Positions 1-64,000 of a stretch of 64,000 bases of DNA are shown in pieces; position 1 is the stretch's first letter; every line of letters begins with the position of its first letter. The DNA lies in assembly GCF_042242105.1 (NCBI RefSeq), contig NC_092029.1, positions 3,324,885 to 3,388,884 on the forward strand. Direction: 5' to 3'. Under the pieces are notes generated by a model. The model had not been told where the DNA came from, did no database searches, and was given only the letters and a program-made list of their open reading frames with translations. The DNA comes from Pempheris klunzingeri (taxonomy: Eukaryota > Chordata > Actinopteri > Acropomatiformes > Pempheridae). The position numbers and the translations under genes were made by a program.

Positions 1-394
1 CCTGATTAGCAGCTGTGTGTTAAGATCCTCAGGGGTCAAAGCTGAGCATCATTACAGGAGCACCAATCATATATTCTGCATGAAAGTTTTGCATGACAAA
101 ACATGATTTTCCACGTAACCCCGTGTCTTGCCCCTGCCATTCCTGTGGCTAGGTCAAACCTGGCACTTCAGACGTCCACTACTAAGACGTGGACGTCTGT
201 AGTAACCGTAAAAATGTTCTGGGAAGAGCAGGTAAGAGGTGGAAGGTGACACTAGCGTCAGAAGAAGAACGGTACCTCCAGCAGGCCGCAACTCCTCTGG
301 ATACTGAAGTCATGTTCTGTTTTATTCACAGGGAACTGAGATCACTCAGCTTTATTCTACTGGTTACTCAAACCAATGAGAACATAGTCGCCCT

Positions 395-418
395 CAAACA
401 CACACACACACACACACA
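395..418. repeat. (CA)n microsatellite
   Basis: A short, nearly pure CA array of about 12 units. It opens a false reading frame of alternating Thr and His. Confidence 0.9.
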
Positions 419-550
419 ATCCGGCACTCGAACAGATGACCCTGTTCTCAATAATATACATGAAAATTATAACTTCAACACTGGTACAGTTGTGATTTAT
501 TGACACCATCTTAAAGCTGAAATTATCAACAGCTTCCATGTCTGTTTATC

Positions 551-687
<137 letters not shown>

Positions 688-2253
688 ACTTGGATAATTT
701 TGCAGTCAAAGATGCTTGATTATGCCCCATCCTCAACTTAAAAAAAAAAAACCCCATTCATGCTGATTCTTGCTGTTTTTTCTGAATCATTTATAAAGGA
801 TGAAGGGATGAGGATGGGTAAAAAGCGCTAAACACACACACACACAACATGCTTCTTAATGTAGAAACGGCCCGGTGATTGCAAATTGCCTGTCTGTGTT
901 TAATACCGGAGCAACTGTTCATTTAGCCGAATGCCTCAGAGCAGCTAAACAAGGAATCACTGCAGTTGGCGTCTAAAAACTCTCGACTTACTTCTCCGTC
1001 ATCACAACATTTAGCTCTCCGTTAGCTCAGAGCGTCGACCTTCAGGTTTGAAGTTTGGTTCCTTATGTAACAGTGATTCTCCTTATTATGCCTTTGAATC
1101 AAACGAATTAATTGGGAGTATTAATCAAAAGTATTCAGCCAATTTATCAAAACCTGAAATGGCTCTAGCTCCTAAGGTACCTGAGAGAACACAAGCATCA
1201 GCTCAGAAAATAAGCAAATCAATATGATATGACCAATAATAATAATAATAATAATGATTATAATGATAGAAAGTAGGCATGAATTCCAGTTTAACATATT
1301 CACAACATGGGATTTTACAGTTATTTACTAAAATTATGAAAGACGAATGGAAGTTATTGACCTTTTCTGTACTTTATCAGTGCTAAAAATAAAAATAAAA
1401 GAACTTTATCTGTCCCTTGGTGATAAATCCTCATGGCTAAGTCAAACAGTAAAGTCCGCACAGCAACATTTCCTTCTCTTTGGTCAGATCCTTGGTGGCG
1501 TTTTGGTATCATGCACTCATTTCATCCACAACTAGAGAACCGATGAACAAACCTCTGCAGGGATTTTATTGTGAAGCAGCAGGAGGAGGAAGTGTGGAAT
1601 TTGGATTAAAACTGGTTTAACTATTGAATTACAGCACCAACAAGCGAATGAGAGTGAAATCAATTTTATGTCCCGTTATATGAATCAGATCACCTATTAT
1701 GACATCTCCATAATCTCCAGAAGTCTATAATCCCCTTAAATTTAAACTAACTTAACCTTTTGTAAGCCTTTTGTTGCCATTTCAGCTCTTCTGTCAACAC
1801 AAAGTATCACTAAAAAAAAAAAGAAAATGTGCAAAATTCAGCTGTTAAATTATTGAATCTGTTCAAGTGATTTTTTTTGTAACGTACTCTGGCTGCCAAA
1901 AGAGCAAAACTGGCATGTGACTTTTGTGATTTATCAGCTGCCGAAGCTGTTGAACTACAGACGAGTTCATTTCTCCAGCGTGTTTCACAAATGAGGCCCC
2001 CGGTGCCAGAGGCCAGTCTAGTTAGCCAACCTGTGGGCCCTGCTGCACAGAGAGCCTCGTATAAAACATTATTATCATTATTCCCTCCCTGGGAGCTGGT
2101 TATAGCCGCTCTGAAAACTCATTTCCCCCTCCTCTTGTCCATGTGAATACCTCCTGATAGGGAGTGGAAAGGAGAAAGGAACAATAACTGCATTTCATAT
2201 GACGGGGAAATGAATAATTTCAACACAGTGTGTGCACAGTGCAGAGGGTGTGA

Positions 2254-2322
2254 ATGTGTGTGTGTGTGTGTGTGTGTACATGCGTGGTGCAGGGTATTGC
2301 ATGTGTGTGTGTGTGTGTGTGT
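2254..2322. repeat. Two (TG)n microsatellites
   Basis: Two TG arrays at 2254-2277 and 2302-2322 are separated by about 25 bases of unique sequence. No coding role is seen. Confidence 0.9.
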
Positions 2323-2471
2323 TTGCCTTGTGACACTCTTGGGCGTTGTGATACACAAGGCGAGCACACAGATTGGAGCATCGATCTTGTTTCCTCGAGA
2401 AATGAGAGCGAGAGAGTGAGAGAGAGAGACGGACACCGATCCTCAGAAATGGGGAGACAGATTCAGCTGCT

Positions 2472-2493
2472 AAAAAAAAAAAAAAAAAAAAAA
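2472..2493. repeat. Poly(A) run of about 22
   Basis: An adenine homopolymer lies after a GA-rich stretch. No retroposed coding sequence was recognised upstream, so I call it only a simple repeat. Confidence 0.85.
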
Positions 2494-4085
2494 GCATAAT
2501 GATACGTGAGTTAAGAGAATTGCCTGTTCAGGTTTGAATTGAATAAGGTTGTAAGGTTGATCTTTGTAAAAGTCCTTTTTAGTCACTCAAACTGGCACAT
2601 GGTCGCTGACACAAGCTGGAAATCATCCAGGGAAGGAAATAACAGAAAAGCTTCAGACCACACGACTATATTTTCATGTGACTGAAGATTTTAAACTGTG
2701 TTTTCCTTTGCTCAACACGATGTTCTCGATATTTCTGCATCACAACTCTCTCTGTTCTACCTTAATCGACGAGGCCGATGCTGTGAGTTATCGGCTTGTC
2801 CCGCCTGATGAATATGAAGATAAGCAGTACTAATTGTTACAGACCCACAGACAGACTGATGAAGAACACGCTCCTACAATCACGGTGATCAAAGCATGTG
2901 AGAACAACGCAGTGACAAAAGAGCAAGTTTAAAAACATTCTCCAGGTTAAACACCCAAAGAACAAAAACCTCCAGAACTCCAGAGACTGATGAATATTTA
3001 TGCCTTCCTCATTATTTACTCTTTATATTCTCCATGAATATGTTACTGCTAACACTAGCTGTTAAGCTGCAGTAAGCTGCCAAGGACCAAGTCGTCAGTA
3101 TAGTTTTTGAAGTGGATTGTAATTTTAATATTGACACTTGTACTTATGTGTAGTAAAATGTCATGTTCAATTGAAGTGCTTTAGTTTTTAACCCAGGAAA
3201 GGCCGAGTGAAACCACAGGCTTATTTCAACAGATACTCTGATCCCATCAATTGATCCCTTTGAAACAGACTAATTGGGATTATAACATCTGTCTGTTTGA
3301 ATTAGTGTATGTTTGGAATCAGCCTCGTGGCACATAGTAGATCTAAACTACCTGAAAGCGGTTTATGGGCTGGTTATTTGGCTGCTTTGGCACAAGGTTA
3401 GAGACTGAGGAGCTGTGCTGTGGTAGTTATACAGAGCACAACAGTATGTCCGGCAGCATTTGCACCAGTCAAAGTGTCGCAATATTCCCACCGGTTAACA
3501 AACTCGTGACGACACCAGTGTTACTGATTTTGGCAGAAAAGCAAGAAAAGAAAAGATATCCATCAAAATCTGTGGAGCCTTTAACGTCATATCTTCAGAT
3601 TTTCCTCTTAAATCTGAAATACTGTCGAAGAAGTGCTTTTGCTGTTCGTTGTGACGCCAAATCTTCAGCCATCATCTTGTCGGTCAGCTCTCCTTTCTGA
3701 AATGCGACTGTGAAACCTGCTGCTGCTGCTTTGCCCCACTTGATAACATACTTAGTATTTTACAAATTAGACTTTGTTAATTTGAAGAGCGTGGGCACTG
3801 ATATGTAAAAATTAACCAAATGAGATTTATTTCTGTAAATAAAAGCAAAACGAAGGTGACGGCAGCGGGCAAACGATAAATGCCCAAACACTGTGTAACG
3901 CTGTTAACTCGACGAGCGTAGCAAGCCGAGAGCAAACATCCTCTGAGACACTCGGATGGTTTTGGTGACAATGTCCTCGTCCCTTGAAGGCAGAATCTTC
4001 CACAAAATAACTGTGATACCAAACCATTTCTGTCTGATCCATCCTATGGCACACCTGTCCTGGGACGGTTAACACTCATTCATTA

Positions 4086-4140
4086 CAGGGAGAGAGAGGG
4101 AGGGAGGGAGAGAGGGAGGGAGGGAGGGAGAGAGAGAGAA
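4086..4140. repeat. (GGGA)/(GA) purine tract
   Basis: An imperfect GGGA and GA array, all purine on the plus strand. It can adopt triplex or other non-B structure but has no gene association that I can show. Confidence 0.85.
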
Positions 4141-4308
4141 ATGGGGGCACACGCAGAGAGGCAGAGTGTCCTTCAGTATTCAACGAACCAACAGATTGTT
4201 TCCTCTCATGTTTGGACTTCTGAAGGCAAAAACTCCAGAAAGATCCCCTGCCAACCTGCCTGAGGACGCAGGCACACTCCAACCACACTGCTTCAAAGGC
4301 TCGCTCAG

Positions 4309-4312
4309 TGTG

Positions 4313-4350
<38 letters not shown>

Positions 4351-4444
4351 TGTGTGTGCACGCATATGTGCTCTCTCCTCTGTGCAAGAAATACCATTTG
4401 TCTTGTGTGCACATGCAGATGAGTGTGTGATCCTGCATAAACAC

Positions 4445-4477
<33 letters not shown>

Positions 4478-4481
4478 GTGT
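4309..4481. repeat. Pair of (TG)n microsatellites
   Basis: Interrupted TG arrays lie at about 4309-4363 and 4446-4481, with CG interruptions in the first. Long minus-strand open frames across them encode Thr-His runs and are not genes. Confidence 0.9.
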
Positions 4482-5194
4482 AGAGCACCATGCCTTGTAC
4501 AGGAAGTAGTCGTGCTAGGTAAACAGGAGTGCAGAATAATCCTGTGAGGAATGGGAATTCTGCATTAGCATTTGAATAGCGCACAGTGCCACAAGTACTG
4601 CTGACAAAACTAACACACATCCTCCGTCCTGGCTTACGCTCACACACAAAACACACCGCATATATTCAGAGCTGACGTTTATTTGTAGCCGTCAGAAACA
4701 CGTCGCTTATGTGTACACAGGATCCTTCGGAGATAAATGAATAACCTGCTGATTGTTTCTGACATAGTGGAGGTTTTATCCACTGGAGTTACAATTATGG
4801 CTTCACATTTACACACACTCATATTCTCACCTGCAAGCTGTCCAACACAACCACAGGCTGCATTCATATGCACATTAGTAATGTGATTATACTGTAATGA
4901 GGGTAAGAGACCATGTAAACAACATCTGATTACAAGCAAGTACGCACGATCGCAGGAACATATGCTGGTGTCATTTTTTTGGTTTTTTTCAAACACCTAA
5001 AGGACAAAGGTGCACAAAGTGACTCATTTTGGTGTTTTTCTATTGTTCTTTTCCAGGAGCAGTTTGGGAAGTTTAGCACATTAGGAGTTTTACATGCATT
5101 TTGCACCAGATACACCTTGTTTCAGTTTGAGTTTTTAGGTCACAGACTCCTCAAACAGCACCAGTTCACCACAGCCTACAACCTCTCCTCTCCT

Positions 5195-5282
5195 TTTCTT
5201 TGTACTTTGTAAAGGTGCTTTATAAATTCAAGCTATTATCATTATTATTACTACTATTATTATTATTATTATCATTATTACA
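5195..5282 (+). repeat. Retrotransposon 3' tail-like sequence with (TTA)n
   Basis: A stretch reading TTTGTAAAGGTGCTTTATAA is followed by an ATT/TTA trinucleotide array. Many fish non-LTR elements end with a similar 'TGTAAAGCGCTTTATAAAT' phrase and a short repeat tail. The body of the element is not recognisable, so this is probably an old truncated copy. Confidence 0.45.
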
Positions 5283-7096
5283 GTGTGTTACAGTATTGCA
5301 CTGCTCTCCTTCAAAGCTGAACTTCATGATGAGCCCAGAACTATCAGGGCGGAGACGGGTGTGAAGCCTTCAGTTAGAAGCAGCAAACATTAGTTGCCAG
5401 TAGCATCAAAATTATCTCTAACTAGTCAGTAAAAGAACATTGAAGATAATGGCCATACCAGCTATAAATGTCACAACTTTATCTTATTAGTCATTTGTGT
5501 AAAGTGTTGCCACAATTAGTGTATAAATGCTGAAGTTATGGCTAAAAATATGTATTGTTAGATCACAATCTGATCAGCTCATCCTTAATTCCAAGTTATA
5601 CAGCATTATGTTATAAAGCAGCGGTTTTAGTTTCCCAAAGCTTCACGTTCCTTCAGATGCAGTGGAAACAGAACAGAAACAGGAATGCAACAACTGGGAC
5701 TTTTTAGTTCCCGCAGCTCATTAGCTCCCGGTGTTATGGTTGAAGTCTCCTGTACTCAACAATACGTCAAACACAACACTGGAGACTGCTTGTAGGAAAG
5801 CATACATTCAGACTGCTGCTTGTCAGCGATGCTAATGTTAGACTTGAGAGCTACAGCAGATTACATCAGTTTTACTGCATTCTTAAGGAGGAAAACAACC
5901 CAAAAGTTGGAGTGGAGCAGGTAGAAGAGCAGGATATATGGTTCTGCTTAAAGTGCACTGGGTGTCTGCATACACAGATTCAGACAGAAAGCATGTGTTT
6001 GTGCTTTAAGGGATACTTTGCTGATTTGCAGCTGGATTTGTGGTATTACGATATTTAAGTTTCCTCTCTGAAGCTTGCACCGAGAGCTCACAGTCTGCTC
6101 AAGGGCTCTCGTTCGAACTCCGGATTGTGCTGCTGCTCCGCCACGAGCAGATGATTTCAACAGTTTAATGTTGGAATCAGACATTTGCGGATACTCCTAT
6201 GAGCCAGAATACACTGTGGAGGAATCACAGCCTATGGAGGAAGAAGAAGAAGAGGCTGCCACAGAGTCAAGCACCGCCAGCCGGTGAGGACAGCAGTGCA
6301 GTGAATTCTGCTTGTTGTGGGTTTTTCTGTTTTGAGCAGAAGGGAATACCCCAGTCCTTTTTCTCTGATATCTCATGAGCATCCGTTTCAAAAATAGTTG
6401 TGTACACAGAAAGCCCAGTTTGATCAAAAGGCCATCTTTCCAGTGGTGAAATACTTCTTTAATGAAAAAGCTAGCAGGGTGTTTCATCAAATTTTGCACC
6501 AGAGTGTTAACCTCTAAATCCCATTATTCCACATCAAATGTAATATCTGATGCTTGCTCATGTGGGGATTCTTGAATTCTTAATTTTGAATTCCTGAACC
6601 TCTGGGTTTGGTCTGGACCTGCTCTTTATGGAAAGAGTCTGTCGCTATATAAATAAAGAGACACTCCTTCCATGTTTGTTAGAGAAACTTTAGCTTTTGC
6701 TTCAAATGTTTCTCTAAGAATGCATCATATCGCTGTTCTTGTTTTAACTTGTGTTTGAATAATATAGCAGTGTGCCAGAAAGGGACCCATTAGGTTTCTT
6801 TTTTCACGACAGGAGCAGGCTGTGTCTTTGATAATGATGACACAAGGCCGTCTGTACCTTGTGACAGATCCTACAGTTTCACACTGGCTGTGAAACACTG
6901 TAGGATTAAGTTGGCAGGTCTGTATCTGGCGCGGTTATTAGCCAAGGTGTGTTACTGCATGTGTGTGCCGACTTGAAAAAGAAACACACACACACTGACT
7001 GACTGTCCTGCTGAACGAAGAGAGTTTCTCTCATTAGCTTGTATGCTCACATCTCCCAGAACAAGTCCATACAAGACGAGACAGTCCTGTTTCTTT

Positions 7097-7127
7097 CCTC
7101 TTCTTCTTCTTCTTCTTCTTCTTCTTC
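7097..7127. repeat. (TTC)n microsatellite
   Basis: About ten TTC units that encode a spurious Ser run in one frame. Confidence 0.9.
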
Positions 7128-8559
7128 GTCTGATCGGCTAAGTGGCTGCAGCTGTGTCTACCCCTTCTACTCAAGTACGTACTTAATTACATTTCAAATT
7201 TCATATTTGAGGCATTTAGCTGAGGATCTTATCCAGTCAACTTACAATGAGAGCAACTGCAGATTAAGCTTCAACGCCTGAATTATCCAGCATTTGAAAA
7301 CACCTCCTACTCATACAAAATTAAGGCGAGTCTAAAAATTACGACAAAGTGTGGCTCTTCTTCAAATTGCTGGTGTCTTAAGAGCTTTGTTGACACACAA
7401 GTATCGTACATACTGAGTGGAGTCTCTGCTTTTCACACATTATCCTGAGTTTCTCTAAAATTGCTCATCATTTTGCACATTATTTATATTTTTGGGATAT
7501 CTTTCTCAAAAAAAAAAGCTCAGCCTGCTCTGCCTGTACCGCCTGTGATCTCTCTCACTACATTTACATCCACTTTAATTCCTATCCACTGTCATTCCAA
7601 GCATGAAAATATTCTGAATCTTGATATGGGTCGTGTAAACAACATATTCCTCTTGGATATTCTGAATTAGGCCGTATTCCAAATGGGATATGCCGATATT
7701 ATCAAAGCTATATGAGCATTCTTTGTACATGCATTCAGCTTATTGTCTTGTATTGTCTTATTATAACTGGGGTTAGCGACACACGGCCTTTTCGCCTGTT
7801 TACGGTGAGCTCTGTGCCTTGTAGACAAATCAGCTAGCCAACAGGCTGCAGGCAGAGACGCATTAAATCTATTTAAAGACTTGGATGTCAACAGATTTTT
7901 GTATATGTGCAACTATCGCAGTGTGGAAGGTTGAAAGAATGAAAAAGGTGAAGTTACGTTTGTCAAACAGTCTGCCACCGGGGGAAAACTATGAAAAAAA
8001 ACCCTATTTTGATGCAGAGAAGCAACACTGGACAAGTGGTTCTCCAGCCGTTCTACTCTACTCCAATTACAGTTGACTGCATGTAAACGGGAATATAAGT
8101 GGAATATTCTCTCTCATTAGCCATGTAAACAGCTTGGTGGGAATATTGTCTTTCCAGAATAAGTGCAGAAATCTGAATATTTTGTTCATGTAAACATGAG
8201 CATTTGCCACTTCTCATAGAAACTGAGTGCGAGGTAGCAGCTCCTATAAGTTCTCCTATAAGTCCTATAAGTTCTACTCCCGTTATTCCCTGAGATCCTC
8301 ACCCGTCCAAAAGGTCTCTGCAGAGGTTCATGCTCCAGCACACCACATGACCCCATCTCCCGCCTGCCCAGCTGCTCCTCAGTAGCCATTAGACTCTGTG
8401 TTTGTAGTTTTCTGACAGACCATCTATGTGTCGGCCTTTTGCATACGTCACCTGATTTTTCCCCCTGATCTGACCGTCATCACATTTCCTGATGTACTGA
8501 GAAACAAGAATATCAATCTACAGCCATGTTAGCAGCTCTATGACGCTGTACTACAACAC

Positions 8560-8980
8560 AGTTGTAGTTTGAGGTAAATGCTAAAGTAAGAATGCTAATA
8601 TGCTCACAACGGGCAGGTATGATGTCTGCCGTGTTCACCATCTTTATTTAGCATATTAGCATGCTAACATCGAGTAAAGAGTACAAAACACAAAGTGTAG
8701 CTGAGAATGATTTCAGGCCAATCAACCACAAATGTCAACCTCCAAGCGGCACAAGAGAAATAGTCATTAGGGTTTATCATCTGGGAACCATGAATGTGTG
8801 TACAAAATTTAACGGCAATCCATGCAATTTTTCATACAATACTGGGAATGTTTGACCTGCAGGTGGCGCCACATTAAAGATCAGGTAAAGTAAATCAGCT
8901 CTATTAACGTCCGCACAAAATGCGATGGCATTCTGTCTGATGGTTATTTAGATATTTCAGTCTCAGCCAAAGATGCGGAC
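8560..8980 (+). repeat. Teleost interspersed repeat (TTAGCATGCTAAC type)
   Basis: Diagnostic phrases appear in the expected order: a TTAGCATGCTAAC-like block near 8640, an ACAAAGTGTAGCTGAG-like block near 8690, 'tgtacaaaatttaacggcaa' near 8800, and 'tagatatttcagtc' near 8945. I recall this order from a very common short teleost repeat. No coding capacity is seen. The family name cannot be settled without a repeat library. Confidence 0.65.
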
Positions 8981-9221
8981 CAAGCGACTGGCTGAAACTG
9001 AGATTTCTACCTCACTACATCAGCATCACGAGTCAGCATTCGAGTCCAGCTGCCTGAGTCAGTGTTCAGACCCATTACAGGGACCAGCTCAGCTCTATCT
9101 CACAACGGGCTGCTACTGCAGGGCCAAAAAAAAAAAGAGAGCACGGCTTTAAGATTCCTGTACAACAAGTGTAGCTCTGAAACCACAGCAAGCCGAAACA
9201 CACACGAGCTTCTGGACAGCG

Positions 9222-9247
9222 GTGGTGTGTGTGTGTGTGTGTGTGTT
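9222..9247. repeat. (TG)n microsatellite
   Basis: A short TG array of about 13 units with no coding association. Confidence 0.85.
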
Positions 9248-9635
9248 TATGCTGCGCACTCACAGCTCTCCTTCATCGACTCATCTACATTTGTACATTT
9301 GCGTTTTTTACATTTTAGCCAAAAGCGCCTCGTGGTGAGAGGAAAACCACAGCGAGCTTCGGCTCCTGGATCACCGGCATTACAAGCAACAGCTAATAAG
9401 GAGCTCAGGGAGGTCAGAGGCCGCAGCGTGCTCTTAATCAATAGAACAAATTATCCTGTTATTCAAGAACACACACATGTATATATCTAGGAGACCACAG
9501 CGAGCCGAGTGGAGCGGCGTGAGATTTTCTTTGCAGCTCTTTGAAGCATTCATGTTTTTCTCTTGTCTCTACATTAACACTCGTCACCTTGACACAGACT
9601 GCTGAGTCTCTGTGTGTGGTGGAGCTGTTGAATGT

Positions 9636-9636
<1 letters not shown>

Positions 9637-9667
<31 letters not shown>
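9637..9667. repeat. (CA)n microsatellite
   Basis: A CA array of about 15 units with no coding association. Confidence 0.9.
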
Positions 9668-9670
<3 letters not shown>

Positions 9671-10945
9671 TACACAGGTCTTTCCATTCAAACCTCTCTT
9701 TTCTTAATGCCTTGGGAATGTTCAGTAAATTCCTGCCATTATCGTACACTGAGCGGGGTGCATTTTGCCTTTAGTGTACAAAACGACTCACAAATAAAGC
9801 AATAAATTGTGATTCTGGAGCAAATAAGTTTCATTGTTCAAATAAGTGGCAGCAGAACAAACTGTTCGCTTCACTTTCACTGTGCTGTCAATGTGACACA
9901 TCATACACTCACACAAAGACCTACAAGACTCCAGTAACATGCAAATACATTAGTAGATGGGGCCAATAATGTCGGTGGCTGCACAGACTGACTTTACGGA
10001 TTCCTATAAGGGCACATAATGTCTGTAACGCAAAGGAAGCAGGATTTATCCCAGCTTTCTATTTTTATGTCTTTTCTCACAATATTCCTACAAGAAAATG
10101 TCTCTCAAACAAAGGTGGGCTGTTTAGTTTGCATGCATGTGTGTGTGTGTGTGAGCTGGGAGTTCAATAAAACAAGGTAAGAGAGGCAGGATCAATACAA
10201 TTTATCCCACCAGCTCCAGTTAACATGCTGCGGGTCTTTTGCATAACAGACATCCTGCAGTGCACGCTGGGCGCGGACACCAAGCGTGGGTCGAAAATGA
10301 ACAGAATTATCCTCAAAGAGGCCACAGCGACCTGATCATGATTTTATAGAACTATTAAATCCTCTGTGGTGGACGTATGAGTATATTATTGGGGTGTTAT
10401 AGGAACAGCACATACAGCACTATCAGGGGAACTAGAAAATAGCACGTTTAGCGTCACATCATTATCTATAAAGCCCCAACAGACGGGGATATCTCAGAGG
10501 AGGTGACTGCTCACTGGTGCCACACAGAACACAGTTTTAAAGTTAAAACATGGCAGGTTTCCTTCAGGTTTTATTGGGAGCTGACAGAAGAAACATTAAG
10601 GGGAGGTGATAACTGAGCACATTTACTCGTTTAGCTGAATAAAGCACTCATGGCTGCAGCTTTGTTACATTTCAGAGGGAAAATGTACTTTTTTTTACTC
10701 CACTGAATAAGCGTCAGATTAAGAATTCATCCTCAAAGCATTAAAAAACTTCTCATGAATCAGAAATCACTGCAATTCAAAACACTCTTTCAGATGCAGC
10801 AGGACAAACTACTTTCCTGAAGTGCATTTTTCACACCAAATCTGCTTTTCCTCGACTTCTATGCAGCAGTTTTGTTTGTGTCTGTTGTTGGTGACTTTGG
10901 AGACTTTGTGAATCACAAACTATCCTGGAGGTTTGAGGAGAAAGT

Positions 10946-10946
<1 letters not shown>

Positions 10947-10992
<46 letters not shown>
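10947..10992. repeat. (CA)n microsatellite
   Basis: A pure CA array of about 23 units lying about 200 bases downstream (minus-strand sense) of the exon that ends at 11196. Confidence 0.9.
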
Positions 10993-10997
<5 letters not shown>

Positions 10998-11195
10998 GAA
11001 CTCACTCTGAGGGCGCTTTAAGTGAAACTATTCAGGCTTAATAAAGAGTAGAAGTCAACAGTGTGACTGCTCTGAACTCCACAAACACCCTCAAGTCTCC
11101 AGGGGGGGTTCAAGCCCATTTTTCCGTAGGACAACAACACACACACACGCACACACACACACACAGTAGGAGAGGTGATGGTGTGTGTACTTCAC

Positions 11196-11363
11196 CTGGT
11201 TGTGCACCGTCTCTCCCGCTGCTCCTCCTCCTGCTCCCGCTCCTCCTGCTCCGGTACCGAGCTCCGGCAGCCTCCTCCGGCTCAGCACCAGCAGGTAAAC
11301 CAGCGCCCCCAGCCACACCAGCACCGCCACGGCCACCGCCAGCCTCCGACAGAGACGCTTCAT
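11196..11363 (-). CDS. First coding exon of a type II membrane protein, GALNT-like (partial gene)
   Basis: The exon starts at the ATG at 11363, the first ATG in its frame, with A at -3. It runs 56 codons to a clean CAG|GTGAAG donor at 11196 in phase 0. The peptide begins MKRLCRRL, has a hydrophobic helix at about residues 9-28, then SRRRLPEL and a Gly/Ala-rich stem. Basic residues, an anchor and a flexible stem are the design of Golgi type II glycosyltransferases. The start resembles GALNT14-type polypeptide N-acetylgalactosaminyltransferases as I recall them, but no catalytic sequence is in the window. Local GC content is high, as in a CpG-rich first exon. Later exons should lie toward position 1 or beyond it; I did not find them. 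The protein family is inference and the exon boundaries are more certain. Confidence 0.5.
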
Positions 11364-11628
11364 TTTCCGGTCAGGAGGAGCCGGCGGCGCCCGCAGCCCG
11401 GCTGCTGTCAGAAGCCCATTTTTACGGAAACAAGCCAAACAGGCAACTCAGTCACTCACACACACTCTCACACACAAACACACACACACACAAGTCCGTC
11501 CGGAGCCGCTGGAGGTGAGACACTGACTACGGCGCGCGCTCTGCCTCCCTCTCAACTCACAGAGGCTCGAGCGCCTCTCTGACACGCCTGGCAGCCGTGT
11601 GCGCGTGCGTGTGAGTGCGTGCATGCGT

Positions 11629-11653
11629 GTGTGTGTGTGTGTGTGTGTGTGTG
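11629..11653. repeat. (TG)n microsatellite
   Basis: A TG array just upstream (minus-strand sense) of the type II membrane protein exon. It may lie in that gene's promoter or 5' UTR. Confidence 0.85.
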
Positions 11654-11784
11654 AATCGGTGTGTTTCTCTGAGGGAGTCCTGGACCCTCCTGAAGGTTTG
11701 GATGGGAGAGCATGGAGCTCCACCTGCCGACACCCACAACCACAACCACAACCACCACAACCACCACACCACGGCACAGCAGAG

Positions 11785-11952
11785 CAGAAATATAGTAGAG
11801 TAGAAGAGAATAGAGTAGAATAGAAATATAATAAAGTAGAATAGAATATAGTAGAATAGAATAGAAATATAATATAGTAGAATAGAATAGAAATATAATA
11901 TAGTAGAGTAGAATAGAAATATAATATAGTAGAATAGAATAGAATAGAATAA
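11785..11952. repeat. AGAAT/AGAAATATAATATAGT satellite-like array
   Basis: About 165 bases of AGAAT pentamers alternate with AGAAATATAATATAGT blocks in a higher-order pattern repeated several times. It gives long false open frames of Tyr/Leu/Ile/Ser on the minus strand. Confidence 0.85.
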
Positions 11953-12177
11953 AGCAGATGACTGGTCGGTCAACAGAAAACATATTCATCATGTTTTAAG
12001 CAAACTTGGCAGAAATTCACTTCACACAGATCTTGTAAAATCTCCCGAATCTGAATTTCAGCTGTTTTCTCAAACCAAAAATGATGAATCAAGAAAATAA
12101 TCGGTGCATAAAAAAGGTCCAGAGTGTCCTCAGTGTCAAAAATAAACTGGTTAATGGCAATATGGTAATCAGAAATA

Positions 12178-12400
12178 AGATAGGATAAGAGAAAATAAGA
12201 TAAGAGACTTTATTTATGCACTAGTTTTAGCAGCAGAGGGTCCAGAGATAATATAATGTAAAAAATATGAAATTAAATTTAAAAAAATACAATAAAAAAT
12301 ACAATATATGCATGCAAAATGCAGGTAGAGGCTGTGATACAGATTTATGTAACGCTGTTGTTTAACAGGCTGACAGCAGTGGGGATGATATATGGACAAT
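12178..12400 (+). repeat. Non-LTR retrotransposon 3'-end-like repeat
   Basis: The sequence begins with a GATAAGA-rich stretch and 'gactttattta', continues through an A/T-rich part with 'gcaaaatgcagg', and ends near 'aggctgacagcagtgggga'. This order matches the 3' end of a repeat I recall as widespread in fish ('ctttattgatccc ... gtgcaaa ... ggcagtgggaatga'). No protein-coding remnant is visible. Confidence 0.5.
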
Positions 12401-12639
12401 ATCTAATCTGAAGCACAGGTAAGTGTGCACGGCTGATTTAAAATCACTTCTGATGATCGCAATCCACAGAGAGACAGTAAATCCAGAGAGAAATGGATCG
12501 ATACACAGTCATACTAGGTTAACTTGGGTTGTTTGGATCCAGTGTTAAGTGTTATTTTTATATTTCTGTTGCTGTTACTTGATCAAAACACGTGTACAGG
12601 GTCAAGTCTCGGAGCCATATTGACCCAAGGTGGGTCATT

Positions 12640-12850
12640 TTTTGTGTAGACTGAGAGGAAAAACAGCCAAAACAACAAAAAACAAAAATAGAGGAGGTGG
12701 AAAAGGTGTAGTGAGAAAAGATGGAAAGAAGAACGCAGAGGGAGAGAAAAGATGGAGAGAGGGGGGACGACAAGGAATGAGAGGAGGAGAAGAGGAAGAG
12801 GAGGAGGAGGGGAAGAGGAAGAGGAAGTCACAAGAACAAGACAAGCTGAC
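12640..12850. repeat. Purine-rich GGA/GAA tract
   Basis: An irregular plus-strand purine tract dense in GAGGA and GAAGA. Open frames over it are Glu/Lys/Arg or Ser/Pro/Leu runs and are not credible genes. Confidence 0.75.
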
Positions 12851-13070
12851 AAGAGGAAAACCATCAGTTATCCCAAATTTTATTTCAATAAATGATCAGA
12901 CACACCAGGGAGCACATGGCTCCATCTGAGCGTCATAAATAAAACATGTGGAGTGACGACCCAGAGGAGAAACTGTACTGTCTTAGTGCTCCACCTGGTG
13001 GTGGAGCACAGATGTTTACTTTGTCACAACATTCAAAGTCGAACAGAAGTACCAGCATCTATAAGAGCCC

Positions 13071-13104
13071 ACAGGTGTCACACAGGTGTCACACAGGTGT
13101 CACA
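13071..13104. repeat. Three copies of an 11-base unit (ACAGGTGTCAC)
   Basis: Three perfect direct copies followed by a partial one. A small minisatellite with no known role. Confidence 0.85.
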
Positions 13105-13534
13105 CACCTTTTAAATATTCTGGAAATGTCCCTTTTTTCAGCTTTGTCCTTGAATTTAACTCCAGAAGTCCCTCAGTGACAGATACTAAACATCCTGATC
13201 TGCCTGACACAACTAGCTGATTTTAAATAACTTGTTTTTGTTTTGTTAAACAATTTAACAACTCTAATACGGTCCTAGATTACAGGTAACCTGTCCTGAC
13301 TGTATTTTTATGGAGAAGTTAATATGAACATATGGACATTTAACATTTAACATTTCAGATCTTGGATAGTATCTCAAAAATGTGCTCCATCTAGTCTGTT
13401 TTATATCCCCCATAATTTTATTTAAAGGAGAAAAGGGTTCTTATGGGTTAAGAATCAATGTAGAAGTGCTCAGTGTGCAGAATAGTATATCTTAAATTAG
13501 TAGATTATAATAAGTTATGCATTGGTTGGTTGGT

Positions 13535-13760
13535 TAAAGGTCCTATATTGTGCAAAATGCAGTTTTAAATAGCTAGAGCGCATCAAACTATGATAAAAGA
13601 CCGTCCTCTCTCTTTTTCTTCTGCTCCATCTTTCAGTAAATGTGTGAAAACACGCCGGCTCCCTTTCTGATGTCATAAGGCGATCTGTTGACCATGTGAC
13701 CTTCGGCAGGTCGACCAACACCAGGTGTCGGTAGAGCGAAGATATGGAGAGCAAACACGT
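13535..13760 (-). repeat. Truncated MITE-like repeat, related to 57331-57625
   Basis: It starts with an AAGGTCCTATATTGTGC terminus and carries an internal block (agaggac, cagaagaaa, gatggagcagaa, tttcacacat read on the minus strand) that also occurs in the complete copy at 57.3 kb in the opposite orientation. Only one terminus is present, so this copy is shortened. Confidence 0.6.
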
Positions 13761-13904
13761 TTCTGTTCTTAATGATAATCAACAATGTGATTTTTAACAT
13801 GAAACCACATTAACCTGCTCTAGTAGAGCCTCAGAATACTACTAAGAATATTAAGGAAGGGTAATTCACATTACGCTTATTATGCTGTTTGATATCTTAA
13901 ATAA

Positions 13905-14230
13905 AGTCAATCTGCAAAGTAACTAAAGCAGTCAAATAAATGTAGTGGAGCAACAGTAGCACAGTAGAAGAAGAAAGTATTATAGATATAAATAAATACT
14001 TAAATAACATATAAAGTAAATGTAGTTAGTTAAATCCCACCAATGCAGCAGCAAATAAGCTCTTTAATATACTCATCATGGGGAATGTCCCATTTCAGAA
14101 CAACATGTATAAATATTACTGTTCTAATACTAATTGTAGTAGAATATTTAGTGGAGTCCAAACTTTCCTATAAGTGGAGTAGAGGTAGAAAGTATTAGAA
14201 TATGGAAATACTCCGGTAAAGTCAGAGTTT
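13905..14230 (+). repeat. Teleost interspersed repeat (AAAGTAACTAAAGC type)
   Basis: It contains 'gcaaagtaactaaagcagtc', 'aaataaatgtagtggag', 'aaatgtagttagttaaatcccaccaatg' and further 'gtggagtagaggtagaaag' phrases. These recur in many teleost genomes as a non-coding repeat. Shorter relatives lie at 15785-15905 and 40685-40830. Confidence 0.6.
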
Positions 14231-15364
14231 GTTAAAGTTGTACACGTCTACATCTACATGCAGTCAAAGTACACAAAGAGTGTCTGGGAACACGAGCCAA
14301 GTGTCTGAACACTGATTTTAATTAACAAGCCTTGATAAAAGGTGAGTTTGTGGACAACCTGGTGTGCTTTTATCATTTAGACTGTAATTAAGACGCTCCA
14401 GCTCCAGCCCAACGTGAACTCCACTCAGCTCATCTGAGTCTGCTTTAAAGACGCTACAAGTGTGACTGAGGCTTTCTGAATGATGGGACCGGGTCTTTCC
14501 TCTCTGCGTTATCAGAACGGGCAAACAGACTGAAACACCGAGGCCGGTTTGTTGCTGCCAGACCTGCCTGAGCTCCTAATGGGACTCTGCATCATGTCAC
14601 TTCAGAGGCTCTGCAATGTAGAACATCCTGCACACACCAACCTGGAGATGTTTCCCTCTTTTCTTCTTTAAAAGGTGACTTTTCAGCAACTTCCTGCTCT
14701 TCTTCCTCTTTCTGGGTGTTCGAGTCCATCAGGTCTGCAGGTGGAGAAGCTGAGCGAGAAGATGAAGATGTGGGATCAGACAAAGTGGATGCGTTCACTG
14801 AAAACAGAACCAGATGAAACAAGGCCTCTAAAGCCCAGTTTAACTCTTGTTTGCAGCTTAGGAACATTTTTATTTGCCTTATATTCACACTTGTCTTTAA
14901 TCATGTGGCCTTGTGTGTCTTTTATAGCTTGGCTTGTGTCTTATGAAGCCTTCCAGACTTGAAAATTGCTGCAGAACTAAACTCACCTCTGCTTGACATG
15001 CTTAAACCCACTTGGCTAACTGTCTCACATTTTTGCCAAATTTATGACTTAACTGCTGAGAATCGCTTCACTTTTCTTCCTGAGATGTTTAAGGAGCTGT
15101 TGACACTGTTTTAACAAGAGTTCATTCACATGTTCAGTGTTTTTTAGGAGGGAAAAGTCAAAGCTGCTCAGCAGAAATTGTTTGCTTTAGCTCCATGTGG
15201 CATGTTGGCGAGTTTACAGCGCCCCCAGTGGCCGGCGGTGGAAGTACACACACTGAAAAAAGTATAATCTGGAAAATGTGCTTAAAATATTAAAAATATC
15301 CTCCCATGACTCTACTATTATATATTCTATCATCAGCTTATTATTCTTCACGCTCTCATGTAAA

Positions 15365-15720
15365 AGCAGGATTTGACTGGAGATCATTTCGGGCTATTTT
15401 AAATTGAAATGATTATTGTCACTGTGGATTAATCTGCTGATTGTTTTCTCTGTTAATCGATTGTTTGGTTGTAAAAAAAAAGAAATATAGAGATTAGTGA
15501 GAAATGTCGCCACGATGACCAAAGAGACCAAAGTTAAACCTTCACAATGCTCATTTTGTCCGACCAACAGTCTAAAATATAATTAACCAAACCTAAAAAA
15601 TAATTAAAAAAAAAAGCAGCAACTATTTTATATGAAAAATTATAATAGCTGCCAATTAATCAATTGTTTCAGGTGTACTTGTATGAACTGTTGAGCAAAT
15701 AAATCTATTACAAAGCACCA
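15365..15720 (-). repeat. Teleost interspersed repeat ('GCAACTAATTAATCGA' type), copy 1
   Basis: Phrases 'ttaatcgattgttt', 'cgccacgatgacc', 'tttgtccgaccaacagtctaaaa' and 'ccaattaatcaattgttt' fit a well-known non-coding teleost repeat built around ATTAATCGAT. A second, more decayed copy lies at about 25492-25730. Strand assignment is tentative. Confidence 0.6.
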
Positions 15721-15784
15721 CATTTATTTATTTTATATTATTTATTTTAAGTTTTTTATATGTTTTGTGTGCAAAACATTTATG

Positions 15785-15905
15785 TATTGTAAAGTAACTA
15801 AAGCTGTCAGATAAACATAATGAAGGAAAAAGTTGAATATTTTCCTCTGAAATTCAGTGAAAAAGTAGAAAAAAAGAGAAAACTCAAGTGCTTCTTCCCC
15901 ACAAC
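15785..15905 (+). repeat. Fragment of the AAAGTAACTAAAGC-type repeat
   Basis: It shares 'tgtaaagtaactaaagctgtc' and 'tcctctgaaat' with the copy at 13.9 kb and adjoins the repeat at 15365-15720, so it may be a nested or composite insertion. Confidence 0.55.
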
Positions 15906-16124
15906 ATATTTCTATATTATAAATATTGTACTTTTCAAGTTATTTTTCAGAGTTCAGGTATCTTTACACAGACTGTGTTCATGAAGTGAGACACCAACAG
16001 AATATAAAACATCTTAAATGTAATCTGAACATTAACCTGATTATATATATCAGTTAATATATATCATGGTGTCCACTGCCTAATAAAGCTTCATATGAGC
16101 TTCATATCTCAAGGTCCACTTACT

Positions 16125-16185
16125 TACATTCTCTCAAGCTTTCGGCCGTATTACACCGTCCTCATCAGCAGAACAGGACTCAAAC
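16125..16185 (-). ncRNA. Hammerhead-ribozyme-like core, probably from a Penelope-type retroelement
   Basis: On the minus strand CTGATGAG (16168-16161) is followed by a stem II able to pair GGACG with CGGCC (one A-G mismatch) across an 8-base loop, then GAAA (16143-16140). CUGAUGA, stem II and GAAA are the two conserved strands of the hammerhead core, and Penelope-like retroelements are known to carry hammerheads. A convincing stem I/III and NUH cleavage site could not be drawn, so this is probably a relic. No reverse transcriptase remnant is seen nearby. Confidence 0.4.
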
Positions 16186-17056
16186 TCACAGATAGGTCAT
16201 TACTGTCGCCCTACATATTCCCATAATGAATCCCTGAGCATCTATAAGTAGCTTTGTATTCTTAATGTGTTCATTAGTGTTATGGTGAAGCTAGTTTGCA
16301 GTGACTCGGCAAAGTAATATCCTCATGTCTCATTTTCTAGGTCTGGATTTTGATGGGAAAAGTTTAGCTTTGCAAGTTTAATGAACACGTGTTGGTCGTA
16401 ACCTCCAACCACAACATACATCGATATTATGGCTCATCAGTAATTTAAGGATATCGGCTAAAGCTCCAAACTGTGACCTCTCATTACGAGCTGCACGCTT
16501 TAATCACATCCTTCTTAGGAAGCAGTTCATGTTAGGTCCTCCTCCTCCTCCTCTTGCACCAGCCAGGCAGATATAGAACATATACAGAACACATTAACAT
16601 ATATATTATGTTTTAATATCAAAACGGGATCACCTCCAACAAGATTACTGCAGGAAAAAACAAAAAAACAAAAATGGCAGCTTAAGATCATGCCCAGCTG
16701 AACATTTTAGCTGATAATGACAAAGTGGGAAGGATGTTATGGCATTTGTTCATTGTTTATTTCCAGAAAGAGAAAACCCTGTGTTGAACAAATGTTAATA
16801 TGGGGGGGAAAAGAAACATATTAACACACACCACATCCTCTAATCCAGTTTATTTTCCTCAGCAGAAAATGGAACACGATAAAATTAAAGGAGAAAATAG
16901 GACAGAATTATGTTCTTGCTTTTTTTATACATTTAACTAAATATGCCACTCTATGCTAGGGTGTAAGTAACTCAAACTGATATAAGGTTAAATAATTTTT
17001 TTTCTCTAAAAAGGTACAGAAAGATATTCCATTTCTTCCATTTCTCATTAGCACTC

Positions 17057-17077
17057 AAAAAAAAAAAAAAAAAAAAA
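17057..17077. repeat. Poly(A) run on plus strand
   Basis: About 21 adenines, which would be a poly(U) tract if zfand3 is transcribed this far on the minus strand. Confidence 0.8.
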
Positions 17078-19250
17078 GGAACAAGTTTTTCAAAATATCA
17101 AAATAAGAACCAGCCGCGACGTTTCTCCAGGCGTCCTTTATCCTTCGCTGGGTTCTCATTGGGAAAGACGGGAGGGGTGAGGAGAGGTGAGGGGGAGAAG
17201 AAACGATAACTTGTGCATGAGGATTAGCATAGTTAAGTGGTGTCTGGTTATTAGGGCTCTCCACCTGAATCAACTTAACTGAAGTGAAGATTGCAAAAAG
17301 GGACACTATTCAAGGAAATCTACTGCTTCGTGTTTCTCACTTCTCCAAACTGAAAAACAGTGACATACGATTCAACATCATCAAACTGCCCTTCCTGTGA
17401 TGCTGCAAAGTACTTTTCTTTTTAAAAAGAGATTCCGTACCTGTATTAAACAAATCACAACTTATGCTTTTAATGCACTTATAATGTGTGCTAAATGCCA
17501 AACAACAAATTTGAAGAAAAAAACAAAACAAAAACAAGTCATCTTCTGCAACATTGCAAACCCAAAAAGTTGATTTTGGTAGAACACCCCTTTAGGAGGA
17601 GGAGGAAAAGAGGTGTGCAACTGAACAATATGCACAGCACAAAGTCCAAGCAGTCAGACCGAGGAGGCTGATTAAGAGCAGGGGCCGGAGACGATGGCAA
17701 ACAATGACAGAACAAAAAAAAAAAAACGGACGAGGAAAGGGGAAACCACTCAATTTAAGGATTCACATGTTGTTTCTGCAGGCAAAAGCAGCCGGAGCAC
17801 CATTACACACAGCGTGAATCTGTGATGTCGACAGATGTACAACCTCCACAGGGCGTGAGGGGGAAACCCATGTTTGATCTTACACCTACAAACACCTGAA
17901 TCATTTATAAAGAGACCTGAACAAACCGGAGCTGAGGAGAGCCCATCGTGGCTGTTGAGTTAAGAGTCCAGCAATGTTCAAAGCCCGTCAACATTTGGCA
18001 TCCTCTCGTCTTTTTAACCTGTTTTTTTTTTCCCCCCTCTCTCCTTCGGGTGTAGAACGTCTCCATGTTAACCAGCTTTTGGTTAAATTTCTCCACCTTG
18101 AAACCAATATTCACTTGTGCTGTGAATCAATGTGACATCACTGATTTAAACTGTGCGACAAACCCATTTAGTGAAAGCTCACTAGCATCTGTGGCAAAAA
18201 GAAAAAAAGAAAATACAACATTTCAAGAATTGTGAGCCAAACAGATATCCCCGATGTGAAAATAAAATGACAGCTAATCTCACCCACAAACACAAAGTAA
18301 GAAATAAATTATAGAATGATTTAAAAAGGTTTGTAAGTAATCGGCAGATCGTCTACGACTATACAGACACTCAGTGATGAACTTCGGTTATTTGCCTTTA
18401 TAAATGAATACATGGCGTTCTGGCGAAGACTTCTTCGTTTGAATACAAAAATTCAGTCGTATTCCCCTTTCTGTAAAACAACAGTACTACTCAGTAAATT
18501 GAAAAAGGGGAGGGAAAGAGGGAGAAGAGGATCTGCTACACAGAGGATTTATCCAGGTGACTCTTGTCCATTAGTGTGGTTTTTATTCTTTTTTTTTTTA
18601 TATTTTTCTTTTTGTCAACAGTCCATGTGAGCAGAGGCAGGGATTGGCTGTATTGTCCTCCACGACACCGTGGTTAAGCAGTAAAAACAGAGCTATTCAC
18701 CATGATGGCCACACCAAGAAAGAAAAAAAAAAAAAAAAAAAGGAGAGAGAGAGAGAAGACAATCAAACCATGACAGCATCCTTGGACTGCCTCACATTAC
18801 CACACTCAAACCTGCACAAATACACTGCTGCTGGCACCATGCACGAGCAAAACACAGTTAGTGATGCTGCACGTGGACCTAAACGTTGGTGGAAGAAAAA
18901 CAGAAGCAGTAGAAGAAGAAGAGGAAGGCGGGGCTACAGGTTTGATACTCCAACCCCTTGATGACGACCTGAGGAGTGGTCGTGGGACAGAGCTGGACCC
19001 GTCACCCGCGACCAAGAAATGAGAAGAAAAAAAAAAAACAAAAACACACACACGTTGCCAAATGACAATCCAAACGGATCAGTTCAGCCAAACGCTACGA
19101 CAGTTCATCTTCCATAACTTCCTGCACTGACAACAAAGGAGCGCGAGCAAAGAGGAGGAAACCGTGGCGAGAAACATCAGAGCTGTGCGCGATGTACGAC
19201 CGACTGGATCCGTCTCTGCGGCGTCCTTCCTCTGAAGACGGGTAAGGGAG

Positions 19251-19280
19251 GAGTGGTGGTGGTGGTGGTGGTGGTAGTGG
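19251..19280. repeat. (GGT)n microsatellite
   Basis: A GGT array within the probable zfand3 3' untranslated region. Confidence 0.85.
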
Positions 19281-19622
19281 TAAGGGGGGGGTTGGGTTAA
19301 GGCTGTGTATGTGTGTGTGTGTGTGAACATGCGATACTGAACGTGGCTCCGCAGATCAACCACCAGCTCCCCGATTGGCCCCCAGCGGCCTCGTCCAGAG
19401 CCGAGTCCAAACAGACGCTCCACGCAGGAAATCAGGACATCAACAGGGCGGCGTCAAGCTCAGATCCAGAACTGTCAGGTCAGATGCAGGATGTTACGAC
19501 CGTGTTCCCTCCCCTCCACACCTTCCTCCTCCTCTTCCTTTCCCTCCCTCCCCTCCCTCCCCTCCCTCACACCCTCCCCTCCCTCACACCCATCCATCAC
19601 CCCATTTGTCATTCCTCCTAGC

Positions 19623-19656
19623 TCTCCTTCCTCCTCCTCCTCCTCCTCCTCCTCTT
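19623..19656. repeat. (CTC)n/(TCC)n tract
   Basis: A pyrimidine trinucleotide array about 50 bases downstream (minus sense) of the zfand3 stop, continuing a CCT-rich stretch from about 19500. Confidence 0.8.
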
Positions 19657-19703
19657 CGTAAGCGCCTCATCTCTAACTGGAGGGCTGGTCACGGCGTGGC
19701 CAA

Positions 19704-22700
19704 TCAGGAGCACTCCTCCCCGATGCGTTGGCACGAGCGGCCCACCTTGCGGTCCAGCTTCACCATCTTGAGGACGGCCTCCTCGCGCCCGCGGCCCAGA
19801 TGGTCGAACAGACAGTCGTGCTGCTCGGGTAGACGGTGAAGCATGCAGAACACATAGCCTGGGAGGGAAACAGAGAGCGAGCGGTGAGGGAGGAAGTGAC
19901 CCCAATAAAAGCTCTGCTGTTCCCGCTTTGCACGGGAGAAAACACCACAGCAATGGTTTTACCTCGCACAGCTTACTGCCAAACACAAAAATACTGAATA
20001 AATGCAGCATAATGCAGGCGCATAAGCATTTGAATTCTTTCTAAACATGATTCTGACATATTTGAGACTTAATCTATGAGAAAAATGGTGTTGTTAAGGT
20101 CAGTACTGGGGTTTGAGACACAGACACAAGTAGTTACATCTAGAATTAAAATATAATTAGTTGTACTTAACTGTAAACAGTATAATAAAGTCATTTACAC
20201 TGAGCACTCTGAAGTAAACCATTCATATCTGATACATCCATATTTATTTAAGCTTTGGAGTGAGTTCTACATAATCATCGAGTTTAACTAAGACGTGAAC
20301 AAATCTTTACCAAGTTTCTAAGATTTCATCACTAAAAATCTTCACTCATGTTTTTACTTGTGTGAGCAAACTTCTATCTGCATTATGAAACATTAAAAAC
20401 TGTTAATCATCTTTACGTGTCAGCAGCTGATGGTTGTGCTCTCTCTTTGGGGCAAACTATTAATTTATACAATAGGATTACAGACTGTTCCCTTAAAAAG
20501 GTAAACTACTGATAAAAACTACTGCTAATTATCTCAAAGTGAGAATAAAACCAGGGGCTGACATACGTGCTTTGGTGGCTTCTGCAGTTTCAGTTTTTCT
20601 GGTCACACTAAAAACACTAGAGCAGCTGGCACAGTTTTAACCACAGTGGGGGAGCGAGTGGAACCAAAAGCAGCTGTTTAAAAGGTGGAAGTTAAAGGGG
20701 CCTTTAACGGTGACACGTGACTGAGAGATGGCTTGGTACCGACCACAGCGACAGGAGCCCAGTTCCTGCTGCACCAGCTCTAGTTTGGTTTGGCAGCGAT
20801 AGCAGCGCCGGCGGTTCTTCTGCTTGGGCGTCCCGCGGGCCTCCTCGCCGCTCCCCTCCTTCACGTCTGTCCGTGGCCTCTTCTCTGGCGTCGCCTCGCT
20901 TTCCGAGCCCGATGCTGAAAACACACACAGTAGGATCACGAGTTAGTCGCTCGAAGCGGCGCAGGTCACACAGAGCTGCTGCCGGGAAGAGGAGTCAAGA
21001 CCGTACCCGATTCTCGTGGACGTTTTGTGGGTGTGCAGAGTGTGCCTTGGGCTGTTTCTGTGGACGACACGCCTGCAACGGGAAAAGGAAAAGGCGCGTG
21101 AGAGCGGCGCTCTTCTCCGAACATAACAACATGTTGAGAAAAGACAACTACTATGAAATAATAAAATACAGCAAGTGTCAATGAACCACCTTTAAAAAGA
21201 CAAAGAAACAAAATGTGGCGTTCCACTTGTAAGTGAAGACGAAGAGGTGAAATGATTTAGTATCAACTGTAAATGTCACATATATTAGGTTTCTTAATAA
21301 TAATAATATCTGAGGGCAACACCTTCTCCTCCACAGCTTATTAAAAACATTAGATTACTCTTTAGATGTTCCTAAAATGTCTGAACTGTCCAGCTGAACA
21401 ACATAATTCCACTACTTAATCTTTGAGAGCCCCATAAAATAACAAAATAAGTATATTTTTACAGCATTCATGGATTATTTATTGTTGTCAAAAAGTCAAT
21501 TGTCTTCCCAAATTGTCATTTTTTTTCATTTGTAATTTCATATCTCAGAAAACAGACTAATAATCATGACTTTATATGGTGATTTCTGTACAGAGGCGTA
21601 CAGGATAAACATACAAAGCGTTCAGATTTTCCAAAAACTGAACGCTTTGAGGGAGAAAAGCTCTCGACTGTATGTGAGCATCACTTGTCCCAGTACCATG
21701 TGTCACTTTGTACTGGGACATTACTGTTGTCGTGGCTGTGTGTCAAGAAGCACAATTCACACACTGATTCCTACGTCTTCATTGTGATTCCACCACCGAG
21801 GACAGAGAAGGCTGCACAGCGACGTTTGTGCTCGTGCTGCTGGTCCTTGAAGACGTCATGCGACTGATATCTACAAAGAAACACTGCTGATGCAGCCTTG
21901 AGCTCAGCAATCGGTGGGAGAATTGCAGCATGAAATAATGTCCCGACTTCGGCAACAAACTTCACGCTTGTACTTCACTCCCCACCAGCCTGTGAGTCAA
22001 TCAGTCCGGATTTAACCTCCCGTTTCTCCTGCTTTACCTCACTCTGTGCTTTTCACTGGATGTAAAAAGACATCAAGCACAGACAGTCCTGTCTTCGTTA
22101 ACAGCTTGTCGTGAACAAGAAGTGCTACGTTTATCAATTCTGTGATAAAACACTTTATTTTATAAACTGATATGACTTTTTTTTTTGTCTCTGTTGTAGG
22201 ATGTTTTCATCAGAACATAAAATGGTTTGTTAAAAGTGGATATTATAAAAGAAAAAATCAGTTCTTCCATCTTACCTTCCCTCGTGTTGGGAAACGTGGG
22301 CGAGGGCTCTTCGGCTGAGGGCTGCTCGGAGCTCGAGGGCGCCGACGACAATAGGGATTGGCTACTGCTACTGCTCGTCTCGCTACTGAAAACTGGTGAC
22401 TGGCTACTCCCAGTGCTTTGGATGGGCTTGGAGGTGCAGTCCTCCCCTGGCTGCTTCTTCTCAATGTCTGTGGTCAAGGACAGTAAGTAAGCAAGCAGAG
22501 GGGAAATGTAAAAATAGGACAGGGAAATGGACGGATACAGACAGAGAGGGAGGAAGAGAAGAACAGAGACGACACAGAAACTGAGTCAAAAAACACTCAA
22601 GTTTGGACTCCGGTGCCCAAATGTGGTGCGTCTAGTACAGAAATACAGCCACACACGCTAAACCTGCTAATGCTGCGTGTGTAATAGCAGGTTATAGGCA

Positions 22701-25700
22701 GCAGCAGAAGGTAACAAGTGCAAGAAAATGCACTACTTTAGCTACCAGGCCGCTTACGCCATCTACATTATGACAGGGCTTCTTGAACTTTTAGCAGAGA
22801 TTTGGTCGATCCTGTGAACATTTAGCTGCCTCATAGACACAAGAGCTTTGCAAACTCCTCCTTGTTGGTGCATTCAGAGAAGCTACAGCACCAGTTGATA
22901 GTCCGCTGCTTTAAGTCAAACTATGCAAATTAGTTATAATATCTAACAATTAGTCAAATAACTGAAAATTAATTGGTAGCATTTTGATTAAAAGTTGCCA
23001 AAAACTGGTTTTAGCGTCTAGTTATTTTAGCCGTAACAGTAAATCAGATACTTCTGGGTGAGTGTTGGTCAGTGTGGTTGTGTTGGTTGGGCAGCTTCCA
23101 GCACTGTCTAATAAAGGCAGATCCAGTGACCCCATAAAATACCTTTACAGTATATTTTCAGGGGTCTTCCAAGTGCCAAGTGCAGAAACAGAAAAGTTTT
23201 AAAAACAGTTCCTGCTCTCCGCTGCATAACCACATGACTGTGACTTAACTTTGCCAACTGAAACACAATGTGGCAAGAGAAAGGCACGAGCAGTTTGGAC
23301 AGCCGAGCCGCACTTCAGACCTCTCTATATTCGATGGTGATCTCAGACCATATCGATCCACGAGGATATTGTCTTTACTCTCTCGCCTCCGGGGAGGGTG
23401 AGGGAGGTCAGCCTAGATTTGAGTTTCTCCTCCACATGTGGACTAACCCACTTCTGCTCAGCCTCTATGCTCATGTGTATTGAGTCTATTCTGAGCGTTC
23501 CTGCTGTCTGTGATGCTAGACTCAAAGCCGGGCCCTTAGGTCCTCGCTGTCTGCCATGCTCGCTGGTTGCCATGACCACCGACAGGGCTGCAGCGCACCT
23601 TCAACTCGTTCTCCCAAACCAGACTGGAGGAGTCAGTGGGAAAACTTAATGCAGACCGTGACATTTTCAAACTTTAATTGGGCATTTTTCTTTGTCTGAC
23701 ACTTGTCACATTGTAGGGAAGAAAAAAAAAACTTTCTGCATTTAGAGAGGGTTTCACAACAAGATGCTGAATGAGGCAACCGGCCTGAGTTTGCTTGCGG
23801 CCTTAAAACAAAAACATAATGGAAACAAGCAATTACCTTTCAGCTAACATTTTTTCTCCAAATGCTGCATACATCATCTTGGAGTGACACTCCTCTACTT
23901 GTGCTTCCATTTTCCTAGAATGGCTTCTTAGCATTGTTGGCATTCCTGACTGAAATCAGCTGGCACACCTAGCCTCAAGCTGCCGCTCGCTGTGGCTGCG
24001 AGTGAGAATAGCTCCGCATGCCACGAAACCAATGTGGAGCCGTTTGGCTCATTTATACGCAACAAGTAACCAGTAACCCTCAAAGACAACATCAGAGAAG
24101 CGTTAATTCAGTACCCTCTTCTCATCGCTCCGTCTTATTCTCATGAGTGTGCATTAATGTGATTTGTTTGCATCAGTTGACAGAATAGCTGAGCGACAAT
24201 TACACATTTTACAGGTTAACCACTCAAGGCAAAGTCATGCACAAACATGCTGATATAACGACAGCCATCTGAGCAGACAACCGCGTTTCTTTTTTTTTTT
24301 TTTGTTGCTTGCAGGCCTCAAATACTGCTGTATCTGTATCTTGTGCTGCGCAATTTTGGCAGACGACCTGAATTTCAGGACAGGAAAGAAAGAGACACCG
24401 AACGGCAGCTGGTCGCACGCCAGAGAAGAAGGGAGCAACTTTTCAGTCACAGTTACAACTTGGCATTTGTCAAGACATTTCATGACAACTGTGTGTACTT
24501 TAGCTGCATATCAGATTCATTGTGTGGGGGGGGGAGCCATCATTATAAGCCAAGTGGTTGTAATGATGGCTCTGATGTTGGTGGGAATTGTTTTATTAGC
24601 CAGTTTGAAGCACAGCTGCACAGTATAGAGGCATTTTGCCATTTCCCTTTAACCACTTGGTTTTCCGTCTCATGCCCACGTTATTGGCTCTGAACTCTTC
24701 GCTGCTGATGATCATGATAATGATATGCAGAAAAGACTTACCAGCATAACATTTGGAGCACAGATTCATGGTTTTACTGGACCTGAGGAGACAGGTGAGA
24801 AAATGAAATGTCAGTGACCTCCTCAGACACCCGAGCTTTGTCTCTACTTATCAAAACTGTTTCTACAACATAAACCTTGCAACCATAAACTGTCACGGAA
24901 TAAAATTAATTCAGCAAAATGTAAAACAAAATTGTAACGAATGAAGCACATGATTAGAAGAAAATATCAGTGCGTAATATTCTGGCAAGATAATCTCTGT
25001 GTAATACCTGTATCAACATCATGCAGGGGGGCTAAACGTAAATGTGGAAAGCAAATGTCCTTCTGAATTGTGTTACTGCCTCCATAACAAGCACTCGGAG
25101 GACCGTACCCCATTTTCTGTGTTTCAAATGACAGTTGCATCACATCCTGAGTCAACCATGACATCTTTCATAAACACTCCTAATGTTTCAGCTCATCAAC
25201 CCTTTTTTTTTGTTTTTGTTTGTCAGTCTGGAAACTGGGCCTTTGTGTCAATAAATTCAAGGCAGGATGACAGGAAGTCACAGAGGACGAGGAGGCAAAA
25301 GGCACTTATGGGGACACGCACACAAAAAATAATCACTTAGTGAAGGAGCATAAGGCTGCGATAAATTAGGTTATTTTTCAGTTTTACTATTGTTGTTCAT
25401 TAATTTCCTGCCAACAGAATAATTAAGTCCTCCTGTTACATATTGTTGCAGATTACTGTGCTGCAGTGAAACGATGAGGGTTATGCTATAATTAGCGCTG
25501 CAACGATGAATCAATTAGTTGTGAGCTATTAAATTAATCAAATCGATGAAATCAGTAGCCCTCGGGGCACCTTAGGGCCCAAACCTCTGATCCCTGCTTC
25601 TTAAATGTGAATGTTTCCAGGTTTCTTTACTCCTCTAGGACAGCAAACTATCATCTTTTTTCTGATATTTTACAAGCCAAACAACTAATCAATTATTCAA

Positions 25701-27502
25701 GAAAATAGTCATTAGCTACACTGGGTTTAGATCAAAACAGCACTGGGTGTCCTGCCCAGTCTGCTCACAATGCTTCTATATAATTGATTAGTCTAAATCC
25801 ATCAGTCGGCTACTGTCTCCATATCTTTCTAGCGCTGAGCTCAAAGTACAGCTGAGGCTGACATAGTGGTGCTGAGCGTGACAAAGGCCACTTAAAGATG
25901 ACAGCACGCACAGCTCAGTCTGATCAAAGTAGAGCCAAGATTGACCAGGAAGAGGCGAGTCTGACAACCTGAGTGCGAGATGTCCTAAAATGGCCACCGT
26001 ACCTTTGAGGTTTGGCTCGACTATACTCAACATGCTATTGGCCGCCTTGAGGGCGAAGGGGGTGGATGTGTAAAGGATGCGGGTTTCATTTGCAGAGTCG
26101 AGTCCAGCAACAGCCCCGAGTTCTTTGTCAGTCACCCGTTTCAGACATGGCTGCACAGTGAGCCAGCCTGCTTAGGCTATTTTCAACAAAAACAACAGTG
26201 ACGTGAACTTTTCTGCCATGACAGGCAACGACCACGAGGACACAGGGAAAGCATCGTCATTACACAGTTCAGGAGAAATGATTAAGCAGACTGTAACACT
26301 TCCTGTGACTTTACAGTTCAACAACTCATTGTGAGACCGTCTACGGGACAGTGGGTGGTTTTTAAATCTGATCACTCTGGAAATGCACCTCTGTCTCCTT
26401 GCTTTCTTGGTGGTGCCTTTTTCTACAGGTATGTCATAACCTTCCCTCACCTTCTGGACTCGTCTTTAATGTTCACACCGCTACAATGCAGCCATTTCAG
26501 TCAGCTGTAAGCACAGTCAATGGTGCAGAGGCTGGAACTCCGTAGGGTGTTCAGATCATTGTTCCTACAGGAGGTGTGTGACTAATGCAGCAGGACGAGC
26601 CTGCACAGTTTCTGCCTCCACTGAGGAGGCCGTGTTTTTCACCTGTTACATTCATTGCATATGGGGTGCCAACAAGATATGTCATTATCTATAAATGGAT
26701 TCCTCTGAAATTTGGTAGAAAGATGTGCCTCAGGCAAGGCAACAATTGATTAGACATTGGTGGTGACCCGGATCTGTCACCATCATATTTTTGCTATAAT
26801 TATCCAGCTAGAGATACAGACACAGACACAGACAGGGGCTTCTACCATTTCGTCCATCCCCATTTACAAATGTAAGGCAGACAGAGTATGTAAGCTTCAA
26901 ACACTGCCGGAGCTGAATTACTACGCTCTCTATTTCAACAAAAACTGAACAACGGAGGCTTCATGAGGATAGCATGTATGTAATCCTGGACTGTTGGATT
27001 TATTAGCCCGTGCAGGTGTGCCCAATGAACTGGAAACTCTGTAATTCTTGACGGATAATAAAGCCCGAAGAGCAGTGGCACTGTGGCGTTCTGCATGCCT
27101 TTCCCTACGAGGACCAAACCAAACCGATCATATCGACTCTCTGAGAAAAATGTGAAAATAAAAGCTGTATATTTTCACAGCTACTAAAAGGTCGTTAGTT
27201 TAAAAGTTTAAAAAGAAAACCAACATCCCAACATGAGGCCATGTTTAGTCAAAACCTCTCTTGCCCTGAACTACTGACTTAAAGGAACACGTTTAACGGT
27301 GTGTTATAGCAGCGTTATTATGGTTTAGTCCTATTATTTTGACAATGTTGCATAATAGAAAAAAAGAAAACACAAATATAGTAATTTTTCCAGTTGGCTC
27401 TCGTGCACCCTTGAGCAGTACAGAGGGGGAGAGCAGCACAGAGAGCCCGACTGTCTGCGCCGCCTTTCGAGCCAAGCTGACGCTCCATCCCACGAACAAG
27501 CT

Positions 27503-27538
<36 letters not shown>

Positions 27539-30103
27539 CGTAAAGTGAATTTTAAGCTCGCTGTGACTGCTGGAGTGTTTTTGCAGTCTGTGCCTTTTGG
27601 CCATAAACTGTCAATGGATGAGTTCCCAATGGACATTTGCTATGACAAGAAGAATGGAGTGTGTATGAGTGTGTATGAGTGTGTATGAGTGTGTATGAGT
27701 GTGTATGAGTGTGTAAGACAGCTCAGACTGACTTATTTCTTTCCAGTACTCTCCATCATGTACATTCATGGAATCATACAACCTGGGCTAACTGCATATT
27801 TTTGCTGCTTCTTTCCATTAATCTTGCATCCATGCTGCCTTCAAGTATCACCTCGTGTTGTAAAATGTAACTGAGCAGCAGAAGGTGCCCCATTTTCTTT
27901 GAATATTGAAGGTTGTGGCCAACAAAAGTGTTCAGAGGAGCTTAGTCCAATCAAGTTTAAGGCATTTTCACTCTTTCCTAATGAGGACAGCCTCACTTAA
28001 TACTCTACTTTTAAGATACGGGTTGGCTGGAAAATACGGTGATTTATTTCTTCGGAGGAATTCATAACAAAAAACGTAAGGAAACATAAGGAAGTTTCTT
28101 CTTATTTCAGAGGCTTGGCTACTTTACAAATGAATCCATAAACAATACAAGAAGCTAAACTGATTTCTAGGGAGACAAAATCTCCTTTGTGTAGTTATAA
28201 TAATACAAAAAGTATGGACTTCAGGGCAAGAAGGTTATAAAAACGAGTGACGGCAGAGTGCCCCCATACTCAATACAGATGGGGATATTAGCATAGATTA
28301 GGCCACAGCCAAGTCAAACAGCCTTGTTGAGGTGCTTAAAACACACCTGATTCATCAGATAGCAGCACGGGGAAAGAAACAAACACAGATAAGACGGCAC
28401 TGAAAACAAGTCACTGACCTTGGACCCTGGAAAGGGATTGAAGTAGGGCTGCAATTGTTCTCAATATTTTCTCTCATTACTCCCTGATATATCATTTGAT
28501 ACTAGCAACTGCAGATAAATCTTTACCGGTATATGTCAGCTGATATACAGGTGCTAATACATTGGGATCGGGTATCAGTCAAGCTGTTGTGCTTACCCAC
28601 CTGAACAGATCTCAAACTGATTCACAATGGAGAGTGTTAGATGATGGGTTAGTCAGTGGAATCACCATCTAGTGCTGTATTGTATTTGAAACTGACAAGA
28701 ATTAATATCATTGAGGAAACTGTACTGAACTAAAACTGAGAGGTTGAACACTAAAAGCAAGTACTGGCATCCTTTATCAGCCAGACTTTACTTTAAATTA
28801 ACCACAATGTTGTTCAAATCACAAAACCCCCCCACTGTATTTGCACGTCATTAACACTGCCAAGGTAAAGGGCTGCGATCCAGGCTTTAAACAAGCTCCA
28901 ACACTGAATTCAATCCTTCAAAATCCTGAACTTAACCTTATTCCAGATCCTTTGAAGAGGCCTTGGGTTTCTGTGACATGTGTGGGGAGCCTGTGTGGGA
29001 AAGGACAGCCAGCAGCCCCAGGCCAGGTGTTATTCTGAGCGGAGGCAGGCAGGCAGGCAGGCAGGGCCGTAAACACACAACGCTGCCATTTGTGTCACCT
29101 GACATTGACAGGTGGGTTACTGGTACCAGTTAGCTTACTGGACACCACATAATGAAGGCAACTGGGGGATGGGGGGGGTCGGTAACCAAATGAAAAGTCA
29201 TATGACAATGTTCTGTAATGATAATAGCTCCACACAGGGGGCCTATTGTCTTACTGATTGAATTTCACACAATAGTAGCAGGTTGTCACCCTAAAATCAT
29301 TAATATTGCTGTAGTGTAAGTAGGTGTGTGTAGTGTGTCTATGTGAGCATTGATGAGCTGACAGTAATCTCATCCTAAAGTGCTTTTGCCCTGCAGTTTT
29401 CCACCAACTTGCATCCCTGTAAGGAGCAGCAGTCACCTAGTCAAGTTTGAGTGTCGTAGTTAAATCGATTAAAGGTTAGATGTGGTCATTTTTCCTGTGT
29501 GGTAACACGGGAGACATCAGTGAATCACATCCGGTATGCAACACACATCCACCACTTGACAAGCCCGAATGTAAAAGGGGTGTAAAATAAGTCAAAAGCA
29601 GCTCGATCGGTGCTGCTCAGCCCGAGGATTTGACGAAAGTAACGCGGTAATCGTTAAATTGTTGATTATCTTCGAGGGGATTCAAGAAAACTGGGCAGGT
29701 TTAAAAGGAACCTGCTGGCAATAAATCATGTTCTGTCTCGGGTACGTCATCTCCTGCTTTACAAATTGCCTTAAAACACGATTCAGCACGAATTAAAAAT
29801 AACAGCCGACGTTGGGAACGACTAAAGTGGGGCTATAGACTTAAATATGGAGCTATATTTAGCTAGTTTTCAAGCTAGGAGGTTTATTTATTAGCCAACT
29901 TCCCAACCCCCCACCCTCGGCCTGTACAACAGAACAACAACAATGGGTTTGGACTAGTTGAACCCGTTGAGCATATTTTCCACCTTTCACTTCAAGATAA
30001 CAGGTTTAATCTGGCTCGTACAAGGTTTATCTTACCCCCAAAACCCGCAGGGACACCGGGGAGGTAGACTCGGAGGTTTGCTTCGTTCACTAGTGTCCCC
30101 CAT
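19704..30103 (-). CDS. zfand3: AN1-type zinc finger protein 3 (zfand3), six coding exons
   Basis: Minus-strand exons: 30036-30103, 24742-24782, 22276-22467, 21007-21072, 20744-20914 and 19704-19858. They join in frame to 230 codons plus TGA; the human protein, as I recall, is 227 aa. The protein begins MGDTSERSK. An A20-type zinc finger lies at about residues 16-40 (Cys pairs around PCGFWG and NLCSKC). A variable Ser-rich linker follows, then a C-terminal AN1 zinc finger from about residue 160 (CYRCQTKLE, SCRCG, FCMLHRLPEQHDC). The end RSCQRIGEECS matches the family. A20/AN1 proteins of this type bind ubiquitin or act in stress responses, and ZFAND3 has been linked to transcription; those roles are family knowledge. 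All splice sites are GT-AG, but the exon 5 donor is the weak GTCGGT. Intron 1 is about 5.2 kb. The ATG is the start of the conserved N-terminus. Confidence 0.93.
25492..25730 (+). repeat. Teleost 'gctgcaacgatgaatcaatta' type repeat, copy 2
   Basis: It lies in zfand3 intron 1. It begins 'gcgctgcaacgatgaatcaa', passes 'aatgtgaatgtttccaggtttctttac' in two parts, and ends 'caactaatcaattattcaag'. It belongs to the same family as 15365-15720 and has no coding capacity. Confidence 0.6.
27509..27537. repeat. (CA)n microsatellite in zfand3 intron 1
   Basis: A CA array of about 14 units within the first intron. Confidence 0.9.
27659..27716. repeat. Decamer minisatellite (GTGTATGAGT)n
   Basis: Five perfect tandem copies of a 10-base unit plus a partial sixth, in zfand3 intron 1. 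Perfect copies suggest recent expansion. Confidence 0.9.
29041..29067. repeat. (GGCA)n microsatellite in zfand3 intron 1
   Basis: About five GGCA units within the first intron. Confidence 0.85.
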
Positions 30104-33100
30104 GACTTCCAACAAAAACCCGATGTGGAAACGCGAGGCTGGGGATGAGTCCGGGGCCTGGTCGCTCAATGGGGGAAAAAACGATCCAACATTCAAGTCA
30201 GACGGGGAAAAATAAATGTCCTTTTTGCTTTTAAAGTCCACAAGTCGGCGAAAAAGAGGGGTGGCGGGCGAACCGGGCCCGTTTGGACCGCAAAATGCTT
30301 CCGTTAAGTCAAACAAAACGGCTCAGTTTGAACTGGAATAATTGAACGGCACTCAAAGCAATCAGCTGGACGTTCGGACGTTACGATCGACTAGCGAAAA
30401 GAGAGGGGCGCCCCGGTGTTTTACTCGACACAAAAAAGCGTAGAAACCCCGCCAGCTGTCCACTAGTGCCGATAAAATGTAATTATTTCGATTTTAAATG
30501 CGTGGGAAGGTGCGAGAAAAGGCTAAATAAATACACCGAGGAAGGCCTTCCCCTCTTATCAGTTCATGACCACCCCTATTCACACGTCGCTCCTACCAAG
30601 TATGCTGGGCCGGAAGCGCGTCCATCAAACCAGAAATGTCAATATTGCCCAACGAAATGAAGGCAAAACAGTGCCACAACCTAACGTGTAAAAATGCACT
30701 GTTACGCGACTAAATGGCAATAAAAAGGCACAAATTCTCATTGCTGCATTCAGATAAAATGAGCACAAAGGCGAAATGTTTAAGGGTTTGCCTGGCTTTG
30801 ATCACTGGCTTTACTGTAATCCGTTTTTATCTGATTACAGTGAGGATCTTCCTCTGTAATACATTTAGAGGAATAAAATCAACTTGAAACAGGATTCCAT
30901 CACACCACTGTCAGTATTATCAAATGGGAGGGCTGGCGTGTAACACAGAAGTGTGGGGCTGTAGGTTGTGAAAGGAAACCTGTTGAGACACATGATTTAC
31001 TTAGCATTGACATGTGTTCATCTAATGTTGATTTTACACAAGCACTGAACAGCATTTCCAGATCAATGATTTAGTGACCGGCCGGGTTGGATTAACCCTC
31101 TACACCATCTTGGGGCACCTATTAACATCCCTTCGTTTCCCAGTCTGGGTGCATTGTTGCTAAGTTCTACTTTTAATTAAATCAGCATTGATTGAGTTTT
31201 TTTTTTGTTTTTTTTACCACCACAAGCTGCAAACACTGTCTTGGCATATTATCACCTAATAAAGCTGATACGGCCACACATCAAACAAACACTGAGCTAG
31301 ATTAAAATTCATTTGGAGACATGTTTCAGGCCACCCAATGAATGTAGGTTCAATATTTACTCTTCTTTTAACTCAAATTTGGTCTCCGCCAACTCCTAGA
31401 GGATATATCTGGCTGTTTAGCCGCTAAATGCTCCCCACTGTTTACCAGCTGGTCACTAACTTTGTTTGTCTGCTTTTTGCTGCTCGACAGGGAGCATTTA
31501 ATGGGTTTATTGGAGTTTTTTCTCTGCAAACAGCTCCCTGCTGAAGCTGGAAACTTAAACAATGTGCTGAAAGATGCTGAAAAGCTCAGAAGAGAGGTTT
31601 CTCACCGTGAGTGACACCTTTCAGATGACTCATCGTCGTCTGATCCCTTGTGTATGTAAACGCATTAATTAGAGCAGATCTGCTGTGCATACAGACTCAT
31701 TTAGGAATGCTTGCCACGTGAGCCCAAGATAAAGTGAAATAAAGGCATTAAAACGATCTCATCCCAGGGTCTCTACAGAGTGCCCCTGAGGGACCGGTGT
31801 CCAGGGGCAGTTCCAGCATTGCCCTTCAACTTTTGGGTAACAACTCTGCTTACAATCAGTGAACACTCCACAAAAAACACAGAACTTAACAGAAGTGACC
31901 ATTTAACAGGTCAACTCTGCTATTCATACGTAGCAATAACTTGAGTGACAAAAACAAGACAAAAATGCTATATGACCTTCAAAATGGGATGTTTTTAAAT
32001 GTTTCATGAAAATAAAACACCTCTGGCAGCATTACACATCAACATTTTCTAAAGAGCTGCCAGGGCGTCGCTGCCTGGACCTTGATGAATACATGTTCAG
32101 TGATCAATCACCACCCTTGGTCTGTAACAGAAGCTCTCAAGACTAAAAAGAAGATAGAGATCACTGTATTGCTTGTATCAAAGACCTCCACTGTGTTTAA
32201 CAGCAGCGATTCAGGCAAGCAGACGGGCGCGACCCCTCACAGCAATGAGCATTAATAAACGTCTGATGTTTAAATGTCAGTTGTTTCCATAATCACATTT
32301 TTGACAGGCAATGTATTGAACAAGAGGCAGTGAAATGCAATCACACGTCAATGGTCAAAACCAATATATATATTAAGTAAAACTATACAACAAACATAAA
32401 GTTAGATGGGGAATAGGGAGTGTGTTCCTGAACAAAGCCCTATTTCACTTCTCTGGTTAGTTATTAAGGAAGACTTTATCCCACTATTTCAGCTAGGGGT
32501 GTTCTAAAATGTAGGAGGGGATGACTAAAGGATGCTTACAGAAAACATCGGTGGGTCACCCAGGGTAGTTAGGTATTTCAGGTTACTTCTAATCAAATAA
32601 AAGTATTGAAATAAAGGAGTTTTTCAAGACAAAACAACTCAAAAGTGCAACATCAGGACACAAAGGAAGCAATCAGGAACCACAGCACTGATAGCTTAAT
32701 TTAAAAACAAACCTCCAAAAACACACAAAAGACAGCTTAAACCTGACAAATCCTGACAGAGCGAGGAAGTGTTTAAATTAATTTAACATACAAAACAGAA
32801 AGTTACCAAATCCAGCACTTCAGTACTGTACTTCAGTCAGGAGACCCAAGCTGCAACCTTTATTTCTGTGTACTTGAGTAAAATAAAGTGCCAGTAGCAG
32901 CTGCTCATGTATCTGCTGTATATAAACCTTCTTCCCTGCAGCCCTAGTGCATACATAATTTGGTCCGAGCCCCTCAGCCCCAATTTTTACAATCTAATTG
33001 ATTCCCCAATCATTTGTGCTAAGCTATTCAAGTGCTTAAAATACTAAATTAAGACACTTTATTCAACCTAGGTTTTAATGAGGTTTCTCTTGAGGTATGG

Positions 33101-33849
33101 ATTTTAGCTATCAAAAAGTCTCACCAGATGACCACCACAGGTTTCAGGTGTGACAGCCTGTCAACAAATACTCAACAGCTATTACTTAATATGCAAATGC
33201 ATAATTTGATTAAGTGCAAATTGCATACAAATGCCACAGAATGCATTAGCTCCACAGCTTTGGCAAACTTTTGAAGAATCTAATTCCAAACTTTTGAAAA
33301 ATATTGGACTGCTACTCTGTCTGATGGTATGAAAAGTGAGTAGAGTCGCTTTAAGACGGTTTCTTAAAAAAATAGCTTGTTTAAGGATAAAATCCATCTC
33401 TTTTGGAAATATGAACTCGTAAAATTCAGATAGCAACCCCCCCCTCCCCTCGCCCTGGTCTTACTGCTCTTTGGTGGTGCAGCATAACCGTTCAGTTCAG
33501 TGTGTGCCTCATCTTTAGAGAAGTAAAGATTCCACTTTGATGGTTTTTGAAGGAGAAAACTTGAGTCTTAGTAGCTAAAAAGTACCTTCACAAATTTGTA
33601 TGAGCCAGTGGATGTAATTCCTAACTTTCTGTTTCATAACTGGGAAGACTGAAGCCCTAAATGCTGCTGCTACAGATATACCAGTCTCTAATGTTGCACT
33701 TATGACAGACGGACCATGGGTTACGACAGTGAGACGATCGCCTTTAGCAGCGTTGTAGCAGTGCAGTCTGGATGATGAAGGCTGTGCAAAAATGGCATTC
33801 TGAGGTCGTCCTTCCTCGCAACACCTTCAGTAAGGGGGCGCAGGGGCTC
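30104..33849. other. zfand3 5' region and spacer to the btbd9 3' end
   Basis: 30104-30450 is richer in CpG than its surroundings and directly precedes the zfand3 ATG in minus sense, so it probably holds the 5' UTR and promoter. An open frame continues upstream of the zfand3 ATG, but it is not conserved sequence that I recognise. From about 30.5 to 33.8 kb I see no gene. The part next to 33850 is likely the btbd9 3' UTR, with minus-strand AATAAA candidates at 33058-33063 and 32859-32864. Confidence 0.5.
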
Positions 33850-36800
33850 TTAATGATGGGACTGTGAGGAAGATGATGATGATGAGGAGGGCTGGGAGGG
33901 CTGAGTGGGCTGAGAGGGCTGAGAGGGCAGCAGGCTGTGTGTGCGCGAAGGCCGCTGGGGTCGCGGCTGCTGGGAGGCGGCCCCAGAATCCGAGGAGTCC
34001 AGGCCCGGGCTGCCTTCATCGACCTCTGTGTCCAGCTGGGCCGGACACTCAAAGTGAACGCAGTGGAACACCTGATGAAGAGCAAACAGGAGAAATCACC
34101 AACACACACACAACACTGGACACAATGCTAACAAACCATCACCATAAATTCAATGAAAAAAGGGGCCACAATCACACATTAACACAGAGTTTCTTACAGA
34201 AAGAAAAAGAAGGCTGATGACCATAATGAACTGTGTTTTCACCTCGTTAGCAGTGTTGTGAGTCCCAACTATACGGATGAAGGAGGCAGGCTGCTTATCA
34301 AACTTCAATGTCTGCCATGATCTGTAAGAGAGGGCGGTAAAAAACGTTAAGAACAAAATATAAAACACTCTCACTGTGTCTCATGTTTTTGTTTACAACA
34401 TCTATGACTCTGTATACGCCTTGATTTTTCTGTGTTGTCTGCAGTACCTTCCTACCTAAAGGGACAACAGCTACATGAGTGCACGTCTGACAAAACTGAG
34501 GACTTTGGAGGTTTACACGTTTCCAGGTACACTTGGCCCCGAAGTCTAGTCCGTTTGACTAGTGTGAACACTGCATTGCACCCATGCATGGATGAATGAC
34601 ATGCACATGGATCTATTTGAAAACCAGATCTCCAGGTCTTATCAATCCTGCTACTTCGACAAAGTGATTTTCAAACAAGCCTGCTTCTGACTTAGTGAGG
34701 AACATGTGGCTCAAGGTTCCTTTATGATTACACAGGCTGTCAGAAGAGAAGTTCCTCTGTGTTTTTTAAGGTTCAAGGCTTAGTGGGATAATTCAACAAT
34801 AAAATGTTTAAAACTTTGTACACAGGACAAAATATACTTTTTTTTAAAACAGGTTACCACAATGATGATGATGAAGAGTTACAAGTCGCTCTTGCACAAC
34901 GTTATTAAACCGATATCACCGAAGCTCGCATGAAGTTGTGACTCCTTCTTGGAAAACTCTCATGCTGGTGTTGATCTGTTTTCTGACACACGATCGGTCA
35001 GAGTTGACCACTGACACTGAGTTGACCAATATACCGCTCCACTCCAGATAACATGCGCTTCTGTAATGTTATCAAATTATGGTTGCCTTCTTTATCAGTG
35101 CAAGTTGCTGTTTCGCATGTCGAAGAGGACAATGGAAATGACAACGCACAAACAGAGCGAGGGGAGCGGCAGGCTTTCATCCACAGCCTACGTCCTGTCA
35201 GTCAGACTCTAAAGGAAGTGACAGAAGAGGAAATGGGAGCCTCACCGACATGCCACCCTGGTGCGGTCGACCACTTTCGTCCACTGCTGCTGGTTGGAGG
35301 AGACTTCAATATAATAACTGTAGGAGCGTTCGTCACAGTCCCACAGCAGCAGCCTGAACACAGAGAGTGAAGGAAGTGAAGACAACACTGTTTGCCTTTT
35401 GAGCTTAACTGTAAAAATGTAATTTTATCTTTCAGTGCTACTTCAGACTGCAGGCTGAACGACCCTTAGAAAGTGTTTAGATGCCTAATTTTACTCTTAC
35501 AAACTGTAATATCAGCTGAGTGAATGTCTGACTAATAAGCACAGACTAGATAATTACTTCACCACAAGTGGAGATTTCTGGTTTTTAACGCTCAGTTTTT
35601 GTACCGTACTCAGAGTTAATGACGCTGGATGTACCTCAGGGACCTAATGGAGTAGGGCTGCGCCAGCTGGATGACGATTGCTCCCGAGCCCAGCTGATGG
35701 CAGGTGTAGCCAGAGTCCCAGTCGTAGTTGCGCGTGTCACCGTTGAGCAGGGCGTTCCTGCTACGGCTCACGCCCTCGATGACACTGGCACAGGCTGCAA
35801 TGGTTGCCACATTCTCGCTGGGCACTGCAGACGTTAGACGCAGGGTTAAACACTTGTTTAGCTGTGATCTTTAGTTTGAACAAGTTAAACAGAACAGGCA
35901 GGTATCCTGAATGTTTGAAACCTATTACCACAAGGGTGAAATGAACTACACATTTCATATGTACTCTAGGAGTAGAAGTTAGGAGTCCATTCGTGCAGCT
36001 TACCCAAAAGTCCGTTCTCCAGGGTAAACGAGCGGCTGGTGAACATGCACTCAAAAGCCACGAGGTGGAAGACCTTGTTGACTGTGTTGTGTGTTCCCAC
36101 AATGCGAACATACCTGAGACACAAAGAGTGGCATTACATCGCTGAGAGTGAGCAGGTAAACCAAACAACTGTTATCCAATCTTTAACAACCAAAAGAAAA
36201 CTGGTATGAAGGGACAACCCTTCATCTACTCTGTAATGGTAGAAACAGCTGTCAGTATAACACAATAAAATTCAATAGCACCACAAACTACAGCCTCCAA
36301 AATGATCATACAGTTGAATCAACATCTCTCTACAACAGCTGAATATAATCTACGCATGATAGCCTTCATAAAGATTGGATTTATTGTAGGACTGATGTAT
36401 TAGTTTTAGCTAGATGTACCTAATAAACAGGTAACTGAGTGTGTGTATATTAATTTAGGGATTTTCCACTGAGCACAGTTCTTCAGAAGTACAACACTGG
36501 TTTGTTGTTGCCGCACCATTATTGCAGTCCTTAAGGCGAGCTTGAGTCATCCCTCTGGATGTTTACACATGGTTATCTCGAATCAGGCATGCCCACAACA
36601 CATCATTCCAATTCTGTTGTGAGTGTTTGTAGCCTCTCCAAGTCATGAGGAACCAAAATACTGTATTGAAAAGCTTGAAAATGTGCTTCTCTGTCCTCTG
36701 CCAAACAAACATCAGTGTGGTGTGTAAACACTGAGAATATAATCCATATCAATTACAGAGAACAACTTCAAAACACACTGTAATTGGTATGTATTGCAGG

Positions 36801-39522
36801 TTATGGCAGAGACCACAGACAAGCCCTCATGCTGGCAAAATGAGAGAGATAAAAGAGTTTGTTTTGACTCATGCCATCTCCACTCTGGCAAGATGACAGA
36901 GGAAGACCAAAAAATGCTGAAGTACTTGGAAGTACAGGTGTTTCTTATTAAGGAGCCCTGGTTTTCTTGTAAATCGGCAGGAAGAACAAGTATAAAATGC
37001 TGCAAACTGGTTTAGCTTCATTTACCTGCAAACCCGCGGTGTGAAGTACAGATTCTGCCAAGAGCGGCAGAGATACTTTGAATGGTCCACAACACGCACC
37101 CAGTCCAGCTCATCCATAGACACCTCGATGTAGTAGGAGTAGGACCTTAAATAGTCAAGAATGGCATTTAAATTCAGTTGGAAAACTCAGACTCACTTTG
37201 TCATATAAAGTCAGAATAATGAGGCAAATAACTTTACACATATTTCTTAAGAAATATGCCTAGAAACTGAATAATGACAGGTCTAAAAAAAACATAGTAG
37301 ATAATGAACTTTGCCCATAATGGGTTCTGTCAGCCAATCATTTTGTGAGAAGAGTGTTTATTTTTTCCACTGGTGGACTACGCCTTGTCTCAGCTGTCTG
37401 ACATGCTTCAAGAAAACACTACTTGCAGCTGCATGTTCAATAAATGCACTGTAAATCATTACTGTCTCACCGACTGTCTCTGTCCCATAGCAGCAGGCGG
37501 ATGTGGTTGATGATGAACGACTGGCCCAGTTTGACCTGGATCCCTGCACGGCCGTCCTCCTCGATGGGATGTCTGGAGAAGCCGTGGTCCAGGTCGTAGT
37601 TCTGCGTGTCTCCGTCCAGCAGCGCTGACTTCAGCTCCCCTTTCACCACCTGAGCTCCGTACTTCATGGTGGCTATGTTCTCTTCTGGGACTGAAACCCA
37701 AGAAGTGTTTGTGTAAATAAATACATGAAAAAATAAACACATGATATATGAAAAACTACATTTTTGATTAGATGTAAGATGTTATTCATAGCAGTAATGA
37801 TAACAGTAAGGGTAAGAGCACTGACTGAGCATGCCACGGTAGTTAAGGTCCATGTTGCGGCTCTCAGAGCGCGTCTTGATGGCATCCAGCAGGTCGTCTG
37901 GACTCAGTAGGCCCGACGGTCGCACCACATTCAGCATCTCTGTCAGAGTCATGAGCGGCAGCCGCACTGCTGCCATCACCTCTTGGGTGTCGCTGCCATC
38001 CACGTGCTGCCGGCACCACCGAGACAAGGCCTGGAAGATCTCCTTCTCACTGGCAGCAAACGAGTCCCGTCTGACCACAGTCAGCAGGGCAGTCTGGAAA
38101 CACAGGTATTAATCAAACAATTGTTTCACTCAGAAATGTAAAACACGCAGTGGTTAAAGCTCCTTAACTATGAGTACTTGCTTGTTTTCCTGCATTTTAA
38201 ACCACTATGAGTCAAATACTGTTTTGACTGTTGGCAAGACAAAAAAACAAAAATAATGAAACTAGTGACAAACATTACTTTAGGCTCTGGAAGTGTTGGT
38301 TAAGAAGCTGTCATTACCTTTTTCAAGCATCATATAGCTTGATAAGATTGTCAGCGAACGATGTATGAAGAAATAAAGCCAAAAGGCTTTAATCCTGTGA
38401 ACTCTTACCTTGGAGAGCATGAGGAAGCCGTCAGAATTTAACACTTCAGGTGCGTGTCTGTCCATATAGGAACAGCAGGCTGCACTGAGCGCGCTCAGAG
38501 AGTACAGACTGGCCACATCAAAAACCAGGCAGACGTTGTTGGTGTGCAGGATGGTGCGGAGGAACTCGGACGTCGAGTCCTCCAGTGGCTGGAGGCCGTA
38601 GCGGTGAGCCAAGCCCAGGAAGTCCAGCAGCACCTCTTCCCGCGCGGAGCTCAGGCTGGCCCGGCCCGTGTAAAGGTAGTGTAGCAGCATCGAGAAGGCT
38701 TCGGCACGCGTCTCCTCTAGACACACCTCCGCCTGAGGCTGGGACTCTTTCATCCCACCATACAGCAGGGCCCTAAAGGAGCCAAAAGAAGCAACTAGCG
38801 TTTATATTTTTTACTTTGCAGTGGCCACAAGTTTTCTAATTAACTTTGTCCACAGAAGTTTCAGAAAAACCTGGACAGACAAGCTTACAACTGTCTCAAC
38901 CAGCTCACAAACATTCTGACAAGCACACTGAATAATAAAAACTGGCAGGGCATCAAGATTGTGTAGATAAAATGCTTAAGTGGGCTACTGGTAAATGCCC
39001 CTCATATACAAAACAACACAAACATTGTGTGCTTCTGGATACAACATTAAAACCAAATGTGAATAAATTCTGCAGTGTGAGCTTGTGTGTCACTTTGAAA
39101 GGAGCCGGTTGTGGAAAAAAATATAGAAATAAGCAGCCCACATGCACAAAACACAAAAAAAACACCTTATTTTGTGCCATTTACTGTGTTTTCAACCCAA
39201 AGACAAAACATATCTACTCTATTGTTGCATAAGATTGAGGAAATCGCCAAATCCCCATAGTTGCTCAAACGAGGAAATGTGTGCATTTGTTTGTGCTCTA
39301 GTCTGAATAAGGTTTACACCTTTACAGCTAATGTTACCTGAAGTAGTGACAGCGAGCAGCCAGGATGACCCGGTGCGCCGGGAAGCGCTTCCCCTCCACG
39401 ATGAAGGTGACATCGCTGTACTCCTCACCCAGCACCAGAGCTCCCAGCTGCTCCGACAGCAGGTGGATGTGGTCGATCTCCGACACGGAGGCCAGTGGAC
39501 GCAGAGGGTGGCTGTTACTCAT
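33850..39522 (-). CDS. btbd9: BTB/POZ domain-containing protein 9 (btbd9), ten coding exons
   Basis: Minus-strand exons: 39338-39522, 38409-38772, 37826-38093, 37471-37690, 37026-37145, 36004-36113, 35635-35824, 35246-35353, 34243-34321 and 33850-34071. They join in frame to 621 codons plus TAA; the human protein is about 612 aa. The start MSNSHPLRPL is family-typical. Order of domains: BTB at about 36-135 (YSDVTFIVEGKRFPAHRVIL), BACK helices at about 140-240 (FDVASLYSL, LLSPDDLLDAI), then two F5/8 type C (discoidin-like) domains, exons 4-6 and 7-9, each ending RIVGTHNT. The tail is rich in Ser, Pro and Gln with a Ser run and is probably disordered. BTBD9 is taken to be a Cullin-3 adaptor and is linked in people to restless legs and iron handling; that is established knowledge. 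All introns are GT-AG. Direct neighbour of zfand3, in the same orientation here. Confidence 0.95.
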
Positions 39523-39595
39523 GGTGGTCGGCTGCCAGAGTCACATCTGACACAGGAGGACACATGTGAAGCAGATATGCTCACAACACACACAC

Positions 39596-39870
39596 AGCTA
39601 GCATGATGCTAACGCTAAATGCTAACTAGAATGCCATGAAACATACAGGCAGGCGTAAACTAAAGCAGTGAGCTAACGTTAAGATACAAAATCCACTGCT
39701 TCTCGGTGACTGTTGTTCATGTTTCAGCAAAACAACCCAATTAGCGGGTTAAAAATACCCTGACAGCGACAACTAGCTAAGATGTTTTCTTGTTTACAGC
39801 CGCTGCTGTCGCGGACATTTGACACCTGAACAACCGTTAGCTAACAGCTAGCTAACAGCTAGCTAACGGT
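39596..39870. promoter_or_regulatory. GCTAAC/GTTAGC motif cluster in the btbd9 5' region
   Basis: The first 350 bases upstream of the btbd9 ATG carry GCTAGC, GCTAAC or GTTAGC at 39596-39630, about 39671-39680, about 39772-39780 and densely at 39836-39870. The last block is a near-perfect tandem of an AGCTAACAGCT-type unit and is largely palindromic. The position suggests a promoter element, but function is inference. Confidence 0.45.
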
Positions 39871-40051
39871 TCCTTTGCTCCGCTCACTCTGCGCTTTAAA
39901 CTTACCGAGCAGCTCTTATTCACTCCTGCGTTTAAATAAAGATGGGTTTAAAAAATACAGTCGGGAGTATTTCCAGAAAAATGTAGCACCAAACACACAA
40001 TCCCACCGACATCACACCGACGGAAACCAATTCTGGGTCAAGGGGCAGGCA

Positions 40052-40058
40052 CTTCCGG
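40052..40058 (-). promoter_or_regulatory. Candidate ETS/GABPA site upstream of btbd9
   Basis: CCGGAAG on the minus strand, about 530 bases upstream of the btbd9 ATG. This is the core of ETS-family sites typical of housekeeping promoters. A single short motif is weak evidence. Confidence 0.3.
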
Positions 40059-40218
40059 TTCGAGAAGCAGCTTTTCAAAATAAAGGCCACCCACTTTTCA
40101 TCAAGCGTTTATTTATCTCTTCAGCGTAAACCACCCTGCGTCTTAAAAGGTTTGTGCAATTTCAGATAAAACACAACTCAAGGACTCAAGTAATGCACTG
40201 AAAGTATCAGTTTATTCA

Positions 40219-40400
40219 CGTTTTTTGTTTTCACATCCAAGGAATTTGCTTTGGTATTTTGGTGCACAGCAATATGAGAAAATAAGAAAGTGAAAAGAAA
40301 GTAAAATAAGATTAATCCCACGGCAGGGAAATAAACATAGATATAAAATAGAAACATTTACAATAAAATATATGAAATATATGAATAATGTGTTCAATAA
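40219..40400 (+). repeat. Non-LTR 3'-end-like repeat ('attaatcccacgg..gggaaat')
   Basis: The phrase 'aagattaatcccacggcagg' followed by GAAAT and an A/T-rich tail resembles the same fish LINE-end family as 12178-12400. No coding remnant is seen. Confidence 0.45.
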
Positions 40401-40684
40401 TTACGTTCGTTTAAAAAAAAAAAGCTGTACAGTTTGTGTAGAAATGTGTAAAACATGAACCAAATGTTTGACAGTATGAAGTATAGAAATATGGGCAAAG
40501 ATAATAGTCCAAGTACTATTCTGAAGCACTTGTTTTATACTTGCTATGGTTTCAAGCTGATCTTCAGATTAAGTTTTTAAAGACCTATAATGAGTATACA
40601 GATGCAATGCATTGTTATAAAATAGATTAAAACACCCACATAACATTATGTACAATAGATAGATCTAGCTCCACCACAACCTAC

Positions 40685-40830
40685 ATAAGTATGCTGCTTC
40701 ATTACATGTTAATGCATCAGTAAAATACAGACTTTTAATTGTAAGCAAAACTTTTACTTGTAATGGAATACTTTTACCTTCATTAATCTAAATAAAGGAT
40801 GTGAGTGCTTCCTCCACCACCAAATCTGTC
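40685..40830 (-). repeat. Fragment of the AAAGTA/ACTTTTACTTG repeat family
   Basis: Contains 'aaaacttttacttgtaatgg', 'atacttttacc' and 'aaaggatgtgagtgcttcct', phrases I recall from a common teleost repeat (also at 13.9 and 15.8 kb). It lies between btbd9 and IgR1. The 40.4-41.69 kb stretch otherwise shows no gene and probably includes the IgR1 3' UTR. Confidence 0.5.
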
Positions 40831-41694
40831 TGACTGATACACTCATCGACCCTGAGATCGTTCTTTTGATTCTCACCAGTACACTTTCACAGCATTGCCC
40901 CAGTAGGTGGCGCTGCAGTGACATAACAGAGTGACATGAACAGAGCCATAAAGACATTTTAATCCACGTGTCCCTTCTCCTGCTCTTCTCAAACTTTTCA
41001 GAGTCTCTAAACTTGATGCCTCTTAAAGGCAAAGATCACCCACATCCTGTGGTCAGCAATGTGCCTCTTCTCTCATCCTTTTTTTGTTTTCTCATGTACT
41101 CTCATCTGCATAACTTCCTTCCCACTAACTCGGTGACAGCTGCACTTCGTCACCTGCAGTCTCTTCCCACTTCAGTGAGCTAGTTCTTGATTTCTAAATA
41201 AGATTATAATGCAGAAGACACGGTGGCGGGGCAGCTACTCTGTGATGTCTTCCACAGTTTAACATCACCTCATCAGTGTTGGTATGTGTCACTGGTGATG
41301 AAGATGTTAGGAGAGAGAGTTATTTATGGTCGTATGATTCAGAGTTACATCTGAATTTGCACAGTTCCACGTCTCACCTCCTTTGACTTTGACATCAGGA
41401 TATTCAAACCTAATTAAGACAAACTATTGCATATTAAAACACGAGCAGGTAAAACTTCACAAAAGTGAATAGAAACAAAGAATAAAAACATTAAGAAACC
41501 AGTAAAAGATCAGGACATTAGCATGTACATCACTGAGCACAGTAAAGTGCAGAACAGCAAGTTCATCAAGCAAAATGTCTCCTATATTTAACTCATGTAC
41601 ATTTTAAACAGTCACCCATATAAACGTTGAGTTGCTACCTCTCCTTTTCCCCTTGTGTCTCCTGAAATTGATCTTAAGAAACACCAACAGAGAT

Positions 41695-44315
41695 TCACTT
41701 GTTGACGGTTGCGTAGAGGCTGCAGGGATCAGTGGAGGGAGCTTTCACAGTGGTGTAGGTGACTGCATCACCTTCATCATCACCATGTTTCCTCTGAACC
41801 TGGGAGGACACAACACAATATAAATTACACAACAGGAAATGACAGCAGCAACTACACCCAGCAGTAAAACGCAGCACAACACAACAAAACAACACAAAGC
41901 ACAAAGTGTTTTTCTGTTTTCATTCACTGCCATCACCACTATAACCAAACAGACAGCGCACCTGACTGTTACCGCTGGTCGTCTTGGTGTAGCTGACGGT
42001 GGCGTAGGAAACACCGTCTTCAGGATCAGCCTAACAGAGAAGACAACATCATGGCTGCTCAGTAACGTGTGCGTTCAAACTGACTCGTGCTTCTGATTCT
42101 ATTCTTTTTTTCTCACAGTGAACATTATAAAGTCTGTCATGTCTTGTTACGTCTCTTTTAAATGATGCCTCAAGTTGAAAAGTAGTTTTTTTTTGGTGGT
42201 TTTTTGGTGTTTCCCTTCTGGTCTTGTTGCATCATCTAACTTCCCTTTTTATATTTCTTACACATTCTCACACTCTCAAGGCCGCACAGACTGTAAAACA
42301 CAGTTATATTTCATAGAGCAAATGCAGCCAGCTGTGAGTGCGGCACTGCACCGGGTGTGGTGTATGATCTCACCATATCCGGACTGGTTTCTAGACCGGA
42401 CTGAGTCCCTGCAGGGTTTGAGGTCAGCCTCTGGACAAACACAGTCTAGTTACATTTGTTACAGTTCAGTGAATGCAGATAATGTCTGGACACAATGCAA
42501 ACAGCACCTGTGCAACACATGCAGTATATCTGTGCAGGTTTTAAGCTTATAGTGTGCAGCTCCTCGAGCTTTGCTGCTGCAACCGTCAACACTGTTTATC
42601 TCCTCACTTCTCAGCTTTAGAGTAAACTTTATAGTCAAGACCCGTTTTTTAAACTCACAACATTGTCATTCATCCGCGTTTTGTTCCCTGAAAAGACAGA
42701 AAAGGGGGTCGACAGTAAAAACAAAATCCAATTTTATCTTTATCGTGGGAAAGTTTGATCTGTGGTTTCTCTCACCTCTAGCTTTCTTCCATCTGGTGAC
42801 TGCGACAACAGTTATTAAAAGAGCTACTAAAACCACAGCCACAAAGATGTACAACCAGGACCAATCTGGAGAGATGATGAAAACATTTAAAGTATTTTGG
42901 CGGCAGCTTTCTGTTCTGTTCTGTAAAAGTGATTTAGCTAAAAACAGAAGAGAATTACATGTGATTTTCAGAAGGGTTTAAACATTCATTTGACAGGTTC
43001 CTCACCAGATAGTAGAAACAGGTCAAAACACTGAGTCACTACCTTGTGGTTCTTTGGAAACCTCATTGGTTGTAGACGTCGTTGTGATGTTTCCTGTTTC
43101 TGTGCTGCTCTTCTGACCTGAACACATGAACACAACTTAAAGAATTATGTTGAGCTTTAAGATGAAAACTTCAAATCCGTAAAATAACCAAATGTTTCAG
43201 GTCATTGCAGCGACTTTAAACAGCTCATCATGATCTCACCTGGTTTCTCTCCTGCAGACTGAGGTCTGAGCAGAAACAGATGCTTTCTTCTAGTGTTACC
43301 ATCAGTCACTTCACATTTAAAGGTGTTTTTATACCTTAATGAGTAACTGAAATGATCAGTCTGAAAGGTCACAGAGGCAGAGCAGGAAGACTGTGCTGTC
43401 TTCAGATGTGGGTGATTTGGATCCACATGGGTACCATGATACAGCCACTCTACCGAGTGTGTGCATCGTCCATATGTCGTTACAGAGCAGTTTAACGTCA
43501 CCACATCAGCGTTCTCATGTTCTGTCACTGGTGCACAGGGAGATATTATGAGAGAGACAAAGGAGTAAAATTAACTTCATCCCTGTGATCATAATTATTG
43601 TAAAGGTTCAGTAAATTGTTCTGACAGTTTGAGCTGAAAACATGTTAATACTCACCGTTAATCAGAGACAGATAAACACGAGAGTCTGAACCTTGTTTAT
43701 TTCCTGCTTTGTATTGTCGACAGGAGTAAATACCAACATCCTCGACTGTGACCTTCTTTATAACCAGAGAACAGTTCGCTGTCACACTCAGTCTGGCTGC
43801 TTTATTTTTTGCATGTCCACCAATCTGCCCAAGTGTAATCAGCTCGACTGTTGTGCCTCTTGAATGACTGTAGAGCCACGTGGTACCGTTACAGTTATCC
43901 TCATCACGCAGCACATTTTCACAAGACAAAGTGACTTCATCTCCAACTCTGACATACAAGGAGAGGTCTCCGGCTGCTACTTCAGCTGCTGAGAAGACGA
44001 GAGACAAAAACATAAAGAATAATAAAGAGAAATAAAAATGTTTTAGATTCAACAAAAGAAATGTTCATGATGTGAATCATTCTTCATCTCCAAGACTTCA
44101 CTCAACTCATCATCTCCAAACAAACACAATACTTGGCTGTCTTTCTTAAATGAGCCCAGGTTAGGTAACAGACTAACATTACTGATGTCAATAGATGAGC
44201 TTGTCTAATGTCTCTGTCATGTATCCGTTATATATATGTTCTGTGTATCTTTACCTGGAAGCTGAAGCACCAGCATCAGAAACAAAGACATTTGAATCCG
44301 TCTGAATCCAACCAT
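41695..44315 (-). CDS. IgR1: two-Ig-domain inhibitory-type receptor with three ITIM-like motifs
   Basis: Minus-strand exons: 44255-44315, 43656-43988, 43240-43527, 43043-43117, 42776-42865, 42659-42687, 41962-42030 and 41695-41799, joining in frame to 349 codons plus TGA. Residues 1-20 are a signal peptide (MVGFRRIQMSLFLMLVLQLP). Domain 1 (21-131) is V-type, with B-strand Cys, CNGTTW, NCSL and F-strand YSC. Domain 2 (132-227) repeats that four-Cys pattern (NCSV, RC...VEW, SCSA, FKC). A Ser/Thr stalk follows, then a helix at about 258-277 (FVAVVLVALLITVVAV). The tail carries VSYATV (Y301), VTYTTV (Y330) and SLYATV (Y344), which fit the ITIM consensus and would recruit SH2 phosphatases such as SHP-1. 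Receptor function is inferred from architecture. Exon phases (1 from the signal exon through exon 5) are typical of Ig receptors. The ligand is unknown and I cannot give a gene symbol. Confidence 0.82.
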
Positions 44316-44805
44316 CACACCTCTGTCTCTCTTCTCTCTCTGTTTCTTGTGCTTGTGAGTCTCTAAAGCTGCTGCTTCTTAAGGACAAATGTTGTGTCTA
44401 CTTCCTCTAATCAGTAAAGCATCACTTCCTCTTCATGACTGGCACCTCCTTTTTCTCTCACGCTGTCATGTATGGCCCACATGAGCTGGTGTTGTCGTGG
44501 AACCTGATGTTCACGGTTGTGTCGACACCAAATGATGAAGAGGCGGAGACGCAGTCTTTTCGTGCAGGTGAGGAGACATTTATCTGAACACAATCTGTCA
44601 CAGCCACCGTTAATATTAGAAGCACTTGCCTCCAATCAGATGATGTTCAAACCACAAGTGATGCAGGAAGCTCCTCTTGTCTCTTGAGAACCACTGTGGT
44701 GAAAAACAAGAGCTGATATAACAGTCAGGCCTCTTTGTGTCTCCTGAGTTTAGACTCAGTGAGACTCAAGCAATGTTTCTCCCATGTTATTAGATGGAAA
44801 CATAG
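43028..44805. repeat. Duplicated block: IgR1 ectodomain and upstream flank
   Basis: This block (signal peptide to stalk exons, introns and 5' flank) is nearly identical by eye to 51027-52712 at IgR3, apart from about 66 extra bases near 44500 here. Up to 44446 it also matches 47602-49020 at IgR2. Similarity stops abruptly just past the stalk exon donor, inside intron 4, where IgR1 switches to a different membrane and tail part. Confidence 0.8.
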
Positions 44806-45089
44806 AAAGAACCACTGCAGTGTGAGGGCCACACTGACTGAGATACTCAAGTTCAAATGACTGCATGTCCACTACGTTTGTCTGACGGCTTTAGTTACTA
44901 ATCAGATTACATTCTTTCTTTTTGAATGTTTCTGATAAAGTGACGGATGAAATGTTTCTCGACTGTACTTTTTAAGCACGTGTAGTTGCGGTCTGGAGTA
45001 TTTCCACAGTGCAGTATTAGGACTTAAACTATGTGAACACGTCTCCCATCACTGCTGATCACTTCTCCTCCTCACATTGTGCTGCAGGT

Positions 45090-45133
45090 TAACCTACGAC
45101 TCCCCCTTCTGGACAAAAAGGCTTTTTGCAGCC
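45090..45133 (-). repeat. Dispersed repeat 'CGACTCCCCCTTCTGGAC', copy 1
   Basis: It shares about 40 nearly identical bases with 53259-53303. Both copies are followed within 60 bases by an expanded microsatellite, as if they were ends of the same element family. Orientation relative to any parent element is unknown. Confidence 0.6.
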
Positions 45134-45159
45134 ACACGTCCTAATGATGACCACAAAAT

Positions 45160-45520
45160 AATGATAATACTACTACTACTACTACTACTAATAATAATAA
45201 TAATAACAATACTACTACTACTACTACTACTACTAATAATACTACTACTACTACTACTACTACTACTAATAATAATAACAATACTACTACTACTACTACT
45301 ACTAATAATAATAATGATAATAACAATACTACTACTACTACTAATAATACTACTACTACTACTACTACTAATAATAATAATAATAATAATAGCAATACTA
45401 CTACTACTACTACTACTAATAATAATAATAATAATGATAATAACAATACTACTACTACTAAAACTACTAATACTAATACTAATACTATTACTACTACTAC
45501 TAATAATAATAATAATAAAA
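45160..45520. repeat. Large compound (TAC)n/(TAA)n trinucleotide array
   Basis: About 360 bases of alternating CTA and AAT trinucleotide blocks. All six frames stay open or nearly open and give false proteins of Leu/Ile, Ser/Ile or Val/Leu runs. Confidence 0.95.
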
Positions 45521-45986
45521 AGCACAGTCAAATGCGATCAGTGTCAGTTATCAATATAAAAACTGTAAGTTTAAGTGTACAACAATTATATTACAGCAGT
45601 CATTGGTGATGAAAATCTTAAATCTCAGGCTCCCTCCAACAACACTCAGACAATATACTGCATATAAAAAAGAGAAATTTGCAATTAAAAGTCAGAATAC
45701 AAATCTGAGGCATAGTGTAGAAGTCAAAAAGGAGAAATAAGATGTGATGTAGATACAATAAAACAGTGAACTCCTGTGTTATAATGATAAAATGGGTCTC
45801 AGGATAGAAGGTGTCGTACTCTCACAGACTGTGAAGCTCCTGAAGTAAAGTTTGTGGTTTGTGATGCTGGGCTGTGTAAAACTGACTTGACTTGAGGAGG
45901 GTTTTTCTAAAAATACAGCAGCCGAAGGAAAAGTTGTGGTTCAGTTTGGAGTTAAAGGAGCCTGATGTGTTTTCAGAGGAGCACTG

Positions 45987-48900
45987 GGCCTGTTCAGAGA
46001 CCAGCAGCATCCACCGGAAACCATCACACGCTGAGTGCACGAGGACGTCACAGAACTCAGAGGAGGATTGTTAAACACTTTTTTTATTCGCAGATTATAT
46101 AACTGTCCCATAATGAAGACAGCGCTGTTAATGACGTCATTAAGACTCACCACGCACAGAAATATGCCAACAAAAATGCTAAATGTAGGTTAATTGAAAC
46201 GAGTTCTTCCTTAAGCAGAGACATGAAACTAACGTCAAGCTGCTGCAGCTTTGATATTCATCACTTAATCTCAATATCAGGACAAAATGCTTTAATTATG
46301 TGAAGCCAGCTTAATGAAGTTAGAGAAGAATGAAAGGATCTTTCTGGTTGACTTCCATTAAAACTCAGCTGCTGTGTGTCTGAATTGACTGCACATGAGA
46401 AAAGTCTTTGTAACGGATGCAGGAGAAACACGTTGCACTGAAATAAGATCAGATGATCTCAAGAGTCATCTGTTTTTTGTTCTTTCTGATAGAAGCAGAA
46501 GGGTTTGGTCACACTCCATTTGAAGATGTGACGTTTTCATAGTTCACTGTATCATCATCTTCATCATTGGGCTCCTGTGAAAAACAGCAGTTGAAAGAGC
46601 AAAGTGAGAAAATGCTGTGTGATGTGATGTGAATTAGCTTCAGATCTACGGTCTCTGTGGAGGCTGATATCATCTGATATTTGCTTCATTAATGTGTTTT
46701 TATGTGGCTTTTCCCTGCAATGAATCCTTTACAGTACAGCACAGTGAGCCCTGTGTGTCTTTGTCTTCTTCTATGGTGGCAGGTCAATAGTCTGAACTGG
46801 TCTAACACCTTTCTAGTCGTTTCAGCCGCTCACCGTGCTTCTTCTGTCTGGTTTCTAATGAATAACAGACATCACTGACAGTGGTTTGCTGTGAAGAGTC
46901 TGGATTGTAAAAAGTATTTTATTTCTTTGTTGTAAAAACTCACCTTGTTTTCATCCATCTGAGTTTTCCTCCCTGAAATAATTCAGAAAAAAAAGCGGCG
47001 CCTTTAGTTTCCACAGTGAAATTCCAGATTAGTCAAAACTTTTCTTTTCGTCTGTGAGTGTTGTCACCTGTCGCTCTTGTCCATATGTTGACTCCCACGA
47101 CAGTTATCATGAGCGCTGCTAGACCCACGGACACGATGATGAGCCTCCACACGCCTGCAGCTGAAGGAAAAACATGAGGAACATCTCAGCAGCAGCTTTG
47201 TGTTCAGTTTAAAACAGGTGACCGAAAGAGAGGAGAGATACACGTCGTTCATTTGTTATTGGAAGCACAAATGAGTAAAAAGCTGCTGAACACTGACTTT
47301 ACCCATTTTAAATGACTGTTATTTCAGAGTAAGCTTATTAAATGTCATCTTTTATTATTTACTGCTTTTTTTTTGTTGCTCTTATCTTTATTTTTAGGGC
47401 TCTTATTGTAAAGTTGTCTGAATCTGACACTGTTCATCTGATGTGAGCACATCGTGCTCCTCGTAGGTGCTTTTGTCCAACTATTTGCTCTGATGTCACT
47501 GTAAGATCTCTAATCTTATCACACACACTTTTGCCTGCACGTCTTTACTAATTTAAAATATCTCCAACCACAACCAAGTGTCAGAGGGACAGACAGAAGA
47601 AACACTGAGTCACTACCTTGTGGTTCTGCTGAAGCCTCATTGGTTGTAGACGTCGTTGTGATGTTTCCTGTTTCTGTGCTGCTCTTCTCACCTGAACACA
47701 TGAACACAACTTAAAGAATTATGTTGAGCTTTAAGATGAAAACTTCAAATCCATAAAATAACCAAATGTTTCAGGTCATTGCAGCGACTTTAAACAGCTC
47801 ATCATGATCTCACCTGGTTTCTCTCCTGCAGACTGAGGTCTGAGCAGAAACAGATGCTTTCTTCTAGTGTTACCATCAGTCACTTCACATTTAAAGGTGT
47901 TTTTATACCTTAATGAGTAACTGAAATGATCAGTCTGAAAGGTCACAGAGGCAGAGCAGGAAGACTGTGCTGTCTTCAGATCTGGGTTATTTGGATCCAC
48001 ATGGGTACCCTGAAACAGCCACTCTACCGAGTGTGTGCATCGTCCATATGTGGTCACAGAGCAGCTTAACGTCACCACATCAGCGTTCTCATGTTCTGCC
48101 ACTGGTGCACAGGGAGATATTATGAGAGAGACAAAGGAGTAAAATTAACTTCATCCCTGTGATCATAATGATTGTAAAGGTTCAGTAAATTGTTCTGACA
48201 GTTTGAGCTGAAAACATGTTAATACTCACCGTTAATCAGAGACAGATCAACACGAGAGTCTGAACCTTGATGTTTTCCTGCTTTGTATTGTTGACAGGAG
48301 TAAAGACCAACATCCTCGACTGTGACCTTCTTTATAACCACAGAACAGTTCGCTGTCACACTCAGTCTGGCTGCTTTATTTTTTGCATGTTCACCAATCT
48401 GCCCAAGTCTAATCAGCTCGACTGTTGTGCCTCTTGAATGACTGTAGAGCCACGTGGTACCGTCACAGTTATCCTCATCACGCAGCACATTTTCACAAGA
48501 CAAAGTGACTTCATCTCCAACTCTGACATACGAGGAGAGGACTCCGGCTGCTACTTCAGCTGCTGAGAAGACGAGAGACAAAAACATAAAGAATAATAAA
48601 GAGAAATAAAAATGTTTTAGATTCAACAAAAGAAATGTTCATGATGTGAATCATTCTTCATCTCCAAGACTTCACTCAACTCATCATCTCCAAACAAACA
48701 CAATACTTGGCTGTCTTTCTTAAATGAGCCCAGGTTAGGTAACAGACTAACATTACTGATGTCAATAGATGAGCTTGTCTAATGTCTCTGTCATGTATCC
48801 GTTATATATATGTTCTGTGTATCTTTACCTGGAAGCTGAAGCACCAGCATCAGAAACAAAGACATTTGAATCCGTCTGAATCCAACCATCACACCTCTGT

Positions 48901-49010
48901 CTCTCTTCTCTCTCTGTTTCTTGTGCTTGTGAGTCTCTAAAGCTGCTGCTTCTTAAGGACAAATGTTGTGTCTACTTCCTCTAATCAGTAAAGCATCACC
49001 TCCTCTTCAT
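45987..49010. repeat. 3.4-kb tandem duplication, left copy (IgR2)
   Basis: This block matches 49411-52435 (IgR3) at a period of about 3424 bases. It covers the 3' flank, all exons and all introns. The unit carries one complete receptor gene. Near identity in introns means a recent duplication or recent gene conversion. Confidence 0.85.
46509..48889 (-). CDS. IgR2: two-Ig-domain receptor with a single VNYENV ITIM
   Basis: Minus-strand exons: 48829-48889, 48230-48562, 47814-48101, 47617-47691, 47068-47160, 46944-46972 and 46509-46574, joining to 314 codons plus TGA. The signal peptide, both four-Cys Ig domains and the stalk are almost the same as IgR1. From the membrane exon on the gene is different: helix LIIVSVGLAALMITVVGVNI with no charged residue, then a short acidic tail EPNDEDDDTVNYENV ending SSNGV. 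VNYENV (Y305) fits the ITIM consensus, and YEN also fits the Grb2-type YxN pattern. One tail exon replaces the two of IgR1. An alternative acceptor three bases apart (CAGCAG) exists at domain 1. Function is inferred as an inhibitory or dual-signal surface receptor. Confidence 0.82.
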
Positions 49011-49932
49011 GACTGGCACCAGGATGTGACTCCTGACATCCACGGTGTGATGTGGTGGTGATGCTGCAGCTCAGAGAGATCACAGATAAGATCATGTCTT
49101 ACTGGTCTGAGACCTGTTGGTTCATCGTTGTGTCTTTGCACTCGTTTTTCTCAGAAACCTGAAGGGGAAGTAGTTTGGTGAGAATTTAGTGAACAACAGC
49201 AGCAGAGTCCACACTTTATTAGGACATAAGACAAAGAGGTAAAATGAAATGTATTTACATTCATATTAGGTCAGAGGAAGTGGTCATGTGCATCCGAACC
49301 GTCTGTTCTCACAACTATTTGTGACAATTACACCATTTAGTGGTCTGTCTGTAGCCTGTAGTCTCTTTGTGGTCATTTTGTGTGTATTTGTGCTTGTCAT
49401 TGTCCTGCTAGGCCTGTTCAGAGACCAGCAGCATCCACCTGAAACCATCACACGGTGAGTGCACGAGGAAGTCACAGAACTCAGAGGAGGATTGTTAAAC
49501 ACTTTTTTTATTCGCAGATTATATAACTGTCCCATAATGAAGACAGCGCTGTTAATGACGTCATTAAGACTCACCACGCACAGAAATATGCCAACAAAAA
49601 TGCTAAATGTAGGTTAATTGAAACGAGTTCTTCCTTAAGCAGAGACATGAAACTAACGTCAAGCTGCTGCAGCTTTGATATTCATCACTTAATCTCAATA
49701 TCAGGACAAAATGCTTTAATTATGTGAAGCCAGCTTAATGAAGTTAGAGAAGAATGAAAGGATCTTTCTGGTTGACTTCCATTAAAACTCAGCTGCTGTG
49801 TGTCTGAATTGACTGCACATGAGAAAAGTCTTTGTAACGGATGCAGGAGAAACACGTTGCACTGAAATAAGATCAGATGATCTCAAGAGTCATTTGTTTT
49901 TTGTTCTTTCTGATAGAAGCAGAAGGGTTTGG
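48890..49932. other. Spacer between IgR2 and IgR3
   Basis: It contains the IgR2 5' flank (shared with IgR1 only to 49020), then a patch at 49018-49210 matching 59930-60117 near IgR5, then the probable IgR3 3' UTR with a minus-strand AATAAA at 49507-49512. No further gene is seen. Confidence 0.6.
49018..49210. repeat. Flank patch shared with 59930-60117
   Basis: Both copies read 'aggatgtgactcctgac', then a CACGGTGTGATGTGGTG block, 'ttactggtctgagacctgtt' and 'aacaacagcagcagag' in order. This upstream sequence belongs to the IgR5 side of the cluster and appears to have been joined to the IgR2 5' flank. Confidence 0.75.
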
Positions 49933-52435
49933 TCACACTCCATTTGAAGATGTGATGTTTTCATAGTTCACTGTATCATCATCTTCATCATTGGGCTCCT
50001 GTGAAAAACAGCAGTTGAAAGAGCAAAGTGAGAAAATGCTGTGTGATGTGATGTGAATTAGCTTCAGATCTACGGTCTCTGTGGAGGCTGATATCATCTG
50101 ATATTTGCTTCATTAATGTGTTTTTATGTGGCTTTTCCCTGCAATGAATCCTTTACAGTACAGCACAGTGAGCCCTGTGTGTCTTTGTCTTCTTCTATGG
50201 TGGCAGGTCAATAGTCTGAACTGGTCTAACACCTTTCTAGTCGTTTCAGCCGCTCACCGTGCTTCTTCTGTCTGGTTTCTAATGAATAACAGACATCACT
50301 GACAGTGGTTTGCTGTGAAGAGTCTGGATTGTAAAAAGTATTTTATTTCTTTGTTGTAAAAACTCACCTTATTTTCATCCATCTGAGTTTTCCTCCCTGA
50401 AATAATTCAGAAAAAAAAGGCGGCGCCTTTAGTTTCCACAGTGAAATTCCAGATTAGTCAAAACTTTTCTTTTCGTCTGTGAGTGTTGTCACCTGTCGCT
50501 CTTGTCCATATGTTGACTCCCACGACAGTTATCATGAGCGCTGCTAGACCCACGGACACGATGATGAGCCTCCACACGCCTGCAGCTGAAGGAAAAACAT
50601 GAGGAACATCTCAGCAGCAGCTTTGTGTTCAGTTTAAAACAGGTGACCGAAAGAGAGGAGAGATACACGTCGTTCATTTGTTATTGGAAGCACAAATGAG
50701 TAAAAAGCTGCTGAACACTGACTTTACCCATTTTAAATGACTGTTATTTCAGAGTAAGCTTATTAAATGTCATCTTTTATTATTTACTGCTTTTTTTTTG
50801 TTGCTCTTATCTTTATTTTTAGGGCTCTTATTGTAAAGTCGTCTGAATCTGACACTGTTCATCTGATGTGAGCACATCGTGCTCCTCGTAGGTGCTTTTG
50901 ACCAACTATTTGCTCTGATGTCACTGTAAGATCTCTAATCTTATCACACACACTTTTGCCTGCACGTCTTTGCTAATTTAAAATATCTCCAACCACAACC
51001 AAGTGTCAGAGGGACAGACAGAAGAAACACTGAGTCACTACCTTGTGGTTCTGCTGAAGCCTCATTGGTTGTAGACGTCGTTGTGATGTTTCCTGTTTCT
51101 GTGCTGCTCTTCTCACCTGAACACATGAACACAACTTAAAGAATTATGTTGAGCTTTAAGATGAAAACTTCAAATCCGTAAAATAACCAAATGTTTCAGG
51201 TCATTGCAGCGACTTTAAACAGCTCATCATGATCTCACCTGGTTTCTCTCCTGCAGACTGAGGTCTGAGGGGAAACAGATGCTTTCTTCTAGTGTTACCA
51301 TCAGTCACTTCACATTTAAAGGTGTTTTTATACCTTAATGAGTAACTGAAATGATCAGTCTGAAAGGTCACAGAGGCAGAGCAGGAAGACTGTGCTGTCT
51401 TCAGATCTGGGTGATTTGGATCCACATAGGTACCCTGAAACAGCCACTTTATCTCTTTACATCGTCCATCTGTCGTCACAGAGCAGCTTAACGTCACCAC
51501 ATCAGCGTTCTCATGTTCTGTCACTGGTGCACAGGGAGATATTATGAGAGAGACAAAGGAGTAAAATTAACTTCATCCCTGTGATCATAATTATTGTAAA
51601 GGTTCAGTAAATTGTTCTGACAGTTTGAGCTGAAAACATGTTAATACTCACAGTTAATCAGAGACAGATAAACATGAGAGTCTGAACCTTGTTTATTTCC
51701 TGCTTTGTACAGTCGACAGTAGTAAAGACCAACATCCTCGACTGTGACCTTCTTTATAACCAGAGAACAGTTCGCTGTCACACTCAGTCTGGCTGCTTTA
51801 TTTTTGGCGTCTTCACCAATCTGCCCAAATCTAATCAGCTCGCCTGCTGTGCCTCTTGAACCAATGAAGGCCCACGTGGTACCGTCACAGTTATCCTCAT
51901 CATGCGGCAAATTTTCACAAGACAAAGTGACTTCATCTCCAACTCTGACATACGAGGAGAGGTCTCCGGCTGCTACTTCAGCTGCTGAGAAGACGAGAGA
52001 CAAAAACATAAAGAATAATAAAGAGAAATAAAAATGTTTTAGATTCAACAAAAGAAATGTTCATGATGTGAATCATTCTTCATCTCCAAGACTTCACTCA
52101 ACTCATCATCTCCAAACAAACACAATACTTGGCTGTCTTTCTTAAATGAGCCCAGGTTAGGTAACAGACTAACATTACTGATGTCAATAGATGAGCTTGT
52201 CTAATGTCTCTGTCATGTATCCGTTATATATATGTTCTGTGTATCTTTACCTGGAAGCTGAAGCACCAGCATCAGAAACAAAGACATTTGAATCCGTCTG
52301 AATCCAACCATCACACCTCTGTCTCTCTTCTCTCTCTGTTTCTTGTGCTTGTGAGTCTCTAAAGCTGCTGCTTCTTAAGACAAATGTTGTGTCTACTTCC
52401 TCTAATCAATAAAGCATCACTTCCTCTTCACGAAT
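49411..52435. repeat. 3.4-kb tandem duplication, right copy (IgR3)
   Basis: Right-hand partner of 45987-49010. The two differ by small indels, including one extra base near 50418 and one missing codon in domain 2, and by clustered coding changes. Confidence 0.85.
49933..52311 (-). CDS. IgR3: two-Ig-domain receptor with a single VNYENI ITIM
   Basis: Minus-strand exons: 52251-52311, 51652-51984, 51239-51523, 51042-51116, 50493-50585, 50368-50396 and 49933-49998, joining to 313 codons plus TGA. The plan is that of IgR2: signal peptide, two four-Cys Ig domains, short stalk, uncharged helix, and tail with VNYENI (Y304), an ITIM with Ile at +3. Amino-acid changes against IgR2 cluster after the domain 1 Trp (WAFIGSRGTAGELIRF), around the F-strand Cys (YYCRLYKAG), and in domain 2 (GRCKEIKW, one codon shorter), while introns are nearly unchanged. 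The domain 1 exon ends AAC T|GT rather than AAC G|GT, so the junction residue becomes Leu instead of Val. This may be a functional receptor with a shifted ligand preference; that is inference. Confidence 0.82.
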
Positions 52436-53258
52436 GCTGTCATGTATGGCCGGCATGAGCTGGTGTTGTCGTGCAGGTGAGGAGACATTTATCTGAACAC
52501 AATCTGTCACAGCCACCGTTAATATCAGAAGCACTTGCCTCCAATCAGATGATGTTCAAACCACAAGTGATGCAGGAAGCTCCTTTTGTCTCTTGAGAAC
52601 CACTGTGGTGAAAAACAGGAGCTGATATAACAGTCAGGCCTCTTTGTGTCTCCTGAGTTTAGACTCAGTGAGACTCAAGCAATGTTTCTCCCACGTTATT
52701 AGATGGAAACATACACTATATGGAATATCGAAATGAATGCAAATATAACAAAAAATGTTGTGTCTACTTCATCTAATTAGTAAAACACCACGAACTGGTG
52801 CAAACTTCACACTGGCCTGAAGTAAGTAGAACTGAACATTTAATATGAACTTGTTAATATTAAAATTACAGAACAGGTGGTATGAAAATAAAAACAAGTT
52901 TAAAAAAAGGATACATATGCAACAACAACCCACCATTAAAGTGTCTGACCGCAACTTCATCCTGTAAAATATATCTTAATGTACACTGTTGCCCATAAAG
53001 TTGGAATAATTGTTCAATACCACCAATTTAGTTAAAGCCTGAATACACAGTTTGTGAAGGTTAATTGTGGTTTAAGTTTCACTGTGATGTGTTTGGAGGA
53101 GTTTGATCAATAAAGTTGAGAACATATACACTTTATTTATCAAGAATAAATCACATTGTCACAATCATTTCATGAGAAGAGGTAAAAAACATTTTAGTCC
53201 AACTAGTCCACCAGTGTATTATTGTATTTACATCACAAGCAGCCGCATAATGTTAGGA

Positions 53259-53303
53259 CAACCTGCGACTCCCCCTTCTGGACAAAAAGGCTTTTTACAG
53301 CAG
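53259..53303 (-). repeat. Dispersed repeat 'CGACTCCCCCTTCTGGAC', copy 2
   Basis: Partner of 45090-45133. It lies about 160 bases past the IgR4 stop in minus sense and directly before a TA array. Confidence 0.6.
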
Positions 53304-53316
53304 AAAATATTAGGGT

Positions 53317-53332
53317 TATATATGTGTGTGTG

Positions 53333-53396
<64 letters not shown>

Positions 53397-53398
53397 CA
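53317..53398. repeat. (TG)n/(TA)n microsatellite
   Basis: A short TG part and then about 30 TA units with two CA interruptions. It probably lies within or just past the IgR4 3' UTR. Confidence 0.9.
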
Positions 53399-53463
53399 GA
53401 AATAACTCCACTGTGGTCTCTTATGTGTTTGGTTTGTTCATGGTGGCGTAGAGGTTGTTGGGA

Positions 53464-55825
53464 TCAAAAGAAGCTTCTGGGAGATGAAGAAGAAACTTTC
53501 ACAGTGGTGTAGGTCACTTCATCATCATCATCATCATTATCATCATCAGCAGCAGCAGCAGCTTTACCCAGAACCTGTAAAACACCAGACAAGCAGCACA
53601 GCAACATGAATTACACAACGTTAAATGGCACAAAAGAATGCAAGTGAATGCAACACTATGATGTCCAGCAGCACCTGAACACAACACAGTGCTCAGTGCT
53701 GAAACAGAGAACAACAGTACACAATCCTTACATGCAGACGTGAACTTTAAAGGTTAAATAAAGAATCCGTCACGTGTTTTCATCGCTGTAACCGAGCAGA
53801 CGGCGTACCTGACTGTTACTGCTGGTCTTGTTGGTGTAGCTGATGGAGGTGTAGGAAACACCTTCTTCAGGATCAGCCTATCAGAGAAGACATAATACAT
53901 AATGGCTGCTCAGTAACATGTGAATCTCCTCAGTTCAGTTCAGTTCAAGGTGCATCATAACTAACACGTGTAACAGCTCAAATCCTCCACAAATAGTCTA
54001 TTTACCGGTTAACATGCACGATAATCACCACTTATGATTGAATTTACAATGGTTGAAGAGGGTATTTCTATTTACTGAGCCTCACAATTCATTACATCGC
54101 ACAAAAATCTCATATATTTACATTCAGTCATAAACATCTGCATAAATCTATCAAGCATCTTCGTGTTGATATTTCACAGAGCAAATAGCTTTTTTCATCT
54201 GGTCTCCCTATCAGGACAGTTTCAAAATGACTTGTCTTCGTCCATCTTTCAGCTGAACTCAGCAGTGATTGGCTGCAGCCAGAAAGGTCGGCGCAGCTCA
54301 CATCAAAGTCCAGCAGATCTGAAACTGACTGAGGCTATGGTTTGTGGTGGAGTTCATCTTTGTAGCTCACATTTCAGCTGACTTTGGTTAGTACTGAACT
54401 TTTCTTTTCCTCACAATGAACCTGCTTAGACATAGTTCACATAACTCACAGTGTTTTCATCCGTCCGTGGTTTGTTCCCTGAAGAGAGAAACATGCTGCC
54501 TTTAGCTTCCACAGTGAAAATCCAGGTTTATCAAAACTTCTCATTTATAAAAGTCTTCACCTTTAGATTCCTTCCATCTGATGAGAACCGCAGCAGCTAT
54601 GAGGAGCGCTGCTAAACCCACAGCCACGATAGGAAACCGCCACCAAGCTGGAGAGAGAATTAAGAAACATCAAACACTGGCAGTGGTTTTGTGACCATGA
54701 ACTCTTTGGTAACATGCTCTCATGCTGCATATTTTCTTTCCTATATTTGAATTGGATCTTTTGGATGAAATATGAAATGTGAAGTCACCGTGTTGTGTTG
54801 TTGGACCGTGGTTTGTAGTCGCCGTGCTGTTCGTCCCTGCTTTTGTTCTCTTTCCCCCCGTTGTTGTCGATTTAGTTGTGGGAGCTCCAGTGGTTTTTGC
54901 TGTAGTTTCTCTCGTTGTTGGTGTTGCTGTCGGCCTATTCGCCGCTGTTTTTGTGTCCTCAACTAGAGGAAAGGAAACAAATAATCACCATCCATCGTCC
55001 GTGTTCCCATCTTCAGCAACTACATGCAAAATGTCATCTAAAAAGGTCAGATTTACAGAAGATAAAAGAATAATGTGAGGACTGAGGGTGAACTGCTGAG
55101 GACATTACAGCACTCTAACACTGACATGGTGGTAAAACTGTGGCATTTCATGTCTTTGCTCTTTGTATTCGCAGAATTTGACACCATTTATAGATGTCAT
55201 CCCAGGATTAAAGCATCTCCATAACACGTAAAAGTAAATACTCACGGTCAACAACAGACAGCTGATACTCAGCATCTTTACTGTGTTTCTGTCTGCAGGT
55301 GTAAAGGCCAACATTCTTCGCAGCGACCTTCTTTACCGTCAGAGAACAGTCGGATGAAACACTCAGTGTGTTCGATTCACGGCCGGCAACGTCGACAATG
55401 TTCCCGTGTTCAAACAGCGTCACCATGTCGGCTGACTGGCTGAAGAACCAGGTTGCGCTGCTGCATTCATCCTGATCCTCCATCGTATTTTTCCCACAAG
55501 GCAGATCGACGTCAACTCCAACGGTGACGGTGAAAAGGTGCGGACTTTGGACAGTTACTGGTGAGAAAAACAAAATGAGACAGAAAGATCTTTAAAGAAT
55601 ACACTTCAAATTTGAGTAAGACTCTTCTGGTCATGACTGACTTAAGGTTCTGTCTCTAAATGTCTTCTCTTCTAACTCAGCATTCACTTCCCTTGGCTGT
55701 CTAAGTTAACTGAAGGTTATTTCCTAATATCAATCAAGCTTAAATTCATCGTTTTTATCCTCACCTTTAAACTGAAGCACCAGCATCGGAAACAAAAACA
55801 TTTTAGTCCTTTCGAGGGCAACCAT
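53464..55825 (-). CDS. IgR4: single-Ig-domain receptor with mucin-like stalk and two ITIMs
   Basis: Minus-strand exons: 55765-55825, 55246-55557, 54789-54962, 54561-54647, 54450-54478, 53809-53877 and 53464-53574, joining to 280 codons plus TGA. After a signal peptide, domain 1 (21-124) keeps the four-Cys V pattern (LPCG, ECSSATW, DCSL, YTC). Where its relatives have a second Ig domain there is a 58-codon Thr-rich exon (125-182, many TT/TTR/TTK) that looks like an O-glycosylated mucin stalk. The helix (FPIVAVGLAALLIAAAVLI) is followed by the IgR1-type tail: VSYTSI (Y230) and VTYTTV (Y266), both ITIM-like. The last exon has an Ala5 and an Asp-rich run (a GAT repeat) and stops early at SPRSFF. 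A third motif, homologous to SLYATV of IgR1, survives just downstream in the +1 frame. It is a likely inhibitory receptor; function is inferred. Confidence 0.78.
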
Positions 55826-56098
55826 CGTTCTTCTCGGTGAGTCTCTGAACTTTAGTTGTGCACAGGTTCTCAGTGCTTCCTGTGAGCACCTAAGTGTGAC
55901 TTCCTCCCAGCGTCCTCTTCAGCTTAGCTCTCTTCCTTTCTCTCCCTCTAGAAGCCTACAGCAGATAGCAGGTGCTGTGTGCTCGCTGCATGACTGGTCG
56001 GCCATATAGGATGTGTGAAATGTATTTGTGTCCGTATGAGGTCAGAGCAGGTGGTTTCTGAGCATTCACAGATCACTCTGAGTGCATTTCTATCCGCA

Positions 56099-56510
56099 TT
56101 AACCCTTTAAGGTCCGCACCAAGAAAAAAGTGATGGAAAAATGTATTCTTTATATATTTTATATATTTATTTCCTTGGGGCACTAATTACAAAAATCTAT
56201 GTTTTTTTATGAACAGACCCCACATTTTTTGAAATATTGGCCCCTACCAAACGGTTGAGATGTCGTAAGTAAAACATGTTTTCAATAAGATATAGTGAGT
56301 CAAAATGTGCTCTACCATATGGTTGAGCGGAAGGTTAAAGGGTTAAGATGCATTTGAGAGTTTGTACTACTAGTTAAGGCAGGACATTCATAGTCAAAAA
56401 TATATTCACTTTCACAAAATAAAGTGGAAAACATGATTTCTTTATTTGCAGAATATATTGTTAGCAAATATAATGAAGAGAAATCAGTCACTGACTCCAT
56501 TAAGGGTTAA
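56099..56510. mobile_element. piggyBac-like MITE candidate with TTAA target duplication
   Basis: The element is bounded by TTAA on both sides (56099-56102 and 56507-56510). Its ends are CCCTTTAAGG and, on the other strand, CCCTTAATGG, which match at 8 of 10 positions. TTAA target sites and CCC-starting inverted ends are typical of piggyBac elements. The 400-base interior is A/T-rich and codes for nothing recognisable, so any mobility would need a transposase in trans. An internal 'taaagggttaag' near 56337 might be an alternative end. Confidence 0.5.
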
Positions 56511-56599
56511 AACCATTCAAGCCAAACACATGCACATCCCAAGGAATATGTAAAGTAAATTAAAGTGAGTTCTTCTGCAGACAGAGACATGAAACTCCA

Positions 56600-57000
56600 A
56601 CTCTGATTCAGTCCAGCTTTACTTGACCCAAAGTGCCGTACGATCAGATTAGCAAAATAAGACGACAGAGTAGAAACACAACAGGTGAAACAGTCTCACA
56701 CACTCAGTTCAAAGCCGAGGAATGAGAAAAGGAATTTAAAAACAGGCAGCGTAGGGGCAGCCGAACATGCAGAGGAAACTCACTCCACAGTTTAGAGGCT
56801 ACAACTGCAAAATCACCATCTCCCCTCTGCTTCAACCGAGGCCTTGGGACAAACAGGGGCAGCCGGTCAGCAGATCTGAGAGACCTTGTAGAAGGTCAGA
56901 GAGAGAGGACGGAGCTAGGCCGCTTAGTGGTTTATAGACAAACAATAAAATCTTAAAATCAACCCTAATACGTAGCTGCTGCAGTCTGGACCAACTGCAA
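56600..57000 (-). repeat. Old teleost interspersed repeat
   Basis: Phrases 'gaggaaactcactccacagt', 'atctcccctctgcttcaacc', 'ggtcagcagatctgagagac', 'aaaatcttaaaatcaaccct' and 'agctgctgcagtctggacca' recur in this order in a repeat I recall from many fish genomes. Family identity and strand are tentative. Confidence 0.5.
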
Positions 57001-57330
57001 GCGTGAGACTGAGCTCAAACTTAAAAAAAAGAAGAGTAAATCTTAAAATCAGGTCTGAATTCCCTCCCAAAAAAAAACAATAATCTGGGCTGCTATATCA
57101 AGTGACTGGTGAGGAGAATGAGGAATAAGTGAAGACAAATTGCAAGGGTGGAAAAACCCACACAGGCCGAAAGTAAAAGAAAACGAGAGGAGAGGAGGCT
57201 ATTACAACATTAAACAGGAAACAATGAATGTTTAACTAGACTACAAAACAAAGACGTGGCAGGGGAAGTGAAACATCAGAGCGGGAGGGGAGGACAGAAG
57301 CAGAGCATGACAGATAAAATCGAGGCTCTA

Positions 57331-57625
57331 AAGGTCCCATATTCTGCTCGTTTTGAAGTTCGTACTGGAGCAGGTTTACACGGTTTACTCCGTTTTAGAG
57401 GAACAGAACAGTTCAAACGACAGAACACACAACAGTGGACAGCGAGGTGGACTCCTTTTTAATGGCTAGAGGAGGTCACATGATCAACACATCCCCTTGT
57501 GACATCACAAGGGGAGCCAAACCTTTTCACACACATTTTCTGAAAGATGGAGGGGAAGAAGAGAGAGGACTCAGAGTTTGGCAGTTCTCTAAACACACAT
57601 TCAAAAGTGCAAAATATGGAACCTT
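57331..57625 (+). mobile_element. MITE-like repeat with terminal inverted repeats
   Basis: The left end AAGGTCCCATATTCTGC (57331-57347) and the complement of the right end, AAGGTTCCATATTTTGC (57609-57625), agree at 15 of 17 positions. The interior includes a GTGACATCACAAGGGGA stretch and 'ctgaaagatggaggggaaga'. A shortened copy in the other orientation is at 13535-13760. No coding capacity is seen. Confidence 0.6.
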
Positions 57626-57713
57626 AAAATCTGGTTGAAAGTGAGAATCAGTTTAGCTCTAACTTCCTTTTTCTGCGTCAAGGCATTATCTCAGACCTCC
57701 GACTGAAAGCAGG

Positions 57714-58346
57714 TGTAAAATGATGCTGTGAAGAAATGTTGAACAGCTGTGGACTCATTTCTCTGCTCAGGTGATGCTGGTGTGGAAGCTGTTGATCAGT
57801 GGAGTCTGACAGAAGCTGAAGGTTCTCCCATGTTCTCATAGTTCACTGTGCCGTCATGTCCGTCTCCACCATGATGCACCTGTGAGAAACAGCAACACAC
57901 CTGAGTTCCAATGGAACAAAGAAATGTTGAATTACTGCATCACAGAGACATCAGCAGTTACCAGCAGCAGCTGATAATCATTTACACTGACTTACAGTCC
58001 CTGATCATCCATCTACATTTGTGATTTTACTCATCACTTCACTTCACTTTGTGTTTTAACTCACAGTTTTGTCATCAGCTGCTCTCTGCTTCCCTGGAAA
58101 ATAAACCACAGAGTCACTTTTCACCTCTAAACTCTTAATCAGTCTGAACAAATGTTGCTCTGAGTTTTCTCACCTCGAGCTCTGAAGAGAAGAACAGTGA
58201 TCACAGTAATCAGGAGGATTTCAGCCACACGTATGACCAACATCATGTAGTCCAGAACAGAACAACCTGTACAAGCTGTGGGACAGAAAACATGTCAGAG
58301 AGGAAAGTTTTCAGCAGGAAATCAGAGGCACAACACGTGTGTTCAG
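57714..58346. repeat. Duplicated membrane/tail block of IgR5 (partner 62004-62636)
   Basis: About 630 bases covering the membrane, linker and tail exons plus introns are nearly identical to the IgR6 block at a distance of 4290 bases. Similarity ends just upstream of the membrane exon. Confidence 0.85.
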
Positions 58347-59421
58347 CCTTGCTGGTGGTGCTGCTGAAGGGACGGGTGTTTCTCACCCTCTTGTGCTGCT
58401 GCTGGTGATAAGAAATGACCTCATGTTCACCATCTGCAGTAACTAAATGAGAATGAATGATGCCGTCTTAACACAGCTTGTCACAATCTCACCTGGTTTC
58501 TCTCCTGACGACTGAGGGCTGAAGGTGAACTGCTGATGATTAATATTATTGGTCACTTCACACTTGAATAACTGATGATACTTTGGCTTGTCAGACGTCA
58601 GAACAGTGATACTGGCTGAGCAGGCAGACGGAGATGTCGTCTTGTATCTGTTGTCTTTACCCTCATACAGCCACCTCACTGTGTATCTGCACTCTCCATG
58701 TGTCGACACAGAGCAGTTTAACATCACTTTGTTATTGTCTTCATGTTCGGTCACTGGTGAAGAGAAGGAGAGATGTGAGAGAAAAACAATCAATGTCATC
58801 ACTGTGATCATAAATATTAAGTTTTAATAAATTGGTCCAACGAAACAGTTTGAGCTGAAATCATGATGATGTAAATACTCACTGTTAATAAGAAACAGAT
58901 AAACGAGATGTGTTCTTGAGTTTGTCTGTTGGCAGATGTAACGACCAGCATCCTCAGCTGTGACCTTCTTTATAACCAGAGAACAGTTCGCTGCCACACT
59001 AAATCTGTCTGATTCAGCTTTTAGCTTTTCACCAATCCATCCAAATAAAAGCAGATCTACTACTCCTCCTGAGTCTGTTGAACCACTGTGGTACCAGGTA
59101 GCACTGACACATGTATCCTGATCCTTTGTCTCACTGTTACAAGGCAAAGTGACTCCATCTCCAGCTCTGACAGTGTAGTATTGTCCCTGTGTTGCTGTTG
59201 AGAAGATTAGTAGCACAAATATGAAAAATAAATCAGAATACAACTGTCATGCTCAGACTTAATGTTAAAGAAGCCTTATGGTGTTTATAGTATATTCATA
59301 GTACTTAACCTTATTTACTTAACATTTTTTAAATAGATGTGTACAGAAATGTATCCTTACCTGTAAACTGAAGCATCAGTGTCAGAAATACAAATATTCT
59401 AATCCATGTTAATTCAGCCAT
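57796..59421 (-). CDS. IgR5: two-Ig-domain receptor with VNYENM (YxxM/YxN) tail and charged membrane helix
   Basis: Minus-strand exons: 59361-59421, 58883-59194, 58493-58753, 58387-58401 (a 15-base microexon), 58174-58275, 58065-58093 and 57796-57879, joining to 287 codons plus TGA. Signal peptide, then domain 1 (21-124; LPCN, TCVSATW, NCSL, YIC) and domain 2 (125-211; NCSV, ECRYTVRW, ACSA, FKC), each with the four-Cys pattern. The stalk is only AAAQE. The membrane part (YMMLVIRVAEILLITVITVLLF) has Arg and Glu three residues apart, unusual for a simple anchor. The tail ends with VNYENM (Y274), followed by about a dozen residues. Met at +3 breaks the ITIM consensus but gives YxxM (PI3-kinase p85) and YxN (Grb2), as in CD28-type costimulatory receptors. 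The gene may be the activating or costimulatory partner of IgR1-4; that is inference. The microexon could be mis-drawn by three bases because of a CAGCAG acceptor. Confidence 0.75.
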
Positions 59422-59929
59422 GTTTTCCTCTCTGCTGTCCTGATGATCTAAATGATCTGGTGTGTCTGACACAGGAATATAAAACCCTCTGTGTTTAAGA
59501 AAGAGTCACTTCCTCATCGTCTGTTCTTTTTTTTCTCATGTAGGTGGAGCATATCAGCGTTTCATCTCTGAGAGTCTCTAAAAAGCAAAAACATTTTGCT
59601 AATTGATTCCCAATGATCTTATCAGCAATATCAAAATAAATAAAGATTAAAGAGATCAGAGGAGATCATTGAAGAGATCCTGTGAAACCAGATTTAGCAT
59701 GTGGGACATTTTACTAAATGTATTTGTATTTGTGACGTGTCTGAAAAGAAGAAGACGAGAGGACTGAGGAAGTTGGTGGTTGGTGTGAAGTTGATGGTTG
59801 AGCTAAAAATATGTGATGCTGTGACTTTCATCCTTCAGACAGTGTTTATCAGAGAGCAGACAGGAGTCATGGTGATGTTTGACAGCACACATGAACACAC
59901 AGGTGAAGAGCCAAACTCCTCGTCCACCA

Positions 59930-60117
59930 GGATGTGACTCCTGACGTCCACGGTGTGATGTGGTGACGCTGCAGCAGCTCAGAGAGATCACGGATACGAT
60001 GATGTCTTACTGGTCTGAGACCTGTTGGCTCATCGTTGTGTCTCTGCACTCGTTTTTCTCAGAGACCTGAAGGGGAAGTGGTCTGGTGAGAATGTGGTGA
60101 ACAACAGCAGCAGAGCT
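59930..60117. repeat. Flank patch shared with 49018-49210
   Basis: Partner copy of the patch in the IgR2 upstream flank, in the same orientation relative to the receptor genes (about 510 bases upstream of the IgR5 ATG). Confidence 0.75.
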
Positions 60118-61389
60118 CTGGAGGTTTTTAACCTCTAACCATGACCAGACGAACTTCACAAACACAAATGGTGTCTGACTGAACCGTCTTAGAATAACTG
60201 GACCATCAGGCCTCCACAGTCCCTTTGTGGACACAAAGTAGCATCTGTTTGTTACAGAGGTTTTCACAAAACGCTGCATTTGGCTGTGTTGTCTGACTTG
60301 GTTTGACGTCACTGCTTCTGGTATAGTTGAGGATGTTTCTCACTCTGTACTGTGTGCACACAGAAGAGGCCGGTCTGTGGTCACTGAACACGGTCTGACA
60401 TGTGTTTGCACTGACATTATGCTACAGTAGGTATAGTCATGTTCATCCACGATGAGGATTTCTAAAAGGAGCTGGAGTGATTAGATTCCTGTGTATTCTA
60501 GTGTGATTTGGGGGGAATTTCTGTGTATTTGGACACATTTTAGCGCCCAGTGTGAACAGAGTTGTCAGCAGCAGCAGTGAGTCTTTGGGCAGATCTCCTC
60601 ATCACACTTTTTCACACGTTCACTCCCCTTTGTGGTGTTTTTACAGCACATCGTTCATGCAGCACGTTTTCACACATCCATAACCTACTACTGACTTCAC
60701 AGGCTGCTCCCATCTGCTTCTTTGTTTGTTTAGGATTATTTCATTTGAATTAAATTACTTTGTCATTAAGTCGACCTGCCTCTGTCCTGATTTCGTCCGA
60801 CTGACTCAAAAGCTCAGACAGCAACAGGCTGCTGTTCATTGTGAATAGAAACTGGTGAGATCCAGGGCTGAGTGTTTTTGGGGGGACAGGGCCTTCTCTA
60901 TTGGATTCCTCTTCCTTCCTCCATCCCGTTGTCCCCCACTACTGACATCTTCAAGACTAAAACACACTTTTAACGGACCCTAACCCAGGTCTGTGTCACT
61001 GTGGGCTCTGTGTGACCACGTGCCTTTACTGTCACTATCATTATCACAGCTATTTATCATCACTCTCATCTCTCTTCTCTTCTCTTACGTTTGTTTCCTT
61101 CTGTTGTTTTCCTCTGTGTCTGCTGTAAAGCACCTGGGATCAGCAGTGTTGGGTGTAAAGTGCCATGTAGATAAAGTTGATTGGATTTTATTTGATTCGG
61201 TGTTTAGCGGTACAACAGTGAACAGTTTAGAGAAGCTTCATTTTATGCAAATGCCCTCTGAAACTGAAGCACGGAGCTGTTTACTGCTCGGCTCCACTAA
61301 GGGATCACTTCCAGTGCAGATACAGGACTACAGTGTCCATTAGTCCCTGTTTGTGTTGTATTAGCTATTAAGAAGAAGAAAAAAGAAGA

Positions 61390-61640
61390 AGAAGCAGAAT
61401 TACTTTATTATTTCCCTTTAAGGAAAAGTTCAATCTTTCCCGTCCAATGTACAGTTTTTACAAACACACACACACACACAGACACACACACACAGGCCCA
61501 AAATACAGACATGCACATGCAAGACCTTTAGACACACAACTGTGGGGAGAGATGGTGAAGTGATGTTCCTGCCACATAGCTGGAGCAGTCAGGGCGTCAG
61601 TGTCTTGCTCAAAGGCATCTCGGCAGTGCCCATGAGGCAA
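61390..61640 (+). repeat. Non-LTR retrotransposon 3'-end-like repeat
   Basis: It begins 'tactttattatttccctt', includes a CA array at about 61464-61495, and contains 'cagtgtcttgctcaaaggca' and 'tctcggcagtgcccatgagg'. I recall the phrase 'cttgctcaagggcacttcgg' from a widespread teleost repeat. It is an old copy with no coding remnant. A TGTAAAGCACCTGGGAT-like tail near 61125 may belong to a separate element. Confidence 0.55.
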
Positions 61641-62003
61641 AATTAGCAAAACTACATGAGACCACAAACGAACAATTAAACATCAAAGTTACTAAAATGA
61701 GGTTCTCTGCTGAAAGAATGGTGAATATCATAGTAAGCTGCTAACAAAGTAAAAGGCAATCAGACAAATCTGCAGGTCTAAATTCACACAGATGAAATCC
61801 AAAGAAAGTTACTAAAAGTTATTTCATGTAAAAACTTCCAAACAACACCATGACGTGTGTTCTTACATGGACAGCATCTTAAAATGAGATGACATCAGTG
61901 CTTTGTGTCTGCTGGTAAGAACTGCTTCAGCACATTAACTTTAAAACCAAACGTTAACACGTTAACTACGACCTCCAAATGGAATCAGGACTGATGTTCT
62001 TCA

Positions 62004-62636
62004 TGTAAAATGATGCTGTGAAGAAATGTTGAACAGCTGTGGACTCATTTCTCTGCTCAGGTGATGCTGGTGTGGAAGCTGTTGATCAGTGGAGTCTGAC
62101 AGAAGCTGAAGGTTCTCCCATGTTCTCATAGTTCACTGTGCCGTCATGTCCGTCTCCACCATGATGCACCTGTGAGAAACAGCAACACACCTGAGTTCAA
62201 ATGGAACAAAGAAATGTTGAATTACTGCATCACAGAGACATCAGCAGTTACCAGCAGCAGCTGATAATCATTTACACTGACTTACAGTCCCTGATCATCC
62301 ATCTACATTTGTGATTTTACTCATCACTTCACTTCACTTTGTGTTTTAACTCACAGTTTTGTCATCAGCTGCTCTCTGCTTCCCTGGAAAATAAACCACA
62401 GAGTCACTTTTCACCTCTAAACTCTTAATCAGTCTGAACAAATGTTGCTCTGAGTTTTCTCACCTCGAGCTCTGAAGAGAAGAACAGTGATCACAGTAAT
62501 CAGGAGGATTTCAGCCACACGTATGACCAACATCATGTAGTCCAGAACAGAACAACCTGCACGAGCTGTGGGACAGAAAACATGTCAGAGAGGAAAGTTT
62601 TCAGCAGGAAATCAGAGGCACAACACGTGTGTTCAG
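62004..62636. repeat. Duplicated membrane/tail block of IgR6 (partner 57714-58346)
   Basis: Nearly identical to the IgR5 block. The similarity ends at 62636, where about 450 bases of unrelated sequence separate it from the next upstream exon. Confidence 0.85.
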
Positions 62637-63551
62637 GGACGTCAGTGTCGGTCGGTCAACACTAAAACATCTCAACTACTAGTAAACGGCTTCACATGAA
62701 ATTTCAGACATTCATGAAAATAAACGAAGCTTTATAACTACGTTCGGGATCAATGACTCACCTCAGTATTAAAACTCATCATATCCACTTCTTCCACCTC
62801 TGACTCAGTTTGCACCTGTTTTTTCTCTCTTTTGTTGAATTCAGGAAGCACTAAAGATCTTTGCTACACGATTTCAAGCAAGATTTCCCTTCATCCCTTC
62901 ATCCCTTCATCCCTCCCCCAGACCCTCCATCCATCCTACCTCCTTCGACTCAGCTCCACTTCCTCACTGTAAAATAAACCATTGGAAGTCGATGACTTTC
63001 TTAGTGAATGTTTGCGTGTGAATTATCCTCCCAAGTCCTGATTTGCTTCGTGTTGAATAATGAAGGAGGGATTTTGTTCCTCACCTTCTTGTGCTGTTGT
63101 TGTTGTTGTTGTTGCCTCCTCACCTGACAAATTAAAAAACAAAAACTGTAAAATGAGAAAACTCCATAACTCAACACAGAGCAGTTTAACGTCACTTCAT
63201 CCTCGTCCTTTTGTTCTGTCACTGGTGGAGATAGATATCATGTGAGAACAAGTAGAAGTATAAATGACACTGCATCATAATTGCTGTGTTTAAGATGTGA
63301 ATACTCACTGACGACAAGAGACTCAGCTGCTGCACGTTTAATAAGCAGAGAGCAGTTCACAGTTACGCTCAGTCTGTCCGATTTAGCCGCGGCACCTTCA
63401 CCGACGTGCCCGGACTGAACGAGCTCTGTTCCTGCTCTGTATCCCGAACGACCCCTGAAGAGCCAGGCGGTGTCGTTGCACCCGTACGGACTGTTTCTAC
63501 TTCCACAAGGCAGCGTGACGTCAGCTCCATCTCTGACAACAGAGCGAGCCT
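62086..63551 (-). pseudogene. IgR6: damaged paralogue of IgR5
   Basis: Recognisable minus-strand exons: domain 1 63309-63551, a domain 2 remnant from 63221 to about 63160, a stalk exon 63085-63123 (GEEA, six Thr, AQE), membrane exon 62464-62565, linker 62355-62383 and tail 62086-62169. Membrane and tail exons are intact and nearly identical to IgR5, including VNYENM. Domain 1 is 81 codons against 104 in IgR5: it keeps LPCG, GCNDTAW and NCSL, then jumps from LLIKR to AAAESLVVS, so the F-strand and its cysteine are missing. Domain 2 breaks off after NCSVLSYG and has no proper donor. No signal-peptide exon is visible up to the window end, though one could lie beyond it. Most likely a pseudogene; a spliced transcript joining domain 1 to stalk and tail remains possible. 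Confidence 0.65.
62884..62916. repeat. (CCCTTCAT)n octamer repeat
   Basis: Three to four copies of an 8-base unit inside the sequence inserted between the IgR6 membrane and stalk exons. Confidence 0.8.
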
Positions 63552-64000
63552 CTGAAGAAGTGAATGCTAAATGAGGAAATCTACTTCCTGTGACACTTCC
63601 TCATTTTGCACCTTTTAGTCTCTTTTGTCAGTTTGTGAATTTATGTTGAAAAACTCTCTGACATCTTTTTCTTTCTTTTTTTAATCTCTCTGAATTTGAA
63701 CAACCAAAAACTGTTCAACTTGTACAGTTTAGCCAATTAATTAACCCTTTAATCACACACTGATTTACACCAATGAAACAGAAGATTGATAATCCGTCTC
63801 CATATTTGTCAAAACTACTGTAAATCATAGTTTCCCAGACAAACTGACTTTAGGCTAAGCAGCAGTTTAACTGAGTCTAACTGAGAGTGCAGCCACTGAA
63901 ATCGTCTAAACCTTCCTGTAATTTCTACCAAATGACATGTAGCTCTTTCCAGGGACCTTTTTGGGAAACTTCTGGACACACACAATAAAGCGTCACCAAG
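63552..64000. other. Upstream flank of IgR6
   Basis: No signal-peptide exon like those of the other receptors was found. A TTAACCCTTTAATC stretch near 63740 resembles the end of the MITE at 56.1 kb, but no partner end is inside the window. Confidence 0.45.

Follow-up and report, generated by a model that had tools for sequence, protein, structure and literature searches.

Paired receptors of the KIR/LILR type carry near-identical ectodomains on opposing tails and have a fast-evolving binding domain. In zebrafish and carp, the clustered DICPs have one or two Ig domains and occur in inhibitory and activating forms, linked in zebrafish to MHC class I; the NITRs have two Ig domains, with a J-like FGxG motif closing an Ig domain. 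The mammalian TREM locus is linked to NFYA, and uncharacterised proteins similar to those considered here are probably common in percomorph databases. DICPs are described as a novel multigene family that has no easily recognisable homologues in mammals, and their Ig domains as lipid-binding (PMC6869251), and the DICPs of gibel carp are said to recruit SHP1 via an ITIM (PMC8662705); NITRs are described as clustered fish receptor genes with inhibitory and activating forms (PMC9652883). By the account in PMC3022915, NILTs are teleost receptors that occur in clusters, with pseudogenes among the copies, and have one or two Ig domains and ITIM tails with four or five inhibitory motifs; their introns are in phase 1 and then in phase 0, and their V domains carry extra cysteines spaced as CX3C (single-Ig forms) or as CX6C/CX7C. 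For CD300-type receptors, a WCR motif is described in strand C (PMC3031540).

The receptor cluster of Pempheris klunzingeri resembles several of these systems in part. With the NILTs of salmonids and cyprinids it shares clustering, Ig number, ITIM tails, broken copies, and intron phases; with the CD300/SITR/pIgR-like receptors a V-type domain, two cysteine pairs, and signalling tails; with the NITRs the clustering of fish receptors and the two Ig domains; and with the DICPs, as these are described, the standing of a teleost multigene family and a general design. In layout, the paired receptors of the KIR/LILR type may serve as a working likeness.

Gene structures and extent of the locus

The window, meaning the whole stretch of 64,000 nucleotides that was analysed, holds five intact receptor genes (A–E), each with an open spliced frame from ATG to stop and no internal stops, and one broken copy, F (Table 1). 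Splice sites are GT-AG in all 30 introns of the gene models (7/7 in gene A, which has 350 codons including the stop), and the exon lengths of A–E place the introns in phase 1, then in phase 0 before the last cytoplasmic exon, a pattern that matches NILT and is not specific to it. The V exons of all five genes score above the Pfam V-set cut-off (E-values 1.4e-9 for A, 1e-8 for B, 3.6e-9 for C, 4.4e-7 for D, and 2.1e-8 for E). Of the plan originally predicted for six minus-strand genes (signal, one or two Ig domains, stalk, helix, tail), the common exon order stands for A–E, but D has a single Ig domain and E lacks a stalk exon. The tyrosine motifs predicted for the tails are present in all five intact genes: three ITIMs in A (VSYATV, VTYTTV, SLYATV), VNYENV in B, VNYENI in C, VSYTSI and VTYTTV in D, where the counterpart of A's third ITIM is out of frame, and VNYENM in E.

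Table 1. Positions of the receptor genes, their neighbour, and selected parts within the window.
Feature	Positions	Strand	Description
btbd9-like neighbour exons	35619..39540	-	BTB and BACK matches in 3/5 ORFs tested
Gene A	41695..44315	-	signal, V, second Ig, stalk, TM, three cytoplasmic exons
V exon of A	43656..43988	-	query for genome search
Second Ig exon of A	43240..43527	-	query for genome search
Gene B	46509..48889	-	signal, V, second Ig, stalk, TM, two cytoplasmic exons
Gene C	49933..52311	-	exon plan same as B
Gene D	53464..55825	-	signal, single V, Thr-rich stalk, TM
Gene E	57796..59421	-	signal, V, second Ig, helix with R and E; no stalk exon
TM/YENM cassette of E	57714..58357	-	97.8–99.5% identity to its counterpart in F and r0–r4
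Copy F	62004..63600	-	broken; V and second Ig truncated, E-like TM/YENM 3' part

The 3' part of copy F is 99.5% identical to that of E over 633 bp. Its V exon falls under the Pfam V-set cut-off (E 0.04) and carries three of the four cysteines, the last canonical one being absent; 23 residues remain of its second Ig domain, and none of the five mechanical signal-like candidates in the 3.06 kb upstream is family-like.

A genome search with the V and second-Ig exons of A extends the cluster beyond the 64-kb window on both sides. The region at 3.133–3.442 Mb of C18 holds 16 core copies, one of which is broken (labelled A–F in the window, l1–l4 in the left group, and r0–r5 in the right group), and four divergent relatives lie at 3.105–3.114 Mb of C18; outside C18, a single relative was found on C4 and a single, weak one on C8. 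All of the second-Ig matches (at least 14 genome-wide) and all of the charged-helix matches (at least seven) fall inside the C18 cluster. The predicted count of six is therefore too high for the window, because F is broken, and too low for the locus, because it has 16 core copies.

Of the two neighbours named in the original prediction, btbd9 is borne out by the BTB and BACK matches, to which we add our recognition of the gene as BTBD9 by eye, but zfand3 is a name we presume from recognition by eye only, the single exon tested giving no Pfam match. There were no Rfam matches in the window. In an open-licence literature library, none of the titles and abstract openings listed concerned this locus, and the family peptide strings gave no match; the one text listed there as naming btbd9, zfand3, and immunoglobulin together concerns chickens.

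Ectodomains shared across tails, and divergence of the V domain

Tails with two or three ITIMs are found in A, D, l1–l4, and r5, VNYENV/I tails in B and C, and a YENM tail together with a helix containing R and E in E, F, and r0–r4, the type being assigned by position for the l and r genes and exon-by-exon models covering the genes of the window. A and B are 98.0% identical over 1421 bp, in a match that ends at 43026, beyond which none follows among the matches listed at ≥80% identity and ≥90 bp; the tail exon of A is instead 84–87% identical to those of D, l3, l4, and r5. C is 98.0% identical to B across 2791 bp. The ectodomains of E and r5 are 96.5% identical over 1139 bp, E having the YENM tail and r5 the ITIM tail. 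The TM/YENM cassette (about 640 bp) occurs in seven copies on three kinds of ectodomain (that of r0, that of E and r1–r4, and that of the broken F), and two kinds of ectodomain, that of A/B/C and that of E/r5, each occur with at least two types of tail. Near-identical ectodomains are found on inhibitory-type and on other signalling parts in both cases, pairing A with B and C, and r5 with the E-type genes. In the V-domain tree, in which 11 of the 19 inner branches are open and long branches meet, a single clade of ITIM genes is rejected (p-AU 4.4e-6) and tail type has changed at least four times.

The V exons hold an excess of amino-acid changes that the second Ig exons do not. Between B and C, the V exon has 27/333 differences and the introns 5/1436 (p 8.6e-16); synonymous V sites also differ more than introns (3/79 against 5/1436, p 0.006), which means that some of the divergence in V reflects older sequence, either retained or introduced by conversion. 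In a comparison of A, B, and C, 25 residues are variable and one codon differs by synonymous change only. Pooled over four pairs, which were picked after viewing the tree, at inner forks that are not settled in it, dN/dS is about 2.9 for V (p 0.004) and about 1.1 for the second Ig domain (p 0.50). Few single pairs give a significant excess of dN over dS (p 0.033 for A–B, 0.09 for B–C, 0.13 for A–C, and 0.37–0.83 for pairs involving D or E). Among the E-type genes, V differs more than intron 2, but the divergence of intron 1 is similar to or greater than that of V in several of 15 pairs (for E–r4, 19/147 against 19/309). The contrast between V and introns is therefore carried by A/B/C and by intron 2, with pooled differences of 8/515 in intron 2 against 70/1263 in V.

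These near-identical ectodomains have probably been joined to different 3' modules by duplication and recombination, with recombination points in the introns 3' of the Ig or stalk exons. An uncharged helix with two or three ITIMs would be expected to recruit SHP phosphatases and to inhibit, and the helix with R and E followed by YENM to act through Grb2/PI3K binding or through an adaptor partner, leading to activation or co-stimulation; the R and E are three residues apart, a spacing at which the charges may neutralise each other. A third module would be the VNYENV/I tail of B and C. The fast-evolving N-terminal V domain would bind diverse or changing ligands, and expression would be expected in leukocytes.

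Family assignment and alternative readings

Near-identical ectodomains across different tails, the amino-acid excess in V, and the concentration of the family at one locus give good support to the originally proposed paired-receptor complex near btbd9, and judged by its sequence the cluster is likely to be a teleost multigene complex that encodes paired Ig-superfamily receptors of type I. Family signatures were scanned in 21 V exons. In 20 of these, an extra cysteine pair is present, one member ahead of the tryptophan of strand C and the other within strand E (strands placed by us), and the cysteines of both V and second Ig domains are presumed to pair as disulphides. This position differs from that in NILT, as does the number of inhibitory motifs, none to three in the five tails tested (A–E). 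CX3C occurs in none of the 21 exons, and by inspection the four with a C-x6to8-C spacing form it each time through the first or last canonical cysteine; assignment to NILT is rejected for this lack of the CX3C or CX6C/CX7C extra-cysteine signature. Assignment to the CD300/pIgR-like type is rejected on the motif count of WC, part of the strand-C WCR in CD300, in 0/21, and assignment to NITR on that of J-like FGxG in 0/21, the latter scan covering the V exons. The idea that the genes stand outside any described family is borne out in part, by the absence of the NILT, CD300, and NITR signatures.

The genes could be percomorph members of the DICPs, the family known from zebrafish and carp, with which they share a general design; the lack of easily recognisable mammalian homologues, the lipid-binding Ig domains, and the SHP1 recruitment described for DICPs also speak for this reading, which we consider possible but rather unlikely. 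Matches to solved structures comprise antibody, adhesion, pIgR, and other Ig proteins, with no named fish innate receptor among the matches listed. CEACAM and contactin lead the whole-sequence profile matches and JAML is near the top, as might be expected of duplicated cell-adhesion or other V-C2 proteins without immune function; against this origin, which is quite improbable, stand the exchange of ITIM and YENM tails, the restriction of the amino-acid excess to V over the second Ig domain, and the expansion at a single locus. Least probable of all is that the genes are of NILT, CD300/pIgR-like, or TREM-like type and have altered their cysteines. The clustering, the V-type domains, the tails with ITIMs, and the NILT-like intron phases would fit such receptors, polymeric Ig receptor or secretory component makes up 8 of the best 60 solved-structure rows for the V profile (partly as multi-domain sums), and human TREM/NKp44 is described on chromosome 6, where human BTBD9 presumably also lies, but the missing CX3C and WC and the placement of the extra cysteine pair argue against them. 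Within the paired-receptor reading, we put forward, tentatively and at somewhat less than even chance, that this is an unnamed, single-locus, KIR-like complex of teleosts that diversifies by swapping whole signalling modules, the TM/YENM cassette being a homogenised one, and that the unusual four-cysteine layout common to the V domain and the second Ig domain marks a wider group including the relatives on C4 and C8.

Implications for fish leukocyte receptors

The search for KIR or Ly49 in fish is described as unsuccessful (PMC9652883), and the locus touches on the question of which receptors govern the thresholds for inhibition and activation of fish leukocytes. Near-identical outer parts on different tails are a typical layout of immune receptors that act as on/off threshold setters. 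The locus displays module exchange compactly and at low divergence, and it supplies named pairs for the comparison of ligands and signalling: A with B and C, and r5 with E, r3, and r4.

Gene models and extent of the cluster

The splice models, built for copies A-E of the Ig-superfamily receptor genes in the window, are all five open from ATG through stop, with GT-AG borders at 30 of 30 introns; by exon lengths, introns between the signal, V-type Ig (V), second Ig, stalk, transmembrane (TM) and first cytoplasmic exons are in phase 1, and those afterwards in phase 0. The proteins (stop excluded) have 349 residues in A, 314 in B, 313 in C and 282 in E, which has no stalk exon; D combines a single V domain with a Thr-rich stalk. 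In A-E, every V exon scores above the Pfam cut-off for V-set (E 4.4e-7 to 1.4e-9), whereas the second Ig exons match C1/C2-type and other Ig entries, all sub-threshold. The sixth copy, F, is broken, since its V exon (Pfam V-set E 0.04, below cut-off) is without the last canonical cysteine, its second Ig is reduced to 23 residues, and no family-like signal exon was found among five mechanical candidates in the 3.06 kb upstream.

In the genome (646 Mb, 439 contigs), where match counts are lower bounds, the V exon of A has matches at 21 or more places (E no higher than 0.001), at least 20 of them on NC_092029.1 (3105032-3439873) and one on contig C4; the second Ig exon finds at least 14, every one on NC_092029.1 (3133995-3440269), and the charged helix at least 7, all inside this cluster. 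When the retrieved stretches were searched with profiles, the V exons recovered were those same 21; the second Ig exons came to 14 of near full length plus 3 fragments, and the helices to 7 with charge and 9 without. The core copies number 16, F included (see table). The left group is separated from the window by 167 kb, of which 5 kb were read directly; the genome-wide searches show no exon of the family in this interval. An x copy as query gives 20 matches: all 4 x copies, 15 of the core copies and the C4 copy. The C4 copy in turn finds itself, 19 places on NC_092029.1 and a weak place on contig C8 (E 0.002), 21 in all. Tail exons with VTYENI and VTYSTV lie near x1-x4. On C8, about four Ig-like ORFs, the first two repeating the family's four-cysteine layout, adjoin P450 exons that by eye resemble CYP21; they may represent a distant relative, close to an MHC class III-like gene.

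Features of the locus (window position = NC_092029.1 position minus 3324884)
Feature	Position	Strand	Remark
Copies l1-l4		plus	left group
Copies A-F	window	minus
Copies r0-r5		plus	right group
Copies x1-x4	NC_092029.1 3104975-3115182		divergent; second Ig type of their own
Presumed zfand3	window 20.6 kb		by eye
BTB and BACK domains	window 37.8-39.5 kb		Pfam matches
VSEKNECRDTTMSQQVSDQ-type repeat	window 49017-49207
VSEKNECRDTTMSQQVSDQ-type repeat	window 59925-60115
VSEKNECRDTTMSQQVSDQ-type repeat	NC_092029.1 3421854-3422183
VSEKNECRDTTMSQQVSDQ-type repeat	NC_092029.1 3429422-3429751
TAC-type repeat	window 45168-45502		335 bp; between gene copies
TA repeat	window 53333-53396		between gene copies
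Match to last ITIM of A, in D	window 53440-53500		out of frame, past earlier stop
Reverse-transcriptase-like element	NC_092029.1 3418278-3420217		by eye
Reverse-transcriptase-like element	NC_092029.1 3425851-3427790		by eye
Ig-like ORFs	C8, stretch L036 3252-4820

The BTB and BACK matches support the neighboring gene as btbd9. By eye, presumed PNRC-like and CRIP-like LIM exons lie between the window and right groups, with presumed FABP-like and SMPDL3A-like genes on the right side and presumed CYP2-like exons within the left stretch. The repeat upstream of several copies, readable as ...VSEKNECRDTTMSQQVSDQ and then a stop, may be what is left of a coding exon from an older copy, or may belong to the unit that was duplicated; the two near-identical reverse-transcriptase-like elements, amid the right-group copies, possibly aid unequal exchange.

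Family identity

All four family cysteines are present in 20 of 21 V exons, the exception being F, where the last is missing; two are the usual pair, and of the others one directly precedes the strand-C tryptophan and one lies where strand E begins (strands placed by us from the sequence). A similar layout is seen in the second Ig of A, B, C and E; in r5 one of these cysteines has been lost. The best 60 solved-structure rows for the V profile, among them CEACAM, contactin, JAML, antibodies and 8 rows of pIgR or secretory component, include no close relative. The motif tests argue against assignment to NILT (traits from extracts of PMC3022915), CD300 (traits from extracts of PMC3031540, on CD300/SITR) or NITR, described as candidate NK receptors (extract of PMC9652883); LITR and adaptors are described in extracts of PMC4810170. 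The main rival reading is that the family may belong to DICP, which is described in extracts of PMC5340972, PMC8662705 and PMC6869251.

Tails and module exchange

The tail of A carries VSYATV, VTYTTV and SLYATV, that of D VSYTSI and VTYTTV, with a third motif out of frame; B has VNYENV, C VNYENI, and E YENM, which satisfies both YxN and YxxM, a combination as in CD28 and DAP10. None of the five tails of A-E contains an ITAM. In l1-l4 and r5, the tail exons assigned by downstream position hold two or three strict ITIMs (counted by eye); YENM is common to F and r0-r4. The best 19 helix residues are uncharged in A, B/C, D, l1, l4 and r5, while the helix of E contains both R and E (seven sequences compared, with l2, l3 and the remaining charged helices outside the comparison).

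A and B are 98.0% identical across 1421 bp that begin upstream of the signal exon and end shortly after the stalk exon, and beyond this they diverge; the tail exon of A is 84-87% identical to those of D, l3, l4 and r5. The ectodomain of r5 is 96.5% identical to that of E (1139 bp), despite an uncharged helix and an ITIM tail. E, F and r0-r4 align at 97.8-99.7% over 623-1053 bp spanning the TM/YENM 3' part (matches below 90 bp or 80% identity dropped), even though r0 and F have ectodomains that differ from that of E. On the V tree (22 rows, 16 labelled by tail type), tail type changed at least 4 times among the labelled rows, and a single clade of the seven ITIM genes is rejected (p-AU 4.4e-6); 2 of its 19 inner branches are firm and 11 open, and long branches meet.

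Probable selection on V and a proposed mechanism

B and C differ at 5 of 1436 intron sites, 27 of 333 in V (V versus introns, p 8.6e-16) and 12 of 285 in the second Ig. A and B differ in V by 12 nonsynonymous and 0 synonymous changes (p 0.033); the excess has p 0.13 for A-C and p 0.09 for B-C, and is absent in the seven pairs involving D or E (p 0.37-0.83). Among E and r1-r5 (r0 left out), the V ratio exceeds 1 in 14 of 15 related pairs. Against this, the 150 bp before V differ at least as much as V in several E-type pairs (19/147 versus 19/309 in E-r4, 6/150 versus 11/315 in r3-r4), and in these genes the V-intron contrast is thus limited to intron 2, with 0-7 differences in 129. Pooled over E-r5, r3-r4, r1-r2 and B-C, pairs picked after the tree was seen, V gives 62.5/962 versus 6.5/289 (ratio 2.9, p 0.004), the second Ig a ratio of 1.1 (p 0.50), and V against intron 2 70/1263 versus 8/515 (p 1e-4). 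Variable V residues of A, B and C fall at 23-58 or 88-98 in 19 of 25 cases (p 1.5e-4, not independent, as the regions were set post hoc). Synonymous V sites of B-C also exceed the introns (p 0.006), a sign that conversion or old variants contribute in addition to selection.

ITIM tails would most likely dampen via SHP phosphatases, a coupling reported for DICP of gibel carp (extract of PMC8662705), and YENM tails most likely co-stimulate. The R/E helix could possibly pair with an adaptor such as FcR-gamma, by analogy with a catfish LITR that has a lysine in its helix and uses this adaptor (extract of PMC4810170), although the R may be neutralised by the E close to it. Most likely, V would bind ligands and be under changing pressure, with the second Ig serving as a spacer and the signalling parts being exchangeable.
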